A stretch of 57,680 nucleotides of DNA, from positions 1 to 57,680 of the forward strand of contig JAFXQT010000020.1 in NCBI GenBank assembly GCA_017526905.1, given 5' to 3'. Position 1 is the first letter of the stretch; every line of letters starts with the position of its first letter. Below, piece after piece: positions 1 through 57,680 of this stretch. The position numbers and the translations under genes were made by a program. Source of the DNA: Bacteroidaceae bacterium (GTDB taxonomy: Bacteria; Bacteroidota; Bacteroidia; Bacteroidales; Bacteroidaceae). The notes beneath the pieces were generated by a model. That model worked only from the letters and a program-made list of their open reading frames with translations. It searched no databases and was not told the DNA's origin.

Positions 1-7
1 TAAAGCA

Positions 8-53
8 TGCCTTTAGGTATGCGACCGCAAATGATATCGCGTACCTAAAGGCA
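8..53. repeat. Inverted repeat (hairpin) at the window edge
   Basis: Positions 8-23 pair with 38-53 to give a 16-bp stem, with one G-T pair and a 14-nt loop. There is no T-run after it. It may be the transcription terminator of a gene outside the window or a dispersed palindrome; the sequence does not decide. No gene is seen in bases 1-152. Confidence 0.5.
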
Positions 54-141
54 CGCTATCCTCTAACATGCACATTACCAGCCATAGGAATGGCTGGCTA
101 CCAATATCTAATGCCTACGGCATCGCTTGCGAAACTTGAAT

Positions 142-190
142 CAAACAAAGTTATGCGCAATCTTTTCCTGAGCCTCATGCTGGCTTTGCC
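142..190 (+). repeat. Direct repeat copy 1: start and signal-peptide segment
   Basis: These 49 bases cover the leader immediately before the start codon and the first 12 codons of the carboxylesterase. They match 1777-1825 with one mismatch (G182 against C1817). Confidence 0.9.
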
Positions 191-1586
191 ATTGTTGGCC
201 AATGCACAATTATTTGACAGTTCAACCGAGGCCACCAAGATACCAACCAAGTATGGCGACGTGGCAGGGTATATCGAACGCGGCGTATATACCTACAAGG
301 GCATACCCTATGCCGAGGCCGAACGGTTCCAGCCTGCCCGCGAACCCAAGGCATGGCAGGGAGTGCGTTCGTGCCGTCACTGGGGGCCTGTATGTCCGCA
401 GAGCAAGAACAACGGCTGGCGCAATGACGAGGGAGCCTTCTTCTACCAGTGGAACGACGGCTATCAGAGCGAGGACTGCCTAAGACTGAATGTCTGGACA
501 AAGGGGCGTAACGACGGGAAAAAGCGCCCTGTGCTGTTCTGGCTGCATGGCGGCGGATACACCAGCGGCAACGGACAGGAGCATCCAGGCTATGACGGGC
601 GTAACCTGGCCGAAAAAGGCGATGTAGTGGTGGTGACCATTAACCACCGCCTCAATGTGCTGGGCTATCTGGACCTCTCTGCCTTCGGCGAGAAGTACAA
701 AGAAAGTGCCAACCTCGGCCAAACAGATATCGTGGCCGCCTTGCGTTGGGTGCGCGATAACATAGCGTACTTTGGTGGCGACCCAGGGTGTGTCACCATT
801 TTCGGCCAGTCGGGCGGCGGTGGCAAGGTTTCCACACTGCTCTGCATGCCATCGGCCAAGGGCCTGTTCCACCGTGCCATGGTCATGAGTGGATCCTTCC
901 TCGGCAGCACGCCACAAAAGGAGGCCCGCGAGGTGGGACAACTCACTGCTTGGTATCTCGGCCTGACCTCGCGAACCATTGACAGCATCCAGCATGTGCC
1001 CTACGAGAAACTTCTGGAGGCAGCCAACAAGGCATCGCGGGAAATCAGCAGCCGCAACCGTGCGGGCAGCCCTGGCCGAGGCATGCGTTTAGGTTGGGGA
1101 CCGGTGAACGATGGCGACATCATGCCCGGCATCTTTGAGAATGGCAGTGAGAAAATATCCAATGACATACCATTGCTCATCGGTTCTACGCTCAACGAGT
1201 TCTCCACTCCCAACGAGGATCGTATGGTGCGTCCGGCTGTTATTCAGCAGGCCACCATCCGATGCCAGGATGGCGGGGCACCTGTTTATGTGTATCTCTC
1301 TGCCTACCAGACAACCACCCTCGATGGGCGCAACCATGCCTGCCATAACAGCGACATACCCTTCTTCTTTAATAATGTGATAAAGAGCGCTCAGATGACG
1401 GGCGCTACCAAGGAAGCTATAGCCCTGGGCGATAAAATGAGCAGTGCCCTCATTAACTTTGCCCGCACCGGCAACCCTAATGCTAAAGGCTTGCCCAAGT
1501 GGCCCGCTTTCACGCCTGAGACCGAAGCAACCATGCGCTTTGATGCACCGAAGTGTCAGATTACTTATAAAGCGAATAAACCGTGA
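153..1586 (+). CDS. Secreted type B carboxylesterase
   Basis: Predicted to hydrolyse carboxylic esters outside the cytoplasm, probably acyl groups on plant cell-wall material given the neighbours. The start at 153 opens with a clear signal peptide (MRNLFLSLMLALPLLANAQ); the longer reading from 90 would place 21 polar residues ahead of it. The mature protein has the type B fold: an oxyanion-hole HGGG motif (LHGGGYTSG), the nucleophile elbow GQSGGGG (the family usually has GQSAGG), and a late ACHNSDIPFFFNN block carrying the likely catalytic His. About 477 residues is normal for the family. The next gene starts with an almost identical signal-peptide segment although the enzymes are unrelated. 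The substrate cannot be told from the sequence. Confidence 0.85.
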   Translation: MRNLFLSLMLALPLLANAQLFDSSTEATKIPTKYGDVAGYIERGVYTYKGIPYAEAERFQPAREPKAWQGVRSCRHWGPVCPQSKNNGWRNDEGAFFYQWNDGYQSEDCLRLNVWTKGRNDGKKRPVLFWLHGGGYTSGNGQEHPGYDGRNLAEKGDVVVVTINHRLNVLGYLDLSAFGEKYKESANLGQTDIVAALRWVRDNIAYFGGDPGCVTIFGQSGGGGKVSTLLCMPSAKGLFHRAMVMSGSFLGSTPQKEAREVGQLTAWYLGLTSRTIDSIQHVPYEKLLEAANKASREISSRNRAGSPGRGMRLGWGPVNDGDIMPGIFENGSEKISNDIPLLIGSTLNEFSTPNEDRMVRPAVIQQATIRCQDGGAPVYVYLSAYQTTTLDGRNHACHNSDIPFFFNNVIKSAQMTGATKEAIALGDKMSSALINFARTGNPNAKGLPKWPAFTPETEATMRFDAPKCQITYKANKP

Positions 1587-1608
1587 AAACACACATTTCT
1601 GTCAGTAG

Positions 1609-1633
1609 CTGTTATTGCACGCTGCAATAACAG
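1609..1633 (+). terminator. Stem-loop after the carboxylesterase
   Basis: An 11-bp perfect stem (1609-1619 with 1623-1633) and a 3-nt loop lie 23 bases after the stop codon, followed by TTTCGGTT. The compact stem suits a terminator, but the T-run is short. The rest of the gap up to 1787 shows no convincing gene. Confidence 0.55.
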
Positions 1634-1776
1634 TTTCGGTTCAACCATGCAAGGTATCTTGTATGGACTCAGGTCGGCGGGTACACTTGGGCGATGCCCT
1701 TGGAGCCAACGGCGTCATCTGTCAGCTGTTCGAGAAGCAGTTTCGTTTACAATCTCATCCCCCCCCAGAAAATAAA

Positions 1777-1825
1777 CAAACAAAGTTATGCGCAATCTTT
1801 TCCTGAGCCTCATGCTCGCTTTGCC
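1777..1825 (+). repeat. Direct repeat copy 2: start and signal-peptide segment
   Basis: Second copy of the 49-bp segment, 1635 bp downstream, at the start of the two-domain hydrolase. Similarity stops just inside the signal peptide (LPLLANAQ against LPLAVAAQ), so only the expression and export start is shared. Confidence 0.9.
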
Positions 1826-3428
1826 GCTTGCTGTAGCGGCACAGACGGATCGGAACATCACCGTCACCGAGAACATAGCCTACCGTAAGGACGTAGGCCC
1901 CAACACCTTGCTCGATCTGGCACAGCCGCAGTTCGGGCCGCAGAAGAACCGACCTGCCATCCTCATCATTCATGGTGGTGGCTGGAGTGCAGGTTCAAAG
2001 AACGATGCCGTGTATCACAACCTGATGATGGATTATGCCAAGAAGGGCTATGTGGTGTGCAATATGAACTATCGCCTGATGCAGGAGGCACAGCCACCCG
2101 CCTGCATTGAGGACGTGCGCTGTGCCATACGCTGGATGAAGGCCAACGCACAGCGGCTGGGCATTGACCCAGAACGCATTGGCACCTACGGGCACTCGGC
2201 AGGCGGACATCTGTCGCTCATGGCCGGCGTAGCTGCCGGGAGCAAGGCTTTCAATGACGATGCCGACCCGTGGAAACAGTTCGACTGCTCGGTGGCCTGT
2301 GCCGCCGGCGGTGCTCCTCCCACCGAGTTGGGCCGCCCTGGCAATCCGTTTGGCGACCGCAAGGAGTTTTGGCCCATCGGCTACATCGCTGGCTGCGCCA
2401 CTCCATTCCTGGTGCTGCAGGGCGCCGAGGATCCCATTGTGCGCCCTAACCTGACGGAGGACTGGGTGCGTAAAATGCAACAAGCAGGCGCTCAGGTCGA
2501 TTATGTAAAAGTGCACGGCCATCATGGCGTGGCCTTTGACCAGCAGCTGCAGTTCACGCGTCCGGCCATGGATGCTTTCTTCGCGCGTCATCTGAAGCAC
2601 AATGACCCCTCCGTCAGTTTCGAGCAGCTGAAGGTGCCCGACTTTGGAGGCAGCGGCCCCTACAAGGCCGTGGCTGTGCGGGAGCGGTCGCTACCCGATT
2701 TCGTGGTGTACCACCCTGTAGATATGGCCGATGCCATCGGCAGCGAGCACGATAAATTGCCCGTGCTCGTCTTTGCCAACGGCGGTTGCATGGACACCAG
2801 CATTGGCTATGAGAACATGCTCACTGACATTGCTTCACACGGCTATGTGGTGGTGGCTATTGGCGCTTTGCAGATGTTTCCGCAGCACGACAAAGAGCAG
2901 CATACACCATCGGCCATGGTGGCCAAGGCGATGGATTGGATCTGCCGGCAGGCTGCAACGCCTGGGTCGCCTTATTTCCGGAAAGTGAACACCGAACGGA
3001 TGGCGGCTGCAGGACACTCGTGCGGTGGCGCACAGGTGTTGGCCAATGCAGCCGACAAGCGTCTGCACACGTATCTCATACTCAATGCAGGCATGGGCCA
3101 AATGACCATGGCCGATGCCAGCGCCGCATCGCTAAAGAATCTGCATGGGCCCATCCTATACTTGGTTGGCGGCACAACCGATGTGGCATGGAAGAACGCA
3201 CAGATGGACTATGAAGCCATCGGCAGTGTGCCCGTGGTGCTGGCCGATAATACAAAGAGCGGCCATGGCGGCACTTACAATCAGCCCCATGGCGGGGCTA
3301 ACGCCCGTATGGTGCGCGCATGGCTGGACTGGCAGTTCAAGGGCAAGGTTGAAAACAAGGACATCTTCGTCGGCGGCAAGCTAACCGACTATGAGGGATG
3401 GACCATCAAACACAAGAACTTCAAATAA
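1788..3428 (+). CDS. Secreted protein with two alpha/beta-hydrolase (esterase) domains
   Basis: The product, 546 residues, begins with a signal peptide (MRNLFLSLMLALPLAVAAQ) and holds two consecutive alpha/beta-hydrolase domains. The first, about residues 20-270, resembles the BD-FAE/hormone-sensitive-lipase group, with an oxyanion motif HGGGW and nucleophile elbow GHSAGG. The second, about 290-520, resembles the dienelactone-hydrolase/cutinase-like group, with ANGG in the oxyanion position and elbow GHSCGG. Both serines are present, so both domains may be active. The GH53 gene follows 46 bases downstream and the carboxylesterase lies upstream, suggesting acetyl or feruloyl removal from hemicellulose or pectin. 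Specificities are inferred, not shown. Confidence 0.8.
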   Translation: MRNLFLSLMLALPLAVAAQTDRNITVTENIAYRKDVGPNTLLDLAQPQFGPQKNRPAILIIHGGGWSAGSKNDAVYHNLMMDYAKKGYVVCNMNYRLMQEAQPPACIEDVRCAIRWMKANAQRLGIDPERIGTYGHSAGGHLSLMAGVAAGSKAFNDDADPWKQFDCSVACAAGGAPPTELGRPGNPFGDRKEFWPIGYIAGCATPFLVLQGAEDPIVRPNLTEDWVRKMQQAGAQVDYVKVHGHHGVAFDQQLQFTRPAMDAFFARHLKHNDPSVSFEQLKVPDFGGSGPYKAVAVRERSLPDFVVYHPVDMADAIGSEHDKLPVLVFANGGCMDTSIGYENMLTDIASHGYVVVAIGALQMFPQHDKEQHTPSAMVAKAMDWICRQAATPGSPYFRKVNTERMAAAGHSCGGAQVLANAADKRLHTYLILNAGMGQMTMADASAASLKNLHGPILYLVGGTTDVAWKNAQMDYEAIGSVPVVLADNTKSGHGGTYNQPHGGANARMVRAWLDWQFKGKVENKDIFVGGKLTDYEGWTIKHKNFK

Positions 3429-3474
3429 CAGCGTGTGCTTGTGCATGCCGGAAGATCCAAACACACTAAACGAC

Positions 3475-4503
3475 ATGAAAAGATTACTGATGGGCTTGCT
3501 CTTTGCCGGAGCGCTGTGTGCCAATGCCCAGGCACAGGAGAAGGATTTTGTAAAGGGCGCCGATGTGGGATTCCTGGCTGGACAGGAACGGCATGGCGTG
3601 AAGTTTCACGATCGCAATGGAAATGAACGCGAGTGCTTGGAACTGCTCAAAAACGACTATCAGATGAGTGCTATCCGCCTGCGTGTGTGGGTGAATCCAC
3701 GAGGCGGCAGCAACGACAAGAACGAACTGCTGGCCATGGCACGCCGAGTCAAGGCATTGGGCATGGACCTGATGGTCGATTTCCATTATGCCGACTCGTG
3801 GGCCGACCCCGCCAAGCAACCTATCCCCAAAGCTTGGCAGGGACACACCTACAAGCAGATGCTCAAGGACTTGCGGCAGCATACTGTTGAGGTGCTCACA
3901 CTGCTGAAACAGAATGGTATAGAACCACGTTGGGTGCAGGTCGGCAACGAAACAGCCAACGGCTTGTTATGGCCCATGGGGCATATAGAGAAGAACCCCA
4001 AGCAGTATGCCGGCTTCATCCGCGAGGGCTACAAGGCGGTTAAGAAGGTGTTCCCCCGTGCCATCGTCATCGTTCACTTGGACCGCGGCCACAAGCAGTC
4101 GCTCTATGACTGGAACCTCGATATCGTGCGCAAGTACGGAGGCAAGTGGGACATGATCGGCATGTCGCTCTATCCCTACTGGGCCATGGAGGGGCATCCC
4201 GAACTGAAGGCCGACGACATCATCACCGACTGTATGGCCAACATACGCCACTGCAGCGAGAAGTACAAGTGCGACGTGATGATCGTGGAAACAGGCTTCG
4301 AGGTGGACATGAAACACCCGGAAGTGATGGACGAAGGTCGACGGCAACTGAGTCGTGTTATACGTGAGGCCCGCACCGAGACCAACGGCCGCTGCAGGGG
4401 CGTGTTCTATTGGGAGCCGCAATGTCTGCCCGGTGGCTACAAACTTGGTGCCTTCGACAGCAAAGCCTCGCCCACGGCCATCATGGAAGCGTTTGTGGAG
4501 TGA
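3475..4503 (+). CDS. GH53 endo-beta-1,4-galactanase (secreted)
   Basis: Family GH53 enzymes cut beta-1,4-galactan side chains of type I arabinogalactan in pectin. I chose 3475 because it opens with a signal peptide (MKRLLMGLLFAGALCANAQ); an in-frame ATG at 3391 lies inside the upstream gene. Family marks are GADVGFLAGQE near the N-terminus, RLRVWVNP, the acid/base block VQVGNETANGLLWP and the nucleophile block IVETGF. The 342 residues fit a single catalytic domain with no binding module. It starts 46 bases after the two-domain esterase, so the two are probably co-transcribed, and a strong terminator follows. Confidence 0.92.
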   Translation: MKRLLMGLLFAGALCANAQAQEKDFVKGADVGFLAGQERHGVKFHDRNGNERECLELLKNDYQMSAIRLRVWVNPRGGSNDKNELLAMARRVKALGMDLMVDFHYADSWADPAKQPIPKAWQGHTYKQMLKDLRQHTVEVLTLLKQNGIEPRWVQVGNETANGLLWPMGHIEKNPKQYAGFIREGYKAVKKVFPRAIVIVHLDRGHKQSLYDWNLDIVRKYGGKWDMIGMSLYPYWAMEGHPELKADDIITDCMANIRHCSEKYKCDVMIVETGFEVDMKHPEVMDEGRRQLSRVIREARTETNGRCRGVFYWEPQCLPGGYKLGAFDSKASPTAIMEAFVE

Positions 4504-4534
4504 AGGGGCGTTCGCTCCGTCTGAGCAAAAAAAG

Positions 4535-4565
4535 CGGGCAATTGCTTGCCCGTTTTTCTTTTTTC
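4535..4565 (+). terminator. Rho-independent terminator after the GH53 gene
   Basis: A 7-bp G+C-rich stem (4535-4541 with 4546-4552), a TTGC loop and a T-rich run from 4553 form a classic terminator. Confidence 0.9.
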
Positions 4566-4567
4566 CT

Positions 4568-4575
4568 TACCTTTG
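4568..4575 (+). promoter_or_regulatory. Bacteroidetes -7 box upstream of the DUF418 gene
   Basis: TACCTTTG matches the Bacteroidetes -7 consensus TAnnTTTG. It sits just after the T-run of the previous terminator and about 80 bases before the start codon. No clean -33 TTTG is visible. Confidence 0.5.
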
Positions 4576-4655
4576 CCGCCGTTTCAGGCATTAGCAAGCG
4601 CACCATAGCCCGGGAACATCATTCATAATGCACTAAAGAACATATTCGATTGTCG

Positions 4656-5882
4656 ATGCAAACGCAAGCAAACACGGCTACGCTGGCAGGCCCCACCTCC
4701 GAGCGTCAGCGACACACCATACTTGATGCTCTGCGCGGTTTTGCGCTGATGGGCATCGCGCTGGCCAATTTCCCCGAGTTCGGGCTGTGGACATTCCTCA
4801 GTGCCGATGCACAGGCTGCTATGCCATCGGCCGGCGTGGATAGGGTGGTTCGGTTCCTGCAATATATGCTGGTGGATGGCAAGTTTTACACCATCTTCTC
4901 CCTGCTCTTCGGCATAGGATTCTCCCTGATTCTGGCTCGTCACAGCCGATGGCTATTCGTGCGGCGCATGCTGATATTGGTGGCCATTGGTGCTTTGCAC
5001 CTACTGTTTATTTGGAGTGGTGACATCCTGTTGCTATATGCCGTGGGCGGCTTACTGCTGACGCTGTTTGTGCGCTTGTCTGACCGTGTCCTCCTTTGGG
5101 TGGCCATGGCACTCGTTCTCCTGCCTGTGGGGCTTGATTTGCTCACCGAATGCTGCGGCGTTGATTTTGCATCGCCGTTTTATGAAGCCTGGTGGCGTGT
5201 GGCCACGGCACACGGCATCAACGAGGTTAACTTTGCAACGTGGCTGCGCGATGCCGACACCTATCCGCAGGTGTTTGCTTTCCTGCAGCAGGGGGCATGT
5301 GAACGCCTATGGGAGTTTGTCGAGGGACACCGCCTGCCCAAAGTGGTGGGTCTGTTCATCATCGGCTACCTGATTGGCAAGCATCGCCTATATGCCCGGC
5401 TGGCCGAACTGCCTCTGCGGCCTCTGCTCCGTTGGGGGCTGCTGCCAGCCGTAGTATTGTCTGCTTTGTATGCCTGGAGCGCCACCCACGCCCATCCATG
5501 GGGCTTGACCCTACACTCCCTGCTTTATGCGCTGAGTGTGATTCCGCTGGCGATTTGCTACGTTGCCGCCTTTTGCCGTCTTTTTCTGGTATCGCAGCGT
5601 CCTGTCTTTGCGTTCCTGGCCGCTCCTGGCCGCATGGCGCTGTCGTGTTACATCGGCCAGTCGCTCATCGGCATAGTCCTGTTCTACGGCATCGGATTTG
5701 GGCTGGGCACCCGTTTTGGCTTGGGGCAGATTGAACTGGTGGCGTTGGCCGTATTCTTTGTCGAGGCCCTGTTGTGCCACTTGTGGTTGCGCAGTTTTCG
5801 TTTCGGCCCTTTGGAATGGGTGTGGCGCTTGCTCACTTATGGCCGTTATTTTCCCATCCGCCGACAAAGCACCGAAGTCTAA
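4656..5882 (+). CDS. DUF418 (YeiB-like) multi-pass membrane protein
   Basis: About 408 residues, mostly hydrophobic, with the N-terminal signature ILDALRGFALMGIALAN typical of DUF418/YeiB proteins and an aromatic-rich C-terminal DUF418 region (RMALSCYIGQSLIG, then a GPLEWVWRLLTYGR-like end). Around ten membrane segments are apparent. The cellular role of the family is not established; a transport or acyl-transfer role is sometimes suggested. The ATG at 4656 is preferred over a TTG two codons earlier. The GNAT gene follows 19 bases later, so the two probably share a transcript. Confidence 0.85.
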   Translation: MQTQANTATLAGPTSERQRHTILDALRGFALMGIALANFPEFGLWTFLSADAQAAMPSAGVDRVVRFLQYMLVDGKFYTIFSLLFGIGFSLILARHSRWLFVRRMLILVAIGALHLLFIWSGDILLLYAVGGLLLTLFVRLSDRVLLWVAMALVLLPVGLDLLTECCGVDFASPFYEAWWRVATAHGINEVNFATWLRDADTYPQVFAFLQQGACERLWEFVEGHRLPKVVGLFIIGYLIGKHRLYARLAELPLRPLLRWGLLPAVVLSALYAWSATHAHPWGLTLHSLLYALSVIPLAICYVAAFCRLFLVSQRPVFAFLAAPGRMALSCYIGQSLIGIVLFYGIGFGLGTRFGLGQIELVALAVFFVEALLCHLWLRSFRFGPLEWVWRLLTYGRYFPIRRQSTEV

Positions 5883-5901
5883 TCCCTCCTTACGCCTGCA
5901 C

Positions 5902-6441
5902 ATGTCCTACAGTATTCGTAAATCAAGCCTGAGCGACCTGCCTGCCTTGCTACTGCTGGCTGAGGCCGCACGTGGTATTATGCGTCGCAGCGGCAACATG
6001 GGGCAATGGGTGGATGGCTACCCGTCGGCCCAGGTGTTTCGTGCCGATATTGAGCGTGGAGTCAGTTACTTGATGCTTGATGAGAGCAGCATGCCTGTGG
6101 CAACCTTTGCTTTCATGCCGGGCCCCGATCCCACCTATGCCCAGATCTTTGACGACCGTCTGCCCGATGGTAGCCTGTTACAGGGTGCTTGGGTGGACGA
6201 TTTCCGGCCTTATGCCGTGGTGCATCGCATAGCCAGCAGGCCCGAGGCGCATGGCGTGATGGCGGCGTTGCTCGACTTCTGTTTCCGCCGCAGTCCGAAT
6301 CTGCGCATTGACACGCACCGTGATAACGTCATTATGCAACACCTGATGCAACGCCACGGATTCACGCGTTGCGGCATTATCTACCTGGCGAACGGCGACG
6401 AGCGCCTTGCCTATCAGAAAATCCTATACGAACAATCATAG
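5902..6441 (+). CDS. GNAT-family N-acetyltransferase
   Basis: A 179-residue protein with the GNAT layout: N-terminal YSIRKSSLSDLPALLLLAEAA, a central beta strand with VATFAFMPGPDPTY, the acetyl-CoA region around AVVHRIASRPEAHGVM, and C-terminal MQRHGFTRCGIIYL. Members transfer an acetyl group from acetyl-CoA to an amine; the acceptor here is unknown. The start at 5902 is chosen because the reading frame upstream overlaps the DUF418 gene and is not GNAT-like. It is probably cytoplasmic and co-transcribed with its neighbours. Confidence 0.8.
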   Translation: MSYSIRKSSLSDLPALLLLAEAARGIMRRSGNMGQWVDGYPSAQVFRADIERGVSYLMLDESSMPVATFAFMPGPDPTYAQIFDDRLPDGSLLQGAWVDDFRPYAVVHRIASRPEAHGVMAALLDFCFRRSPNLRIDTHRDNVIMQHLMQRHGFTRCGIIYLANGDERLAYQKILYEQS

Positions 6442-6460
6442 ACTATTAACAAACAGTTTC

Positions 6461-7519
6461 ATGAACAAACTATCTACCTTACTCCTTGCCCTGTTTGGCT
6501 TGGGTTCAAGTTCAGCCTGCAGCCAGGCACCTTATGCCAATGCCGACGTGCAGGCCTTTTCTGAGTTCATTGCCGACGATGTCCAACTATTGGATGTACG
6601 CACGGCGGCCGAGTATGCCGAGGGGCATCTGTCCGGTGCTGTTAATATCGACGTAAAGCAGTCCGATTTTCTCCAGCAGGCCCAGTCGCGTCTTGTCGCA
6701 TCGCGCCCGGTGGCTGTTTATTGTCGCAGTGGGCGTCGTTCGGCCTCGGCTGCCAAACAACTGGCCGATGCCGGCTTCACAGTGACCAACCTGAAGGGGG
6801 GAATCATGGCATGGCGGTTGGCAGGCAAGGATGTTACCACCGATAGCACCGAAGTGGACGTGTTTCGCACGCCAGGCGGCAAGGTGGTGCGTTTCTATGC
6901 ACTGATGCATGCCAGCATTCGCGTGGATTTTGACGGACGTCGGCTGCTGATTGACCCCGTGCGGCAACTGGGCGAGCGGAAAGCTGATTATGCTGTGATG
7001 GCGCCTGCCGATTATATCCTTGTTACACACGAGCACCATGATCACTTTGATCAAGAGGCAATTAGTCAGCTCTCGGCAGCACAAACCCGTTTTGTGGCCA
7101 ACGCCCGCTGTGTCGAGATGGCTGGGCATGGGCAGGCTCTGGCTAATGGTGACCGCCTGCAGCTGGCCGATGATATCCTTGTGGAGGCCGTGCCGGCGTA
7201 CAATATCACCGAAGGGCACACGCAGTTTCACCCGAAGGGGCGCGACAATGGCTATGTGCTCACGTTGGATGGGCTGCGCATCTATATCGCCGGCGACACG
7301 GAGGATATATCCGAAATGGAGCAGCTCGAAAATATAGACATCGCTTTCATGCCCTGCAACCAGCCCTACACCATGACTACCGAGCAATTACAGCGTGCGG
7401 CACGTATTGTCCGTCCGCGTGTGCTCTTTCCCTACCATTACAGCCAGACCGATGTCAGTGCCTTGCCAGCACAACTTCGTTCTGAAGGCATAGACGTGCG
7501 CATCCGCCATTATGAATAA
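6461..7519 (+). CDS. Exported rhodanese / metallo-beta-lactamase fusion (putative lipoprotein)
   Basis: The 352-residue product begins with a hydrophobic leader ending in SSAC (Cys20), which may be a relaxed lipobox. Residues about 28-115 form a rhodanese domain with DVRTAAEYAEGHLSGAVNI and the active-site loop CRSGRRS (Cys88). Residues about 130-350 form a metallo-beta-lactamase-fold domain of the UlaG-like kind, with the metal motif HEHHDH, a later AGDTED and FPYHYSQTD. Both sets of catalytic residues look intact. Rhodanese domains move sulfane sulfur; the substrate of the hydrolase domain is unknown. The domain order, rhodanese first, is opposite to that in typical persulfide dioxygenase fusions. 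Confidence 0.8.
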   Translation: MNKLSTLLLALFGLGSSSACSQAPYANADVQAFSEFIADDVQLLDVRTAAEYAEGHLSGAVNIDVKQSDFLQQAQSRLVASRPVAVYCRSGRRSASAAKQLADAGFTVTNLKGGIMAWRLAGKDVTTDSTEVDVFRTPGGKVVRFYALMHASIRVDFDGRRLLIDPVRQLGERKADYAVMAPADYILVTHEHHDHFDQEAISQLSAAQTRFVANARCVEMAGHGQALANGDRLQLADDILVEAVPAYNITEGHTQFHPKGRDNGYVLTLDGLRIYIAGDTEDISEMEQLENIDIAFMPCNQPYTMTTEQLQRAARIVRPRVLFPYHYSQTDVSALPAQLRSEGIDVRIRHYE

Positions 7520-7591
7520 CTCTTATGGCTTGCCTATGCAAGGTGGAGTAAGAGTGTAATGATGTCGTTCAAGTGATTAGTTTTGTGTGGA

Positions 7592-9202
7592 TTATTGTAG
7601 GAAGGGCTTGATTTGTTGTATTGACTGTTCAAACTGTTCCGGATTGAACCCATGACCTGCGCCAGGAATCACATGCAGCCGGGCATTCTTGTACAGGCGC
7701 ACGGCGCGGCGCGAGTCGGTCATGGACACTACCGGGTCGGCGTCGCCCTGAACAATGAGCACCGGGCGGCGGAAGCGGCCTATGCGCTTAAACACATCCA
7801 ACGCGCGTGCTTCAAGGAAATAGCGACGGCCTAACGGCACGCCCCACATGCGAGTGGTGTCAGGTATGGCGCTGGCATCGGGGTAACGCTTGTTCCAGTC
7901 GTCAGGGATGCACAGCGCAGGGAATACAAGCACCAGACGGTCGATTTCCTTGGGCATGGCGGCTGCCGTGAGAGCCGATACCAAACCGCCTTGACTCTCG
8001 CCGATGAGTACGATTCGCGCAGGGTCGATGTCGGGCTGACTGCGGAAGTGGCGCACAATGGCTTCCAGGTCGGCTTGTTCGTCCAGCACCGACATCTCCA
8101 TCGTGTTGTTGTCGCTGCGGCTGTTCACGCTGCCGCAGGCAAAGTCAAAGGCATACACTTGATAGCCGAGCTCGTTCAGTGCCTTGAAATAGTTGCGGCT
8201 GTAGTGGTGGGTGCCATTAAAGCCGTGCGCCACGATGGCCAACGGCTGGCGACCGGTGGCGTTGGTCGGTCGGCTCAACAGTCCGTAGATCATGCGGTTG
8301 CCGTTTTGAACCCAATGCCGCTCGGCCCAACCGCCTTGGGGCGTAGGGTCAAAGAAGGCTTGGTCGGCACGTTTCAATGCCTCCTCCATGGCTGGTGCCA
8401 CGAACTCCCAGTTGTGGTCGCCTGTGCTCACATGCATGGAATAGGGTATATCCTTGCTGCGTAGGGCTGTGGCCAGCTCGGTGTTCAGCGGCAGGGTGAA
8501 GTCGTGGTCGCCCACACGGATGGCCCAATCCACCTGGCGCCAAGCCTTCACGTCGGCCTCGCTACCGGCCTCGATGCGCTTCATGGGGTTGTTCTGCTCA
8601 ACCACCTGCTGGCGCCACTCGGCCGATGGGTCATTGCGGAGCCATTCCAATGGCACGCGACGCTGATAGCCGCTAATGTCGAATACCAGTGCGAATTGTT
8701 CTGGGTGGTGAACGCCATACACTGTCGCTGCGCCGCCGCCCATTGAGAAGCCAGCCACGGCACGTCCCCCTTTGTCGGTACGGGTGCGGTAGGTGCGTTC
8801 TATGTAGGGAATGAGTTCCTGGAAGAAATAGTCCTCATAGCGCCACTGCGGGGCGTTAAAGTAGATCATGTTTTGTTGGTTTGCCTCCGGACAAACGTAA
8901 ATGGCCTCGTGAATTGCTCCCTGCTGTATCAGGCGGTCGGCAACTTCGCTCAGATGCCCTTTCTGCTGCCACACACCATGCCACTCGCCTCCGCCGTGCA
9001 GCAGGTATACTACCGGGTAGCGACGCAGCGTGTCGGTGGTGTAGGAGGGTGGAAGGTAGATGGAGTAGGGACGTTGTTCGATGCCTGCCAGCAGTGTGCA
9101 GGGCATCTTGGATTCGTGCCAATGGCCGCGTGGCTGGGCGGATAGGAACGTTGCGCTGCCCAGCAAGCAGAGTGCGCAAGTTAAAAGGAGGTGTTTCTTC
9201 AT
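7592..9202 (-). CDS. Secreted two-domain esterase (feruloyl-esterase-like)
   Basis: The start at 9202 gives a signal peptide (MKKHLLLTCALCLLGSATF). Two alpha/beta-hydrolase domains follow in 536 residues. Domain 1, about 30-280, belongs to the esterase D/enterochelin-esterase-like group found in many rumen feruloyl esterases, with YLLHGGGEWHG and elbow GFSMGGG. Domain 2, about 295-535, resembles cinnamoyl esterases of the Est1E kind, with AHGFNGTHH, elbow GESQGG, a QGDADPVVS acid region and a GAGHGF His. All key residues seem present. It probably releases hydroxycinnamates or acetyl groups from arabinoxylan; specificity is inferred. A good promoter lies just upstream, and the gene is divergent from aspS. 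Confidence 0.82.
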   Translation of the reverse strand: MKKHLLLTCALCLLGSATFLSAQPRGHWHESKMPCTLLAGIEQRPYSIYLPPSYTTDTLRRYPVVYLLHGGGEWHGVWQQKGHLSEVADRLIQQGAIHEAIYVCPEANQQNMIYFNAPQWRYEDYFFQELIPYIERTYRTRTDKGGRAVAGFSMGGGAATVYGVHHPEQFALVFDISGYQRRVPLEWLRNDPSAEWRQQVVEQNNPMKRIEAGSEADVKAWRQVDWAIRVGDHDFTLPLNTELATALRSKDIPYSMHVSTGDHNWEFVAPAMEEALKRADQAFFDPTPQGGWAERHWVQNGNRMIYGLLSRPTNATGRQPLAIVAHGFNGTHHYSRNYFKALNELGYQVYAFDFACGSVNSRSDNNTMEMSVLDEQADLEAIVRHFRSQPDIDPARIVLIGESQGGLVSALTAAAMPKEIDRLVLVFPALCIPDDWNKRYPDASAIPDTTRMWGVPLGRRYFLEARALDVFKRIGRFRRPVLIVQGDADPVVSMTDSRRAVRLYKNARLHVIPGAGHGFNPEQFEQSIQQIKPFLQ

Positions 9203-9226
9203 TGTTGTTAGGTATTCGGAACGTTG

Positions 9227-9258
9227 CAAAGATAGGATAAAGCTCGCGAAGAACCAAA
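9227..9258 (-). promoter_or_regulatory. Bacteroidetes promoter of the two-domain esterase
   Basis: On the minus strand TTTG (9255-9258) is followed after 20 bp by TATCTTTG (9227-9234), an excellent fit to the Bacteroidetes -33/-7 pattern. It leaves a short leader of roughly 20 bases before the start codon at 9202. Confidence 0.75.
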
Positions 9259-9329
9259 CGAAATGTGCTTTTCTGAGGTCTTTTGCAAAATAAATGCCGA
9301 TGTACATGTGTAGAATCGGATATTTGCAT

Positions 9330-9337
9330 TACTTTTG
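9330..9337 (+). promoter_or_regulatory. -7 box of aspS
   Basis: TACTTTTG fits TAnnTTTG, 33 bases before the aspS start codon. No clear TTTG is seen at -33. Confidence 0.6.
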
Positions 9338-9370
9338 CAGTCGGATTTGAACATAATAGATACTTTTTAT

Positions 9371-11155
9371 ATGTACAGGACTCACACTTGTGGCGAGCTG
9401 AGGCTTGCCAATGTAGGCCAGACGGTAACGCTGGCCGGATGGGTGCAGCGCACCCGCAAGATGGGCGGAATGACTTTTGTGGACGTGCGCGACCGCTACG
9501 GAATCACACAAATCGTGTTTGAGGACAAGCCCACCTCAAGTTCCTCTGAAAAGGGGGGAAACCTCTTTGAGCAGGCCAATAGGCTGGGACGCGAATACGT
9601 TGTCCAGGTAACGGGCTGCGTCAGCGAGCGTTCCAACAAGAACCAGAACCTGCCCACGGGCGACATCGAAATCATTGCCACCCAACTGAATGTGTTGAAC
9701 GAGAGTGTAACGCCACCTTTCACCATTGAGGATCAGAGCGATGGCGGCGACGACCTGCGCATGAAATACCGCTATCTGGACTTGCGTCGCACACCCGTTC
9801 GCCGCAACCTGGAGTTGCGCCACAAAATGACGATGGAGGTGCGCCGCTACTTGGACAGTCTCGGCTTCTTGGAAATCGAAACGCCGATGCTCATTGGCTC
9901 CACCCCTGAAGGTGCACGCGATTTCGTGGTGCCCTCTCGCATGAATCCCGGCCAGTTCTACGCCCTGCCGCAGAGCCCGCAGACGTTGAAGCAGTTGCTT
10001 ATGGTATCGGGCATGGACCGCTATTTCCAGATTGTGAAGTGCTTCCGCGACGAGGACCTGCGTGCCGACCGCCAGCCAGAGTTCACGCAGATTGACTGCG
10101 AGATGTCGTTCGTTACTCAGGAGGACATTCTGCAGACTTTCGAGGGTATGGCCAAGCATCTGTTCCGCCAGCTGCGCGGTATTGAGTTGGAAGGCGCCTT
10201 CCCTCGGATGACTTGGGCTGATGCGATGAAGTACTATGGATCCGATAAGCCTGACACACGCTTTGACATGCGCTTTGTCGAGCTGAAGGACGTATTCCAG
10301 AAGGCGCCTGGTTTCAGTGTCTTTGACGAGGCCACTTATATTGGCGGCATTTGCGCCAAGGGCCAGGCTGTTTATACTCGAAAACAACTGGATCAGCTTA
10401 CTGACTTTGTGAAGCGTCCGCAGATAGGTGCCAAGGGCCTTGTCTATGCACGTGTGCAGGAGGACGGAACGGTGAAATCAAGCGTAGATAAATTCTATGG
10501 CCCCGAGGTGCTTGGTGAGCTCAAGGAGCGCATGCAGGCCGAACCGGGCGATCTCATCCTCATCCTGAGTGGCGACGATGCCATGCGCACCCGCAAGCAG
10601 TTGTGTGAACTGCGCTTGGAGATGGGTGCACGTATGGGGCTGCGCGACAAGAACAAGTTTGCACTGCTGTGGGTTATCGACTTCCCCATGTTCGAGTGGA
10701 GCGAGGAGGAAGGCCGACTGATGGCCACACACCACCCCTTTACACATCCCAAGGACGAGGATATCCCCCTCTTGGACACCGATCCCGCTGCCGTGCGTGC
10801 CGATGCTTACGACATGGTTTGCAACGGCGTTGAGGTGGGAGGCGGTTCCATCCGTATCCACGACCCTGAGTTGCAGGACAAGATGTTCCGCATCCTTGGC
10901 TTTACCGAGGAGCGCGCACAGGAGCAGTTCGGCTTCCTCATGAACGCCTTTAAGTATGGAGCACCACCTCACGGCGGACTGGCCTATGGCCTGGATCGTT
11001 GGGTCAGCCTCTTTGCCGGCTTGGACAGCATCCGCGATTGTATCGCATTCCCCAAGAACAACAGTGGCCGCGACGTGATGCTTGATGCACCTGCACGTTT
11101 GGAACAGAAGCAATTGGACGAGTTATATCTGGACATCAAGAAACTGCCCGAGTAA
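9371..11155 (+). CDS. aspS: Aspartyl-tRNA synthetase
   Basis: A class II aminoacyl-tRNA synthetase that charges tRNA-Asp in the cytoplasm. The 594 residues match the bacterial-type enzyme. The order is an N-terminal OB-fold anticodon-binding domain ([20 protein letters not shown]), motif 2 ([18 protein letters not shown]), the bacteria-specific GAD insertion, and motif 3 ([16 protein letters not shown]). The start at 9371 ([10 protein letters not shown]) agrees with the family; an in-frame ATG at 9335 overlaps the promoter. The stop codon overlaps the start of the next gene by one base, indicating translational coupling. Confidence 0.98.
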
Positions 11156-11454
11156 TGGAAAACATCACCAACAACCAGGCTGGACCCTCCACCCAAGCAG
11201 GCACGAGGGTGCTCTATGAGTGCCAAGGTACCTGTTCCAAAGCCATCGAGGTGCAGGCACACGATGGAGTGATAGACAGCGTTGTGTTTTATGGCGGATG
11301 CAATGGCAACACAAAAGGCATCAGCCAGCTGGTGCGCGGCATGAAAATAGACGACGTTATCAGTCGCTTGGATGGCACACGCTGTGGCATGCGCCCTACC
11401 TCTTGCCCCGACCAACTGTGTCACGCCCTACGCCAGCTAAAGCTTAACTCCTAA
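11155..11454 (+). CDS. TSCPD-domain protein (TIGR03905 family)
   Basis: A 99-residue protein with a conserved Cys-containing TSCPD domain: YECQGTCSKAIEVQ, VVFYGGCNGNTKGISQLVRG, and the name-giving TSCPDQLCHAL. The TSCPD domain also occurs at the C-terminus of some ribonucleotide reductases, but the role of the free-standing form is unknown. The four or more conserved cysteines suggest metal binding (inference). Its start codon overlaps the aspS stop (TAATG). Confidence 0.85.
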   Translation: MENITNNQAGPSTQAGTRVLYECQGTCSKAIEVQAHDGVIDSVVFYGGCNGNTKGISQLVRGMKIDDVISRLDGTRCGMRPTSCPDQLCHALRQLKLNS

Positions 11455-11471
11455 ACTCCCTGTATTCAAAA

Positions 11472-11927
11472 ATGAATCGCATTACACACGTTATACACTG
11501 TCCGGCGCGCTGGCATCAGCTTCTGTCTGCCCTGAAGGCGGGCGTGGCTGTGGTTACGGCTGCCGTGGCCCTTACCGCGTGCACTGAGAGCTTTGAGGAG
11601 CGCTGCCGCCGCGAGGCACGTGAGTACACAGAGAAACAATGTCCTCGTGCCTTGGACAGCTTTGTAACCATCGACTCCATGGCCTACATTCCGAACCCTC
11701 AAGGATTTACCTATTACTACACCGTGAACGACGATGGCGAGATGGGTGAACTCTTCACCGAAGACGTGAAGGAGGAGTTCTTGAACCAGTTGCGCAGTAA
11801 TGTGCGTCAGGACATCTCGATGAAGAGCTACAAGGAAAAGGGCTTCATTCTGTCCTACTGCTATCGTTCCAAAGTGGACGGCAGTATTTTCATGCAGGCT
11901 TCGTTTGGCCCTGAGGACTATCGCTGA
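11472..11927 (+). CDS. Putative lipoprotein of unknown function
   Basis: A 151-residue protein with a hydrophobic leader ending in a lipobox (ALTAC, Cys37) and an alpha/beta-looking mature part (NPQGFTYYYTVNDDGE, then SYCYRSKVDGSIFMQASFGPEDY). I do not recognise a named domain. It follows the TSCPD gene by 17 bases, so it is the likely third gene of the aspS transcript, which ends at the strong palindrome near 12.0 kb. Signal-peptide class and membrane anchoring are predictions. Confidence 0.7.
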   Translation: MNRITHVIHCPARWHQLLSALKAGVAVVTAAVALTACTESFEERCRREAREYTEKQCPRALDSFVTIDSMAYIPNPQGFTYYYTVNDDGEMGELFTEDVKEEFLNQLRSNVRQDISMKSYKEKGFILSYCYRSKVDGSIFMQASFGPEDYR

Positions 11928-11990
11928 GGTGAGGGTAACCTGCGGGAGAACCTGTTCTTGCTCACTTGCAGAGGTCCCAACTTGTATGTT

Positions 11991-12044
11991 GGAAGAAAGA
12001 AGGGAGGCTGGATGCGTGCGCATCCAGCCTCCCTTCTTTCTTCC
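11991..12044. terminator. 26-bp perfect palindrome between convergent genes (bidirectional terminator)
   Basis: Bases 11991-12016 are the exact reverse complement of 12019-12044, with only two bases (TG) at the centre. The outer arms are purine-rich on one side and pyrimidine-rich on the other. It lies between the plus-strand lipoprotein gene (ends 11927) and the minus-strand nine-gene operon (ends 12087), the right place for a terminator serving both. Confidence 0.8.
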
Positions 12045-12086
12045 GTTCTTTGGGCTACTTCCGCGAAGCAGCCTTTCCTCGATTCT

Positions 12087-12752
12087 TTATTTACTCAGCG
12101 TGAAGCCCACCTGCATACCGCTGTAGTTGCCCAGCAGGCTGGAGAGGGTTCCCTGACCCAGGATAGAGGTCAACGCATTTGCCCCGGCCAGGAGTTTGTC
12201 GGCACCGAACATAAGGTAGGTGTAGTTACTGTTGGCACCCACCGAGCAGTTCAGCTGCGTCAGGCCCAGCATGCCCGTCATTTGCAGGGTCTTGGCTTTT
12301 GCGTTGTAGGTGTAGTTGCCGGTGCTGATGGTCTTGCCTTTGGTGGTGATGACGTAGGTGCCGTCCTCGTTGAATGTGAAGGTGCTGGTGCCCTGCTTGA
12401 TACCCACCTTGGACAGGTAAGTGGTCAGTGTGCTTTCCACCTTTTGTGCAGCCAACAGTCCGCCGGCCTTGGCCAGGAGGTTCTCACTCTCAAAGGCCAC
12501 TTTGGGTGTTTGGTAGGTCCAGGTGCCGATGAGGTTCTGCTGGGTGATGGTGCTGCCCAGCAGCGAGCCCAGCACGCTGCCAAGAATGCTCTCGCCGGTG
12601 CCGTCGGTGCCCAGCACGCTGCCAAGGATGGCACCTGCAGCCGATGCGGTTTGTGAGTTGGTGTTGGTAGCGCCGGTGGTGCCACCAAAGCCGCAGCTAC
12701 TGAGGCTGAGGCATGCTGCCATGGAGGCAGCAAGGAGGATGTTCTTCTTCAT
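12087..12752 (-). CDS. DUF4923 lipoprotein (lipocalin-like)
   Basis: A 221-residue protein with a lipobox (LSLSSC, Cys20), a low-complexity Gly/Ser/Thr/Ala stretch with repeated ILGSVLG and LLGS, and then a beta-rich domain (LIGTWTYQTPKVAFES, FTFNEDGTYVITTKGKTI, GNYTYNAKAKTLQM) typical of DUF4923. It probably sits on the outer or inner membrane; no activity is known. Its ATG overlaps the stop of the upstream pseudouridine synthase gene by 4 bp (ATGA), and it is the last gene of the dnaN operon before the palindrome. Confidence 0.8.
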   Translation of the reverse strand: MKKNILLAASMAACLSLSSCGFGGTTGATNTNSQTASAAGAILGSVLGTDGTGESILGSVLGSLLGSTITQQNLIGTWTYQTPKVAFESENLLAKAGGLLAAQKVESTLTTYLSKVGIKQGTSTFTFNEDGTYVITTKGKTISTGNYTYNAKAKTLQMTGMLGLTQLNCSVGANSNYTYLMFGADKLLAGANALTSILGQGTLSSLLGNYSGMQVGFTLSK

Positions 12753-13714
12753 AGTTCTTCGTTTTTGTTATCGTTGTTGATGTTGTCGTTCCCCACAGAG
12801 GGTTCGTCGTGTTCCTTATTCATGAGGCGCTTGAATTCGCGCGGGATGGGTGTTTCAAAGTTCATGGGCTGGCCTGTGCGCGGGTGGTAGAAGTCCAGCT
12901 TGTAGGCATGCAGGCACAGGCGGCCAATGGGATCCCATCCGCTGCCGTATTTGCGATCGCCCAGAATGGGGTGTCCCAGGTCCTGCATGTGCACGCGTAT
13001 CTGGTTCTTGCGCCCCGTTTCCAACTTCATCTCCACCATGCTTATCTCAGGGGTAGTTTGCAGCGTGTGGTAGTGTGTGATGGCCAGTTTCCCGCCATTG
13101 TCGGTGGCTGATGAGTAGGTGATGTAGGCCTTGTTGTCCTTGAGCCAGGAGCGCACGGTGCCGCCCTCTTGTTCCATGGTGCCCTCGACCACTGCCACAT
13201 AACGGCGGTCGTACACCAGGTCGTGCCAGTTGTCTTCCAGGATCTGGGCCATTTCCAGGTTCTTGGCATACATCATCAGGCCACTGGTATCACGGTCCAG
13301 CCGGTGCACGGTGTGTGCCCTGCACTTGAAGTGGCGCTTGTCGAAGTACTCGTCCAGTACCTGCTTGGCCGAGTATTGCTTGGCTGTTGCGGGCATGGAA
13401 AGTATGCCTGTGTTCTTCTCGATCACAACGAGGTCCTTGTCCTCATAGATTATTTTCACGTAGCGGTTCTGCAGCTGGTTGGAGCGCTTGTGCTTGTCCA
13501 CCCGGACCACCATGCCGGGGCTTAGAGGCTCGTCGTAGCGCGTCGTGGCTCGTTTGTCCACAGTGATGCCGTGGCCTGCCAGGATGTCTTTGGCCTTGTT
13601 GCGCGAGATGCCGTGCAGTTCCTTCATCAGAAACTCCAGCAGTGTGGTTTCCTCACGCACCACATATTCGTTGTATTTGGAGGCGGCATAGGCCGCGCCT
13701 GAAAGATTCTTCAT
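12749..13714 (-). CDS. RluA-family RNA pseudouridine synthase
   Basis: Converts specific uridines of rRNA or tRNA to pseudouridine. The 321 residues contain an N-terminal S4 RNA-binding domain (LEFLMKELHGISRNKAKDIL) and a catalytic domain with the RluA signature HRLDRDTSGLMMYAKN, whose Asp is the nucleophile, then GRKNQIRVHMQDLGHPILGD. I chose the start at 13714 (MKNLSGAAY), which overlaps the upstream DUF4491 stop by 4 bp; the extension to 13801 would run deep into that gene. Which position it modifies cannot be told from the sequence. Confidence 0.9.
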   Translation of the reverse strand: MKNLSGAAYAASKYNEYVVREETTLLEFLMKELHGISRNKAKDILAGHGITVDKRATTRYDEPLSPGMVVRVDKHKRSNQLQNRYVKIIYEDKDLVVIEKNTGILSMPATAKQYSAKQVLDEYFDKRHFKCRAHTVHRLDRDTSGLMMYAKNLEMAQILEDNWHDLVYDRRYVAVVEGTMEQEGGTVRSWLKDNKAYITYSSATDNGGKLAITHYHTLQTTPEISMVEMKLETGRKNQIRVHMQDLGHPILGDRKYGSGWDPIGRLCLHAYKLDFYHPRTGQPMNFETPIPREFKRLMNKEHDEPSVGNDNINNDNKNEEL

Positions 13715-14007
13715 TTGTACTCGTCTTTTCGTTTTGGATTCATGGGGAACCAGCCTCGTTGCACGCGCTTGTGCTGTTGGAACACTTCCAGAATGCCCCA
13801 CAAGGCAGAGAAGCCAATCACCCCGAGGAGAATGGAGGCGTGTTCAGAATGCACCACCAGCGATAGTCCAAGGCACGCCAGTCCTGTAAGAAGGAAGGCC
13901 CACCAACAGCGGCGACCGAAGTAATACTCAGCCTTGATGACGATGGGGTGGAAGAGGCCTATGGTGAGGAAGGTGGCCAGTCCGATAATGATACCTGTAA
14001 TATTCAT
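13711..14007 (-). CDS. DUF4491 small membrane protein
   Basis: A 98-residue protein with about three membrane segments (ITGIIIGLATFLTIGLF, WWAFLLTGLACLGLSLVV, ILLGVIGFSALWGIL) and the DUF4491 pattern HPIVIKAEYYFG and GWFPMNPKRK. Function unknown. The start at 14007 follows the family; the frame is open up to 14079 but that part is basic and not conserved-looking. It overlaps the pseudouridine synthase gene by 4 bp. Confidence 0.8.
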   Translation of the reverse strand: MNITGIIIGLATFLTIGLFHPIVIKAEYYFGRRCWWAFLLTGLACLGLSLVVHSEHASILLGVIGFSALWGILEVFQQHKRVQRGWFPMNPKRKDEYK

Positions 14008-14103
14008 TTTGAGACAGATTGCTTGTCTTTTCATTTGGCGCATCCGTTTCCTTTTGGGAAGCGTGGTATGCGCAGGCAATATCTTTAATCTTTTAACTTT
14101 TAG

Positions 14104-14577
14104 CTACTCATGATGGTAGGGCTCGCCCCTGAGTATAGTCATAGCACGGTAAATCTGCTCCGTGAAGAGGAGGCGAATCATTTGGTGGGAGAAGGTCATC
14201 TGCGACAGCGACACCTTCTCGGCAGCCAATGCATAGATTTCGGCATCAAAGCCATAGGGACCGCCCACCACGAACACCAGCCGGTGGCCTCCTGCAGCGA
14301 TACGCTTCTCTATCCACGCGGCGAAATCCACGCTGCGGCGCTCGGCACCATGCTCGTCGAGCAGCACCACGTAGTCGGCCGGTTGCAGTGCCTTGCGGAT
14401 GCCTTGTGCCTCCTGTTGCTTCTGCTGGGCGGGTGTGAGTGCGCGTGTGTTGCGCAGTTCAGGTACCACCACTGTCTGGAAGGGTATGTAGTGGCCGATG
14501 CGTTCGGCATAGGTGTCGGTCAGTGCCAGGATATGTCGGTCGGTGGTTTTACCCACCACCAGCAGGATGATTTTCAT
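14104..14577 (-). CDS. rlmH: 23S rRNA (pseudouridine-1915-N3)-methyltransferase RlmH
   Basis: A SPOUT-class methyltransferase that modifies pseudouridine 1915 in helix 69 of 23S rRNA on assembled 70S ribosomes. The 157 residues are the standard length. It starts MKIILLVVGKT and ends with the family block LSQMTFSHQMIRLLFTEQIY; the S-adenosylmethionine-binding knot contains VVGGPYGFD. Its start at 14577 is 22 bases after the stop of the TPR gene. A further pseudouridine synthase gene lies two genes downstream, so rRNA modification is a theme of this operon end. Confidence 0.96.
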   Translation of the reverse strand: MKIILLVVGKTTDRHILALTDTYAERIGHYIPFQTVVVPELRNTRALTPAQQKQQEAQGIRKALQPADYVVLLDEHGAERRSVDFAAWIEKRIAAGGHRLVFVVGGPYGFDAEIYALAAEKVSLSQMTFSHQMIRLLFTEQIYRAMTILRGEPYHHE

Positions 14578-14599
14578 GAGTGGCGGTGTGGTGTTTGGG

Positions 14600-16258
14600 T
14601 TATTCGGCCAACAGGTCCCGGGCGATGGTATCGCCCAGTTCCGCCGCCTTTTGCAGTTGTTGTCGGGCCTCGCTCTGCTTTCCCTGGTGGCGCAGAGCCA
14701 CGCCAAGGATGCGGTAGGCATCGGCAAACTCAGCATCGAGTGCGATGGCTTTGCGTGCGGCACTGATGCACTCGTCCACCTGTCCCACGCGGTAGTGCAA
14801 CGCTGCCAGCTGGGCGGGGTAGAGCGGTTCGTTGGGTTCCAGTTGGCAGGCCCGTTCGTAGTCGTTCAGCGCCTGTTGGAACATGCGGCATTGCAGTTCG
14901 GCCTGTGCCCGTTGGTCGTAGAAGTTGGCATTGACGCTGGCAGCCTTCAGGTGTTCGTACTCGTTCAGGTCGGCCACGGCCTCGCGGTAACTTTTCAGCG
15001 CGATGAGTGTGTTGGCGCGCATGAGCAGCGGTGTTGCAGCTTCCTCGACGTATGGCTTTGAGAAGCAGGCCACTGCGCTGTCCTGCAGAGCCAGTACGCC
15101 CAACGTGTCGCTGAGCATCTGCTTGCATTGTGCGGCATAGAGGAAGTGGCTGGCCGAGCGCAGGTTGGTGCGGCACACCTCCTGAAACTTTTGGCAGGCG
15201 GCCTCGTAGTTCTTTTGGCTGTACAGGATGTGCCCCTGCAACGCGGTGTACGTGGGCAGCGGATTGGTGGCAAAGGCTTGCTCTGCTTCTTCAAGTGCGT
15301 GTGCCAGCGTCCACCCTTCAGGCAGGTCGGTGTGTGCCTGTGTCTGTGCATAGATGCTGCGTGCCATGGAGTAGTGCAGCTCGTCGGTTGCCTTGGTGGC
15401 CTTAAGCCCGGCGGCCCATGCCTGTTCGGCTCCGGCATAGTCGGTCATGGAGGCCAGCAGTTCGCCCTTCATTACATAGCCGGCCGGCTCGGTGGGGAAG
15501 AGACGGATAAAGTCGTCGATGTAGGCTTGGTAGAGGACGGTGTCCTGCGTGCCTGTGAGGTAGATGAAACTGTTGGCTTGCGAGGCATCGGTGGGCAACG
15601 CCTTGCGGATGTGGATGTCGCGGTAGTCGCTGCTGGTGGCAGAGATGGCCGTGGTGGTCAGTGACATGGGGAACGAGGCGTCCAGTACAAAGCACTGCTT
15701 GTCGGAATTGGTGGCGGCCATCTGCAGGAGGCCGATTACTTCGCCCTCGTCGTTCAGCACGGGACAGGAGGCCGACTTCTCGGTGGCGGCGGTGTCGAGC
15801 GTGTAGTAGGTGTAGTGGTCGTTGAAGCGGGACACGTCTGAGATGGTAGCGGGTGTGCAGCTGTTGGCTTTGTTGCCGAGGTAGGGCATAATATGGGCTG
15901 TCTGTCCCTTGATGCTGGCCACGGTCGCGAGTTTGACGGGGGTGGCCTTGAGACCGGCTATGTGGAAGCGTACGACATCGTATAGCGAGCTGGCGCCACA
16001 CACATAGTCCACTTCGTATTGCTTGCCGCCGTCGTCGATTGCCACGGCACGCGCCGCACCCTTGAAGGTGGCATAGTCGGAGAGTGCTGTGCCGTCATCG
16101 GTCACGACAAAGGCATTGGACGAGCGCAACAACTGGCCCTGTGCATCGTAGGTCAGCACGTTGACCTGTGCCTTGCGTGCTTTCTTGAACCATTTCTGAG
16201 CCGGCATCTGCACGCATGTGAGCAGGCCCAGCAAAATGAGTAGTATTTTCTGTTTCAT
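14600..16258 (-). CDS. Exported pseudo-protease (trypsin-like fold) with C-terminal TPRs
   Basis: The 552 residues start with a signal peptide (MKQKILLILLGLLTCVQMPA). Residues about 30-190 align by eye to an HtrA-type trypsin fold: NAFVVTDDGTALSDYATF against the usual strand before the catalytic His, DVVRFHI against DLAVLKI, and SASCPVLNDEGEVIGLL against NSGGPLLN. By that alignment the catalytic His is Ala63 and the Ser is Ala163, while Asp94 remains, so peptidase activity is unlikely. The remainder, about 240-552, is TPR repeats, the last being PNEPLYPAQLAALHYRVGQV and FADAYRILGVALRHQGKQ. It overlaps recN by 4 bp. A scaffold role in the periplasm is inferred. Confidence 0.75.
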   Translation of the reverse strand: MKQKILLILLGLLTCVQMPAQKWFKKARKAQVNVLTYDAQGQLLRSSNAFVVTDDGTALSDYATFKGAARAVAIDDGGKQYEVDYVCGASSLYDVVRFHIAGLKATPVKLATVASIKGQTAHIMPYLGNKANSCTPATISDVSRFNDHYTYYTLDTAATEKSASCPVLNDEGEVIGLLQMAATNSDKQCFVLDASFPMSLTTTAISATSSDYRDIHIRKALPTDASQANSFIYLTGTQDTVLYQAYIDDFIRLFPTEPAGYVMKGELLASMTDYAGAEQAWAAGLKATKATDELHYSMARSIYAQTQAHTDLPEGWTLAHALEEAEQAFATNPLPTYTALQGHILYSQKNYEAACQKFQEVCRTNLRSASHFLYAAQCKQMLSDTLGVLALQDSAVACFSKPYVEEAATPLLMRANTLIALKSYREAVADLNEYEHLKAASVNANFYDQRAQAELQCRMFQQALNDYERACQLEPNEPLYPAQLAALHYRVGQVDECISAARKAIALDAEFADAYRILGVALRHQGKQSEARQQLQKAAELGDTIARDLLAE

Positions 16259-17928
16259 TGTTTCAGTAGTGCTTTGGCGTTCTGCATGGCCGCCTCGGTC
16301 AGGGTGGCACCGCTCAGCATGTGCGCAATCTCTTCCACGCGTTGTTGCTGGCTCAGTTGGACAATGTGGCTGTTTGTGCCTTGTTCGTCGTCCTCCTTAT
16401 ATACACGGTAGTGATAGGTGCCGAGCGCAGCAATCTGCGGCAGGTGTGTGATGCTGATGACCTGCCTTCCGCCTTGCCCCATTTCTCGCATCATCAGGGC
16501 CATGCTCTCGGCAATGTGGCCACTCACGCCGGTGTCTATCTCGTCAAAGATAATGGTGGGCAGGCTTACTGCGCCGCTCAGCATGGCTTTCAGAGCCAGC
16601 ATTACGCGCGCGATTTCGCCGCCGGAAGCCACCTGGCCGATGGGGCAGAGTTGGCCGTTCTTGTTGGCACTGAAGAGGAACTCTACCTGGTCCATTCCAC
16701 TGGCAGAGGGCACTTCGGTGGGGGCAATGGCCACCTGGAAGCGAACGTTGGGGATGCCCAGTGGCACCAGACGCGCTTGCATCTGTGCCTCAACCTCGTG
16801 TGCGGCGGCTGTTCGGCTTTGGGTGAGCCGTGCTCCCTGCTCACGCAGCGTGGCTTCGAGGGCGGCGTGCTCCTGGCGCAAAGCCTGTAGGTGTTCATCG
16901 CCGTGGTCGATGGCGTTGAGCTGCTGGCGGAAGCCGTCGGCCAGGCGCAGCAGTTCTTCGTCGGTTTGTACGTGGTGCTTCTGTTGCAGGGAGTAGATGA
17001 GGCTGAGGCGTTCGTTCACCTCTTCCAAGCGTGCGGGGTCGAACACCACGCTGTCGGCCTGGCTTTCCACCTCGGCTGCAATGTCCTTCATCTCGATGCG
17101 GCAGCTCTCCAGGCGTTCGGCCAGTGCGGCGGCTGTGGGGAGCATGTCCGAGATGCTTCCCATCTGCCGTGCGGCTTCGCGCAGGGCATTGACGACGTCG
17201 GTCTCGCGCCCGCTGGCATCGCCTTGCAGCAAGGCATTGGTAGCATACAGCGCCTGCTTGATGTCCTCGGCATGTTCCAGCGTCTGTGCTTCCTGTTCCA
17301 GTTCGGCTTGCAGTCCTGGTGCCAGGTGTGACTCGTCGATCTGTGCCAACTGGAATCGGAGATATTCTTCGTCCTCGCGCCCTTTGGCCAGCAGCGACTC
17401 GGCTTCCTTGATGCGGCGGCCCACCTCCGTGTAGCGGTTGTAGGCTTGTGTGTAGGCATCGCGCAGAGACTGGTTGTGTGCGATGATATCCACCACGTTC
17501 AGTTGGAAGTCCTCCTCGGCCAGCACCAGGTTCTGATGCTGTGAGTGTATGTCGATAAGTTTGTTGCCCAGTTCCCTGAGTTGTGCCAGCTGGGCGGGGG
17601 TGTCGTTGATAAAGGCGCGGCTCTTGCCATTGGCGCTCAGTTCGCGACGTATCAGGCAGCTGTCGCCGTCGAAATCGAAATCGTGCTGCTCAAAGAAGGC
17701 CTCCATTTGGTAGCCTGCCAGACGGAACTCGGCCTCGATGACGCAACGGTTGGCGCCGCCCTTGATGGTGCGGGCATCGGCACGCTGGCCCAAAAGCAGC
17801 CCGATGGCGCCCAGCAGGATGCTCTTGCCTGCGCCTGTCTCGCCTGTGATGACAGAGAAGCCGCGGTGAAACTCAATGTCCAGTTCCGTGATGAGCGCGT
17901 AGTTGGTTATGTGGAGGCTTTTAAGCAT
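16255..17928 (-). CDS. recN: DNA repair ATPase RecN
   Basis: An SMC-like ATPase that acts early in double-strand break repair. The 557 residues have a Walker A (GETGAGKS) near residue 30, a long central coiled coil with a short hinge, an ABC signature region (VASGGEIARVMLALK) and Walker B (IIFDEIDTGVSG). Start and length agree with the family. It follows the porD-type gene by 48 bases and overlaps the pseudo-protease/TPR gene by 4 bp. Confidence 0.97.
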   Translation of the reverse strand: MLKSLHITNYALITELDIEFHRGFSVITGETGAGKSILLGAIGLLLGQRADARTIKGGANRCVIEAEFRLAGYQMEAFFEQHDFDFDGDSCLIRRELSANGKSRAFINDTPAQLAQLRELGNKLIDIHSQHQNLVLAEEDFQLNVVDIIAHNQSLRDAYTQAYNRYTEVGRRIKEAESLLAKGREDEEYLRFQLAQIDESHLAPGLQAELEQEAQTLEHAEDIKQALYATNALLQGDASGRETDVVNALREAARQMGSISDMLPTAAALAERLESCRIEMKDIAAEVESQADSVVFDPARLEEVNERLSLIYSLQQKHHVQTDEELLRLADGFRQQLNAIDHGDEHLQALRQEHAALEATLREQGARLTQSRTAAAHEVEAQMQARLVPLGIPNVRFQVAIAPTEVPSASGMDQVEFLFSANKNGQLCPIGQVASGGEIARVMLALKAMLSGAVSLPTIIFDEIDTGVSGHIAESMALMMREMGQGGRQVISITHLPQIAALGTYHYRVYKEDDEQGTNSHIVQLSQQQRVEEIAHMLSGATLTEAAMQNAKALLKQ

Positions 17929-17976
17929 AAAGCATTGGATGATAGGTGAGTGGACACGGCATGTTGAAGGAGACCA

Positions 17977-18924
17977 TTAGTTCTTGATCTTCTCCCACGT
18001 TGTGCTCTGTGCCGGATTGAGCTTGAAGAGGATGTCATAGAGATCCTCACGCTCCTTCGAACTGCCCTGCCCATGGAAGATGCTGGCCAGTTCTTCTTTC
18101 TTGAAATCGGTGAAGAGCTGTGGCAACTGGCTCAGGCTCTTGTCCTCGTGTGCCTGGTTCAGCAGGCCGATGGCCTCGGCAATGGCTGCGCGTCCGCCCT
18201 CGGTGTTGTCGGCCATGGCATCCAGCCCTTCGCGGTAGTATTTGTACTGCAGTTGCCTGAATTTCTCCATGGCACCATCCAGGTAGTCGTTGACAATGGC
18301 ATAGCGGTTCTTGTTGTCGTCGAAAGCCTTCCAGCCGCTGAAGCCTAAGTTCTCGGCATCGTTTACTATCTGCTGGGCCACACGCAGCACTTCCGTGCCG
18401 CCCATGGGCGAGAAGGTGTCCAGGTCCAGACCGATAATCATGTATGCCCAGTAAGCAAGCATGGCGGTGAGGTTGTTGTCAACCTGGTCGGGGCGCCATT
18501 CCAACTGGTCGAATTCCTGGAAGTTGAAGTTGAAGTCCTTGTCGTTGGAGTTCCAGACGGTGCTGGTGTATGACGAGTTGTACACGGGGCGCGAACTGGC
18601 CACGATCAGCGTGGCCTTGAACGAGTTGTCGGACTCGCTCCAGGCCGTGACATTGATGTTGAACGAGCACTGAATGCGCTCGTTCTCACGGAACTTGAGG
18701 TTTGTCCAGGCCCGTTCGTTAAGAAACTGTTTTATTTTCTCCTCCAGCGCATCGAACACGCTGCCTTTCGTGTTGGACACTTGCGAGCGGTTGATGATCA
18801 CACGCGCGTTGAGCTCCTGTGCGTGGGCGGTGCAGGTCAGGGCCAACAAAAGACCGAGGGTGCAGAGCATGCGCAGGAAGGCTGGTGCCAGCGTGTGGCG
18901 TGGTTGGAAGGAGGAGCGTGTCAT
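17977..18924 (-). CDS. porD: Type IX secretion protein PorD-type (DUF4835)
   Basis: A 315-residue exported protein (hydrophobic leader LCTLGLLLALTCTAHAQ) matching DUF4835, the family of the T9SS-associated protein PorD: ELNARVIINRSQVSNTKGSVFDAL near the N-terminus, RPVYNSSYTSTVWNSNDKDF, MLAYWAYMIIGLDLDTFSPMGG, and the C-terminal LKLNPAQSTTWEKIKN-type ending. The family is needed for T9SS function in some Bacteroidetes; its exact job is unclear. Its ATG overlaps the coaBC stop by 4 bp. The same window encodes the T9SS translocon SprA. Confidence 0.85.
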   Translation of the reverse strand: MTRSSFQPRHTLAPAFLRMLCTLGLLLALTCTAHAQELNARVIINRSQVSNTKGSVFDALEEKIKQFLNERAWTNLKFRENERIQCSFNINVTAWSESDNSFKATLIVASSRPVYNSSYTSTVWNSNDKDFNFNFQEFDQLEWRPDQVDNNLTAMLAYWAYMIIGLDLDTFSPMGGTEVLRVAQQIVNDAENLGFSGWKAFDDNKNRYAIVNDYLDGAMEKFRQLQYKYYREGLDAMADNTEGGRAAIAEAIGLLNQAHEDKSLSQLPQLFTDFKKEELASIFHGQGSSKEREDLYDILFKLNPAQSTTWEKIKN

Positions 18925-20102
18925 AGGATCGCAATCAGATGGTTGATGATGTCTTGTGCCACCTCAGTCTTGCTCTTGAGCGGGTAGGGTGTCTCGCCTT
19001 GAGCAGAGATGATGGTCACCTTGTTGGTATCTGTTTGGAAACCGGCTCCCTCGTCTTGAAGCGAGTTCAGCACGATGAAGTCCAGGTGCTTGCTTTCCAG
19101 CTTGTGGCGAGCGTGCTCCCGCTCGTCGAATGTTTCCAAAGCAAACCCCACCAAGCGCTGGTCGGTGCGTTTCATTTCGCCAAGGCTGCGTGCAATGTCC
19201 TCGGTGGGTTTGAGGTGCAGCACCAACCCGTCGCCTTCGCGTTTCAGCTTCTGGGGTGCCACGTTGTCGGGTGTGAAGTCAGCCACGGCAGCGCAGAGTA
19301 TGGCGGCATCGGCTGTTGGGAACAGTGCGGTGGCGGCTTCGTACATCTGGTGGGCGCTCTCCACATGTGTGGTATGGATGCCGACATTCGTCACGTCGCG
19401 TGCCACAGGCCCAAGCACCAGTTCCACGCGGGCCCCTTGCAGGGCGCAGGCCTCGGCCAGCGCGATGCCCATCTTGCCGCTAGAGTAGTTGCCGATGAAG
19501 CGCACGGGGTCGATCTTCTCGTAGGTAGGGCCGGCGGTGATGAGAATGGTGCGTCCGTGCAGTGGTTTCGATCCCTCCATTTCCCGGCACACAATATCGG
19601 CAATGGTTTCCGGCTCCTCCATGCGCCCTTTGCCCACCAGGTGGCTGGCCAGTTCGCCGGCCGCCGGTTCGATGATGCGTACACCGCGTTGGCGCAGCAC
19701 ATGCAGGTTTTGCTGTGTGGCGGGGTGAGCCCACATGTCCAGGTCCATGGCGGGAGCCACATACACGGGTGCCTTCATGGACAGGTAGGTGGTGATGAGC
19801 ATGTTGTCGGCAATGCCGCAGGCCATCTTGCCGATGGTCGATGCCGTGGCGGGTGCCACAATCATTACATCGGCCCACAGGCCAAGGCTCACATGGCTGT
19901 GCCACGTGCCGTCGCGCTGAGCAAAGAAATCGGAGATGACAGGCTTGGAGGTGAGGGCGGAGAGCGTGATGGGAGTGATGAACTCCTTGCCGGCGGGGGT
20001 TATCACTACCTGCACTTCGTGCCCCCGCTTTACAAGGGCACGAATGAGCGTGCAAGCCTTATAGGCTGCAATGCTTCCCGTGATGCCGAGAACGATATTC
20101 AT
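18921..20102 (-). CDS. coaBC: Bifunctional CoaBC (phosphopantothenoylcysteine synthase/decarboxylase)
   Basis: Catalyses two steps of coenzyme A synthesis: joining cysteine to 4'-phosphopantothenate and decarboxylating the product. The N-terminal flavoprotein domain (CoaC) starts IVLGITGSIAAYKA and contains HSHVSLGLWADVMIVAPA and APAMDLDMW. The C-terminal ligase domain (CoaB) shows TAGPTYEKIDPVRFIGN and YSSGKMG. The length of 393 residues is usual. It lies 8 bases after dnaN and overlaps the porD-type gene, so it is firmly part of this operon. Confidence 0.97.
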   Translation of the reverse strand: MNIVLGITGSIAAYKACTLIRALVKRGHEVQVVITPAGKEFITPITLSALTSKPVISDFFAQRDGTWHSHVSLGLWADVMIVAPATASTIGKMACGIADNMLITTYLSMKAPVYVAPAMDLDMWAHPATQQNLHVLRQRGVRIIEPAAGELASHLVGKGRMEEPETIADIVCREMEGSKPLHGRTILITAGPTYEKIDPVRFIGNYSSGKMGIALAEACALQGARVELVLGPVARDVTNVGIHTTHVESAHQMYEAATALFPTADAAILCAAVADFTPDNVAPQKLKREGDGLVLHLKPTEDIARSLGEMKRTDQRLVGFALETFDEREHARHKLESKHLDFIVLNSLQDEGAGFQTDTNKVTIISAQGETPYPLKSKTEVAQDIINHLIAIL

Positions 20103-20110
20103 CTTGTTGT

Positions 20111-21235
20111 TCAGTCGTTGAGCATCATTGGCATGAGCAGCATCAGCACTTCTTCACCTTCTTTCTGCTCGGCAGGTGTGATAATGCCGGCACGGCCCGG
20201 GTCGGCCAGCTCAAACTGCACTTCTGCACTGTCCAGGTTGTTCAGTATGTCCAGTAGCAGGGTGCCTTTGAAGCCGATGTTGATGGCGGGTGCGTCGTAC
20301 TCGCAGATCAGGTGCTCTTCGGCACTGGTGCTGTAATCCACGTCCTGACCGCTCACGGTGAGTTGGTTCTGTGTCAGTGCCAGCTTGACCAGTGCGCTGC
20401 TTTGGTTGCAGAACACCAGCACGCGCTTCAGCGTGGAAATCAGTGCCGGACGGTCGATGACGGCGCGGTAGGGGTTGTTCTGAGGGATGACGCTGTTGTA
20501 GTTGGGGTAGCGTCCGTCAATGAGGCGGCAGGTCAGCGTGAACTCAGGAGCCTTCACCACAGCCAACTTGTCGCTGAAGGCAAGTTCCAGTTGGGCGTCG
20601 CCCTTGGACAGCAGGCCCTTGAGGATGTTGGCGGGTTTCTTGGGCAGGATGAATCCTACCTGCTCCGCGCTGGTCACGGCTGTGGTCTTGCTGCGCACCA
20701 GCTTGCGCCCGTCGGTACCCACGAACACCAGGTTTTCTGGCGTGAAGTCAAAATAGATGCCGGTCATGACCGGGCGGATCTCGTCGTCGGCGGTGGCGAA
20801 GATGCAGTGGTTGATGCCGTTGAGCAGCACGGCCTGCGGTATGTTGAAGCTGTGCGCATCGCCGCTCAGGGCGTGTGTGGCGGGGTACTCGTCGGCGCGC
20901 TCGCCCACGATGGAGAACGTACCGTTCTGGTATTCGCCGCGAATCTCCATGGTGTCCAGATTGACATCCAGCGTAATGGGCTGGTCGGCAATCTCCTTCA
21001 GCGAATCCTGTATGGTCTTGGCCTTGATGCAGAAGCGAGCGTTCATGTCGCTCTCAATGAGCTGGATGGACGTGACCAGGGTGGTCTCGCTGTCGCTGGC
21101 CGTGATGTTCATGTTGGTGCCATCGGTCTCGAACAGGTAGCAGTCCAGGATGGGGAAAGAGTTCTTACTGTTCAACACACGTTGGATGGAGGTAAGGCGG
21201 CTGAAGAGCGCCGCGCTGGAAACTTTGATTTTCAT
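20111..21235 (-). CDS. dnaN: DNA polymerase III sliding clamp (beta subunit)
   Basis: The ring-shaped processivity clamp of the replicase. The 374 residues consist of three clamp domains, starting MKIKVSSAALFSRLTSIQRV and containing FDFTPENLVFVGTDGRKLV and the C-terminal LMPMMLND, where family members carry the M-P-M/L-R/N clamp end. It is the first gene of a nine-gene minus-strand operon and has a very good Bacteroidetes promoter 29 bases upstream. In related genomes I would expect an exonuclease (dnaQ-like) gene after dnaN; none is present here. Confidence 0.97.
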   Translation of the reverse strand: MKIKVSSAALFSRLTSIQRVLNSKNSFPILDCYLFETDGTNMNITASDSETTLVTSIQLIESDMNARFCIKAKTIQDSLKEIADQPITLDVNLDTMEIRGEYQNGTFSIVGERADEYPATHALSGDAHSFNIPQAVLLNGINHCIFATADDEIRPVMTGIYFDFTPENLVFVGTDGRKLVRSKTTAVTSAEQVGFILPKKPANILKGLLSKGDAQLELAFSDKLAVVKAPEFTLTCRLIDGRYPNYNSVIPQNNPYRAVIDRPALISTLKRVLVFCNQSSALVKLALTQNQLTVSGQDVDYSTSAEEHLICEYDAPAINIGFKGTLLLDILNNLDSAEVQFELADPGRAGIITPAEQKEGEEVLMLLMPMMLND

Positions 21236-21263
21236 ATGGGGTGCTTTGTTGTGGATTTCCGTG

Positions 21264-21295
21264 CAAAATTAGAAACTTTCGGAATGCTTTGCAAA
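21264..21295 (-). promoter_or_regulatory. Promoter of the dnaN operon
   Basis: On the minus strand TTTG (21292-21295), a 20-bp spacer and TAATTTTG (21264-21271) match the Bacteroidetes -33/-7 consensus. It is divergent from the DUF3127 promoter at 21335. Confidence 0.8.
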
Positions 21296-21310
21296 ATTTT
21301 CCCCTTAAAA

Positions 21311-21342
21311 TTCGTCAAACATCGAATAATTCCCTACTTTTG
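21311..21342 (+). promoter_or_regulatory. Promoter of the DUF3127 gene
   Basis: TACTTTTG (21335-21342) is a consensus -7 box; TTCG at 21311-21314 stands 20 bp upstream in the -33 position with one mismatch to TTTG. Confidence 0.7.
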
Positions 21343-21386
21343 CAAGCGAAACAGTACAAGTTCACACTATAATACCTTATTAAATA

Positions 21387-21875
21387 ATGGAAATTTCCGG
21401 TAAAATCATCAATGTTCTGCCTGAGCGCAGTGGCGTGAGTCAGCGCTCGGGCACACCCTGGAAGGCAGGCTCGTTTATCGTAGAGACCATCGAGCAGTTC
21501 CCAAAGAAGTGCGTGTTCGATGTTTTTGGCGAAGACCGCCTCAAACAGTTCAATATCCAGGTGGGCCAGATGCTCACCGTGAGCATCGACATCGATGCGC
21601 ACGAGTATAACGGACGCTGGTTCAACAGCATCCGCGCATGGAAGGTGGCTCCCTACGATCCCAATGCTGTGGCTGCACCTGTAGTGGATCCTGCCACTGG
21701 CTTTGCGCCTGGCACACAGCCTGCTCCCATGCCCGGGCAGCCTGCTGCCCCTCAGGGTGCTCCTGCACCGGCTGCGCCATTCCCCTCGGCAGCACCTGCC
21801 GATCCCTTTGCTGCCGCTGCGCCTGCCGATCCCGCCGGTGGGGTGAGCGAGAGCACCGACGACCTCCCCTTCTGA
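21387..21875 (+). CDS. DUF3127 OB-fold protein with an SSB-like acidic tip
   Basis: The 162 residues begin with a DUF3127 domain (EISGKIINVLPERSG, TIEQFPKKCVFDVFGEDRL, RWFNSIRAWKV), which has an OB fold like single-strand DNA-binding proteins. From about residue 95 follows a Pro/Ala-rich flexible linker, and the chain ends in STDDLPF. Canonical SSB has the same order: OB fold, flexible linker and a DDDIPF tip that docks repair and replication partners. A role at single-stranded DNA or as a partner-recruiting factor is inferred; DUF3127 itself has no settled function. It is divergent from dnaN, which supports a replication link. Confidence 0.85.
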   Translation: MEISGKIINVLPERSGVSQRSGTPWKAGSFIVETIEQFPKKCVFDVFGEDRLKQFNIQVGQMLTVSIDIDAHEYNGRWFNSIRAWKVAPYDPNAVAAPVVDPATGFAPGTQPAPMPGQPAAPQGAPAPAAPFPSAAPADPFAAAAPADPAGGVSESTDDLPF

Positions 21876-22325
21876 TTTGCCCTTATATCCCACTTCGCAT
21901 CATTGTGCCGGGTGGAACGTACGTTGTTGATATGCTCTCTGGGTGTGCCACGTGCGGAACGCTCCACCAGCCACAATGCCGGAGTGGGATTCCTTTAAGG
22001 TGGGTTCTATAAATTAGCTTTGAATTGCTCTTAGGCTATTTCCGAACAGATTTTGTTTCAAGGCCGCCGGGGCGTAGCGGGCCGCTCGGCGCTTGCGACG
22101 CTTGACACTTCAAGAACGTCCCAAGAACTTGGAGCAAAAGATGCCGGAAAGAGGCAAGAGCAAACAAAGATAATTCATAGAGAATTTATTAATTAATAGA
22201 ACACACCTTAAGGTGGGGGCTACAAAGTAGTTTCAGATGATTTGTAGCTTATCCTCGGGAGGGATTCACCACTTTATCGTTTCATCTCATTTGCTGCATG
22301 GCCTATAAGGGGCTGAAACACCCCA

Positions 22326-22359
22326 TTTTGATACATTCCCGACATTGTTTTGATACATT
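22326..22359 (+). promoter_or_regulatory. Paired 12-bp direct repeats upstream of xylB (putative operator)
   Basis: TTTTGATACATT occurs at 22326-22337 and again, identically, at 22348-22359, a period of 22 bp, about two helical turns. The pair ends 28 bp before the -7 box, a good position for an activator or repressor binding the same face of the helix. The protein that binds is not encoded nearby. Confidence 0.6.
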
Positions 22360-22387
22360 TTTGCTATAGGAAAACAGCCTGACGGCC

Positions 22388-22395
22388 TATCTTTG
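22388..22395 (+). promoter_or_regulatory. -7 box of xylBA
   Basis: TATCTTTG fits TAnnTTTG and lies 33 bases before the xylB start. The nearest TTTG upstream (22360-22363) is 24 bp away, too far for an optimal promoter, which would be consistent with a need for an activator. Confidence 0.65.
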
Positions 22396-22427
22396 CAGCA
22401 CAAAACCATTAGCACATTCATAAGCAG

Positions 22428-23903
22428 ATGTATCTCCTCGGTTATGACATTGGCAGTTCCAGCGTGAAAGCATCGCTGGTCGATGCCCAGAGCGGCGCCT
22501 GCGTGGCTTCCGCATCGTTCCCCAAGACTGAAGCACCCATCAAGGCCGTGCAGCCGGGATGGGCCGAACAAGCCCCCGACCACTGGTGGCAATACCTGCG
22601 CGAGGCCACGGCAGAAGTGCTTTCTGCCAGCCATGTGGCTGGAGCCGACGTGAAGGCCATCGGCATCTCCTACCAGATGCATGGTTTAGTGTGTGTGGAT
22701 CGCGACCTGCGCCCGCTGCGCGATGCCATTATCTGGTGCGATTCGCGTGCCGTGCCCTACGGGCAGCAGGCCTTCGATGCGCTGGGCCATGAACGCTGCT
22801 TGGCTCACCTGCTCAATTCGCCGGGCAACTTCACGGCGGCCAAGCTGGCTTGGGTGCGCCAGAACGAACCCGAACTCTTTGCACGTATCTATAAGGTGAT
22901 GCTGCCTGGCGACTACATCGCCGCCCGAATGAGCGGTGTTGTGGCTACCACGGTGAGCGGCCTGTCCGAAGGTGTGATGTGGGACTTTGCCGACGCTTGC
23001 CCTGCGCAGTTCCTGCTCGACAGTTTCGGCATACCCCAGGAAATGCTTGCAACAATCGTTCCCACCTTCGGCGTGCAGGGCGAACTGACCGCAGTCGCGG
23101 CCCAGGAACTTGGGCTCCATGCCGGCACGCCTATCACTTACCGTGCGGGCGATCAGCCGAACAACGCCCTTTCGCTCAATGTGTTCGAACCGGGCGAGGC
23201 AGCCACCACCGCCGGCACTTCGGGCGTGGTGTATGGTGTGCTGGGCCAGGTAGGCTACGATCCGCAGAGCCGCGTCAACACCTTTGCCCACGTCAACTAC
23301 AGCGCGGCAGCACCACGTTTGGGAGTGCTGCTCTGCATCAACGGCACAGGCATCCTCAACTCGTGGGTGCGCAGGAATGTGGCACCCCAGGGCATGGGCT
23401 ACGCTGAGATGAACCAGCTGGCAGCCACCGCACCCATCGGCTCGGAAGGGCTGAGCATACTGCCGTTTGGCAATGGTGCCGAGCGTGTGCTGGGCAACCG
23501 CGAGGTAGGGGCCAGCATTCATGGCATCGACTTCAACCGCCACACCCAAGCCCACTTGCTGCGTGCAGCCCAGGAGGGCATCGTGTTCTCTTTTGCCTAT
23601 GGCATGGAAGTGATGAAACAGATGGGCATGCAGCTCACCACCATCCGCGCCGGAAAGGCCAACATGTTCCTCAGTCCCATTTTCCGCGACACGCTGGCTG
23701 GCGTGACAGGTGCCACCATCGAGCTGTGCGACACCGACGGCAGCGTGGGCGCTGCCCGGGGTGCCGGCATGGGGTTGGGCATCTACCGCGACCACAACGA
23801 AGCCTTTGCGTCGTTGAAGAAACTGCAAGTAATCGACCCCGAACCCCGCAATCACGACGCCTATCGCGAAGCCTATGAGCGCTGGCGGGCCCTCGTGCCG
23901 TGA
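22428..23903 (+). CDS. xylB: Xylulokinase
   Basis: Phosphorylates D-xylulose to xylulose 5-phosphate, the entry point to the pentose phosphate pathway. The 491 residues show the FGGY-kinase layout: the N-terminal phosphate-binding strand LGYDIGSSSVKASLVD, the substrate region IGISYQMHGLV and IIWCDSRA, and the C-terminal ATPase domain with GTSGVVYGVLGQ and a glycine-rich GAARGAGMGLG. It is followed after 49 bases by xylA, and this pairing identifies the substrate. Confidence 0.94.
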   Translation: MYLLGYDIGSSSVKASLVDAQSGACVASASFPKTEAPIKAVQPGWAEQAPDHWWQYLREATAEVLSASHVAGADVKAIGISYQMHGLVCVDRDLRPLRDAIIWCDSRAVPYGQQAFDALGHERCLAHLLNSPGNFTAAKLAWVRQNEPELFARIYKVMLPGDYIAARMSGVVATTVSGLSEGVMWDFADACPAQFLLDSFGIPQEMLATIVPTFGVQGELTAVAAQELGLHAGTPITYRAGDQPNNALSLNVFEPGEAATTAGTSGVVYGVLGQVGYDPQSRVNTFAHVNYSAAAPRLGVLLCINGTGILNSWVRRNVAPQGMGYAEMNQLAATAPIGSEGLSILPFGNGAERVLGNREVGASIHGIDFNRHTQAHLLRAAQEGIVFSFAYGMEVMKQMGMQLTTIRAGKANMFLSPIFRDTLAGVTGATIELCDTDGSVGAARGAGMGLGIYRDHNEAFASLKKLQVIDPEPRNHDAYREAYERWRALVP

Positions 23904-23952
23904 GGGGGAGGAATCCTAAAGCATATTAACCTCTAACTTATATTTAGCAACA

Positions 23953-25260
23953 ATGAAACAGTATTTCCCTGAGATCCCCGTTATCAAGTATGAGGGCGTG
24001 GAGAGCAAGAACCCTCTTGCTTACCGTTATTATGACAAAAACCGCGTTGTAATGGGCAAGACCATGGGCCAGTGGCTCAAGTTTGCCATGGCATGGTGGC
24101 ACACCCTCTGTGCTGAAGGTTCCGACCAGTTCGGCCCCGGCACAAAAAGCTTCCCCTGGAATGCAGCCGCCGACCCCGTTCAGGCAGCCAAGGACAAGGC
24201 CGATGCCGGCTTCGAGATTATGCAGAAGTTGGGCATCGACTACTACTGCTTCCACGACGTTGACCTCGTGGCCGAGGCTGCCGATGTGGAAACCTACGAG
24301 AAGAACCTCAAGGAGGTGGTTGCCTACCTCAAGCAGAAGCAGGCCGAGACTGGCATCAAGCTGTTGTGGGGCACGGCCAACGTGTTTGGACACAAGCGTT
24401 ATATGAACGGCGCAAGCACCAACCCCGACTTCGACGTGGTGGCACGTGCCATCGTGCAAATCAAGAACGCCATCGATGCCACCATCGAACTGGGCGGCAC
24501 CAACTATGTGTTCTGGGGCGGACGTGAAGGCTACATGAGTCTGCTCAACACTGATATGAAACGCGAAAAGGAGCACATGGCCACCATGCTCACCATGGCA
24601 CGCGACTATGCCCGTGCGCACGGCTTCAAGGGCACCTTCCTCATCGAGCCCAAGCCCATGGAGCCCACAAAGCATCAGTACGATGTCGATACCGAAACGG
24701 TGATCGGCTTCCTGCGGGCACACGGACTGGACAAGGACTTCAAGGTGAACATCGAGGTGAACCACGCCACCCTGGCAGGCCACACCTTCGAACACGAACT
24801 GGCGTGCGCTGTCGATGCAGGCATGCTGGGCAGCATCGACGCCAACCGCGGCGACTACCAGAACGGCTGGGACACCGACCAGTTCCCCATCGACCATTAC
24901 GAGCTCACGCAGGCTATGCTGCAGATTATCCGCAACGGCGGCTTCACCGACGGCGGTTCCAACTTCGATGCCAAGACCCGTCGCAACAGCACCGACCTGG
25001 AGGATATCTTCATCGCTCACATCGCTGCTATGGATGCCATGGCTCATGCGCTGCTCAGCGCTGCCGACATCATCGAAAACTCGCCCATACCTGCCATGGT
25101 CAAGGAGCGTTATGCCAGCTTCGACAGCGGCGAAGGCAAGCGCTTCGAGGAGGGCAAGATGACCTTCGAGGAGGCTTATGAGTATGGCAAGCGCGTAGGC
25201 GAGCCCAAGCAGATCAGCGGCAAGCAGGAACTCTACGAGGCCATCGTCAACATGTATTGA
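23953..25260 (+). CDS. xylA: Xylose isomerase
   Basis: Converts D-xylose to D-xylulose in the cytoplasm. The 435 residues correspond to the longer, class II form with an N-terminal extension. Visible marks are [28 protein letters not shown] around the catalytic His, VFWGGREGY, and the metal-binding blocks [15 protein letters not shown] and [15 protein letters not shown]. It completes the xylBA operon and ends at a strong terminator. No xylose transporter is seen in the window. Confidence 0.97.
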
Positions 25261-25284
25261 TAAGGCTCCGGCACGATTGCACAT

Positions 25285-25321
25285 GCCCGCATCGCCCCAT
25301 CCGGCGATGCGGGCTTTTTTT
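25285..25321 (+). terminator. Rho-independent terminator of xylBA
   Basis: A 12-bp perfect stem (25285-25296 with 25303-25314), a 6-nt loop and a run of seven T make a textbook terminator. Confidence 0.95.
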
Positions 25322-25375
25322 ATGCCTCGGACTGCAGCTTTGCATCCGAGGCTTTATAGGTATTGGCGAGGGGCG

Positions 25376-26827
25376 CTAAGGGCGGGCCACTTTCCTGCCT
25401 TGTTTGACGTAGATACCGCGTGCAGGCTTATCGATGGGACGCCCTGCGAGGTCGAACCAACAGTTTTCCAGTGGCTTGTTATTTGTGGTGAGGGAGGTGT
25501 GGTGACCGCTGTCCTGCAATCTGCCATCATCCGATTCGTAAACGGCCTTGATGCCATCTACATAGCCGCCTTCGCCGTAGAAGCCCTCCATCATGGCTGA
25601 GACCATGTCGGGCTCGTTAAATTCGGGCACTGTGCGGTGGCTGCCGTCAGAGAGGCCCATCCAGTGGAAAAGGCCCATGCCGTTAGCCTTGCAGCGCTGG
25701 GCAAAGTATTTCACGAAGGCAAGGTGGTTCTCGTGGTTGTCGCCGCCACCGCTGATGCCCCATTCGCCGAAGATGACGGGTGCCCCTTTGGCAACGAGGT
25801 AGCGCTTCAGGTTGCCGATGGTGGTGTTGAGCGAGGTCTTGGCCGCTGCCAGGTTGGTGATGTCGGGATAGCAGTGTACCTCGAAAATCAAGTGGCCATC
25901 GGCATTGTCGTCGGGTAGCTTCATCTGTTTGAGCGGATCCTGCAGGTGGCTGCTCCAGTTGCCGTTGCCGTCGCATGCGCCGTAGGTGCATACAATCAGG
26001 TTGCGCTGTGCATTGTTGCCGCCTGTGGCGCGCACGGCGTTCACGAAGCTCTGTGCATAGCTGTTGATGGCGTTGTAGGCAGACTTGGCCTTGGCCGCAT
26101 TGTAGCCGCCTTCTGATGCGAACGATGCAAAGCACCAGGAGTGGTCGGGGTCGAGCATTTCGTTGTAGCCCTCGAAGAGCAGGTGCTCGTCATAGTCCTT
26201 GAACTGCTCGGCTATCTGTGTCCAGATGGCCTCAAACCGCTCGTGCTGCGCTGCATAGGCAGCTTCGTCGGCCAGGAGCCAGGCAGTGTTGGCTGCTCCG
26301 GTGTCGTGGTGCACGTTGATGATGCAGTACATGCCCTGTGCCAGGACGTAGTCCACGATTTGCTTGACGCGTTGCATCCAGGCCTTTTGGATTTGGGTGC
26401 CGATGCCGTCGGCCGAGGGTAGCCAGGGTGTGTAGCTCCACTTGCCGTTGTTGTCGTAGCCGCGCACGCTTGCAAAGGTGGCTTCCATGTGCGGGTACCA
26501 CGTCACGGGCACGCGTATGGCGTTGAATCCAGCCTGTCGGAACAGTTTGAAGAGCGATGCCTTGGTGGTCTTCTGCCCCCATGCTGTTTCGTAGCTGCTG
26601 ACCGTTCGGCTCTTATTGGCTTCGATCCACATGTTGAGTGTGTCGCCTGAGTTGCTGTCGAGCGTGTTGCCCAGGTTCCAGCCCACACGCATGTGTTCCA
26701 CCGCCTCGCGAGCCGACTCGAAGGGGGCTTCGGCGTTGGTTTGGGCCAGGAGGACTGTCGGTGACAGTGCCAGCAGACAGAGCAACTTGAGGGCGTTCAT
26801 GATGGTGGTGATCCAGGATGTGTTCAT
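25376..26827 (-). CDS. Secreted GH5 endoglycanase (GH5_4-like)
   Basis: A family GH5 enzyme cutting beta-1,4-glucans or related hemicelluloses such as xyloglucan or mannan. After a signal peptide (ALKLLCLLALSPTVLLAQ) the catalytic barrel shows VGWNLGNTLDS, FNAIRVPVTWYPH, INVHHD, the acid/base block LLFEGYNEMLD and the nucleophile block VIFGEWG. Translation may begin at 26827 or at a second ATG (26800) that gives a more usual signal peptide. The last 30 residues (FDLAGRP, then ARGIYVKQGRKVARP) form a short tail like those of two other exported enzymes in the window, suggestive of a T9SS-type or related C-terminal signal. The exact substrate is unknown. Confidence 0.88.
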   Translation of the reverse strand: MNTSWITTIMNALKLLCLLALSPTVLLAQTNAEAPFESAREAVEHMRVGWNLGNTLDSNSGDTLNMWIEANKSRTVSSYETAWGQKTTKASLFKLFRQAGFNAIRVPVTWYPHMEATFASVRGYDNNGKWSYTPWLPSADGIGTQIQKAWMQRVKQIVDYVLAQGMYCIINVHHDTGAANTAWLLADEAAYAAQHERFEAIWTQIAEQFKDYDEHLLFEGYNEMLDPDHSWCFASFASEGGYNAAKAKSAYNAINSYAQSFVNAVRATGGNNAQRNLIVCTYGACDGNGNWSSHLQDPLKQMKLPDDNADGHLIFEVHCYPDITNLAAAKTSLNTTIGNLKRYLVAKGAPVIFGEWGISGGGDNHENHLAFVKYFAQRCKANGMGLFHWMGLSDGSHRTVPEFNEPDMVSAMMEGFYGEGGYVDGIKAVYESDDGRLQDSGHHTSLTTNNKPLENCWFDLAGRPIDKPARGIYVKQGRKVARP

Positions 26828-26924
26828 CGTGAATTGTGCTTATGTTAAGGCTATATCGGGTGTGTGTTTACGGCAGATAGTTGTGGCTGCGTGGCAGTGG
26901 GGGGGCTGTGGGCTGCGGTCGTTA

Positions 26925-27590
26925 CTACCGTTTCTGCTTCTTTGCCACAGCCGTCGTCTCTTCATCGGCCTGGCCTGCAGCCTGGAGGATAAGGGTGGTG
27001 GCGCCGATGGTGATGATGGTGCCGTGGTCGATGCGCAGCCGGTCCTGGTCGCGCAGGATGGTGTTGCCCACGAAGGTGCCCGTGCCAGAGGGCGCGTCGC
27101 GCAGCGTGTAGATGAAGCGGCCCATGCGGTCGCGGCGCACGTTGATGACGCAGTGTGTGGTGTCCACGCTGGGGTCCACGGTTTCGATGGGGGTGTTTAT
27201 GTTTGTGCCGCGCACGTAGCGTCCCAACACGTTGTCGCCCAGCTGTAGCGGAAGTTCCTGGCGGTAGTGAAACACGTTTTCCACCACCACCACGGTGCCG
27301 CAATCCACGGCGGGTGCATCGGCAGCAGGTGCCGTTCCGGCATCGGCAGGTGATGCATCAGGGGCAGCTACGTTTTGTTCCGATGTGTTTTTGGCGTTAA
27401 GGGCTTGTGTGTCCTGCTGTTGCTCCAGTTTCTCCTGCTTGCGTGTCTTGAGCAGGGTAGATGTGCCTATGCGTATGCCGAACTGTCGGTGGCATTCAGG
27501 GCACTCGAACACTAAAGTCTGCCCTTCGACGTAGCGTGTCTCGTCGAAGGTGATATAATTGTCGCATTTTGGACAGCGTACTCTTTTCAC
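26925..27590 (-). CDS. Zinc-ribbon and FHA-domain protein
   Basis: From a GTG start at 27590 the protein begins MKRVRCPKCDNYITFDE with a four-Cys zinc ribbon (Cys6, 9, 30, 33). A Gln/Ala-rich linker follows, and then a C-terminal FHA domain, about residues 115-210, with LGRYVRG, DTTHCVINV, SGTGTFVGN and DRLRIDHGTIITIG. FHA domains bind phosphothreonine peptides. The TTG at 27614 is an alternative start that would overlap the upstream gene; the GTG fits the zinc ribbon better. It lies 13 bases after the HU-SPOR gene, so the pair is probably one operon. No Ser/Thr kinase gene is seen nearby. Confidence 0.8.
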   Translation of the reverse strand: MKRVRCPKCDNYITFDETRYVEGQTLVFECPECHRQFGIRIGTSTLLKTRKQEKLEQQQDTQALNAKNTSEQNVAAPDASPADAGTAPAADAPAVDCGTVVVVENVFHYRQELPLQLGDNVLGRYVRGTNINTPIETVDPSVDTTHCVINVRRDRMGRFIYTLRDAPSGTGTFVGNTILRDQDRLRIDHGTIITIGATTLILQAAGQADEETTAVAKKQKR

Positions 27591-27603
27591 GATGCTAAAG
27601 TGA

Positions 27604-28827
27604 TCAATCTTCAATCTTCAACAGCCATGCCGAGGCGAACTCGTCGGAGAGTTCGTGCAACTCGCTGATCTGTTCGCGTGCTCGTGCTTCGCTGAGGAAT
27701 CCGTCCATGACCACGCGCACCATTTTACCGCTCTGACGCACGCGCACGCCCGTCAAACCTTGTTGTGTGAGCTGGGCTGCATAGCTCTCTGCCCGCTTGA
27801 GGGGGATGGCGCTGGCCAGTACAATGGCATAGGTCGTGGTGGGGTGGGAGGGGGCTGCCTGCTGGGCTTGCGCTTGCTTGGCAGCAGGTGCTTGCGCTTG
27901 CTTGGCGGCTGTTGTGGCGGTGGCGAGGACTGCGTCTGACGCTGTGGGCACCGCGGCGGCTGTGGTGGCTTTGGCGTTTGTAGCGGCAGTGGCGGTTGGG
28001 GTGCTGGCGGCAGTGGCCTCAGACATGTGTGGTTGTGCCGTTTGGGCGCAGGCTTCCGATGCTTGTGGCTGGGCTGCCTGTGCTGTGGCTTCTGGTTCGG
28101 TCGCCTCCGTGGCACTTTGCAATGCCACCGGTGCTACCTGTTTGGCCACGGGCTTGGCGGCAGTGGCATGCTGCTCGTGTGCGATGGGTGCAATGCTGGC
28201 TTCCGCTGGTCTTGTCTGTGGGCTCATGCCGAGATGGGTGGGCAGCAGGAAGAAGATGGCGATGAGGACAGCAGCTACGCCAGTGTAGCGCACCAACTTG
28301 TGCCCGATGTGTATGTCGATATCGCCGCCTGTGCTGCTGATGTAGAACAGGCTCGAGCGGTGTTCCTGGGCGTTGCCCAAACGGTTGGAACGTGCCTTGG
28401 CGGCTGTTTGCAGGCGGGGGAAGACGATGGTGTCCAGCCCGTAGTAGGAGGGGGTCACTGTGCCGGCGCTGCACGATTCAAAGGCCACCACCCCGTCCTC
28501 GTCCTGGGTGAACTGTCCCAGTGCTCCGAAGTCGGCTTGCCCGTCGGCCAACAATTGCTGGCGCAGGTCCAGCACCAGCGTCTGCACTTTGCGCTTTGCA
28601 TCGGCTTCGGCCATGCGGTAGGTGTGGCGGATGGAGTGTACCAGCAGCCCGTCGTCGGTGGTGATGCTGGTGTTGAAGCGCAGTGACCGCTGTGGCGGGA
28701 AGAGCAACGCCTCGTCGTCGGCGCGCGAGGCTTCTATCCACTGCGTAACGAAGGCTCCCAACTGCGGGATAACCACGCAGTCGTGAGTCAGCAGCAGCGC
28801 TTCTATGTGTTGTGACAGTTCGCTCAT
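27604..28827 (-). CDS. HU-CCDC81-type DNA-binding, membrane-spanning SPOR protein
   Basis: The 407 residues combine an N-terminal tandem HU-like region of the CCDC81 type (about 1-140: HIEALLLTHDCVVIPQLGAF, then YGLDTIVFPR), one membrane segment (about 181-197: TGVAAVLIAIFFLLP), a long Ala/Gln/Thr-rich linker with repeats such as KQAQAPAAKQAQAQQA, and a C-terminal SPOR domain (about 330-407: YAIVLASAIPLKRAESYAAQL). SPOR domains bind peptidoglycan stripped of peptides at division sites; HU domains bind DNA. The topology would put HU in the cytoplasm and SPOR in the periplasm, a possible chromosome-to-wall tether (inference). Confidence 0.85.
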   Translation of the reverse strand: MSELSQHIEALLLTHDCVVIPQLGAFVTQWIEASRADDEALLFPPQRSLRFNTSITTDDGLLVHSIRHTYRMAEADAKRKVQTLVLDLRQQLLADGQADFGALGQFTQDEDGVVAFESCSAGTVTPSYYGLDTIVFPRLQTAAKARSNRLGNAQEHRSSLFYISSTGGDIDIHIGHKLVRYTGVAAVLIAIFFLLPTHLGMSPQTRPAEASIAPIAHEQHATAAKPVAKQVAPVALQSATEATEPEATAQAAQPQASEACAQTAQPHMSEATAASTPTATAATNAKATTAAAVPTASDAVLATATTAAKQAQAPAAKQAQAQQAAPSHPTTTYAIVLASAIPLKRAESYAAQLTQQGLTGVRVRQSGKMVRVVMDGFLSEARAREQISELHELSDEFASAWLLKIED

Positions 28828-28900
28828 AATTAGTGCTTTCTTTTGGTAATACGCCTGCCTGTGGCAGGTGTGTGGGCTGTGTGCGGTAAGATTCTTTGGG

Positions 28901-28908
28901 CAAAGGTA
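28901..28908 (-). promoter_or_regulatory. -7 box of the HU-SPOR/FHA operon
   Basis: On the minus strand TACCTTTG fits the consensus, 73 bases before the HU-SPOR start codon. A matching -33 TTTG is not visible. Confidence 0.5.
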
Positions 28909-29002
28909 GAAATAAAAGTTGAATGGCCTCGCATTTTGTAGGGAAAAAGTGCCGGGGCGGAGATTTTTTTTCCTTTCGCGTGTGCGCTTGCATTTCTTTT
29001 TT

Positions 29003-29010
29003 TATATTTG
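29003..29010 (+). promoter_or_regulatory. -7 box of the addAB-like operon
   Basis: TATATTTG fits TAnnTTTG, 71 bases before the AddA-like start codon and downstream of a T-rich tract. The -33 element is weak. Confidence 0.5.
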
Positions 29011-29081
29011 CGCGATTTTTCAACCCTGCCAGCCGCTATGCTCTCCGGCTCGCAGTAACAACAAAGAAAGCCATACACACC

Positions 29082-32000
29082 ATGCAACCACTCACCGTAT
29101 ATAAAGCCAGCGCCGGTTCGGGCAAGACGTTCACACTGGCTGTGGAGTATGTGAAGCTTCTGGTGCTCTACGCTGGCGAGAAGGAGTTCACGCACATCCT
29201 GGCCGTGACCTTCACCAACAAGGCCACCACAGAAATGAAGGATCGCATCATAGCACATCTCTATGGCGTGGGGGGCACCGACCATGTGTTGCCTTCCAGT
29301 CGCTCCTTCTTCAGCAAGTTGCGTCAGGAACTGGGCAGAGAGCCCGGTTTTTCGGCTTCCGACGAGGAGATACGTCGCCGCTGCCGTCTGGCACTGCACC
29401 AAATTCTGCACGACTACAGCCACTTCCGCGTGCAGACCATCGATGCCTTCTTCCAAACCATCCTGCGTGGGCTGGCACAGGAACTTGGACTCACGGCCAA
29501 CCTCCAGGTGGAGATTAGCGACACGGAGGTGCTCTCCGAGGCCGTGGACCGCATCATCGACCGCCTGCAGGACGAGCCCGAAGTGCAGTCGTGGCTGTTC
29601 AGCCTGGTGCAGGAGCAGATTGAGAACAACCAGCGCTGGGATGTGACGCGCGAAGTGAAGGATTTCGGACGGGCCATCTTCAACGAGACCTATCTGCGCC
29701 AGGGCGACCAGCTGCGCCAGGTGCTTGCCGATCCTCAGCGGCTGTCCCGTTTTATGCAGGAACTGACAGCCCAGCGCGACCAGGCCGTGGCCTGCTGCCG
29801 CGCTGGGGGTAATCAGCTGGCCGCCGCCGTGCGGGATGGCGGCGTGCAGTATGCCGATTTCTCCAACGGCAAGAACCTGGCCACGTTTGTGGAGAAACTG
29901 CAGCGCGGCGAACTGGACGTGAAGGTGGGCACCCGCATCGAAGGGTGGGCTGCCGACCCCTTGGGGCTGGTGAAGAAGGCCGACCGCTCGGCGCGCCCCG
30001 AACTGCTCGACGTGGCCGATGCCGTGAGCACGCTGCTGGCCGACACGTTGCAGCAGCTGCCACAATGGCTGCGCACCTACAACAGCGCACGCCTGGCCTT
30101 GCGGCACATCAAGCCGCTCCGCCTGCTGGACTTCATCGACCGCGAGGTCACCGCCATCAATGCCGAGACCTCGCGCTTCAACTTGGCCAAGACCCCCATC
30201 TTCCTGAACCGCATGGTGGGGCGTGATGATGCACCGTTCATCTTTGAGAAGATGGGCGCCATGCTGCATCACATCATGATCGACGAGTTTCAGGACACCT
30301 CCCGCCTGCAGTGGGAGAATTTCTGCGTGCTGCTGCTCGACACCTATGCCCGCGGCGGGCGCAACCTCCTGGTGGGCGATGTGAAGCAGAGCATCTACCG
30401 CTGGCGCGGAGGCGACTGGCGCATGTTGGGCTATATCGACCGCGAGGTCAGCCCCGCGCCATTAGTGGAGCGGCTTGGCGTGAACTATCGCAGCGCCACG
30501 CAGGTGGTGCAGTTCAACAACCAGTTCTTCCGCGAGGCGGCCGACCTGCTCGATGTCGAAACCGAACCCAGCCAGCAGTTGCTGGGCATTGAGAAGCGCC
30601 ACATCCACGACGATGCCCAGGGGCCGGCACGCGGCCTCTACGGGCAGGCCTATGGCGATGTGCATCAGGATTCGCCCGAGGGCAAGCCTGCCAGCGGCTA
30701 CGTGCAGCTGACACTGCTTGACACCACCCAGGAGCCGTTTGGCCAAAGCGACGAATGGCAGGCGTGGGTGCTGCAGGACATGTGCCGCCAGGTGCAGCAA
30801 CTGCTGGCTGCTGGCGTGCCGGAGAACAAGATCACCATCCTGGTGCGCTACAACCGCGAGATACAACCCATCATTCAGGCCTTTGCCAGCACGCCGGGCA
30901 TGCCCAAGATCGTGAGCGACGAGGCATTCCTGCTCAGCGCATCGCCGGCGGTGGAACTGCTTGTGGCCGCGCTGCGCCTGATGGACGACCCCGAGGAGCC
31001 TGTCGCACGCGAACTGTTGCGCGAGTGGGGCTTCGACCAACTGCCCGCCGAGGCGAATGCCGCCTTGCCCCTGGCCGACCTCCTGGAGTGGCTCTACACG
31101 GCCTTGCACCTGGCCGACATACCCGGACAGGATGCTTTCCTGTTCGGCTTCTTCGATGCTGTGGCCGACTACCTGCGCGATGGACAGGCCGACATACACA
31201 GCTTCCTCAGCCACTGGGACGAGACCCTCTCGCGCAAGTCCATACCCGCCGGACGTGCCGACGGCATACGCATCCTGTCCATACACAAGTCCAAGGGGTT
31301 AGAGTTCCACACCGTACTTATGCCTTTCTGCGCGTGGGAGTTTGAGCGCGACCGCTGGGACAGCCTCCTGTGGTGCCAGCCCTCCGAGATGCCCTATGCC
31401 GAACTGGGGCTGCTGCCCATATCGCCATCGGCACGCACGGCGGAGAACTCGGTGTTCCAGCGCGATTATGTCGAGGAACACGTGCAGTCGCGCCTGGACG
31501 AGCTGAATGCCCTCTACGTGGGCTTCACCCGTGCAGAAAGCAACCTCATAGCCTGGGCTCCCTTCGGCAACCGGGAACACGGGCTGCACACCGTGGGCGA
31601 CCTGATTGCAGCCCTGGCTATGCCCCATGCTGCTGAAAATGTTGCTGCCGAGACGGGTGTAACCATTTGCACTTGGGGCACGTGCGCCATTCCAAACAGC
31701 GAGGCTAAGCCGGTTGCGGAAACCGCTGCCGACGACAGCGAGCGCGACTTGAACCGCATGGAGCCCCAACGCACCCAACTGCCCGTGCAGATGGTGAGCC
31801 GCATGGGCACCCACCAGTTCCGCCAGAGCAACCGCTCGCAGCAATTTGTGCGCCAGGTGCAGGCCGAAGCGCAGTTCGATGCCGCCGGGGACACAGCCGC
31901 TGGCACACCTGCTGCAGTTGACCCGGCGGTCGGGATATCGGCCGAAGAGGAGGCGCTGCTGCTGGAGCAGAGCCGGCAGCAGGAATATATCGACACGGGG

Positions 32001-32447
32001 CTGCTGCTGCATAGTCTGTTCCAGCGCATAGGCACCGCTGCCGACATACCCCAAGCGCTGGCTGCGTTCGAGACAGAAGGCCTGCTCACGCCGACCTCTG
32101 TTTCGCGCAAACGCCTTCAAGAAATGATTGAACGTGCGATGCGCAATAAACAGGTTGCCAGATGGTTCGATGGCACGTGGCAGCTATTCCGCGAGTGTGG
32201 CATAGCCGCCATCGATCCGCACACGCACCAGCCCGTCACCCTCCGCCCCGACCGCGTGATGCGTTCAGCCGATGGCCGTCAAGTGGTGGTGGTCGATTTC
32301 AAGTTTGGCCGCCCGCACGAGGGCTATGACGAGCAGGTGCAGCGCTACATGCAGCTGGTGGCTCAGATCTACCCCGATGCCACTGTGACCGGCTACCTGT
32401 GGTTCGTGCTGCGCGGAAAGGTGGAAGAGATAAGAGATAAGAGATAA
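29082..32447 (+). CDS. AddA-like UvrD-type helicase/nuclease
   Basis: A large (1121 residues) superfamily 1 helicase with a C-terminal PD-(D/E)XK nuclease, the architecture of AddA/RecB proteins that process double-strand breaks for recombination. Marks are Walker A (ASAGSGKT) at about residue 10, VTFTNKATTEMKDRI (motif Ia), MIDEFQDTS (Walker B/motif II), GDVKQSIYRWRG (motif III), ILSIHKSKGLEFHTVL (motif V), YVGFTRAESNLIAW (motif VI) and the nuclease block VVVVDFKFG with DEQVQRYMQL. The start at 29082 (MQPLTVYKASAGS) fits the family; the frame is open to 28923 but that part is not helicase-like. Its last codons lie in a 7-bp repeat tract. Confidence 0.92.
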   Translation: MQPLTVYKASAGSGKTFTLAVEYVKLLVLYAGEKEFTHILAVTFTNKATTEMKDRIIAHLYGVGGTDHVLPSSRSFFSKLRQELGREPGFSASDEEIRRRCRLALHQILHDYSHFRVQTIDAFFQTILRGLAQELGLTANLQVEISDTEVLSEAVDRIIDRLQDEPEVQSWLFSLVQEQIENNQRWDVTREVKDFGRAIFNETYLRQGDQLRQVLADPQRLSRFMQELTAQRDQAVACCRAGGNQLAAAVRDGGVQYADFSNGKNLATFVEKLQRGELDVKVGTRIEGWAADPLGLVKKADRSARPELLDVADAVSTLLADTLQQLPQWLRTYNSARLALRHIKPLRLLDFIDREVTAINAETSRFNLAKTPIFLNRMVGRDDAPFIFEKMGAMLHHIMIDEFQDTSRLQWENFCVLLLDTYARGGRNLLVGDVKQSIYRWRGGDWRMLGYIDREVSPAPLVERLGVNYRSATQVVQFNNQFFREAADLLDVETEPSQQLLGIEKRHIHDDAQGPARGLYGQAYGDVHQDSPEGKPASGYVQLTLLDTTQEPFGQSDEWQAWVLQDMCRQVQQLLAAGVPENKITILVRYNREIQPIIQAFASTPGMPKIVSDEAFLLSASPAVELLVAALRLMDDPEEPVARELLREWGFDQLPAEANAALPLADLLEWLYTALHLADIPGQDAFLFGFFDAVADYLRDGQADIHSFLSHWDETLSRKSIPAGRADGIRILSIHKSKGLEFHTVLMPFCAWEFERDRWDSLLWCQPSEMPYAELGLLPISPSARTAENSVFQRDYVEEHVQSRLDELNALYVGFTRAESNLIAWAPFGNREHGLHTVGDLIAALAMPHAAENVAAETGVTICTWGTCAIPNSEAKPVAETAADDSERDLNRMEPQRTQLPVQMVSRMGTHQFRQSNRSQQFVRQVQAEAQFDAAGDTAAGTPAAVDPAVGISAEEEALLLEQSRQQEYIDTGLLLHSLFQRIGTAADIPQALAAFETEGLLTPTSVSRKRLQEMIERAMRNKQVARWFDGTWQLFRECGIAAIDPHTHQPVTLRPDRVMRSADGRQVVVVDFKFGRPHEGYDEQVQRYMQLVAQIYPDATVTGYLWFVLRGKVEEIRDKR

Positions 32448-32474
32448 AAGATAAGAGATAAAAGATAAGAGATA
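32426..32474 (+). repeat. Seven tandem copies of a 7-bp repeat at the addA/addB junction
   Basis: Seven copies of (A)(G/A)AGATA run from 32426 to 32474, ending exactly at the ATG of the AddB-like gene (32475). The tract contains the AddA-like stop codon (32445-32447). Five copies are AGAGATA and two are AAAGATA. Confidence 0.95.
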
Positions 32475-35390
32475 ATGATGCAAGAATCCTCAGCAAGTCC
32501 GCTCGGCCCGAAGGGACCCTTGGCACTTCAAGAAATACATACCGATCCCTCCCTCGCAGGGAGGGCGGGGGGAGAGTCCGCAGAGTCCTCTCCGTCCTCT
32601 CCGCCCACTTTCCTAACCCTGGTGGCCCGCGACCTGCTGGCCAAGTATGGCACCGACCTGAGCCGTCTCACCGTGGTGTTCCCCGGCAAGCGCGCCAGCC
32701 TCTTCCTGGATCAGGCTTTGGCCCGCGAGAGCGCCACACCCGTGTGGACACCCCGCTACACCACCATTGCCGAGCTCTTTGCCAACGCCTCGCCCTACCA
32801 GCTGGCCACGCCCGTGGAGAGTGTTTGCCGCCTGCATGCCGTGTATGCCCGCCATGTGGCTGAACCCTACACGCTGGACCAATTCTACACCTGGGGCGAG
32901 GTGTTGCTGTCCGATTTCGACGACATCGACAAGCACCTGGTGGATGCCGGACAGCTCTTTGCCAACATCACCGACCTGAAGGCGCTGGAAGGCAACGACT
33001 ATATCACTCCTGCGCAGGAAGAGGCGCTGCGCGCCTTCTTTGCCAATTTCTCGTTGGAAGGCAACAGCCAGCTGAAGCGCCGCTTCCTCGAGCTGTGGCA
33101 GCAGATGGCGGCCATCTATCGCGATTTCAAGGCGGAGATGTGCCGCGCGGGCGTCCTCTACGAAGGTGCCATGCAGCGCGAGGTGGTGCAGCGCATGTGC
33201 CACGAAGGGGCCGCCGATGCCTTCCCGCAGGGCACCTACCTGTTTGTGGGCTTCAACGTGCTGCACGAGGTGGAGGAGCGCCTCTTCACACACCTGCAGC
33301 GCGAGGGGCGTGCCCGTTTCTACTGGGACTACGACCGCTACTACATGCAGGACGCCGCCGTGCCGCATGAGGCTGGCCATTTCATGCGCCGCAACCTGCA
33401 ACGCTACGGCAACGAGTTGCCTCCCCACTGCTTCGACAACCTGTTGCCTGCCGGTGCCGACGGCTGCCCGAAGACCCTTCGGGTGGTGGCTGCCAGCTCG
33501 GAGAATGCCCAGGCGCGCTACGTGGACCAGTGGCTGGCCGGCTACCTGACACACCCCGAGAACCACACCGCCGTGGTGCTGTGCAACGAGGCTTTGCTGG
33601 CCCCCGTGCTGCATGCCCTGCCCACCGATGTGCCCATCAACGTGACGATGGGCTACCCGGTGGTCGAGACGCCCGTGTACAGCTTCGTCAACAGCCTGCT
33701 CAGCCTCCAGACCGATGGCTGGGATGCCGCGCGCCGCCGCTTCCGCCGTGCCTATCTCACCACCGTGCAGTCGCACCCCCTGGTGGGCTATGTGCCCGAG
33801 GCCGTGTGGAAACGCCTGGCGGGCGACGGCAGCGAGCTCATAGCCTACCTGCGGCAGGTGCTGGCCAGTGTGGCCCGAGCCTCGTCGGCCCTGCTGTCCG
33901 AGGCCGTGTTCCGCTGCTACGAAAGTCTGGGCGTGCTGCAACGGTTGGCCGAGGGACCAGCCCCCCTGCTCTGCGTGGGGCGTGCCACCCTGCGCCGCCT
34001 CATCCGCAGCGTGTTGCGCACGCTGAGCGTGCCCTTCCACGGCGAGCCAGCCATAGGCCTGCAGGTGATGGGTGTGCTGGAGACGCGCGGCCTGGACTTC
34101 GACCACCTGCTCATGCTCAGTGTGGGCGAGGGCTACCTGCCTCGCGCCACCGCCGAGGCCACCCTCATCCCCTATGCCCTGAAGGAGGCGTTCGGTCTGA
34201 CCACTGTGCGCCACCAGATGGCCGTGTATGCCTACTACTTCTACCGCTTGGTGCAGCGCGCGCGGCACGTCACCTTCGTCTATAACGACAGCAACGCAGG
34301 CAGCCGCCAGAACGAGATCTCGCGCTTCCTGCGCCAACTCATGGCCGACCCGCAGCTGCCCATCAGCCACTACCGGCTCACGGCCGACAGCAACGTGCAG
34401 TTCCGCTCGCCCGAAGCCAAACCCAAGACGGAGCAGGTCATGGCGTGCATGCGCCGCCTCTTCGACAACACCGACCTGCAGCCCGACGAGCGCCCGCGCT
34501 ACCTCTCGCCCACGGCGCTGAACACTTACACCACCTGCCCTGTGCAGTTTTATTATAAGTACGTGCGCGGCATGAAGGTGAACCCCGATGCCACCGACGG
34601 GCTGGATGCCGCCGTGTTCGGCAACGTGTTCCACAAGGCAGCGCAGTTGGTCTATGAAGACCTGCGCCGCCGGGGCGACACCGTGCGCCGTCAGGACCTG
34701 GACTACCTGCTGGAGCAGCCCGAGGCCCGTCTGGCGCCCTACATCGACCGTGCCTTCCGCCTGGAGTATTTTGAGAAGCGCGGCGAGCAACCGTCGTACG
34801 AGGGGCTGCTCATCATAGGCCGTCGCGCCATGCACTCCTACCTGGAGCGCCTGTTGCGTCATGACTGCCGCCTCACGCCCTTCCGCATCCTGGGGTTGGA
34901 AACGCCCTGCGACACGCGCCTGGCCCTGGGGGCCGAGCTGGGCATGGATCTGCGCACGGGCGGCATCATCGACCGCCTGGACGAGGTCACCGACCCCGCC
35001 ACCGGCCAGGCCGTGGTGCGCGTGGTCGATTACAAGACGGGCGGCCGCCCCGACTCCGTGAGCCAGCTGGCCAAGCTCTTTGCCGACACCGGCCAGACGG
35101 AGCACTACTACTTCCAGACCATCCTCTACGCCACCATCGTGGCCAGCCAGCGCCACGTGCCCGTGCAGCCCGCCCTGTTCTATGTGCACAAGAGCGGTGC
35201 CGATGACTACACGCCCGCCCTGCGCCTGGAGCGCCAGCCCATTGCCGACGTGGCGCCGTTGGCCGACGACTTCCGTGAGCGGCTCGACCAGCTGGTGCGC
35301 GACATCTTCAATCCCGATATCCCCTTCACACCCACCGACAACCTAAAACAATGTGCCCTATGTCCTTACAAGATGCTCTGTCGGCGATAG
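32475..35390 (+). CDS. AddB-like PD-(D/E)XK nuclease with iron-sulfur cysteines
   Basis: A 971-residue partner of the AddA-like protein. A degenerate helicase-like N-terminal part (LSRLTVVFPGKRASLFLDQA; VMGVLETRGLDFDHLLML) is followed by a C-terminal nuclease with GGIIDRLDEV and VVDYKTG. One Cys in YTTCPVQFYYKYVRG and three in KQCALCPYKMLC fit the AddB-type iron-sulfur nuclease, in which the cluster staples the domain ends together. The first 40 or so residues are low-complexity and not family-like, and include a peptide encoded by a GC-rich palindrome at 32547-32565. No other Met lies before the conserved FLTLVARDLLAKYGTD. Confidence 0.9.
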   Translation: MMQESSASPLGPKGPLALQEIHTDPSLAGRAGGESAESSPSSPPTFLTLVARDLLAKYGTDLSRLTVVFPGKRASLFLDQALARESATPVWTPRYTTIAELFANASPYQLATPVESVCRLHAVYARHVAEPYTLDQFYTWGEVLLSDFDDIDKHLVDAGQLFANITDLKALEGNDYITPAQEEALRAFFANFSLEGNSQLKRRFLELWQQMAAIYRDFKAEMCRAGVLYEGAMQREVVQRMCHEGAADAFPQGTYLFVGFNVLHEVEERLFTHLQREGRARFYWDYDRYYMQDAAVPHEAGHFMRRNLQRYGNELPPHCFDNLLPAGADGCPKTLRVVAASSENAQARYVDQWLAGYLTHPENHTAVVLCNEALLAPVLHALPTDVPINVTMGYPVVETPVYSFVNSLLSLQTDGWDAARRRFRRAYLTTVQSHPLVGYVPEAVWKRLAGDGSELIAYLRQVLASVARASSALLSEAVFRCYESLGVLQRLAEGPAPLLCVGRATLRRLIRSVLRTLSVPFHGEPAIGLQVMGVLETRGLDFDHLLMLSVGEGYLPRATAEATLIPYALKEAFGLTTVRHQMAVYAYYFYRLVQRARHVTFVYNDSNAGSRQNEISRFLRQLMADPQLPISHYRLTADSNVQFRSPEAKPKTEQVMACMRRLFDNTDLQPDERPRYLSPTALNTYTTCPVQFYYKYVRGMKVNPDATDGLDAAVFGNVFHKAAQLVYEDLRRRGDTVRRQDLDYLLEQPEARLAPYIDRAFRLEYFEKRGEQPSYEGLLIIGRRAMHSYLERLLRHDCRLTPFRILGLETPCDTRLALGAELGMDLRTGGIIDRLDEVTDPATGQAVVRVVDYKTGGRPDSVSQLAKLFADTGQTEHYYFQTILYATIVASQRHVPVQPALFYVHKSGADDYTPALRLERQPIADVAPLADDFRERLDQLVRDIFNPDIPFTPTDNLKQCALCPYKMLCRR
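32547..32575 (+). repeat. GC-rich palindromic element inside the AddB-like N-terminus
   Basis: CCCTCCCT (32547-32554) pairs with AGGGAGGG (32558-32565) around a 3-nt loop, then CGGGGGGAGAG. It is read in frame as roughly DPSLAGRAGGESAE. It resembles elements at 50889, 51149, 52020 and 52085. Confidence 0.75.
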
Positions 35391-36613
35391 GCCGCCCGTG
35401 CCGCCCTCTCGCCCGCTACACATACCCCATCCGCCGTTGGCTGCCGACCCTTGTGCTGGGCCTTGCGCTCGGCTTTGCCGCCTGCCCCGCCAGCGCCGCA
35501 GGCTGGATGCGCCGCCTGCCCGACGCCACCTTTGTGGCAGCCTTGTCCATCCCTGGTGCCCACGATGCCGCCACTGGCGAGGGCTTCGGCCCCTACGGCA
35601 GCCTCGGCGACGAGTTTGCACGCACACAGGAACTCAGCGTGGCCCGCCAGTGGAGCATCGGCATACGTGCCTTCGACCTGCGCCCGGCCGCCTACGAGGA
35701 TCACCTGCATCTGCACCATGGTATCATCAGCACTGCCGCCCGCCTGGACAGCGTGATGCTGCAGCTGCGCGACTCGCTCGTGGCCAACCCGACAGAATTC
35801 GTCATCGTACACCTGCTGCACGAGCGCGACGGCGACCAGGCCGACACCTACGACGCCCAGCTGTTGGCTCTGCTGCGTTCCGACCAGCTCAGTCCCTACC
35901 TGGCTGATTTCCGCAAGGACCTCACCGTGGGCGAGATGCGTGGCAAGATGCTCATACTGAGCCGTGACCGGTATGCCACACAGCCCATCGGCGGCTTCTT
36001 TGACAACTGGACGGGCACTGCCGACTGGGCGCGCATGACTGCTGCCCGCATCGTGGGGCCCGGCAGCAATAATTCCTCCGGCCTCTACGTTCAGGACTAT
36101 TCCGACACACATGCCGCCGGCGGCATCAGCACAAAAGTGTCGGCACTGACGCGCCTGCTCACCTACAGTTTCGGCCATCGCAACGCGCGCAAGACCACCA
36201 TTACCTGGTACCTGAACTTTGCCTCGGCCTACTCGCTGGTGGCATCCATCTTCGGCAACGAAGTGTCCACCAGTGACGGCTACCGCGACAACGCCGCCCA
36301 TACCCACCGTGCCATCCTTGATTTCATAGCCGGCCGCCGTGTGTTCGGCCCCACCGGCATCGTGCTGATGGATTATGTGGGGGTGGACCAGTCGGGCGAT
36401 TTCCAGACCTTAGGGCAGGAGGTGGTCGATGCCATCATCGAGAACAACTTCCGCTATCTGGACGACATCACCCCCGTTCGCACCATCCCCGCGGATGCCG
36501 CTGAGCACGCCTCTGCTGGTGTCCGTTACGACCTTCAGGGGCGTCCGCTGCCCGCATCACAGCCCGCTCGTGGGCTCTACATAGAAGGCGGGCGGAAGCA
36601 CGTGGCGCGGTGA
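35351..36613 (+). CDS. Exported PI-PLC X-domain (phosphodiesterase-like) protein
   Basis: A 420-residue protein of the phosphatidylinositol-specific phospholipase C fold. Catalytic His candidates lie in IPGAHDAAT and LHLHHGII, with FDLRPAAYEDH between them, as in bacterial PI-PLC. A hydrophobic leader (LPTLVLGLALGFAACPASA) follows about 30 positively charged residues. The start overlaps the end of the AddB-like gene by 40 bases; an ATG at 35360 is an alternative. The C-terminus (VRYDLQGRPL, ARGLYIEGGRKHVAR) is a short tail like that of the GH5 enzyme. Bacterial members release inositol phosphates from phosphoinositides or GPI-like lipids; the substrate here is unknown. Confidence 0.82.
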   Translation: MCPMSLQDALSAIGRPCRPLARYTYPIRRWLPTLVLGLALGFAACPASAAGWMRRLPDATFVAALSIPGAHDAATGEGFGPYGSLGDEFARTQELSVARQWSIGIRAFDLRPAAYEDHLHLHHGIISTAARLDSVMLQLRDSLVANPTEFVIVHLLHERDGDQADTYDAQLLALLRSDQLSPYLADFRKDLTVGEMRGKMLILSRDRYATQPIGGFFDNWTGTADWARMTAARIVGPGSNNSSGLYVQDYSDTHAAGGISTKVSALTRLLTYSFGHRNARKTTITWYLNFASAYSLVASIFGNEVSTSDGYRDNAAHTHRAILDFIAGRRVFGPTGIVLMDYVGVDQSGDFQTLGQEVVDAIIENNFRYLDDITPVRTIPADAAEHASAGVRYDLQGRPLPASQPARGLYIEGGRKHVAR

Positions 36614-36690
36614 TGGAGTAGGGGGGAAGATTTGCAAAACGAAGCGTCCTTTCGAGCTTTTGTCGAAACGCAGCCGAAACCATCTGATAC

Positions 36691-36720
36691 AAGCGCGAAT
36701 GCCGGTGTGGATTCGCGCTT
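36691..36720. promoter_or_regulatory. Perfect 10-bp inverted repeat in front of the CE6 -7 box
   Basis: AAGCGCGAAT (36691-36700) and ATTCGCGCTT (36711-36720) are exact complements separated by 10 bp and end one base before the -7 box at 36722. It may be an operator that takes the place of a -33 element, or the terminator of the PI-PLC gene. Confidence 0.6.
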
Positions 36721-36721
36721 G

Positions 36722-36729
36722 TACTTTTG
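36722..36729 (+). promoter_or_regulatory. -7 box of the CE6-like gene
   Basis: TACTTTTG fits TAnnTTTG, 36 bases before the start codon. There is no -33 TTTG; the inverted repeat occupies that position. Confidence 0.6.
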
Positions 36730-36764
36730 TGGCGTAAAAACGTTCATAAAAGACAAACTGAACT

Positions 36765-38483
36765 ATGCTGAACAGAGTTTTCCGCCGTGACAACGGCCGC
36801 CGGGGGCGGCTTCTGGTGTGGCTGATGATGCTTGTGCCAGTGTGCGCACAGGCCGAGGCCGACCCCAATTTCTACATCTACCTGTGCTTCGGGCAGTCCA
36901 ACATGGAGGGCAATGCCCCAGCCGAGGCGGTGGACAAGACCAGCATCGGACACCGCTTCCAGATGCTGGCCACCACCGATTTCGACAACCCCAGCCGGCA
37001 GGCCGGCCAGTGGTACGCCGCCGTTCCACCCATCGTGAGCCCCATTGCAGGCTTGGGCATGGCAGACTACTTCGGGCGTACCATGGCGGCCGCGCTACCA
37101 GCCCAGGTGACTGTGGGCGTGGTGGATGTGGCCATCGGCGGCTGCGCCATAGAGATGTTTGACAAGGATAAGTATCAGACGCAGCTAACCGACCCTGGAA
37201 ACTGGTCGGCGCAGCTGGCCAACCGCTACTACGGAGGAAACCCCTATCAGCGGCTGGTGGACATGGCACGCAGGGCACAACAGAAGGGCGTGATCAAGGG
37301 TATTCTGCTGCATCAGGGCGAGAGCAACAACACACAGCAGGACTGGCCGCAGAAGGTGAAGAAGATTTATGAAGACCTGCTGGCCGACTTGGGTCTGGGC
37401 GCCGACAGCGTGCCCCTCTTTGCGGGCGAGTTGCTACGCCAGGAGTTTGGAGGCGTGTGCTGGGGGCACAACAGCGTCATCGCACGGCTGCCGCAGGTGA
37501 TACCCACCGCACATGTCATCTCGTCCGAAGGCTGCGAGGGCAACGGCAAGGATCCCTGGCATTTCTGCGCCATGAGCTATAGGCTGATGGGGCGCCGCTA
37601 TGCCTTCGAAGCCCTGCGCCTGATGGGGCGCGAGCTGATGGCCGACCCGGACTATGTGATGCCCACCAGCATGAAGAAATTCTTCTGTGTGCAGAAGATC
37701 GACCTGCCTGCCGAACTGGTGGCAGTGCCCGGACAGCGCATCGGCGTGAAGGCCACCTTCCAGGACGGGCATGTGGAGGACGTGACGGCCGGCATGGTGT
37801 ATGCCTGCGATGAGGTTCCCTTTGCAGGCGGCTGCGTGGCATCCACTGCCGGCGATGCCGACGGCACCGTTGTGGCCACCTATACCGATTTCAGCCGCAA
37901 GCAGACACGCGCCACCATGCAGCTGAAGGTGCGTCGCTTCCCCCTGGACGAACGCTGCATGCGCACGCTCATCGGTCAGGGCACCCTCAACTCCGAGGAG
38001 CGAACCCTGCAGCTGCAGGCGGGCGCTGAGATGGGCTGGGTGTACGATGGCGGCATGGATCTGTCCGGCTACAAGTATCTGGTGATTCAGTTGGCCGAGA
38101 AGCAGACGTGCGCGGCCCAGTTGCGGCTGTATGGGCAGACGGAGGACTTCAGCCAGAACTATGCGCTGAGTGCCTTTGGTTCTAAGACCACGGTGGGCGT
38201 GAAACTGGACGGCTTGCGCGTGGGCAGCCGCAAGCTGGCTGCGTCGGATATCCGCGCCATTGGTTTCTATGCTGCACGCGAGGGCGCGTTGCACATAGCC
38301 GATATCTATCTGACTAACAACGATGACTTTACGCCCGATGCTATGACACCCGTCCGGGCCGATGCCACAGGAGCCAGGTGCCCTGTGTTTAATCTGAGCG
38401 GCGCACGGGTGGGCACGGCGTCCGACTGGAGCCGCCTGCCCGGCGGCGCCTATGTGACAGGCGGGCGTGTGGTGCTGAAATGA
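36765..38483 (+). CDS. Secreted CE6-type acetylesterase with C-terminal accessory domains
   Basis: A 572-residue exported protein. After a leader (LLVWLMMLVPVCAQA) comes an SGNH/SASA catalytic domain of the carbohydrate esterase family 6 kind (about 35-290): FGQSNMEG with the nucleophile Ser, LHQGESN, and DPWHF with the Asp-His pair. Family members remove acetyl groups from xylan. About 300-390 looks like a bacterial Ig-like domain (VPGQRIGVKATFQDGHVEDV), about 400-530 like a beta-sandwich, possibly carbohydrate-binding (MDLSGYKYLVIQLAEK; IGFYAAREGALHIADIYL), and the end (FNLSGARV, LPGGAYVTGGRVVLK) is a short tail similar to that of GH5. The domain calls after the esterase are tentative. Confidence 0.85.
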   Translation: MLNRVFRRDNGRRGRLLVWLMMLVPVCAQAEADPNFYIYLCFGQSNMEGNAPAEAVDKTSIGHRFQMLATTDFDNPSRQAGQWYAAVPPIVSPIAGLGMADYFGRTMAAALPAQVTVGVVDVAIGGCAIEMFDKDKYQTQLTDPGNWSAQLANRYYGGNPYQRLVDMARRAQQKGVIKGILLHQGESNNTQQDWPQKVKKIYEDLLADLGLGADSVPLFAGELLRQEFGGVCWGHNSVIARLPQVIPTAHVISSEGCEGNGKDPWHFCAMSYRLMGRRYAFEALRLMGRELMADPDYVMPTSMKKFFCVQKIDLPAELVAVPGQRIGVKATFQDGHVEDVTAGMVYACDEVPFAGGCVASTAGDADGTVVATYTDFSRKQTRATMQLKVRRFPLDERCMRTLIGQGTLNSEERTLQLQAGAEMGWVYDGGMDLSGYKYLVIQLAEKQTCAAQLRLYGQTEDFSQNYALSAFGSKTTVGVKLDGLRVGSRKLAASDIRAIGFYAAREGALHIADIYLTNNDDFTPDAMTPVRADATGARCPVFNLSGARVGTASDWSRLPGGAYVTGGRVVLK

Positions 38484-38497
38484 AGAAGTCTTAATGA

Positions 38498-39931
38498 TTA
38501 AAATGCAGCGTTGCCGGGCGTGCGGGGGAAGGGAATCACGTCGCGGATGTTCTGCATGCCGGTGACGAACAGGATCAGGCGCTCGAAGCCGAGGCCGAAG
38601 CCAGCGTGCGGACAGGTGCCCCAGCGGCGTGTGTCCAGGTACCACTCCAAGGTGGTGGTGTCCATGTGCCGGTGGTTGATCTCGGCCATAAGTTTGTCCA
38701 GGTTCTCTTCGCGCACGCTGCCGCCGATGATCTCGCCGATGGCGGGGAACAGCACGTCGGTGCCCTGCATGGTGGGACCGGGCGCCACGGCACCCTTGTA
38801 GCCCACGCTGCCGTCGCCCTGGGCGGCATTCTGCTTCATGTAGAAGGCCTTGATGGCGGCGGGATAGTCGGTCATGATTACGGGCTTGCGGAAGTGCTCC
38901 TCAACCAGGTAGCGCTCATGTTCGCTGGCCAGGTCGTCGCCCCACTGGCAGGGGAACTCGAACTTCTTGCCTTGCTGGATGGCCTCCTGTAGGATGCGGA
39001 TGCCCTCTGTGTAGGGCAGGCGCACGAATTCCTCCTTCAGCACGCCGTTGAGGCGCTCCAAGAGTGTCTTGTCGATCATCTTGTTCAGGAATTCAAGGTC
39101 GTCCTGGCAGTTGTCCAGTGCCCAGCGTACGCAGTATTTGATGAAGTCCTCCTCCAGGTCCATCAGTTCCTCCTGATCCAGGAACGCCACTTCAGGCTCG
39201 ATCATCCAGAACTCGGCCAGGTGGCGCGGTGTGTTGCTGTTTTCGGCGCGGAAGGTGGGCCCGAAGGTGTAGATGGCACCCAGGGCAGTGGCTCCCAGCT
39301 CGCCTTCCAACTGACCGGACACGGTGAGGGAGGTTTGCTGGCCGAAGAAGTCGTCGGTGTAGATGATTTTGCCCTGCTCGTCCTTTTTCAGGTCGTACAG
39401 GTTCTTGGTGGTTACCTGGAACATGTTGCCGGCTCCCTCGCAGTCGGATGCGGTGATGAGCGGCGTGTGGAAATAGTAGAAGCCGTGCTGGTGGAAATAG
39501 GTGTGTATGGCCATGGCCATGTTGTGGCGAATGCGCATGACGGCTCCGAAAGTGTTGGTGCGCAGACGCATGTGTGCGTGCTGGCGCATATACTCGAAGC
39601 TCTGCCCCTTTTTCTGCATGGGGTAGTCAGAGCCGCACAGGCCCAGTACTTCGATCCGGGTGGCCTGGATCTCGACGGCCTGGCCCGAGCCGACGCTCTC
39701 CACCAACTGGCCCTCCACGCTGAGGCAGGCACCAGTGGTGATTTGTTTGAGCAGTTCGGCATCAAACTTTTCGGCATCGGCCACTACCTGTATGTTCTTG
39801 ATGGTGGAGCCATCGTTCAGGGCGATGAAATCGACACTCTTGGAGCCGCGGTGACTGCGCACCCAGCCCTTTGCACAAACCTCGATGCCTGGTTGTGTGG
39901 CAAGGAGGTCGATGATTCTTGTTCTTTTCAT
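38498..39931 (-). CDS. asnS: Asparaginyl-tRNA synthetase
   Basis: A class II synthetase charging tRNA-Asn. The start at 39931 ([10 protein letters not shown]) gives 477 residues, near the usual length. It shows an OB-fold anticodon domain ([20 protein letters not shown]), the class II blocks [16 protein letters not shown] and IEPEVAF, and C-terminal [17 protein letters not shown]. The open frame upstream to 40264 is not part of the gene. It lies 88 bases after the pseudouridine synthase gene and converges on the CE6 gene with only 14 bases between stop codons. Confidence 0.97.
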
Positions 39932-39940
39932 TATAGGGGG

Positions 39941-39976
39941 GTAATCTGAGTTATCGGAATAATCGGAGTAATCTGA
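39941..39976. repeat. Four 9-bp tandem repeats before asnS
   Basis: GTAATCTGA, GTTATCGGA, ATAATCGGA and GTAATCTGA run without gaps in the asnS leader, ending 10 bases from the start codon. Confidence 0.75.
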
Positions 39977-40019
39977 TTTTTCAGAGGTGCGGTGCGTGAG
40001 GCGCTGTGACAACTCCTCC

Positions 40020-41414
40020 TTACTCGAACGCGCCCATGCGGAGCATGTTGACTTCCTGCTCGGTGAGGAAGCGCCAGTCGCCGCGACGGAGGTTCTTTTT
40101 GGTGAGGCCGGCAAAGAACACACGGTCCAGCTTGATGACGCGGTAGCCCAGGTGCTCGAACATGCGGCGCACGATGCGGTTGCGCCCACTGTGAATCTCG
40201 ATGCCCACCGTCTTCTTGTCGTTCTCGTTGGGGAAGGTGACGTCGTCGGCGTGGATCTCGCCATCGTCCAGTTGGATGCCTTCGGCCAGCTGGCGCATGT
40301 CGGCAGCCGTTACGTTCTTATCGGTTTTTACCTGATAGATTTTCTTTTTGCGGTACTGCGGGTGGGTGAGCTTGCTGGCCATGTCGCCGTCGTTGGTGAG
40401 CAGGAGCACGCCGGTGGTGTTGCGGTCAAGACGGCCCACGGGATAGATGCGCTCAGGGCAGGCACCCTTCACCAGGTCCATCACCGTTTTGCGGTTCTGG
40501 GGGTCGTCGCTGGTGGTGACGCAGTCCTTGGGCTTGTTCAGCAGCACATACACTTTCTTTTCAATGTTTACGGGCTGGTCGTGGAACTTCACCTCGTCGG
40601 AGCGTTTCACCTTGGTGCCCAGTTCGGTCACTACGGTGCCGTTCACGCTGACCACGCCTGCCTGGATAAAGGTGTCGGCTTCGCGTCGTGAGCAGACGCC
40701 GGCATTGGCCAGGAAGCGGTTCAGACGGATTTCGGCATCGGGATCGATGTGTGTCTCGGCGTATTCAATGCGTTTCTTGAAGCTGTACTTAGGGTCGAAG
40801 CCGCGCTGCTGGTAGCCGCCACGCTGCTGGTAGCCGCCGCGCTGCTGATAGCCACCACGCTGCTGGTAGCCGCCGCGCTGCTGATAGCCACCACGCTGCT
40901 GGTAGCCACCCCCGCGCTGCTGATAGCCTCCGCGCTGCTGGTAGCCACCCCCGCGCTGCTGATAGCCTCCGCGCTGCTGGTAGCCTCCTTCGTTTGGCTG
41001 ATAGCCTCCTTCGTTGGGTTGGTAGCCTCCCTCGCGCTGCTGGAAGCCTCCGCGCTGCTGGTAACCTCCGCGCTGCTGGTAGCCCCCGCGCTGCTGGTAG
41101 CCTCCACGCTGTTGGTAGCCACCTCCGCGCTGCTGGTATTCGCCTCGCTGTTGGTAGCCCCCTTCACGCTGATAGCTGTGGCTGCGGTAGCCCTCGCCAC
41201 CCTCGGCATTGGCTCCCTCCTGTGTGTTGTCGGCAGTGAAGCGCGGACGGTAAGGACGGCGTTCGCCTTCGGCCGTGGCTCCATACACAGGGCGCTGGAA
41301 GCGTGGGCGTGGTGTGCGGCCGGCAGGGGTGAAATGGTTCTCTGCTTGTCTCTCAGTGTTGTCGTTGTTGTTGTTCTGCGCGAACTGATCGCGCCATTCT
41401 TCATTGTTTTCCAT
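40020..41414 (-). CDS. RsuA/RluB-family pseudouridine synthase with a long Gly-Tyr-Gln-Arg repeat domain
   Basis: Residues 1-83 are polar (NNNNDN, then [10 protein letters not shown]); about 84-205 consist of around 19 units of GGYQQR, with GGYQPNE variants in the middle; the catalytic part follows with an S4 domain ([20 protein letters not shown]) and the synthase domain with the Asp-bearing [18 protein letters not shown] and [14 protein letters not shown]. It modifies a uridine in 23S or 16S rRNA. The RGG-like repeats probably bind RNA or drive condensation (inference). It starts directly after the purB stop codon (TAAATG), so translation is coupled. The repeat number may vary between strains. 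Confidence 0.9.
40799..41165. repeat. 18/21-bp tandem repeats coding GGYQQR units
   Basis: About 19 direct copies of an 18-bp unit, a few extended to 21 bp by one glycine codon and two altered to code GGYQPNE. Every unit is a multiple of three bases, so copy-number changes keep the frame. Confidence 0.9.
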
Positions 41415-42776
41415 TTAAATACCGGTGTAATTGTTAGGAGTAATTGATAGTAGCTCGGCTTTCACTTTCTCAGTGACATTGAGCTGGTTGATAAATTCTT
41501 TGATGCTCTCTGCCGTGATGGCGTTGTTGGTGCGTGTGAGTGCCTTCAGGGCCTCGTAGGGCTTTGGGTAGCCTTCGCGACGGAGTATGGTTTGGATGGC
41601 TTCGGCCACGACGGCCCAGTTGGCAGCCAGGTCGGCTTGCAGCTTGTCCTGGTTGAGGATGAGCTTGCGCAGCCCTTTCAGCGTGCTCTGTATGGCAATG
41701 ACCATGTGCCCGAATGGCACGCCCACGTTGCGCAGCACGGTGGAGTCGGTGAGGTCGCGCTGCAGGCGGCTCACAGGCAGCTTCTGCGCGAGGAACTGCA
41801 GTACGGCGGCGGCAATGCCCAGGTTGCCTTCGGAGTTTTCGAAGTCGATGGGGTTGACCTTGTGCGGCATGGCGCTGCTGCCCACCTCGCCAGCCTTGAT
41901 GCGCTGCTTGAAATAGTCCATGGAGATGTACATCCACACGTCGCGGTCCAGGTCGATGATGATGGTGCCGATGCGGCGCAGGGCATCGAACAGGGCGCTG
42001 AGGCAGTCGTAGTTGGATATCTGGGTGGTCCATTGTTCGCGCTCCAGGCCCAGGCGTTCGCTTACGAAGCGGTTGGCAAAGGCGCGCCAGTCGGTGTCGG
42101 GGAAGGCCACGTGGTGGGCGTTGAAGTTGCCCGTGGCACCGCCGAACTTGGCGGTGATGGGGCATGTGGAGAGCAACTCGAGCTGTTGACGGAGTCTGTA
42201 CACATACACCTGCAGTTCCTTGCCCAGGCGGGTGGGCGATGCCGGCTGCCCGTGAGTACGGGCCAGCATGGGTACATCGGCCCACTCGGCAGCATAGGCC
42301 TCGAGCTGCTGGATCAGTTCGACCAGCTGCGGCACGAGCACTTGTTCCAGAGCTTCCTTGATGCTGAGGGGCACGGCGGTATTGTTGATGTCCTGCGAGG
42401 TGAGGCCGAAGTGGATGAATTCCTTTTCTGCCTGCAGGGTCTCGGCCTGGCGGCCGTCCAACGCGTCGATCTTTTCCTTGATGAAGTATTCCACGGCCTT
42501 GACGTCGTGGTTGGTTACGCTCTCAATGTCCTTCACGCGGGCGGCATCTGCCTCGGTGAAGTCGGTGTAGATGGAGCGCAACAATGCCTTGACGGGCTCT
42601 GTGACGCCTGCCAACTGTGGCAAGGGGAGTTCTGCAAGACTGATGAAATATTCGATTTCGACACGCACGCGATAGCGGATGAGTGCGAACTCGGAGAAAT
42701 AGTCGGCCAGGTCGGCCGTCTTGGAGCGGTATCGCCCGTCGATGGGCGAAATGGCCGTGAGCATGTCCAGTTCCAT
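41415..42776 (-). CDS. purB: Adenylosuccinate lyase
   Basis: Acts twice in purine synthesis, releasing fumarate from SAICAR and from adenylosuccinate. The 453 residues contain the N-terminal LTAISPIDGRYRSKTADLA, the catalytic LARTHGQPASPTRLGKEL and the family signature GSSAMPHKVNPIDFEN. Length and the N-terminus suit the form that starts with the PIDGRY block. The start could also be the Met four residues later. Its stop codon touches the start of the next gene. Confidence 0.97.
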   Translation of the reverse strand: MELDMLTAISPIDGRYRSKTADLADYFSEFALIRYRVRVEIEYFISLAELPLPQLAGVTEPVKALLRSIYTDFTEADAARVKDIESVTNHDVKAVEYFIKEKIDALDGRQAETLQAEKEFIHFGLTSQDINNTAVPLSIKEALEQVLVPQLVELIQQLEAYAAEWADVPMLARTHGQPASPTRLGKELQVYVYRLRQQLELLSTCPITAKFGGATGNFNAHHVAFPDTDWRAFANRFVSERLGLEREQWTTQISNYDCLSALFDALRRIGTIIIDLDRDVWMYISMDYFKQRIKAGEVGSSAMPHKVNPIDFENSEGNLGIAAAVLQFLAQKLPVSRLQRDLTDSTVLRNVGVPFGHMVIAIQSTLKGLRKLILNQDKLQADLAANWAVVAEAIQTILRREGYPKPYEALKALTRTNNAITAESIKEFINQLNVTEKVKAELLSITPNNYTGI

Positions 42777-42878
42777 AGCAGGGGGGGTACTAATGCCTTT
42801 TGGGTTTTATTTAATAAATAAGGTGTAAGATTGCAATGTGACGGCGCCTGTCGGCGGCTCATTTCTTCTTAGTGGGCG

Positions 42879-42886
42879 CAAAGGTA
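42879..42886 (-). promoter_or_regulatory. -7 box of the purB operon
   Basis: Minus-strand TACCTTTG fits the consensus, about 100 bases before the purB start. A TTTG lies upstream at 42901-42904 but with only a 14-bp spacer. Confidence 0.5.
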
Positions 42887-43029
42887 GCATTTTCTGTTGA
42901 CAAAGGAAAGCGAAAGCGGAAAAAATGAATGCCAAGCTGCTCTTTTTTTCCTGCCGACCTCTGACCTGCCAAACGTGGCCCCTGTGCCACACGCAGCCAG
43001 CAGGCAGCAATCAGGGGCGCATTGGGGGC

Positions 43030-46000
43030 TTAGCGGGTGAGCGAGAACTTCATGTTGAAGCCGAAGTCCTGGGTTACGGTGGGGTAGGCCGACGAGGAGA
43101 GCAGGGGCTGCGTGCGCTGGCGGTCGTAGTAGATGGACAGGGTTACGTAGCGGCTCATGGTATAGTCGGCGGCAAACTGTGTCTTGATGGCACGGTTGCC
43201 CTGGGTGGCTTCAGAGAGCGACGTCTGAATGTTGCGTGTGATGGCATCCTGGTTGCGCAGCGAGAAGTCAAAGCGCAGGTTCAGCGTGTGTGCAAAGTTG
43301 GAGCGTGTGTTGCGCTGGTTGCTGTTGTTGCGGCTGCCAGGGTTGTCGGTTTTGCTGCCAGTGCTCTTCTTGTCGGCACTGCGCTTGCTGCCACGACTGC
43401 CGAAAAGCGAGGACAGCTTGAAGTCGTTGATTTTGTAGCCCCAGCCAAACACCACGTCGTCGCTGGAGGCCTCGTTGATCTGTGCCGAGGTCATGGACAG
43501 CGTAAGCACACGTGTCTTGCGGTATTCCAGCTTGAATGTCATGCCCGACTCCATGGTCACGTTTAGACCGATCAGCGGCGAGAAGGCCTCGTTGATGCTG
43601 ACGGTGGAGATGTCGTACATGCTGGAGGGTACGTAGGCACCGGTTGTGGTGTTCTCCACGAAGCCCAGGTCGCTGCCTTCCATGCACTGCATCCAGGAAC
43701 TGAAACTGTTGTACGAGCCCACGGAATAGATGCTCTTGTAGGTGTGGGTCAGTGTTACGCTCTTCAGCACGTCGCGAATCCAGGGCAGGTTGCTCAGCCC
43801 CTTGTAGGTTACGCTCCAGTTGGGCAACATGCGCGTGATGGTGGGGAAGATGTCGAGCGGTGAGGTGGCGGCACGTCTGCCTGTGTAGGCGGCCAGGAAG
43901 GCGGGTATCATTACATCGGCCGAGTAGCGGTCCACGGTGCCGTTGGCGGGGTTGAAGGTGCCGCTCTGGCCGGTGCCGGCGGGGTAGCCTAAGCCGGCGT
44001 AGCGTGCCTCCACGCGTTGCTGCATCAGGCTGAGGTAGTCCTGGAAACGGCTGAAGGTGGCGCTGGAGTAGCCGTTGTCGGCGTTGCCGCGACTCTTGAA
44101 GGCTGTGCCGATGGAGATGGTGGTCATGTTGAACGAGCCCGTCTGTGTGGTGGGGTTGCCTGCATACATGTACTGGATGCTCTTGGCACGGTTTATGGTG
44201 CGCGAGGCGTTGACGTCGATTTTCAGCTCGGGGAAAGGTTCGAGCGAGGCTTTCAGCTGCAGATCCTCGGCGGCGCTGGTGGTGGCGGGCGTGGATACGC
44301 TGTCGGAGTTGAGCAGCCACCCCTGCTCCTTGGCCTTGCTGATGTAGGAGTCGCCGATGAGGCCGAAGGCGAAGTCCAGACCTGGCTGCATGGCACCGTT
44401 CAGGCCACGGCGTTGTCCCAGCATGTCGCCCACGCTGGGCATGAAGCCGGGCAGAGCCAGGTTGTAGGTGTTGCGGTAGCTGATGCTCACGTTGCGCAGC
44501 ATCATCAGGAAGCGTGCGCCTGCCTGTGCGTACTGGTACCATTTCTTTTCCGAAGCCTTGGGCAGTGCCAGCACGTTCACGCGCAGCTGTGTGGGGGCAA
44601 ACCAGCTGGAGTCGATCTGTGCCTGTGCCGAGCGTACCAGGCTGGTGCGGTTGGCCGTTTGGATGGAGTCGATGCCGCTGCTGTCGGGCAGCATCACAAG
44701 GGTGTCCATGGCGGCGACAGCCAGCAGCTCGCGCTGTTTGCGGCTCAGTTTGGGTCCCACCACCTCAATGGTGTTCTCGTCCTTGCGTTTGTACTTGAGC
44801 TTGTATTCCTTGCCGTCGGCAGTGCGCGCCGTGACACGTATTTTCTTGGATTTCTGTCCGTGCTTCACCTCGATGATGCTGTCGGGCAGCAAGGCCACCT
44901 CGCCGGCAAAGCCTTTCAGCTGCTTGCTCTTCTGTGCGCTCACGCCCTTGGCGTTGGTTTGCTTGCCGTTTTTTTGTGCGGCCTCGGCCTCGCGTTTGTT
45001 ATAGGCTATGAGGGCCGTGCTGTCGCCCGCCTCGGCCTGTGCCTTTGCAGCAGCCAGTTCCTTGGCTTTCTTGGCAGCCTCCTCTTTTTGTTTCTTGCGT
45101 TCGGCCTCTTTCTTCTTCCGCTCGTCGTCCTTCTTCTTGGCAGCATTCTTTACCTGCGATGTTGAGAAGCGCTTGTTAGCTTCCTTCAGGAAGTTGGAGT
45201 GGTTGTAGAGGGTTTCCAGGTTGACCTTTCCGTTCAGGTTGACGGTGCGCTGCGTGTTGATGGTGTTGCCGTAGGTGGCGCCGTTCTTCAGTTCGGCCCC
45301 TCGGCGCCAGTTGTAGGTGCCCTGGTAGGTGCCGTCGGCGCTGAGCCAGTCGGTCAGCGGCAGTTTCTCAAACGGCACTTTGTAGGATGCCTGCACGTTC
45401 TGATTGTAGTCCAGCGGGCGTCCGAACGAGCGCAGCGAGGTGCGTATGCTATCCTTCCAGGCAGTGTACTGGTCGGGGTAGAGGTCCTTGTTCACGGGTG
45501 TGTAGGGTTCCTCCACCTCGGCGTGTGTGGCGCTCTGGAAGGTGAAGTGCAGCGACTTGGTCAGATCCCAGCGCAGCTGGAAATCGCGGTTCCACAGGAA
45601 GGACTGAGTCCACTGCATGGGCAGCGACGAGGGGTTGTCCAGGTTGTCCATGTCGCGTTCCTGCAACTCGTAGTACTGTCGTGTGATATCGGTGTTGAAG
45701 GTGATGCTCTGCGGCGCGAAGTTGAAGTTCTGCTCCTTGATCAGCTTCAGCCAGGGGCTCTTGCTCTTCAGCTGCTTGAAGGGTTCCCATGCCTTCCAGT
45801 TGGGTGTCCAACTGTAGTTCATGCCGCCCCGCCAGGTCTTCTCGTGCTCGTAGACGGTGGTTTCGCCCACGCTGTAGGCATGGCTGTGGCTGTAGTTGAA
45901 GGTGAAGTTTTCAGGGTCGTAGGGCATGGGGTGCTTGCGTGTGCCGATGTTCACCTTGATGCCCGAGAAGGACAGGTTCTTCGACACGCTGGTCTGTGTG

Positions 46001-49000
46001 GTCAGGTTGGTGATGCTGTCGCGTTCGGCCTTGGTGGTGCAGGCATCCAGCGCATCGCTCAGCAGCATGTCGGTGTCCAGCGGGTTGTATTTGGGTTTGA
46101 TGGTTTCCTTCTGGTAGGTGTAGTACATGGGTGCGCTCACCTTGGCCTTTGGCGGCAGCAGTTTGCCCAGGTCCAGCTGTGTGGTGATGGTGTAGTCCAA
46201 GGTGTTGTCGTCCGACCGTTGGCTCACCGCCTGCTCGATGCTTCCGAAGCCAGCCTTCTCGTAGTGTCCTTGCAGGTTGACGCTGCCCAGATCGGACAGT
46301 TGAATGTTCAGTGTGCCCTGTGCAGCCCATCCGCCTTCGTTGCTGAACTCCTGCAGGCGCAGCTCGTTGGCCCACACCTCTACGCTTTTCACGGTGCGGC
46401 CGTTGTTGCGCACACCGATCATGATGGTCTTCACCTCGCCCAGAGTGGGGTTGCCCATCACGCTGATGTGGTTGTTGGGTGCATCGGTGTCCCACTCGCT
46501 GAACAGCTGTGCATACGTCACGTTGCCCAGACTCTTCTCGCGGTTGCGGTCCTTCTTCACGCTGGTCAGCTTGCTCAGGTCGATGTCGATCATGTTCTCG
46601 GCGGGCCACACTTGGCGTCGTCCAGGTGCAGCATCGGAGTAGTGGTCGTGTGGTGTGAGCTTCAGGGGCACCTCGTATTCGTAGAAGTTGCTCTTGTAGT
46701 CAGAGCCCAGTCGCAGGAAGAGCGATGTCTCGCCGTCCTGGAGGTCGGTCACGTCGTTGATCAGTGCGTTGGCATGTACGAACATCTGCAGGTGTTTGTA
46801 CTGGCGCATGTCGTAGTTGCAGTTCTTGAACACGGCGCGCGCGTCGCCGGGTGCCAGGTTCTTCACGATGAGCGAGAGAGCCTGCTCGTTGTCCTCCTGC
46901 AGTTGTGTCTGCCCAGGGTCGGTCACGCGGCTGATGCCCGGTGGCAGCACGTAGTTGACGGGTGTCTTGTCGTTGTTTTCCTCGATGTTCACGGCCGACA
47001 CCTCCAGGGTGGCGCTGGCGGCGGGTGCCTCGCCCTCATAGAGTGCCTGCTCGTAGTTGCGCCAGTCGGCCTGCACCAGGTCGAAGGTGCCCAGACGCAG
47101 CACGATGGGTTTCTCAAAGCCGGTGAGGAACACGCGCACAAAGCGGATGCTGGTGAAGTCGTTGATGCCGCCGAAGGCGCGCTCGTACTCCTCAAGCGGC
47201 ACGCGGAACTGGAACCAGCGCACCTCTTCGGAGGTGCCGTTGCGCAGTCCGCGCACGGTGTGGCGTATGTCGGCTATGTGGTTGGAGCCCACCACCGTGT
47301 CGGCAGGGTTGATGCTGATGTGGTAGCGGAAGAATTTCTCGTACTCGTTCAGTGTGAAGTCCTGGTTGATGTCCTCCACGTCGGGGGTGGTCTTGTAGGC
47401 CGTTTCGTAACTCTCGGGCGAGTTGTCGGTCGAGGGCGAATTGCCTTCGGGCAGGTTGATGCGCTTGTAGCGCTCCAGGATGCTGAGGCGCTGGGCGTCG
47501 TAGTCGGAGCCACGGTAGTAGTGGTAGTCGTCGCCGGCGGGGTCGTTCCAGAGGGTTTGGTACACGTCGGCGTCCACCTTGCCCTGCATGGCGGTGAGGT
47601 AGTCGGCATAGGCGCCGTAGGTGCGTTCCTCCTCGCTGCTCAGGCCGTTCAGACCGACGTCCTGGCGTGTGCGTGCGCCACTGCTGGTGTTAAAGGCGTA
47701 GGTAACGCTGGTGCTGGTGGGCACGCGCCCCCATACCGTCTCTTCGTAGTACTGCGAAGAGCCGTCGATGGGCAGTCCGCTCTCGTAGAACTTCTTGCCA
47801 TCCCTCAGCACATCCTCCGACACCTCGCCCAGGTCTATGTACATGTGGCCGGAGTAGCTGTCGTCGTCCTTGGTGTAGATGAAGGGGTCCAGCATCCAGA
47901 ACTCCATGTATTCGATGTTCTGTGCCTCAAAGTCGGGGTTGTCCGTCTTGCGCATCATGCCGCCCCAGTTCTCTTTCGGATAGAGCAGGTTGCCGCGGTT
48001 GTCCACCTCAGTGCTCAGGTTGTAGGCACCACGCTCGCTGGGGTAGTAGGCCAGGTTCAGCACGTTCATGGTGCTGGCCTCGCTGTAGCTGGTTTGGTAT
48101 TTGTTGGGGTACAGTTCGCGCTCATACACTTCGCGCACGTAGTGGTTGGACAGCTGGTCCAGGTCGCTCTTGATGTGCGATGGGGTGAGGCTGGAGCTGC
48201 GGCGTGTGAAGATGGGGTCCACGTAGTACCATGCCAGGCGTGCGCGTTGGAAGCCGCTCTGCACGTTGTCCGTCAGCTGAGCGCCTTCGAAACCCGTGGG
48301 CACGCTGCTCAGCATCCACGACTGCGGCGAGGAGATGCTCATGCGGTTCTTGGTGTTCTCGAAGTCGTCCACGTAGGAGGCGCCGCCTTGTATCTTGTGG
48401 TTCTGCCCGGCCACCAGCTGTGCGAAATCGCCGCTGAAGGAGATGGTAGATGGTGCCGTGAAGGAGTTCAGCGGCCACAGGTTCAGCACGTTGGTCAGCC
48501 ACTGGCTTTCGCGCTTCCAGTCGGCATGCACGCCCCACAGTATATTCTTCAGCGGTTCCTCGCCCATGGTCACCTTGGTGGTTTGCGGCTGTTCGTTCAG
48601 GAACTGGAAGGTGCCGCCGAAGGTGAAGTTCTTGGAGAAATCGTAGTCGAAGTTCATGCCGATGAACGTCTTGCGCTGCATGGCATAGGTCTCGTTCGAC
48701 TCCACGCTGGCATTCACCTTTGTGCCGCTCTCGATGATGCTTTGGTTGGTGATATACACCACACCCATGGAATAGTCCACGCGGTAGTCCACGTTCTCGG
48801 TCAGGGTCTGCCCGCCGGCGGTCACCACCACGCTGTGTGGTGCTATGTTGGTAGCACCCAGGTCTATCTCGGCTCCGTTGGTGCCTTTGTAGCGTCCGGT
48901 CAGCAGGAACTTGTCCTGCTCGGCTATCTGTTTGGCCACGGTCTTGGTGCTGTCATACAGGGCGTCGAAGCAGTACTTGTTGGCAATGGCATCGTTGCCT

Positions 49001-50997
49001 ATCCACTGGCGCAGGTGGTCGCCGAAGGGTTCGGCCACGGGGAAGATGATGCGCCCCTTCGAAATGGTGAAGCCCTCCACGTAGTCGAACTGGCCGTCGG
49101 CATTCGACTTGAGGTTCTGATCCAGACGGTCCAGGTTGGAGGCGCGCAGCAGGGTGGTGTTCTTCAGCGTGGGTTCGGGCAGATAGGTCAGATACACGCC
49201 GGCGGTGTCGCTTTGGTATTTGATGTCCAGCTTGAACTTCTCCTTCTGCGTCGAGGTGGCGCCCAGGTTGTATATGTTTTTCATCATCAGGTCCCAGTTG
49301 CCCATGCGCGGGCTGCCGCTGGTGCTTTTCAGCACCTTCACGAAGAGACACTTGGTGTTGTCCGTCTGGTCCGATGCAAACTCGCCCACCTGGTAGGTCT
49401 TGCCCTTGTAGGTGTACTCGAAGGCCACGGCCAGCACCTCGTCGGCCTGCAGCTGGAAGTTCAGGCTGATGTAGCCCAGGGCGGTGTTGATGTTGTACTC
49501 CGACGTGGATAGTTTCCGTGCGCTCTGCAGTTTCTCGTAGTCGGTACCGCCCTCAATGCCGCTCATGGCATCGAGCAGGGTGGTGGCCTGGCTGATGCTG
49601 CGGATGGCGCTGTCGGCCACCACCGTCTCATACAGTGTGTTGGCGCGGTTGTTGGGGTAGGCCACGCCGTTCGAACTCCAGCGTGGGTTGCTGATGCGTG
49701 TGCTTTCGCCCAGGTCGGTAAAGGCGATGAGGTTGCGGTTGTTCTCCACGTTGCTGCTCTTGTTGGTCATCCACACCTCCACGCGTTGTATGGTGATGCC
49801 GCTGGCAATGGTGGGCAACGATTTCATCCACAGGTCGTAGTTTTGGCGGAAGAAGTGCGAGAGCCAGAAGTGGCGGTTCTCCTCATAGTCGTGGGCTTCG
49901 ATCTCGAAGTTCTGTGTCTGCGAGCCCCCTTTGGAGCTGACGCTCTTCGAGGCCGATTTCTTCTGTCCTATTACCGTCTGCATCTTCAGTTTGCCGAACT
50001 GCATGTCCGTGCGCAGACCGAACAGGCTTGACACGCCAGGGATGAGGCCCGAGTTGGAGGGCATGCTCACGTTGCCCGCCTCGATCAGCTTGATGATTTC
50101 GTCCTCCTTGCCGTCGTATTTCAGTTTCATCTGTTGGGCATCCATCTGGAATTCGGCCTCGGTGTTGTAGTCGATCTTCATGTTGATCTTGTCGCCCACC
50201 TTGCCCGTCAGCGACAGGTTGATCTTCTCGTCGAAGTCGAAGCCGAAGGTCTTGCGGCGGTTCTGTGCCAGCGAGGGGTTGTCCACCTTTTTCAGGTTGC
50301 CGCCTATCTTCAGGTCGGCCGAGCCGCTGGTTTTGATGCTCACACCGCCAGGGCCGAATATCTTCTCGGCGGGTCCCAGGTCGAAGTTCATGTCGGCAAA
50401 GTCGAACTTGTTCTTGCCTTGGCTCTCATAGTTCTCGCGGTTCTTCTGGCGGTAGTAGGCGCGCATGGAGCGTTCGAGCGACCATTTCTGGTACTCGCCG
50501 GGTGTCATGATGATGGGTGTGCCCAGCCATCCGCCTTGGCCCATGCCGGTGCCCATGCCCAGGCTCAGGGGCGATGCGCCAAACTGGCCCACGGTGGCGC
50601 CAGGGCGGCTGGTCAGGCCTGTGGCGGCGCTGCTGCCTTTGGCCGTGCTGCTGCTTTTCTTGCCGTCGACTCCCAGTTGGCTCAGCCGAGTGCCCACGAT
50701 GTAGTTGCCCGATGTCTCATCGTATTCCGCCTCCGTCTTCAGGTTCTCAGGGGTCTTCAGGTCGATGGCGCTGCTGTCCAGTTCCTCTACCGTGCGAGCA
50801 GTGGTTTTGCGCACAGTATAGCGAGGCTTGGTGGTGGCCGTCTGAGCCGGCTCACCAACAGGCTTGCCCCCAGCAGCCTCACCCCCGGCCCCTCTCTGAG
50901 AGGAGAGGGGAGTGGTATCTTGTGAAAATAGGGGGGTGCCGACGGCCAGAAACATGGTCATCAGTAGGATTATGCTATGTGCAAAGTGCTTACTCAA
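43030..50997 (-). CDS. sprA: Type IX secretion outer-membrane translocon SprA (Sov)
   Basis: A giant exported protein (2655 residues) with a signal peptide (IILLMTMFLAVGTPLFSQ) and the features of SprA: the N-terminal TRLSQLGVDGKKSSSTAKG-type region, GVSIKTSGSADLKIGGN, KINLSLTGKVGDKINMKIDY, many beta-strand repeats of the very large barrel, and a C-terminal membrane strand ending FGFNMKFSLTR. SprA forms the 36-strand pore through which T9SS cargo passes. It is somewhat longer than typical homologues, partly through a Lys/Glu-rich stretch (about residues 1945-2000) and an N-terminal segment made by a palindromic element (50889-50910). ruvA lies directly upstream, as in many Bacteroidetes. Confidence 0.95.
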   Translation of the reverse strand: MSKHFAHSIILLMTMFLAVGTPLFSQDTTPLSSQRGAGGEAAGGKPVGEPAQTATTKPRYTVRKTTARTVEELDSSAIDLKTPENLKTEAEYDETSGNYIVGTRLSQLGVDGKKSSSTAKGSSAATGLTSRPGATVGQFGASPLSLGMGTGMGQGGWLGTPIIMTPGEYQKWSLERSMRAYYRQKNRENYESQGKNKFDFADMNFDLGPAEKIFGPGGVSIKTSGSADLKIGGNLKKVDNPSLAQNRRKTFGFDFDEKINLSLTGKVGDKINMKIDYNTEAEFQMDAQQMKLKYDGKEDEIIKLIEAGNVSMPSNSGLIPGVSSLFGLRTDMQFGKLKMQTVIGQKKSASKSVSSKGGSQTQNFEIEAHDYEENRHFWLSHFFRQNYDLWMKSLPTIASGITIQRVEVWMTNKSSNVENNRNLIAFTDLGESTRISNPRWSSNGVAYPNNRANTLYETVVADSAIRSISQATTLLDAMSGIEGGTDYEKLQSARKLSTSEYNINTALGYISLNFQLQADEVLAVAFEYTYKGKTYQVGEFASDQTDNTKCLFVKVLKSTSGSPRMGNWDLMMKNIYNLGATSTQKEKFKLDIKYQSDTAGVYLTYLPEPTLKNTTLLRASNLDRLDQNLKSNADGQFDYVEGFTISKGRIIFPVAEPFGDHLRQWIGNDAIANKYCFDALYDSTKTVAKQIAEQDKFLLTGRYKGTNGAEIDLGATNIAPHSVVVTAGGQTLTENVDYRVDYSMGVVYITNQSIIESGTKVNASVESNETYAMQRKTFIGMNFDYDFSKNFTFGGTFQFLNEQPQTTKVTMGEEPLKNILWGVHADWKRESQWLTNVLNLWPLNSFTAPSTISFSGDFAQLVAGQNHKIQGGASYVDDFENTKNRMSISSPQSWMLSSVPTGFEGAQLTDNVQSGFQRARLAWYYVDPIFTRRSSSLTPSHIKSDLDQLSNHYVREVYERELYPNKYQTSYSEASTMNVLNLAYYPSERGAYNLSTEVDNRGNLLYPKENWGGMMRKTDNPDFEAQNIEYMEFWMLDPFIYTKDDDSYSGHMYIDLGEVSEDVLRDGKKFYESGLPIDGSSQYYEETVWGRVPTSTSVTYAFNTSSGARTRQDVGLNGLSSEEERTYGAYADYLTAMQGKVDADVYQTLWNDPAGDDYHYYRGSDYDAQRLSILERYKRINLPEGNSPSTDNSPESYETAYKTTPDVEDINQDFTLNEYEKFFRYHISINPADTVVGSNHIADIRHTVRGLRNGTSEEVRWFQFRVPLEEYERAFGGINDFTSIRFVRVFLTGFEKPIVLRLGTFDLVQADWRNYEQALYEGEAPAASATLEVSAVNIEENNDKTPVNYVLPPGISRVTDPGQTQLQEDNEQALSLIVKNLAPGDARAVFKNCNYDMRQYKHLQMFVHANALINDVTDLQDGETSLFLRLGSDYKSNFYEYEVPLKLTPHDHYSDAAPGRRQVWPAENMIDIDLSKLTSVKKDRNREKSLGNVTYAQLFSEWDTDAPNNHISVMGNPTLGEVKTIMIGVRNNGRTVKSVEVWANELRLQEFSNEGGWAAQGTLNIQLSDLGSVNLQGHYEKAGFGSIEQAVSQRSDDNTLDYTITTQLDLGKLLPPKAKVSAPMYYTYQKETIKPKYNPLDTDMLLSDALDACTTKAERDSITNLTTQTSVSKNLSFSGIKVNIGTRKHPMPYDPENFTFNYSHSHAYSVGETTVYEHEKTWRGGMNYSWTPNWKAWEPFKQLKSKSPWLKLIKEQNFNFAPQSITFNTDITRQYYELQERDMDNLDNPSSLPMQWTQSFLWNRDFQLRWDLTKSLHFTFQSATHAEVEEPYTPVNKDLYPDQYTAWKDSIRTSLRSFGRPLDYNQNVQASYKVPFEKLPLTDWLSADGTYQGTYNWRRGAELKNGATYGNTINTQRTVNLNGKVNLETLYNHSNFLKEANKRFSTSQVKNAAKKKDDERKKKEAERKKQKEEAAKKAKELAAAKAQAEAGDSTALIAYNKREAEAAQKNGKQTNAKGVSAQKSKQLKGFAGEVALLPDSIIEVKHGQKSKKIRVTARTADGKEYKLKYKRKDENTIEVVGPKLSRKQRELLAVAAMDTLVMLPDSSGIDSIQTANRTSLVRSAQAQIDSSWFAPTQLRVNVLALPKASEKKWYQYAQAGARFLMMLRNVSISYRNTYNLALPGFMPSVGDMLGQRRGLNGAMQPGLDFAFGLIGDSYISKAKEQGWLLNSDSVSTPATTSAAEDLQLKASLEPFPELKIDVNASRTINRAKSIQYMYAGNPTTQTGSFNMTTISIGTAFKSRGNADNGYSSATFSRFQDYLSLMQQRVEARYAGLGYPAGTGQSGTFNPANGTVDRYSADVMIPAFLAAYTGRRAATSPLDIFPTITRMLPNWSVTYKGLSNLPWIRDVLKSVTLTHTYKSIYSVGSYNSFSSWMQCMEGSDLGFVENTTTGAYVPSSMYDISTVSINEAFSPLIGLNVTMESGMTFKLEYRKTRVLTLSMTSAQINEASSDDVVFGWGYKINDFKLSSLFGSRGSKRSADKKSTGSKTDNPGSRNNSNQRNTRSNFAHTLNLRFDFSLRNQDAITRNIQTSLSEATQGNRAIKTQFAADYTMSRYVTLSIYYDRQRTQPLLSSSAYPTVTQDFGFNMKFSLTR
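50875..50920 (-). repeat. GC-rich palindromic element inside the sprA N-terminus
   Basis: CCCCTCTC (50889-50896) pairs with GAGAGGGG (50903-50910). On the coding strand the copy reads in frame as TPLSSQRGAGGEA, just after the signal peptide. Its ends (ACTCCCC on one side, GGGGGTGAGG on the other) match the intergenic copy at 51147-51177. Confidence 0.8.
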
Positions 50998-51146
50998 CGC
51001 TGTTTTTATTTGTTTTGAGACCCCTTTCCAAGGAACTGGTTTTATAGTTTCATTTTGCTTCCCACGCTCGTCCAGAATCTCCCGTTGGTGCAGGGGCTGG
51101 GCAGTGGGCTTCAGCTTGTTTCCCCCCTCTTCTCGTTCAGTATTTA

Positions 51147-51177
51147 CTCCCCTCTCGGAGAGGGGTAGGGGGTGAGC
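51147..51177 (+). repeat. GC-rich palindromic element between ruvA and sprA
   Basis: ACTCCCCTCTC, one base, GAGAGGGG and then TAGGGGGTGAG. It is the intergenic counterpart of the sprA copy and lies in opposite orientation to it. Confidence 0.8.
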
Positions 51178-51220
51178 CTTTTTGGGGTGAGGCTTTTTGG
51201 TGGCCGAGGCTTGTATTTTT

Positions 51221-51826
51221 CTACAGCATCTTCAGCGCTGTCTTGATTACTTGCTCCACGGTGGCATCGGGCTCTGCACGCAGGATAGCCACCACGGCTT
51301 TCTGGCTGGGCGCAGGGCTGAAGCCGAGCATGGTCAGAGCGGCCACGGCTTCGTCCTGGACGGCTTTGTTGGCAGCACTCATCGGCTGACTGTTGGGTGC
51401 GCCGGCAGCGGCGTCGATGCCCAGTGTGGCTATCTTGTCCTTCAGCTCCACGATGATGCGCTGTGCCGTCTTCCCGCCTATGCCTTTGGCCGATTTGAGC
51501 AGACGCTCATCGCCGTTCACGATAGCGTTGCACAGCTCGGCGGGGGTCATGGCGCTCAGTATCACGCGTGCCGATGCGCCACCCACTCCGCTCACCGTGA
51601 GCAGCTGCAGGAACAGCTCGCGCTCCACCTTCGTGGCAAAGCCCCACAGCTGGTAGGCATCTTCGCGGATGGATTCATAGACGTAGAGTTTCACATCGCC
51701 CTGCAGCCCCTGGATGGCGCTGTAGGTGTTCAGGGTGATGCTCATGCCGTAGCCCACGCCATTGGCATCGAGCACGGCGAGGGTGGGCGAGAGTTCGGCA
51801 ATGGTGCCGCGTATGTATTCTATCAT
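51221..51826 (-). CDS. ruvA: Holliday junction branch migration protein RuvA
   Basis: Binds four-way DNA junctions and loads the RuvB motor. The 201 residues have the three usual domains: an N-terminal OB fold ([29 protein letters not shown]), a helix-hairpin-helix region ([35 protein letters not shown]) and a C-terminal RuvB-contacting domain ([20 protein letters not shown]). It is upstream of sprA with 223 bases between them, including a palindromic element that may reduce read-through. Confidence 0.97.
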
Positions 51827-51835
51827 AGATTAAAG

Positions 51836-51872
51836 CTTGCGCACGTTAATACTTATAAGTAACGCGCGCAAG
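51836..51872. promoter_or_regulatory. Inverted repeat upstream of ruvA
   Basis: Bases 51836-51847 pair with 51861-51872 in 11 of 12 positions, enclosing the 10-bp palindrome ACTTATAAGT (51851-51860). The structure ends 10 bases before the ruvA start codon, so it could be an operator or a hairpin in the leader. No consensus -7 box was found here. Confidence 0.5.
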
Positions 51873-52018
51873 TACGAATTATTGTGTAAGAGGGCAAAAA
51901 AACATATAGCAGCGCAGCCAGAGGCACCTCTCAGACTTAGCGAACTCGGACTCACCCCCTCGGACTCCTGCTGACTCACAGACTTACCCCCTCGGACTCA
52001 CCCCCTGCCCTCCGGGCA

Positions 52019-52113
52019 TCCCCCTCCCTTTCAAGGAGGGGGTAGTTACTATTGAAGCTTGAGTGCACGCAATGGCGTAGCCTACTCCCCCTCCTTGAAA
52101 GGGAGGGGGTAGG
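52019..52113. repeat. Two inverted copies of a GC-rich palindrome
   Basis: The copy at 52019-52044 (CCCCCTCCCTTTCAAGG, then AGGGGGTAG) is nearly the reverse complement of 52083-52113 (CTACTCCCCCTCCTTGAAA, then GGGAGGGGGTAG). Each copy is itself a hairpin. Together they could form a larger stem-loop around about 38 bases of spacer. Confidence 0.8.
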
Positions 52114-52138
52114 GGGGTGAGTCTGAGGGGGGCTTCCT

Positions 52139-53791
52139 CTATTTCAAATATTTGGCCAGCTCGCAGCCTGTGCGCCGCAGCCCGATAGCCACGCTCAACG
52201 CGTTCAGCCGGGCACCGCGCAGCGAGGTGTGTGTGTGGTCGCGGTTGTAAAAATCTTTCGCAGCTTCGCGCCCGATGCCGTCCAGCGCGTCGGCAGTGAT
52301 GTTGTGCACGTCCACCAGGGTGCATCCGGTTTGCTCGGCCACCTCGCGGTACCACTTGCCGTACGAGTCGTTGCGGCGCTCAATCTTGCCGTCGGGCCAC
52401 TCGTTGCGTGGTGTCAGGCTCACCAGGATGGGGGTGGCGCCTTTTTGGCGGCAGTCGTCAATCATCTTGCGCAGGTACCAACCGAAACTGTACACCACTT
52501 CGTTGTAGGCCTCGTCCTGCAGCACCACGCGGCTCACCAGGCTTGTGTCTGCCGTGCCGGGTATCTCTCCGCGGTGCTTGCCGCGCCCCAGCTCGCCGAT
52601 GTCGTTGTGGCCGAACTGAATGAGCACGAAGTCGCCTCGCTGCAGGTCGTTGTACACCTTCTCCCAGCGTCCCTCGCGCAGGTAGGTGCGGCACGAGCGT
52701 CCTGCCTGTGCACAGTTGATCCATGTGATTTTATCGGCATCGAAAATGCGGTCGGCTTGCGAGCCCCATCCCCACATGCCAGTGCTGTCGCGGTCGGTAT
52801 TTTTCACCGTCGAGTCGCCTGTGATGAACACCACGGGTTTGCCTTTTTCGCGCTTCACGCCGGTGGTGGGCAGGGCGGTGTTGGTCATCATGGCCTGCAG
52901 CGGCTTCAGTTCAGGGTGTGTGCATGCCAGGATGCCCTCGGCGGCGCTGCGTGCGTTCAGTTCAGCGCCGAATTTACTGGTGTGTATGTTGTCCAGGTAG
53001 AAGTGGTAGTTCAGTTTCCATGCCGACATCTGGTCGTATTTCTGGCACGACAGCTCATTCAGGTCCACGAAGGGCACGTTCATCTCCTGGGCCACCTGGC
53101 GTGCCCAGCCGCCAAAGTTGTCGGCCACACGCACGGGTATCCAGTTCTTCTTCTCGTCCTGGCGCTTGCGTGGTGTCAGGCTCATCAGTATGGGGTGTGC
53201 GCCCAATGCGCGCGTCTCGCGGATGAACTTGCGCATATATTCGCCGTAGGAGTACACCGTTTCCACCTTGCCCTTGTTGCGGCCGTCCTTCAGCGTCACC
53301 ACCAGCGAGTCAGAGGCGCTCGTGCCTTTGATGGTGGCGCGCTGGCGCCCGCTGTCGAAGGGGCCGTTGTCGTTGTGTCCCAGCTCGATAATCACATAGT
53401 CGCCGGGCCGTATGCCCTTCTTCACGTCGGGCCACAGCTGGTTGTAGAAGGTGCGCGACGAGGTGCCGCCCAGCGCCTGGTTCTCCACCGTTATCTTGTT
53501 CTCTTCAAAGTACTTGTGCTCGAAGAAGCCCCAGCCCCACTGCCCGTTGTCGCCGTTGCCTTTGGTGCCTGTGCGCATGGTCGAGTTGCCCACCAGGAAC
53601 AGCACGGGGTTGGAGCCCTTGCGGCTGCTGCCAGCCACAGGGCGGGCTGTCTTTACTTTCTCCAGGCTGTCCAGGGTCAGGTCCACCACTTTGTTCACGT
53701 CCTCCATGCCCTGGAAGCGGGTGTTTTGTGCATTCACGGTAAGGATGCCGGCGGCCATGGTGGCCAAGCCGACGAGCACTGTCTTTTTCAT
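52139..53791 (-). CDS. Secreted protein with two CE12-type (rhamnogalacturonan acetylesterase-like) domains
   Basis: From the start at 53791 the 550 residues begin with a signal peptide (KKTVLVGLATMAAGILTVNA). Two SGNH domains of carbohydrate esterase family 12 follow. Domain 1, about 55-280, has LVGNSTMR, WGWGFFEHKYF, ELGHNDNG and a C-terminal DNIHTSKFGA. Domain 2, about 290-545, has ITGDSTVK, MWGWGSQADRIF, QFGHNDIG and DHTHTSLRGA. Both keep the Ser and the Asp-His pair; in domain 1 the usual Asp before the Ser is Asn. CE12 enzymes remove acetyl groups from pectin (rhamnogalacturonan) or xylan. The frame is open to 53917 but that part is not family-like. Confidence 0.88.
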   Translation of the reverse strand: MKKTVLVGLATMAAGILTVNAQNTRFQGMEDVNKVVDLTLDSLEKVKTARPVAGSSRKGSNPVLFLVGNSTMRTGTKGNGDNGQWGWGFFEHKYFEENKITVENQALGGTSSRTFYNQLWPDVKKGIRPGDYVIIELGHNDNGPFDSGRQRATIKGTSASDSLVVTLKDGRNKGKVETVYSYGEYMRKFIRETRALGAHPILMSLTPRKRQDEKKNWIPVRVADNFGGWARQVAQEMNVPFVDLNELSCQKYDQMSAWKLNYHFYLDNIHTSKFGAELNARSAAEGILACTHPELKPLQAMMTNTALPTTGVKREKGKPVVFITGDSTVKNTDRDSTGMWGWGSQADRIFDADKITWINCAQAGRSCRTYLREGRWEKVYNDLQRGDFVLIQFGHNDIGELGRGKHRGEIPGTADTSLVSRVVLQDEAYNEVVYSFGWYLRKMIDDCRQKGATPILVSLTPRNEWPDGKIERRNDSYGKWYREVAEQTGCTLVDVHNITADALDGIGREAAKDFYNRDHTHTSLRGARLNALSVAIGLRRTGCELAKYLK

Positions 53792-53818
53792 AGTTGTGTT
53801 GTTATGGATTACCAGCCG

Positions 53819-53826
53819 CAAAGGTA
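53819..53826 (-). promoter_or_regulatory. -7 box of the double CE12 gene
   Basis: Minus-strand TACCTTTG fits TAnnTTTG, 28 bases before the start codon. No full -33 TTTG is seen. Confidence 0.6.
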
Positions 53827-53963
53827 ACGCTATTTTTTGGAACAAGAAAAATAATTCGTATTTTCTTTGCAGGGCTGGCGCGGCCAAGCTGGCCCTCTCC
53901 TTCTTAATGTTTCGCAATTTTCTGATTCGAAGTGCGATGCTGCCACTGGTTATTCGCGGAAGG

Positions 53964-54073
53964 GTGTCTCACTAATGAGAAATGAGTGTCTCACTAATGA
54001 GAAACGGGTGTCTCACCTATGAGACAGCACTGTCTCACTGCCGAGATGCCACCGTCTCACAGGCCGAGACATG
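53964..54073. repeat. Five tandem 22-bp repeats, each with an internal palindrome
   Basis: Units at 53964, 53986, 54008, 54030 and 54052 are each exactly 22 bp and share (G/C)(T/C)GTCTCAC. Units 1-3 contain TCTCA-4 nt-TGAGA and units 4 and 5 a related form with CGAGA or CGAGAC. The first two differ in only the last two or three bases; the later ones diverge. There are no spacers, so this is not a CRISPR array. Confidence 0.9.
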
Positions 54074-54167
54074 AACCGAAGGGTGTAACATTGATACTGG
54101 GGGTGCGGAACATAGATGTTGGAGGCATGGGGCATAGTGGCATGGTGGCATGGTGTATGGAGACGAT

Positions 54168-54251
54168 AGGAGAAAGAAAGTGCTGTGAGAGGAGAGAGAA
54201 GGGTGGAATAGGAGAAAGAAAGTGCCGCGGGAGAGGAGAGAGGAAGAGTGG
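54168..54251. repeat. Purine-rich 42-bp direct repeat (two copies)
   Basis: AGGAGAAAGAAAGTGC begins at 54168 and again at 54210, and similarity continues through (G/C)(T/G)GAGAGGAGAGAG for the 42-bp period. The plus strand is almost only A and G. Confidence 0.8.
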
Positions 54252-54319
54252 GGATGGATGGGCTGGAGTGCGAGGGCTAAAAAAAGACTGAAGTGTGCGG
54301 CGGTTTCAGTTTTTGTGCG

Positions 54320-54327
54320 TACCTTTG
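54320..54327 (+). promoter_or_regulatory. -7 box of the SGNH/CE20-like gene
   Basis: TACCTTTG fits the consensus, 28 bases before the start codon at 54355. The -33 element is unclear. Confidence 0.6.
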
Positions 54328-54354
54328 CCCCGCAACCAAGAGAACCCCATTATC

Positions 54355-56664
54355 ATGACAAACAAGCACTTTATCTACATCCTGCTCTGCGTGCTGACCA
54401 TGCTGGCGGCAACAGGCACGGCAACAGCCGTCAAGAAGAAGAGCGCGGCCCCAGCGGCCAAACTGCGCGTGGCCTGCGTGGGCAACAGCGTCACCTACGG
54501 CTACGGCCTGCCCGACCGCGAGCACACGGCCTATCCCGTGCGGCTGCAGCAGATGCTGGGCCAGGGCTACGATGTGCAGAACTTCGGCCACTCTGGAGCC
54601 ACCTTATTATATAAAGGACATCGACCTTACGTCAAGCTGCCCGAGTTCCGTCAAGCCTTGGACTTCAAGCCCGACTGGGTGGTGATTCACCTGGGACTGA
54701 ACGATACCGACCCGCGCAACTGGCCCGACTGGAAGGAGGAGTTCATCCCGAACTATCGTGCTATCATCGACTCGTTCCGCGTCGTCAACCCCGAGGCACG
54801 CATAGCCATCTGCCTGATGACGCCCATCTTCGACCGCCACCCGCGCTTCCAGAGCGGCACGCGCGACTGGCACGCCCAGATCCAGGCGGTGATACGCAAG
54901 GTCGCCGTCGGTGCCAATGTTCAGCTCATCGACCTCTACACGCCACTCCATTCGCGCCCCGACCTCTTCCCCGACGCTCTGCATCCCAACCCCGAGGGAG
55001 CGCTCATCCTGGCCCGGACCGTCTATGGGGCGCTTACGGGCCGCTACGGCGGCATCCAGTTGCCTCCCGTCTATTCCGACGGCATGGTGCTGCAGCGCGA
55101 TGAGCCTCTGCTGCTTGAAGGCACGGCCGATGCCCGGCAGCACATCGAGGTGGAGCTGATCAGGGATGGCAAGGTGGTGGCGCAGCGTGGCAACTTCACA
55201 CGTGCCGACGGCTCGTGGAGCGTGCAGTTGCCTTCCACCAAGGCCGGTGGTCCCTACCGGCTGCGGCTCACCTCCACCCCCCTCAATCCCCAGCACTACC
55301 AGAGCTATTATCCCCAGGGCTATCCCTTCAATCAGCCGTCGGGTTTGCCGTCGTACCACGACGGCCCCACCGCCCCCCGCACCACACTCACCCTCGACAG
55401 TCTCTGGTTTGGCGATTTGTGGCTGGCCTCCGGGCAGTCCAACATGGAGCTGTGCGTGGATCAGTGCAACACGTTGGATCGCGATTTGGCCGATGCCGCA
55501 CGGCTCAAGCACCTTCACCTTTATAATATGCCAGCGCGAGCCCGCACCGATGTCGTGCAGTGGCCCGATTCGGTCATCGCCTACACCAACCAGTTGCGCT
55601 ACATGGACTTCCAGGGCTGGCGCACGGCCACGCCCGATGTGGTGCGCCGCTTCTCGGCCATCGCCTACCACTTTGGCCGCGTGCTGTCTGACAGCCTTCA
55701 GGACGTGCCCGTGGGCATCATCTGTAATGCTGTGGGCGGCAGCACCACCGAGTCGTGGGTGGATCGCGGCACGCTTGAGCGCGAGTTCCCCAACATCCTT
55801 GCCGACTGGCTTCATGCCGACTATGGTCAGCCGTGGGCCCGTGCCCGTGCGGCGCAGAACATAGCCCTTGCACTCGATAAGGAATCGCCCTTGTATAACC
55901 CCTTGACACGCCATCCCTACGATCCCGCCTACCTATTCGAAGCCGCCATCGCGCCACTTGGCCACCTGCCCATCAAGGGCGTGCTGTGGTATCAGGGCGA
56001 ATCCAACACCCACAACATCGAGGTGCACGAACGCCTGTTCCGCCTGCTCGAGCAGTCGTGGCGTGCTTGGTTCGGGCGCCGCTGGCACAGCGAGTTCCAC
56101 CAGCGCCCTGAACTTCCCTTTTACGTGGTGCAGTTGTCCAGCCTGAACCGTCCGTCGTGGCCCGCCTTCCGCGACAGCCAGCGTCGTCTGGCCGACCAAC
56201 TGCCCTTCACGTGGCTGGCCGTCACTACCGATGTGGGCGACAGCCTCGACGTGCATTACCGCACCAAGCGCCCGGTGGGCGAACGACTCGCCCTTCAGGC
56301 CTGGGCACACACCTACGGTCATGCCGTTGAGAGCGAAGGCCCACAGCCACGTTATGTCATATCCGGACAGAACCAGACCCTCGTCATAGGCTTCGATCAC
56401 GCCAGCGGCCTGATGGCCACCCGCGGCTTCGAGATTGCCGGCGATGACGGCTTCTTCTGTCCAGCCACCGTCGTCGTCGATTCGAACAAGGTGATTCTCC
56501 GTGTCGATGGCATCACGTTCCCTCAAATCGTACGCTACAACTGGACGCCCGTGGCGCATGGCGACCTTCGCAACCGTGCCGGACTGCCTGCTTCCACCTT
56601 CTTGCTGCCGCTCAATTGGAGCCGTGCCGAACAGTCTTCCGAGGGCGTAAGCTCAAAAAAGTAA
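54355..56664 (+). CDS. Secreted fusion of an SGNH esterase and a CE20-like sialate/xyloglucan O-acetylesterase
   Basis: The start at 54355 (MTNKHFIYILLCVLTMLAA) gives a signal peptide and 769 residues. Domain 1, about 40-250, is an SGNH hydrolase: CVGNSVTYG, VQNFGHSGAT, HLGLNDTDP and DALHPNPEGA. The following part resembles the sialate O-acetylesterase (SASA/CE20-like) group: an N-terminal beta domain (VYSDGMVLQRDEPLLLEGTA), the nucleophile ASGQSNMELCV and WYQGESNTHN. Ser and nearby block residues are present in both halves. CE20 relatives deacetylate xyloglucan in some bacteria, but the substrate here is not known. An in-frame ATG at 54295 precedes the promoter and is unlikely. Confidence 0.85.
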   Translation: MTNKHFIYILLCVLTMLAATGTATAVKKKSAAPAAKLRVACVGNSVTYGYGLPDREHTAYPVRLQQMLGQGYDVQNFGHSGATLLYKGHRPYVKLPEFRQALDFKPDWVVIHLGLNDTDPRNWPDWKEEFIPNYRAIIDSFRVVNPEARIAICLMTPIFDRHPRFQSGTRDWHAQIQAVIRKVAVGANVQLIDLYTPLHSRPDLFPDALHPNPEGALILARTVYGALTGRYGGIQLPPVYSDGMVLQRDEPLLLEGTADARQHIEVELIRDGKVVAQRGNFTRADGSWSVQLPSTKAGGPYRLRLTSTPLNPQHYQSYYPQGYPFNQPSGLPSYHDGPTAPRTTLTLDSLWFGDLWLASGQSNMELCVDQCNTLDRDLADAARLKHLHLYNMPARARTDVVQWPDSVIAYTNQLRYMDFQGWRTATPDVVRRFSAIAYHFGRVLSDSLQDVPVGIICNAVGGSTTESWVDRGTLEREFPNILADWLHADYGQPWARARAAQNIALALDKESPLYNPLTRHPYDPAYLFEAAIAPLGHLPIKGVLWYQGESNTHNIEVHERLFRLLEQSWRAWFGRRWHSEFHQRPELPFYVVQLSSLNRPSWPAFRDSQRRLADQLPFTWLAVTTDVGDSLDVHYRTKRPVGERLALQAWAHTYGHAVESEGPQPRYVISGQNQTLVIGFDHASGLMATRGFEIAGDDGFFCPATVVVDSNKVILRVDGITFPQIVRYNWTPVAHGDLRNRAGLPASTFLLPLNWSRAEQSSEGVSSKK

Positions 56665-56673
56665 GGGCGTTTC

Positions 56674-56704
56674 TTTGCCATACAACCGAAAAGCCTTACC
56701 TTTG
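56674..56704 (+). promoter_or_regulatory. Bacteroidetes promoter of etfBA
   Basis: TTTG (56674-56677), a 19-bp spacer and TACCTTTG (56697-56704) fit the -33/-7 pattern well, 64 bases before the etfB start. Confidence 0.8.
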
Positions 56705-56768
56705 CGCCGCATTTGGGCGCATCGGTGCCCAGCATAAAAAAAGCGTATATTAACTAAACTCTGAATAA

Positions 56769-57641
56769 ATGAGTCTGAACATCGTAGTTCTGGCCAAGCA
56801 AGTGCCAGACACCCGCAACGTGGGCAAGGATGCCATGACGGCCGAAGGTACCGTGAACCGTGCCGCCCTGCCCGCTATCTTCAACCCAGAGGACTTGAAC
56901 GCGCTGGAACAGGCGCTCCGACTGAAAGAACAGCACCCCGGCTCGACCGTGGGCGTGCTCACCATGGGCCCTCCACGTGCCGGCGAGATCATCCGTCAGG
57001 GCCTCTATCGTGGTGCTGACACCGGCTGGCTGCTCACCGACCGCCTCTTTGCCGGGGCGGACACCCTGGCCACTTCCTATGCTCTGGCCACGGCCATCAA
57101 GAAGATAGGCAATGTGGACATCGTTATCGGCGGCCGGCAGGCCATCGACGGCGACACCGCCCAGGTGGGACCCCAGGTGGCTCAGAAACTGGGTCTGAAC
57201 CAAGTGACCTATGCCGAGGAAATCCTGAAGGTGGAAAATGGCAAGGCGCTGATTCGCCGCGTTATCGACGGTGGCGTGGAAACGGTCGAGGCTCCACTGC
57301 CCGTTGTCATCACCGTGAACGGAAGCGCCGCTCCCTGCCGCCCGCAGAACGCCAAACTGGTGATGAAGTACAAGCGCGCCACCTGTCCCATGGAACGCCC
57401 TGCTGAGGGCACCCCCTATGACCAACTCTACGAAGAGCGACTCTATCTGACGCTGAACCAGTGGAGCGTGGCCGATGTGGACGGCGACCCCAATCAGTGC
57501 GGTCTGGCCGGCTCGCCCACCAAGGTGAAGGCTGTGAAGAACATTGTGTTCCAGGCCAAGGAATCAAAGACGCTCACCGGCAGCGATGCCGACGTGGAGG
57601 GTATGATTAAGGAATTGCTCGAAGAAAAGATTATTGGCTAA
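56769..57641 (+). CDS. etfB: Electron transfer flavoprotein, beta subunit
   Basis: The beta (FixA-type) subunit of a soluble electron carrier that passes electrons from acyl-CoA and other dehydrogenases. The 290 residues contain NIVVLAKQVPDTRNVG, GVLTMGPPRA, VIGGRQAIDGDTAQVGPQ, the family signature, and a C-terminal ELLEEKIIG. In anaerobes such pairs can take part in bifurcating electron transfer with butyryl-CoA dehydrogenase; that gene would lie outside the window. The alpha-subunit gene starts 11 bases later. Confidence 0.95.
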   Translation: MSLNIVVLAKQVPDTRNVGKDAMTAEGTVNRAALPAIFNPEDLNALEQALRLKEQHPGSTVGVLTMGPPRAGEIIRQGLYRGADTGWLLTDRLFAGADTLATSYALATAIKKIGNVDIVIGGRQAIDGDTAQVGPQVAQKLGLNQVTYAEEILKVENGKALIRRVIDGGVETVEAPLPVVITVNGSAAPCRPQNAKLVMKYKRATCPMERPAEGTPYDQLYEERLYLTLNQWSVADVDGDPNQCGLAGSPTKVKAVKNIVFQAKESKTLTGSDADVEGMIKELLEEKIIG

Positions 57642-57652
57642 TAAACGAAAAT

Positions 57653-57680
57653 ATGAACAACGTATTTGTATATTGCGAGA
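57653..57680 (+). CDS. etfA: Electron transfer flavoprotein, alpha subunit (5' end only)
   Basis: ATG at 57653 opens a frame reading MNNVFVYCE before the window ends. This short N-terminus, and its position right after etfB, fit the alpha (FixB-type) subunit. The remaining sequence lies beyond the window, so the call rests on context. Confidence 0.7.

Follow-up and report, generated by a model that had tools for sequence, protein, structure and literature searches.

The palindromes in a 57,680-nucleotide stretch of DNA from a Bacteroidaceae bacterium (contig JAFXQT010000020.1; here called the window) are probably copies of both ends of a small mobile unit that codes for a DUF559 nuclease. This nuclease unit is our main result. 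It comes from outside the window and was overlooked in an earlier sequence-only reading, which had described a palindromic element lying both between genes and in frame within conserved genes.

The hairpins named in that reading were all found in the window as described (Table 1). Our detector searched for a C-rich arm, a loop of 2 to 10 nt, a complementary G-rich arm, and, after 0 to 3 nt, a G run of at least 4. It made four calls in the window, at 32547-32572 (+), 50882-50910 (-), 51149-51172 (+), and 52087-52117 (+). The last of these is paired with a perfectly inverted 23-nt copy on its left, at 52020-52042, which the detector missed. We labeled the sequence classes A, C, and D for the present analysis. 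Class A is represented by the copy in the addB-like gene (CCCTCCC...GGGAGGGC), class D by the copies in sprA and at 51149 (CCCCTCTC...GAGAGGGG), and class C by the pair at 52 kb (CCCCCTCC...GGGAGGGGG). In folding as single-stranded DNA, the stability of four solitary copies exceeded that of shuffled sequences (z of -1.68 to -3.19), the sprA copy was no more stable than its shuffles (z of -0.19), and the 52-kb inverted pair reached a z of -11.75. No match to a known RNA family was found within positions 50000 to 53000. We read the class C pair as what remains of a unit after an internal deletion.

Table 1. Palindromes and host genes in the window
Feature	Position	Strand	Remarks
addB-like gene	32475..35390	+	Open reading frame; Pfam PF12705; compared with 29 other AddB loci
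Class A palindrome with G run and tail GAGAGTCC	32547..32579	+	In frame within the addB-like gene, giving PSLAGRAGGES
sprA (T9SS translocon)	43030..50961	-	Open reading frame; NCBIfam TIGR04189; start taken as the ATG at 50961
Class D palindrome	50877..50912	-	In the SprA linker after the signal peptide; read as TPLSSQRGAGGE
Solo class D palindrome	51147..51177	+	Intergenic, between sprA and ruvA
Inverted pair of class C palindromes	51995..52123	.	Arms 52020-52042 and 52087-52109, 44 nt between; outer limits drawn by eye

The palindromes belong to a multicopy population in this genome. The pattern CTCCCN{3,20}GGGAGN{0,6}GGGGG gave 72 + 49 matches genome-wide, compared with 2 + 2 for the reversed pattern (overlaps counted twice). 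In 31 stretches (201,204 bases) around listed genome copies, selected for holding palindrome copies, the detector made 75 calls, and it made none after single-base shuffling. A 139-nt piece of the window with the 52-kb pair has a second copy of 91% identity at G000:C104:4399-4538; as in REPINs, an inverted palindrome pair separated by a short conserved spacer is thus repeated in the genome. The reversed-pattern counts, the shuffled runs, and this second copy rule out chance similarity. The earlier reading needs one correction: although the copies form a genome-wide repeat population, they do not share a single sequence but fall into several sequence classes. The spacer after the hairpin also varies across the genome (TA, CC, TT, CT, CA, AT, or TC). 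Solo ends and short inverted pairs with the unit-end sequence are dispersed in the genome, many within reading frames, and further palindromes lie inside the genes for GltB, N-acetylornithine carbamoyltransferase, and acyl-CoA synthetase. In ProA, a palindrome-coded stretch is present and the net length is unchanged.

We then compared sprA and the addB-like gene with their orthologues. When positions 50600 to 52300 were searched against 139 genomes of the genus, the best nonself nucleotide match covered the ruvA region only (about 79%), so the comparisons were made on proteins. Both copies are open in frame near the N termini, as had been claimed, and the SprA peptide reads SSQRGAGGE. The copies are absent from 27 of the 29 other SprA and 28 of the 29 other AddB orthologues. 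An N-terminal GC-rich hairpin was present in 3 of 30 SprA loci (29 besides that of the window genome), namely, the window genome, L082 (class A; peptide APSLTGRAGGES), and L092 (a different palindrome), whereas the best-scoring other SprA (L066; 76% identical) has a linker without the element. Since the palindromes of the other species fall into different sequence classes, they look like independent insertions into the same tolerant stretch. The proposed resemblance to Rickettsia, with palindromes both intergenic and in frame within genes, was therefore supported; the phenomenon itself is in print for several bacteria.

The product of the addB-like gene ends in a PD-(D/E)XK nuclease domain and begins with a 44-residue extension that contains the class A palindrome. 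In 28 of the 29 other AddB homologues, an in-frame Met lies 0 to 6 residues before the conserved FL; none is left in the window gene, and neither ATG, GTG, nor TTG occurs from the palindrome to TFL, the first GTG falling within the conserved stretch. The palindrome must therefore be translated, provided that the gene is functional and starts at a standard codon. Alternatively, translation could start downstream at the GTG or at a nonstandard codon, leaving the palindrome untranslated and its in-frame peptide accidental. Many N-terminal REPs elsewhere are thought to be untranslated, according to a survey (PMC3733652), but the start codons in this gene argue against such a reading, as does L106, the only other AddB locus of the 30 with an N-terminal GC-rich hairpin, where the usual Met is likewise lost behind the palindrome. 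We consider a downstream start quite improbable.

Compared with the ends of 98 DUF559 units, both in-gene copies lead to loci elsewhere: the addB palindrome and the bases just upstream best match the right end of the unit at L184, and the sprA copy best matches the right end of the unit at L255. A full unit spans about 0.47 to 0.67 kb (71 units measured) and consists of an outer GRCTCWCCCCC-like stretch, 1 to 3 variable bases, a C-rich/G-rich hairpin, the DUF559 gene, and the same hairpin end in inverted orientation. Taking a local alignment score of at least 14 as the threshold, we found inverted ends at 30 of 34 loci of the genus (the five of the window's genome plus the single best-scoring locus from each of 29 other genomes) versus 4 of 420 random spots. 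In a scan of a genome collection (80 loci, 3 of them dropped for short flanks), 75 of 77 usable loci had inverted ends, compared with 2 of 360 spots taken within those loci. Some units are common to the genus and collection sets (L136/L208 and L137/L258). Cultured carriers of DUF559 units include Prevotella veroralis DSM 19559 (L225) and P. lacticifex (L257). Because random spots were mostly intragenic, we added a gene-matched control, in which inverted ends occurred at 1 of 55 neighboring non-DUF559 genes and at none of 33 window genes. The sole positive neighbor was a 303-bp frame in L201. When the left flank of one locus was paired with the right flank of another, 256 of 1,122 pairs reached the threshold because related units share ends, and we therefore relied on the random-spot control. 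Across the phylum, 19 of 30 loci had inverted ends (0 of 142 controls), as did 8 of 10 loci on plasmids from other phyla, a set without a control. Loci below the threshold numbered 4 of 34, 2 of 77, 11 of 30, and 2 of 10 in the genus, collection, phylum, and plasmid sets, respectively.

The end sequence co-varies with the nuclease sequence. Of 102 units considered, we kept the 98 with a score of at least 18, a choice that favors clear ends; collapsing five groups of near-identical units left 92 nonredundant ones. The Mantel r was 0.47 over these 92 and 0.36 for pairs below 70% nuclease identity, and none of 2,000 permutations gave so high a value. To examine boundaries, we dropped the 27 of 98 units without a clear outer motif. 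The remaining 71 had no target-site duplication: direct matches of 2 to 8 nt numbered 2, 2, 1, 0, 0, 0, and 0, against expected values of 3.7, 1.4, 0.4, 0.02, 0, 0, and 0. No cognate DUF559 gene for classes C and D was found in this 79%-complete draft genome. By profile, DUF559 matched 3hrl (1.5e-28) and 3r3p (1.9e-8); by predicted model, it matched 3hrl (1.5e-6) and I-Bth0305I (5.3e-5), with a weaker match to Vsr (0.05). Six residues (E29, D57, E68, D70, H74, and D83) were invariant in 22 of 22 sequences. DUF559 is thus a predicted relative of the EDxHD/Vsr-fold nucleases in both sequence and fold.

Orthologous gene junctions differ in whether they hold a unit. We named leuC, leuD, fmt, clcA, ispG, cysS, and gmk from reading the sequences, and the epimerase, cupin, phosphoglycerate mutase, and GNAT hosts, as well as HsdR for L337, are presumed identities of the same kind. 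At the clcA-fmt junction, 4 of 19 loci with clcA upstream had DUF559 with called palindromes, 1 had a palindrome-like N-terminal peptide only, and 14 had neither. At one further locus (L322), a palindrome was called ahead of fmt, and clcA had no match. At the leuC-leuD junction, the unit was present in 1 of 29 loci. A leuC-leuD fusion in L269 is only suggestive as a scar, with no palindrome called there. Closely related species differ at one junction in both the class and the presence of the unit. In other Bacteroidota, in-frame DUF559 units lie within LeuS, MetH, HsdR, and HsdM, and no intein family was among the Pfam hits in 10 in-gene frames scanned (of 12 such frames in the top 30 loci). 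In the two units checked, the stop codon of the nuclease shares bases with an ATG, from which the next gene restarts and reads through the right palindrome.

Several known systems share parts of this arrangement. Like the Rickettsia palindromic elements (RPEs) and intragenic REPs, the palindromes are short, multicopy, and in frame within unrelated conserved genes, absent from most orthologues examined, and add a peptide at tolerated places, including N termini; unlike them, they are the ends of a DUF559 unit. RPE-4 and RPE-6 are reported to end in a CGTC tag (PMC3733652), which was absent from both strands of the four window elements. For bacteria other than Rickettsia, in-frame REPs have been published before (PMC3733652 and PMC6006769). 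As in the REPtrons and REPINs of GTAG REP/RAYT (TnpA_REP) systems, hairpin repeats flank a nuclease-type gene in inverted orientation and also occur as dispersed singles and inverted pairs, but the gene is DUF559 (Vsr/EDxHD fold) and not an HUH tyrosine transposase. EDxHD homing endonucleases such as I-Bth0305I share the nuclease domain by profile and fold, whereas the units described here have no surrounding intron or intein, carry their own hairpin ends, and are spread over many target genes rather than tied to a single homing site. Inteins with a homing endonuclease likewise place a nuclease gene in frame within conserved enzymes, but here the scanned frames lack a splicing domain and the ends are palindrome-coded linkers. 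Like MITEs, the short noncoding derivatives have the inverted ends of a coding unit, but they lack target-site duplications, and their ends are themselves hairpins.

The palindromes could instead be ordinary REP/REPIN-type elements that depend in trans on a tyrosine (HUH) transposase missing from the draft for their movement, with the DUF559 genes as passengers caught between two of them. REP biology is established for GTAG repeats (PMC3733652 and PMC8266576), Bacteroidetes TnpA_REP genes of subclass 2.4 carry in-frame REPs, and the GGGGWSAS motif described at the ends of some tyrosine transposase genes (PMC3733652) resembles the outer motif of the units, occurring at both ends of 33 of the 98 clear-ended units. 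However, a passenger should neither vary together with the ends nor be flanked by them in 75 of 77 cases. GTAG is also not a conserved foot: it arises at 51149 and in the 52-kb pair only through the TA spacer, and it is absent from the addB and sprA copies. Within 600 bp of the 19 Y1 loci examined in the genus, no C-rich palindrome was called; the six strongest of these loci carry inverted flanks of a different kind. We found no Y1 transposase gene in this genome, of which the draft holds 79%. A Y1 partner is thus unsupported in both genome and genus; we retain this unlikely explanation since the draft is incomplete.

DUF559 might also be a host gene for Vsr-like repair or genome defense, with the palindromes as selected binding sites or terminators and any mobility old or absent. 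A DUF559 protein is described as a Vsr-like nuclease in Caulobacter (PMC12907096), and the palindromes fold well and could terminate transcripts. Against such a role, the units vary in class and presence at the same junction among close relatives and sit within unrelated genes, and in-frame scars scattered in enzymes have no obvious role. We regard this explanation as highly improbable.

We think it likely that the palindromes are the ends and leftover ends of a small DUF559 unit moved via its nuclease, and we infer that DUF559 drives the movement. The nuclease would recognize its own hairpin ends, as a cruciform or a single strand, and cut there; in the course of repair, the unit would then be copied into or relocated to another site, with no target-site duplication. 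Both the ends and the nuclease gene could be read through in frame, so that insertions at gene starts, junctions, and linkers would leave the host protein usable, helped by the overlap of the nuclease stop with the restarting ATG. Loss of the middle would yield an inverted pair, and loss of all but one end would yield a solo palindrome, as may have happened in addB and sprA. Solo palindromes are accordingly best read as scars and inverted pairs as internally deleted derivatives. The AddB and SprA peptides would be by-products of leftover ends, and we propose no function for them. This genome has five DUF559 genes and far more solo palindromes, which may therefore have a second way of multiplying.

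The link between the palindromes and DUF559 appears to be new; we found no report of it in the open-access literature. How short palindromes enter working genes has been an open question since their description in Rickettsia, and according to a survey of tagged palindromes published in 2013, a large class of them seems to be without a dedicated transposase (PMC3733652). DUF559 carries the same ends, co-varies with them, and lies in frame in enzymes such as LeuS and MetH, which makes it a specific candidate open to bench experiments. There is perhaps an even chance that these units represent a widespread, unrecognized class of bacterial mobile element, built on a DUF559 nuclease of the homing type and bounded by hairpins. 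Such an element would enter gene starts, gene junctions, and protein linkers in frame and without splicing, its traces being peptide scars that are translated and miniature inverted pairs, with one palindrome family per nuclease lineage. The nuclease could supply the enzyme so far lacking for REP-like palindromes without a known transposase in Bacteroidota and, judging by the ten plasmid loci, in cyanobacteria, deinococci, and alphaproteobacteria. If so, insertion scars would account for many of the unusual N-terminal extensions and loops seen in proteins of Bacteroidota, with consequences for how genes are annotated, structures predicted, and the evolution of proteins understood, and a mobile element could reside in a protein without splicing itself out.

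The palindromes that the sequence-only reading had located in the window are real (see table). In their shared layout, a short loop separates a C-rich from a G-rich arm, followed in most cases by one to three variable bases, and then by a run of about 5 or 6 G with a tail (e.g., GAGAGTCC or TGAGG). Genome-wide, a simple pattern of this kind had 72 plus 49 matches, compared to 2 plus 2 for the reversed pattern (overlaps counted). At one window site and in four other loci (L229, L233, L254, and L262), the variable spacer that separates the C run from the main hairpin is replaced by a second small hairpin (e.g., TGCCCTCCGGGCA); an extra stem is apparently tolerated there. Elsewhere in the genome, including locus L033, class A palindromes are adjoined by runs of AGAGATAAAAGATAA-like repeats, as also found in the window.

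Palindromes and other repeats in the window (class letters assigned in this analysis)
Position	Feature	Location
139-190 and 1774-1825	52-nt stretch, 96% identical, in places 1.6 kb apart	copy 1774-1825 overlaps start of frame at 1788
11991-12044	Perfect inverted repeat, 26-nt arms, 2-nt spacer	
32425-32475	Runs of AGAGATAAAAGATAA-like repeats	between addA and addB
32547	Class A palindrome	within addB-like gene
40768-41207	Twelve imperfect copies, 18- or 21-nt spacing	within reverse-strand frame 40020-41414
50882	Class D palindrome	in sprA
51149	Class D palindrome	
52000-52045	Second small hairpin in place of variable spacer	
52020/52087	Class C inverted pair	
53940-54049	Four tandem 22-nt copies containing small inverted repeat (TCTCACTAATGAGA)	

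The earlier proposal that translated copies in sprA and addB are in-frame palindromic insertions is supported by comparison with homologues. The sprA palindrome occupies the linker that joins the signal peptide to the first conserved motif, and this linker is element free in the best-scoring other SprA (76% identical). Two of 29 other SprA loci (L082 and L092) have a different palindrome there, so this linker has apparently received insertions more than once. The addB palindrome lies within an extension preceding the conserved TFL. An in-frame Met is found 0 to 6 residues before FL in 28 of 29 other AddB homologues; the window's addB has none, nor is there an ATG, GTG, or TTG between its palindrome and TFL. 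In one of these 29 (L106), the usual Met is likewise replaced, by another palindrome. Since the bases immediately inside the right end of the DUF559 unit at locus L184 recur in the addB copy, we read this copy as a probable right-end leftover of such a unit.

Many of the 79 palindromes called in the window and in 31 fetched stretches picked from the listed copies lie within long frames, and all 18 scanned proteins with a palindrome in a long frame had at least one Pfam family. Compared to solved structures, there were approximately 32 extra residues at the palindrome in N-acetylornithine carbamoyltransferase (2g7m; another stretch there adds about 22), 20 in an acyl-CoA synthetase relative (3etc), and 14 in glutamate synthase (7mfm); the structure comparison of ProA gave no net length gain. 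In-frame palindromic insertions are not new as a phenomenon. One paper describes REPs inside ORFs, including recBCD genes and N termini, as well as CGTC repeats without a transposase (PMC3733652), and another describes in-frame REPs inside TnpA_REP genes of a subclass that is common in Cyanobacteria and Bacteroidetes (PMC6006769).

The genome contains five genes for DUF559 nucleases. One, on contig C66, lies between inverted class A palindromes (the class of the addB copy), another, on C58, between inverted class B palindromes, and the remaining three are flanked by inverted palindromes of other kinds. We aligned the 300-bp left flank of each gene locally with the reverse complement of the right flank (threshold score of at least 14). 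The test was passed by 30 of 34 fetched DUF559 loci of the genus versus 4 of 420 random spots and, in a partially overlapping genome collection, by 75 of 77 usable loci (80 taken) versus 2 of 360 spots within those loci. Of the gene-matched controls, 1 of 55 neighboring genes passed, as did 0 of 33 genes from the window. Across the phylum, the counts were 19 of 30 loci and 0 of 142 controls; on plasmids of cyanobacteria, deinococci, and alphaproteobacteria, they were 8 of 10 loci (fetched out of 39 records; no control set). Palindrome similarity tracks nuclease similarity (Mantel r of 0.50 for 98 units, 0.47 for 92 nonredundant units, and 0.36 when only pairs below 70% identity were used, with 0 of 2,000 permutations as high for the latter two). 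Searches detected DUF559 in 37 of 61 genomes of the genus and in 170 of 296 of the phylum. The closest named carriers of the genome's gene are Bacteroidales/Prevotellaceae drafts from rumen and gut, and we presume that the genome belongs among them. In three Deinococcus plasmids (L356, L357, and L358), DUF559 genes occur at differing places in the same hpa (4-hydroxyphenylacetate) neighborhood, running opposite to the neighboring genes.

The same junction can differ in state between species (gene names here are from reading the sequences). Upstream of fmt, clcA was found in 19 of 30 loci: 4 of these carry DUF559 together with called palindromes (in one case class B rather than A), 1 (L297) has a palindrome-like N-terminal peptide without the nuclease, and 14 have neither. 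leuC precedes leuD in 29 of 30 loci, with a unit between them in the window's genome only; there, the left palindrome forms the end of leuC, and the leuD start seen in most other loci, M(A)KQKF..I.S, is replaced. In both the fmt and leuD cases of this genome, the stop codon of DUF559 overlaps an ATG from which the reading frame runs through the right palindrome and on into the gene that follows. A lead-in like that of the fmt units (MN..SQ.H.APSLTGRAGGES) also occurs in a solo class A copy at an MFS gene start (L038) and in one member of a short pair at a permease gene (L036).

Whole units also lie inside genes. Among the 77 strong DUF559 rows in the table from the genus search, 21 had an open frame above 250 residues, as did 12 of 30 fetched phylum loci. 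Ten of these 12 were scanned (two LeuS, MetH, three HsdR, HsdM, and three methylase type); each contained DUF559, and none contained an intein family in Pfam. The insert lies between residues 236 and 240 of 1h3n in LeuS, with a further stretch of about 60 extra residues upstream, and between 754 and 765 of 9ssp in MetH. Hairpins are visible at both unit ends in MetH, HsdM, and one LeuS (L329), whereas the second LeuS (L326) shows one at its right end only; 7 of the 12 loci passed the end-score threshold, and both LeuS loci failed. One HsdR (L346, frame 175-3315) has a GIY-YIG nuclease domain (residues 251 to 317) upstream of DUF559, perhaps a second inserted nuclease.

The DUF559 profile matches 3hrl, a solved structure, and 3r3p, a phage mobile-intron endonuclease. 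For an AlphaFold model (mean pLDDT of 88.3), the structural matches were 3hrl at E = 1.5e-6 and the catalytic domain of I-Bth0305I at E = 5.3e-5; Vsr matched less well. A cyanobacterial DUF559 gene was named an EDxHD homing endonuclease in 2022 (PMC9403480), and a Caulobacter DUF559 protein was connected with SOS induction in 2026 (PMC12907096). We propose that the nuclease would cut its own palindrome, or close to it, and that repair after cutting would spread the unit; no target-site duplication was found at unit boundaries. Alternatively, a transposase acting in trans could move the palindromes in place of DUF559. We keep this rival mainly because 33 of 98 DUF559 units have at both ends GGGGWSAS, a motif printed for the ends of some tyrosine transposase genes (PMC3733652). 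We found no Y1 tyrosine transposase in the window's genome, a 79% complete draft of 2.8 Mb in which the window is contig C55. In the genus, 19 Y1 loci were examined, and no C-rich palindrome was called within 600 bp of any of them. The six strongest Y1 genes of the genus (L009 to L014) have their own, different inverted flanks, some containing GTAG-type hairpins (e.g., GGTAGCCAGCC). As solo palindromes outnumber nuclease genes in the genome, a second way of multiplying is possible.

In searches of an open-access library, we found no paper linking DUF559 to palindromes; the cognate nuclease unit appears to be the new part of the result. Support for this unit is strong where the association of DUF559 with palindromes and the variability of the unit are concerned, and moderate for the unit as the likely cause of palindrome spread.
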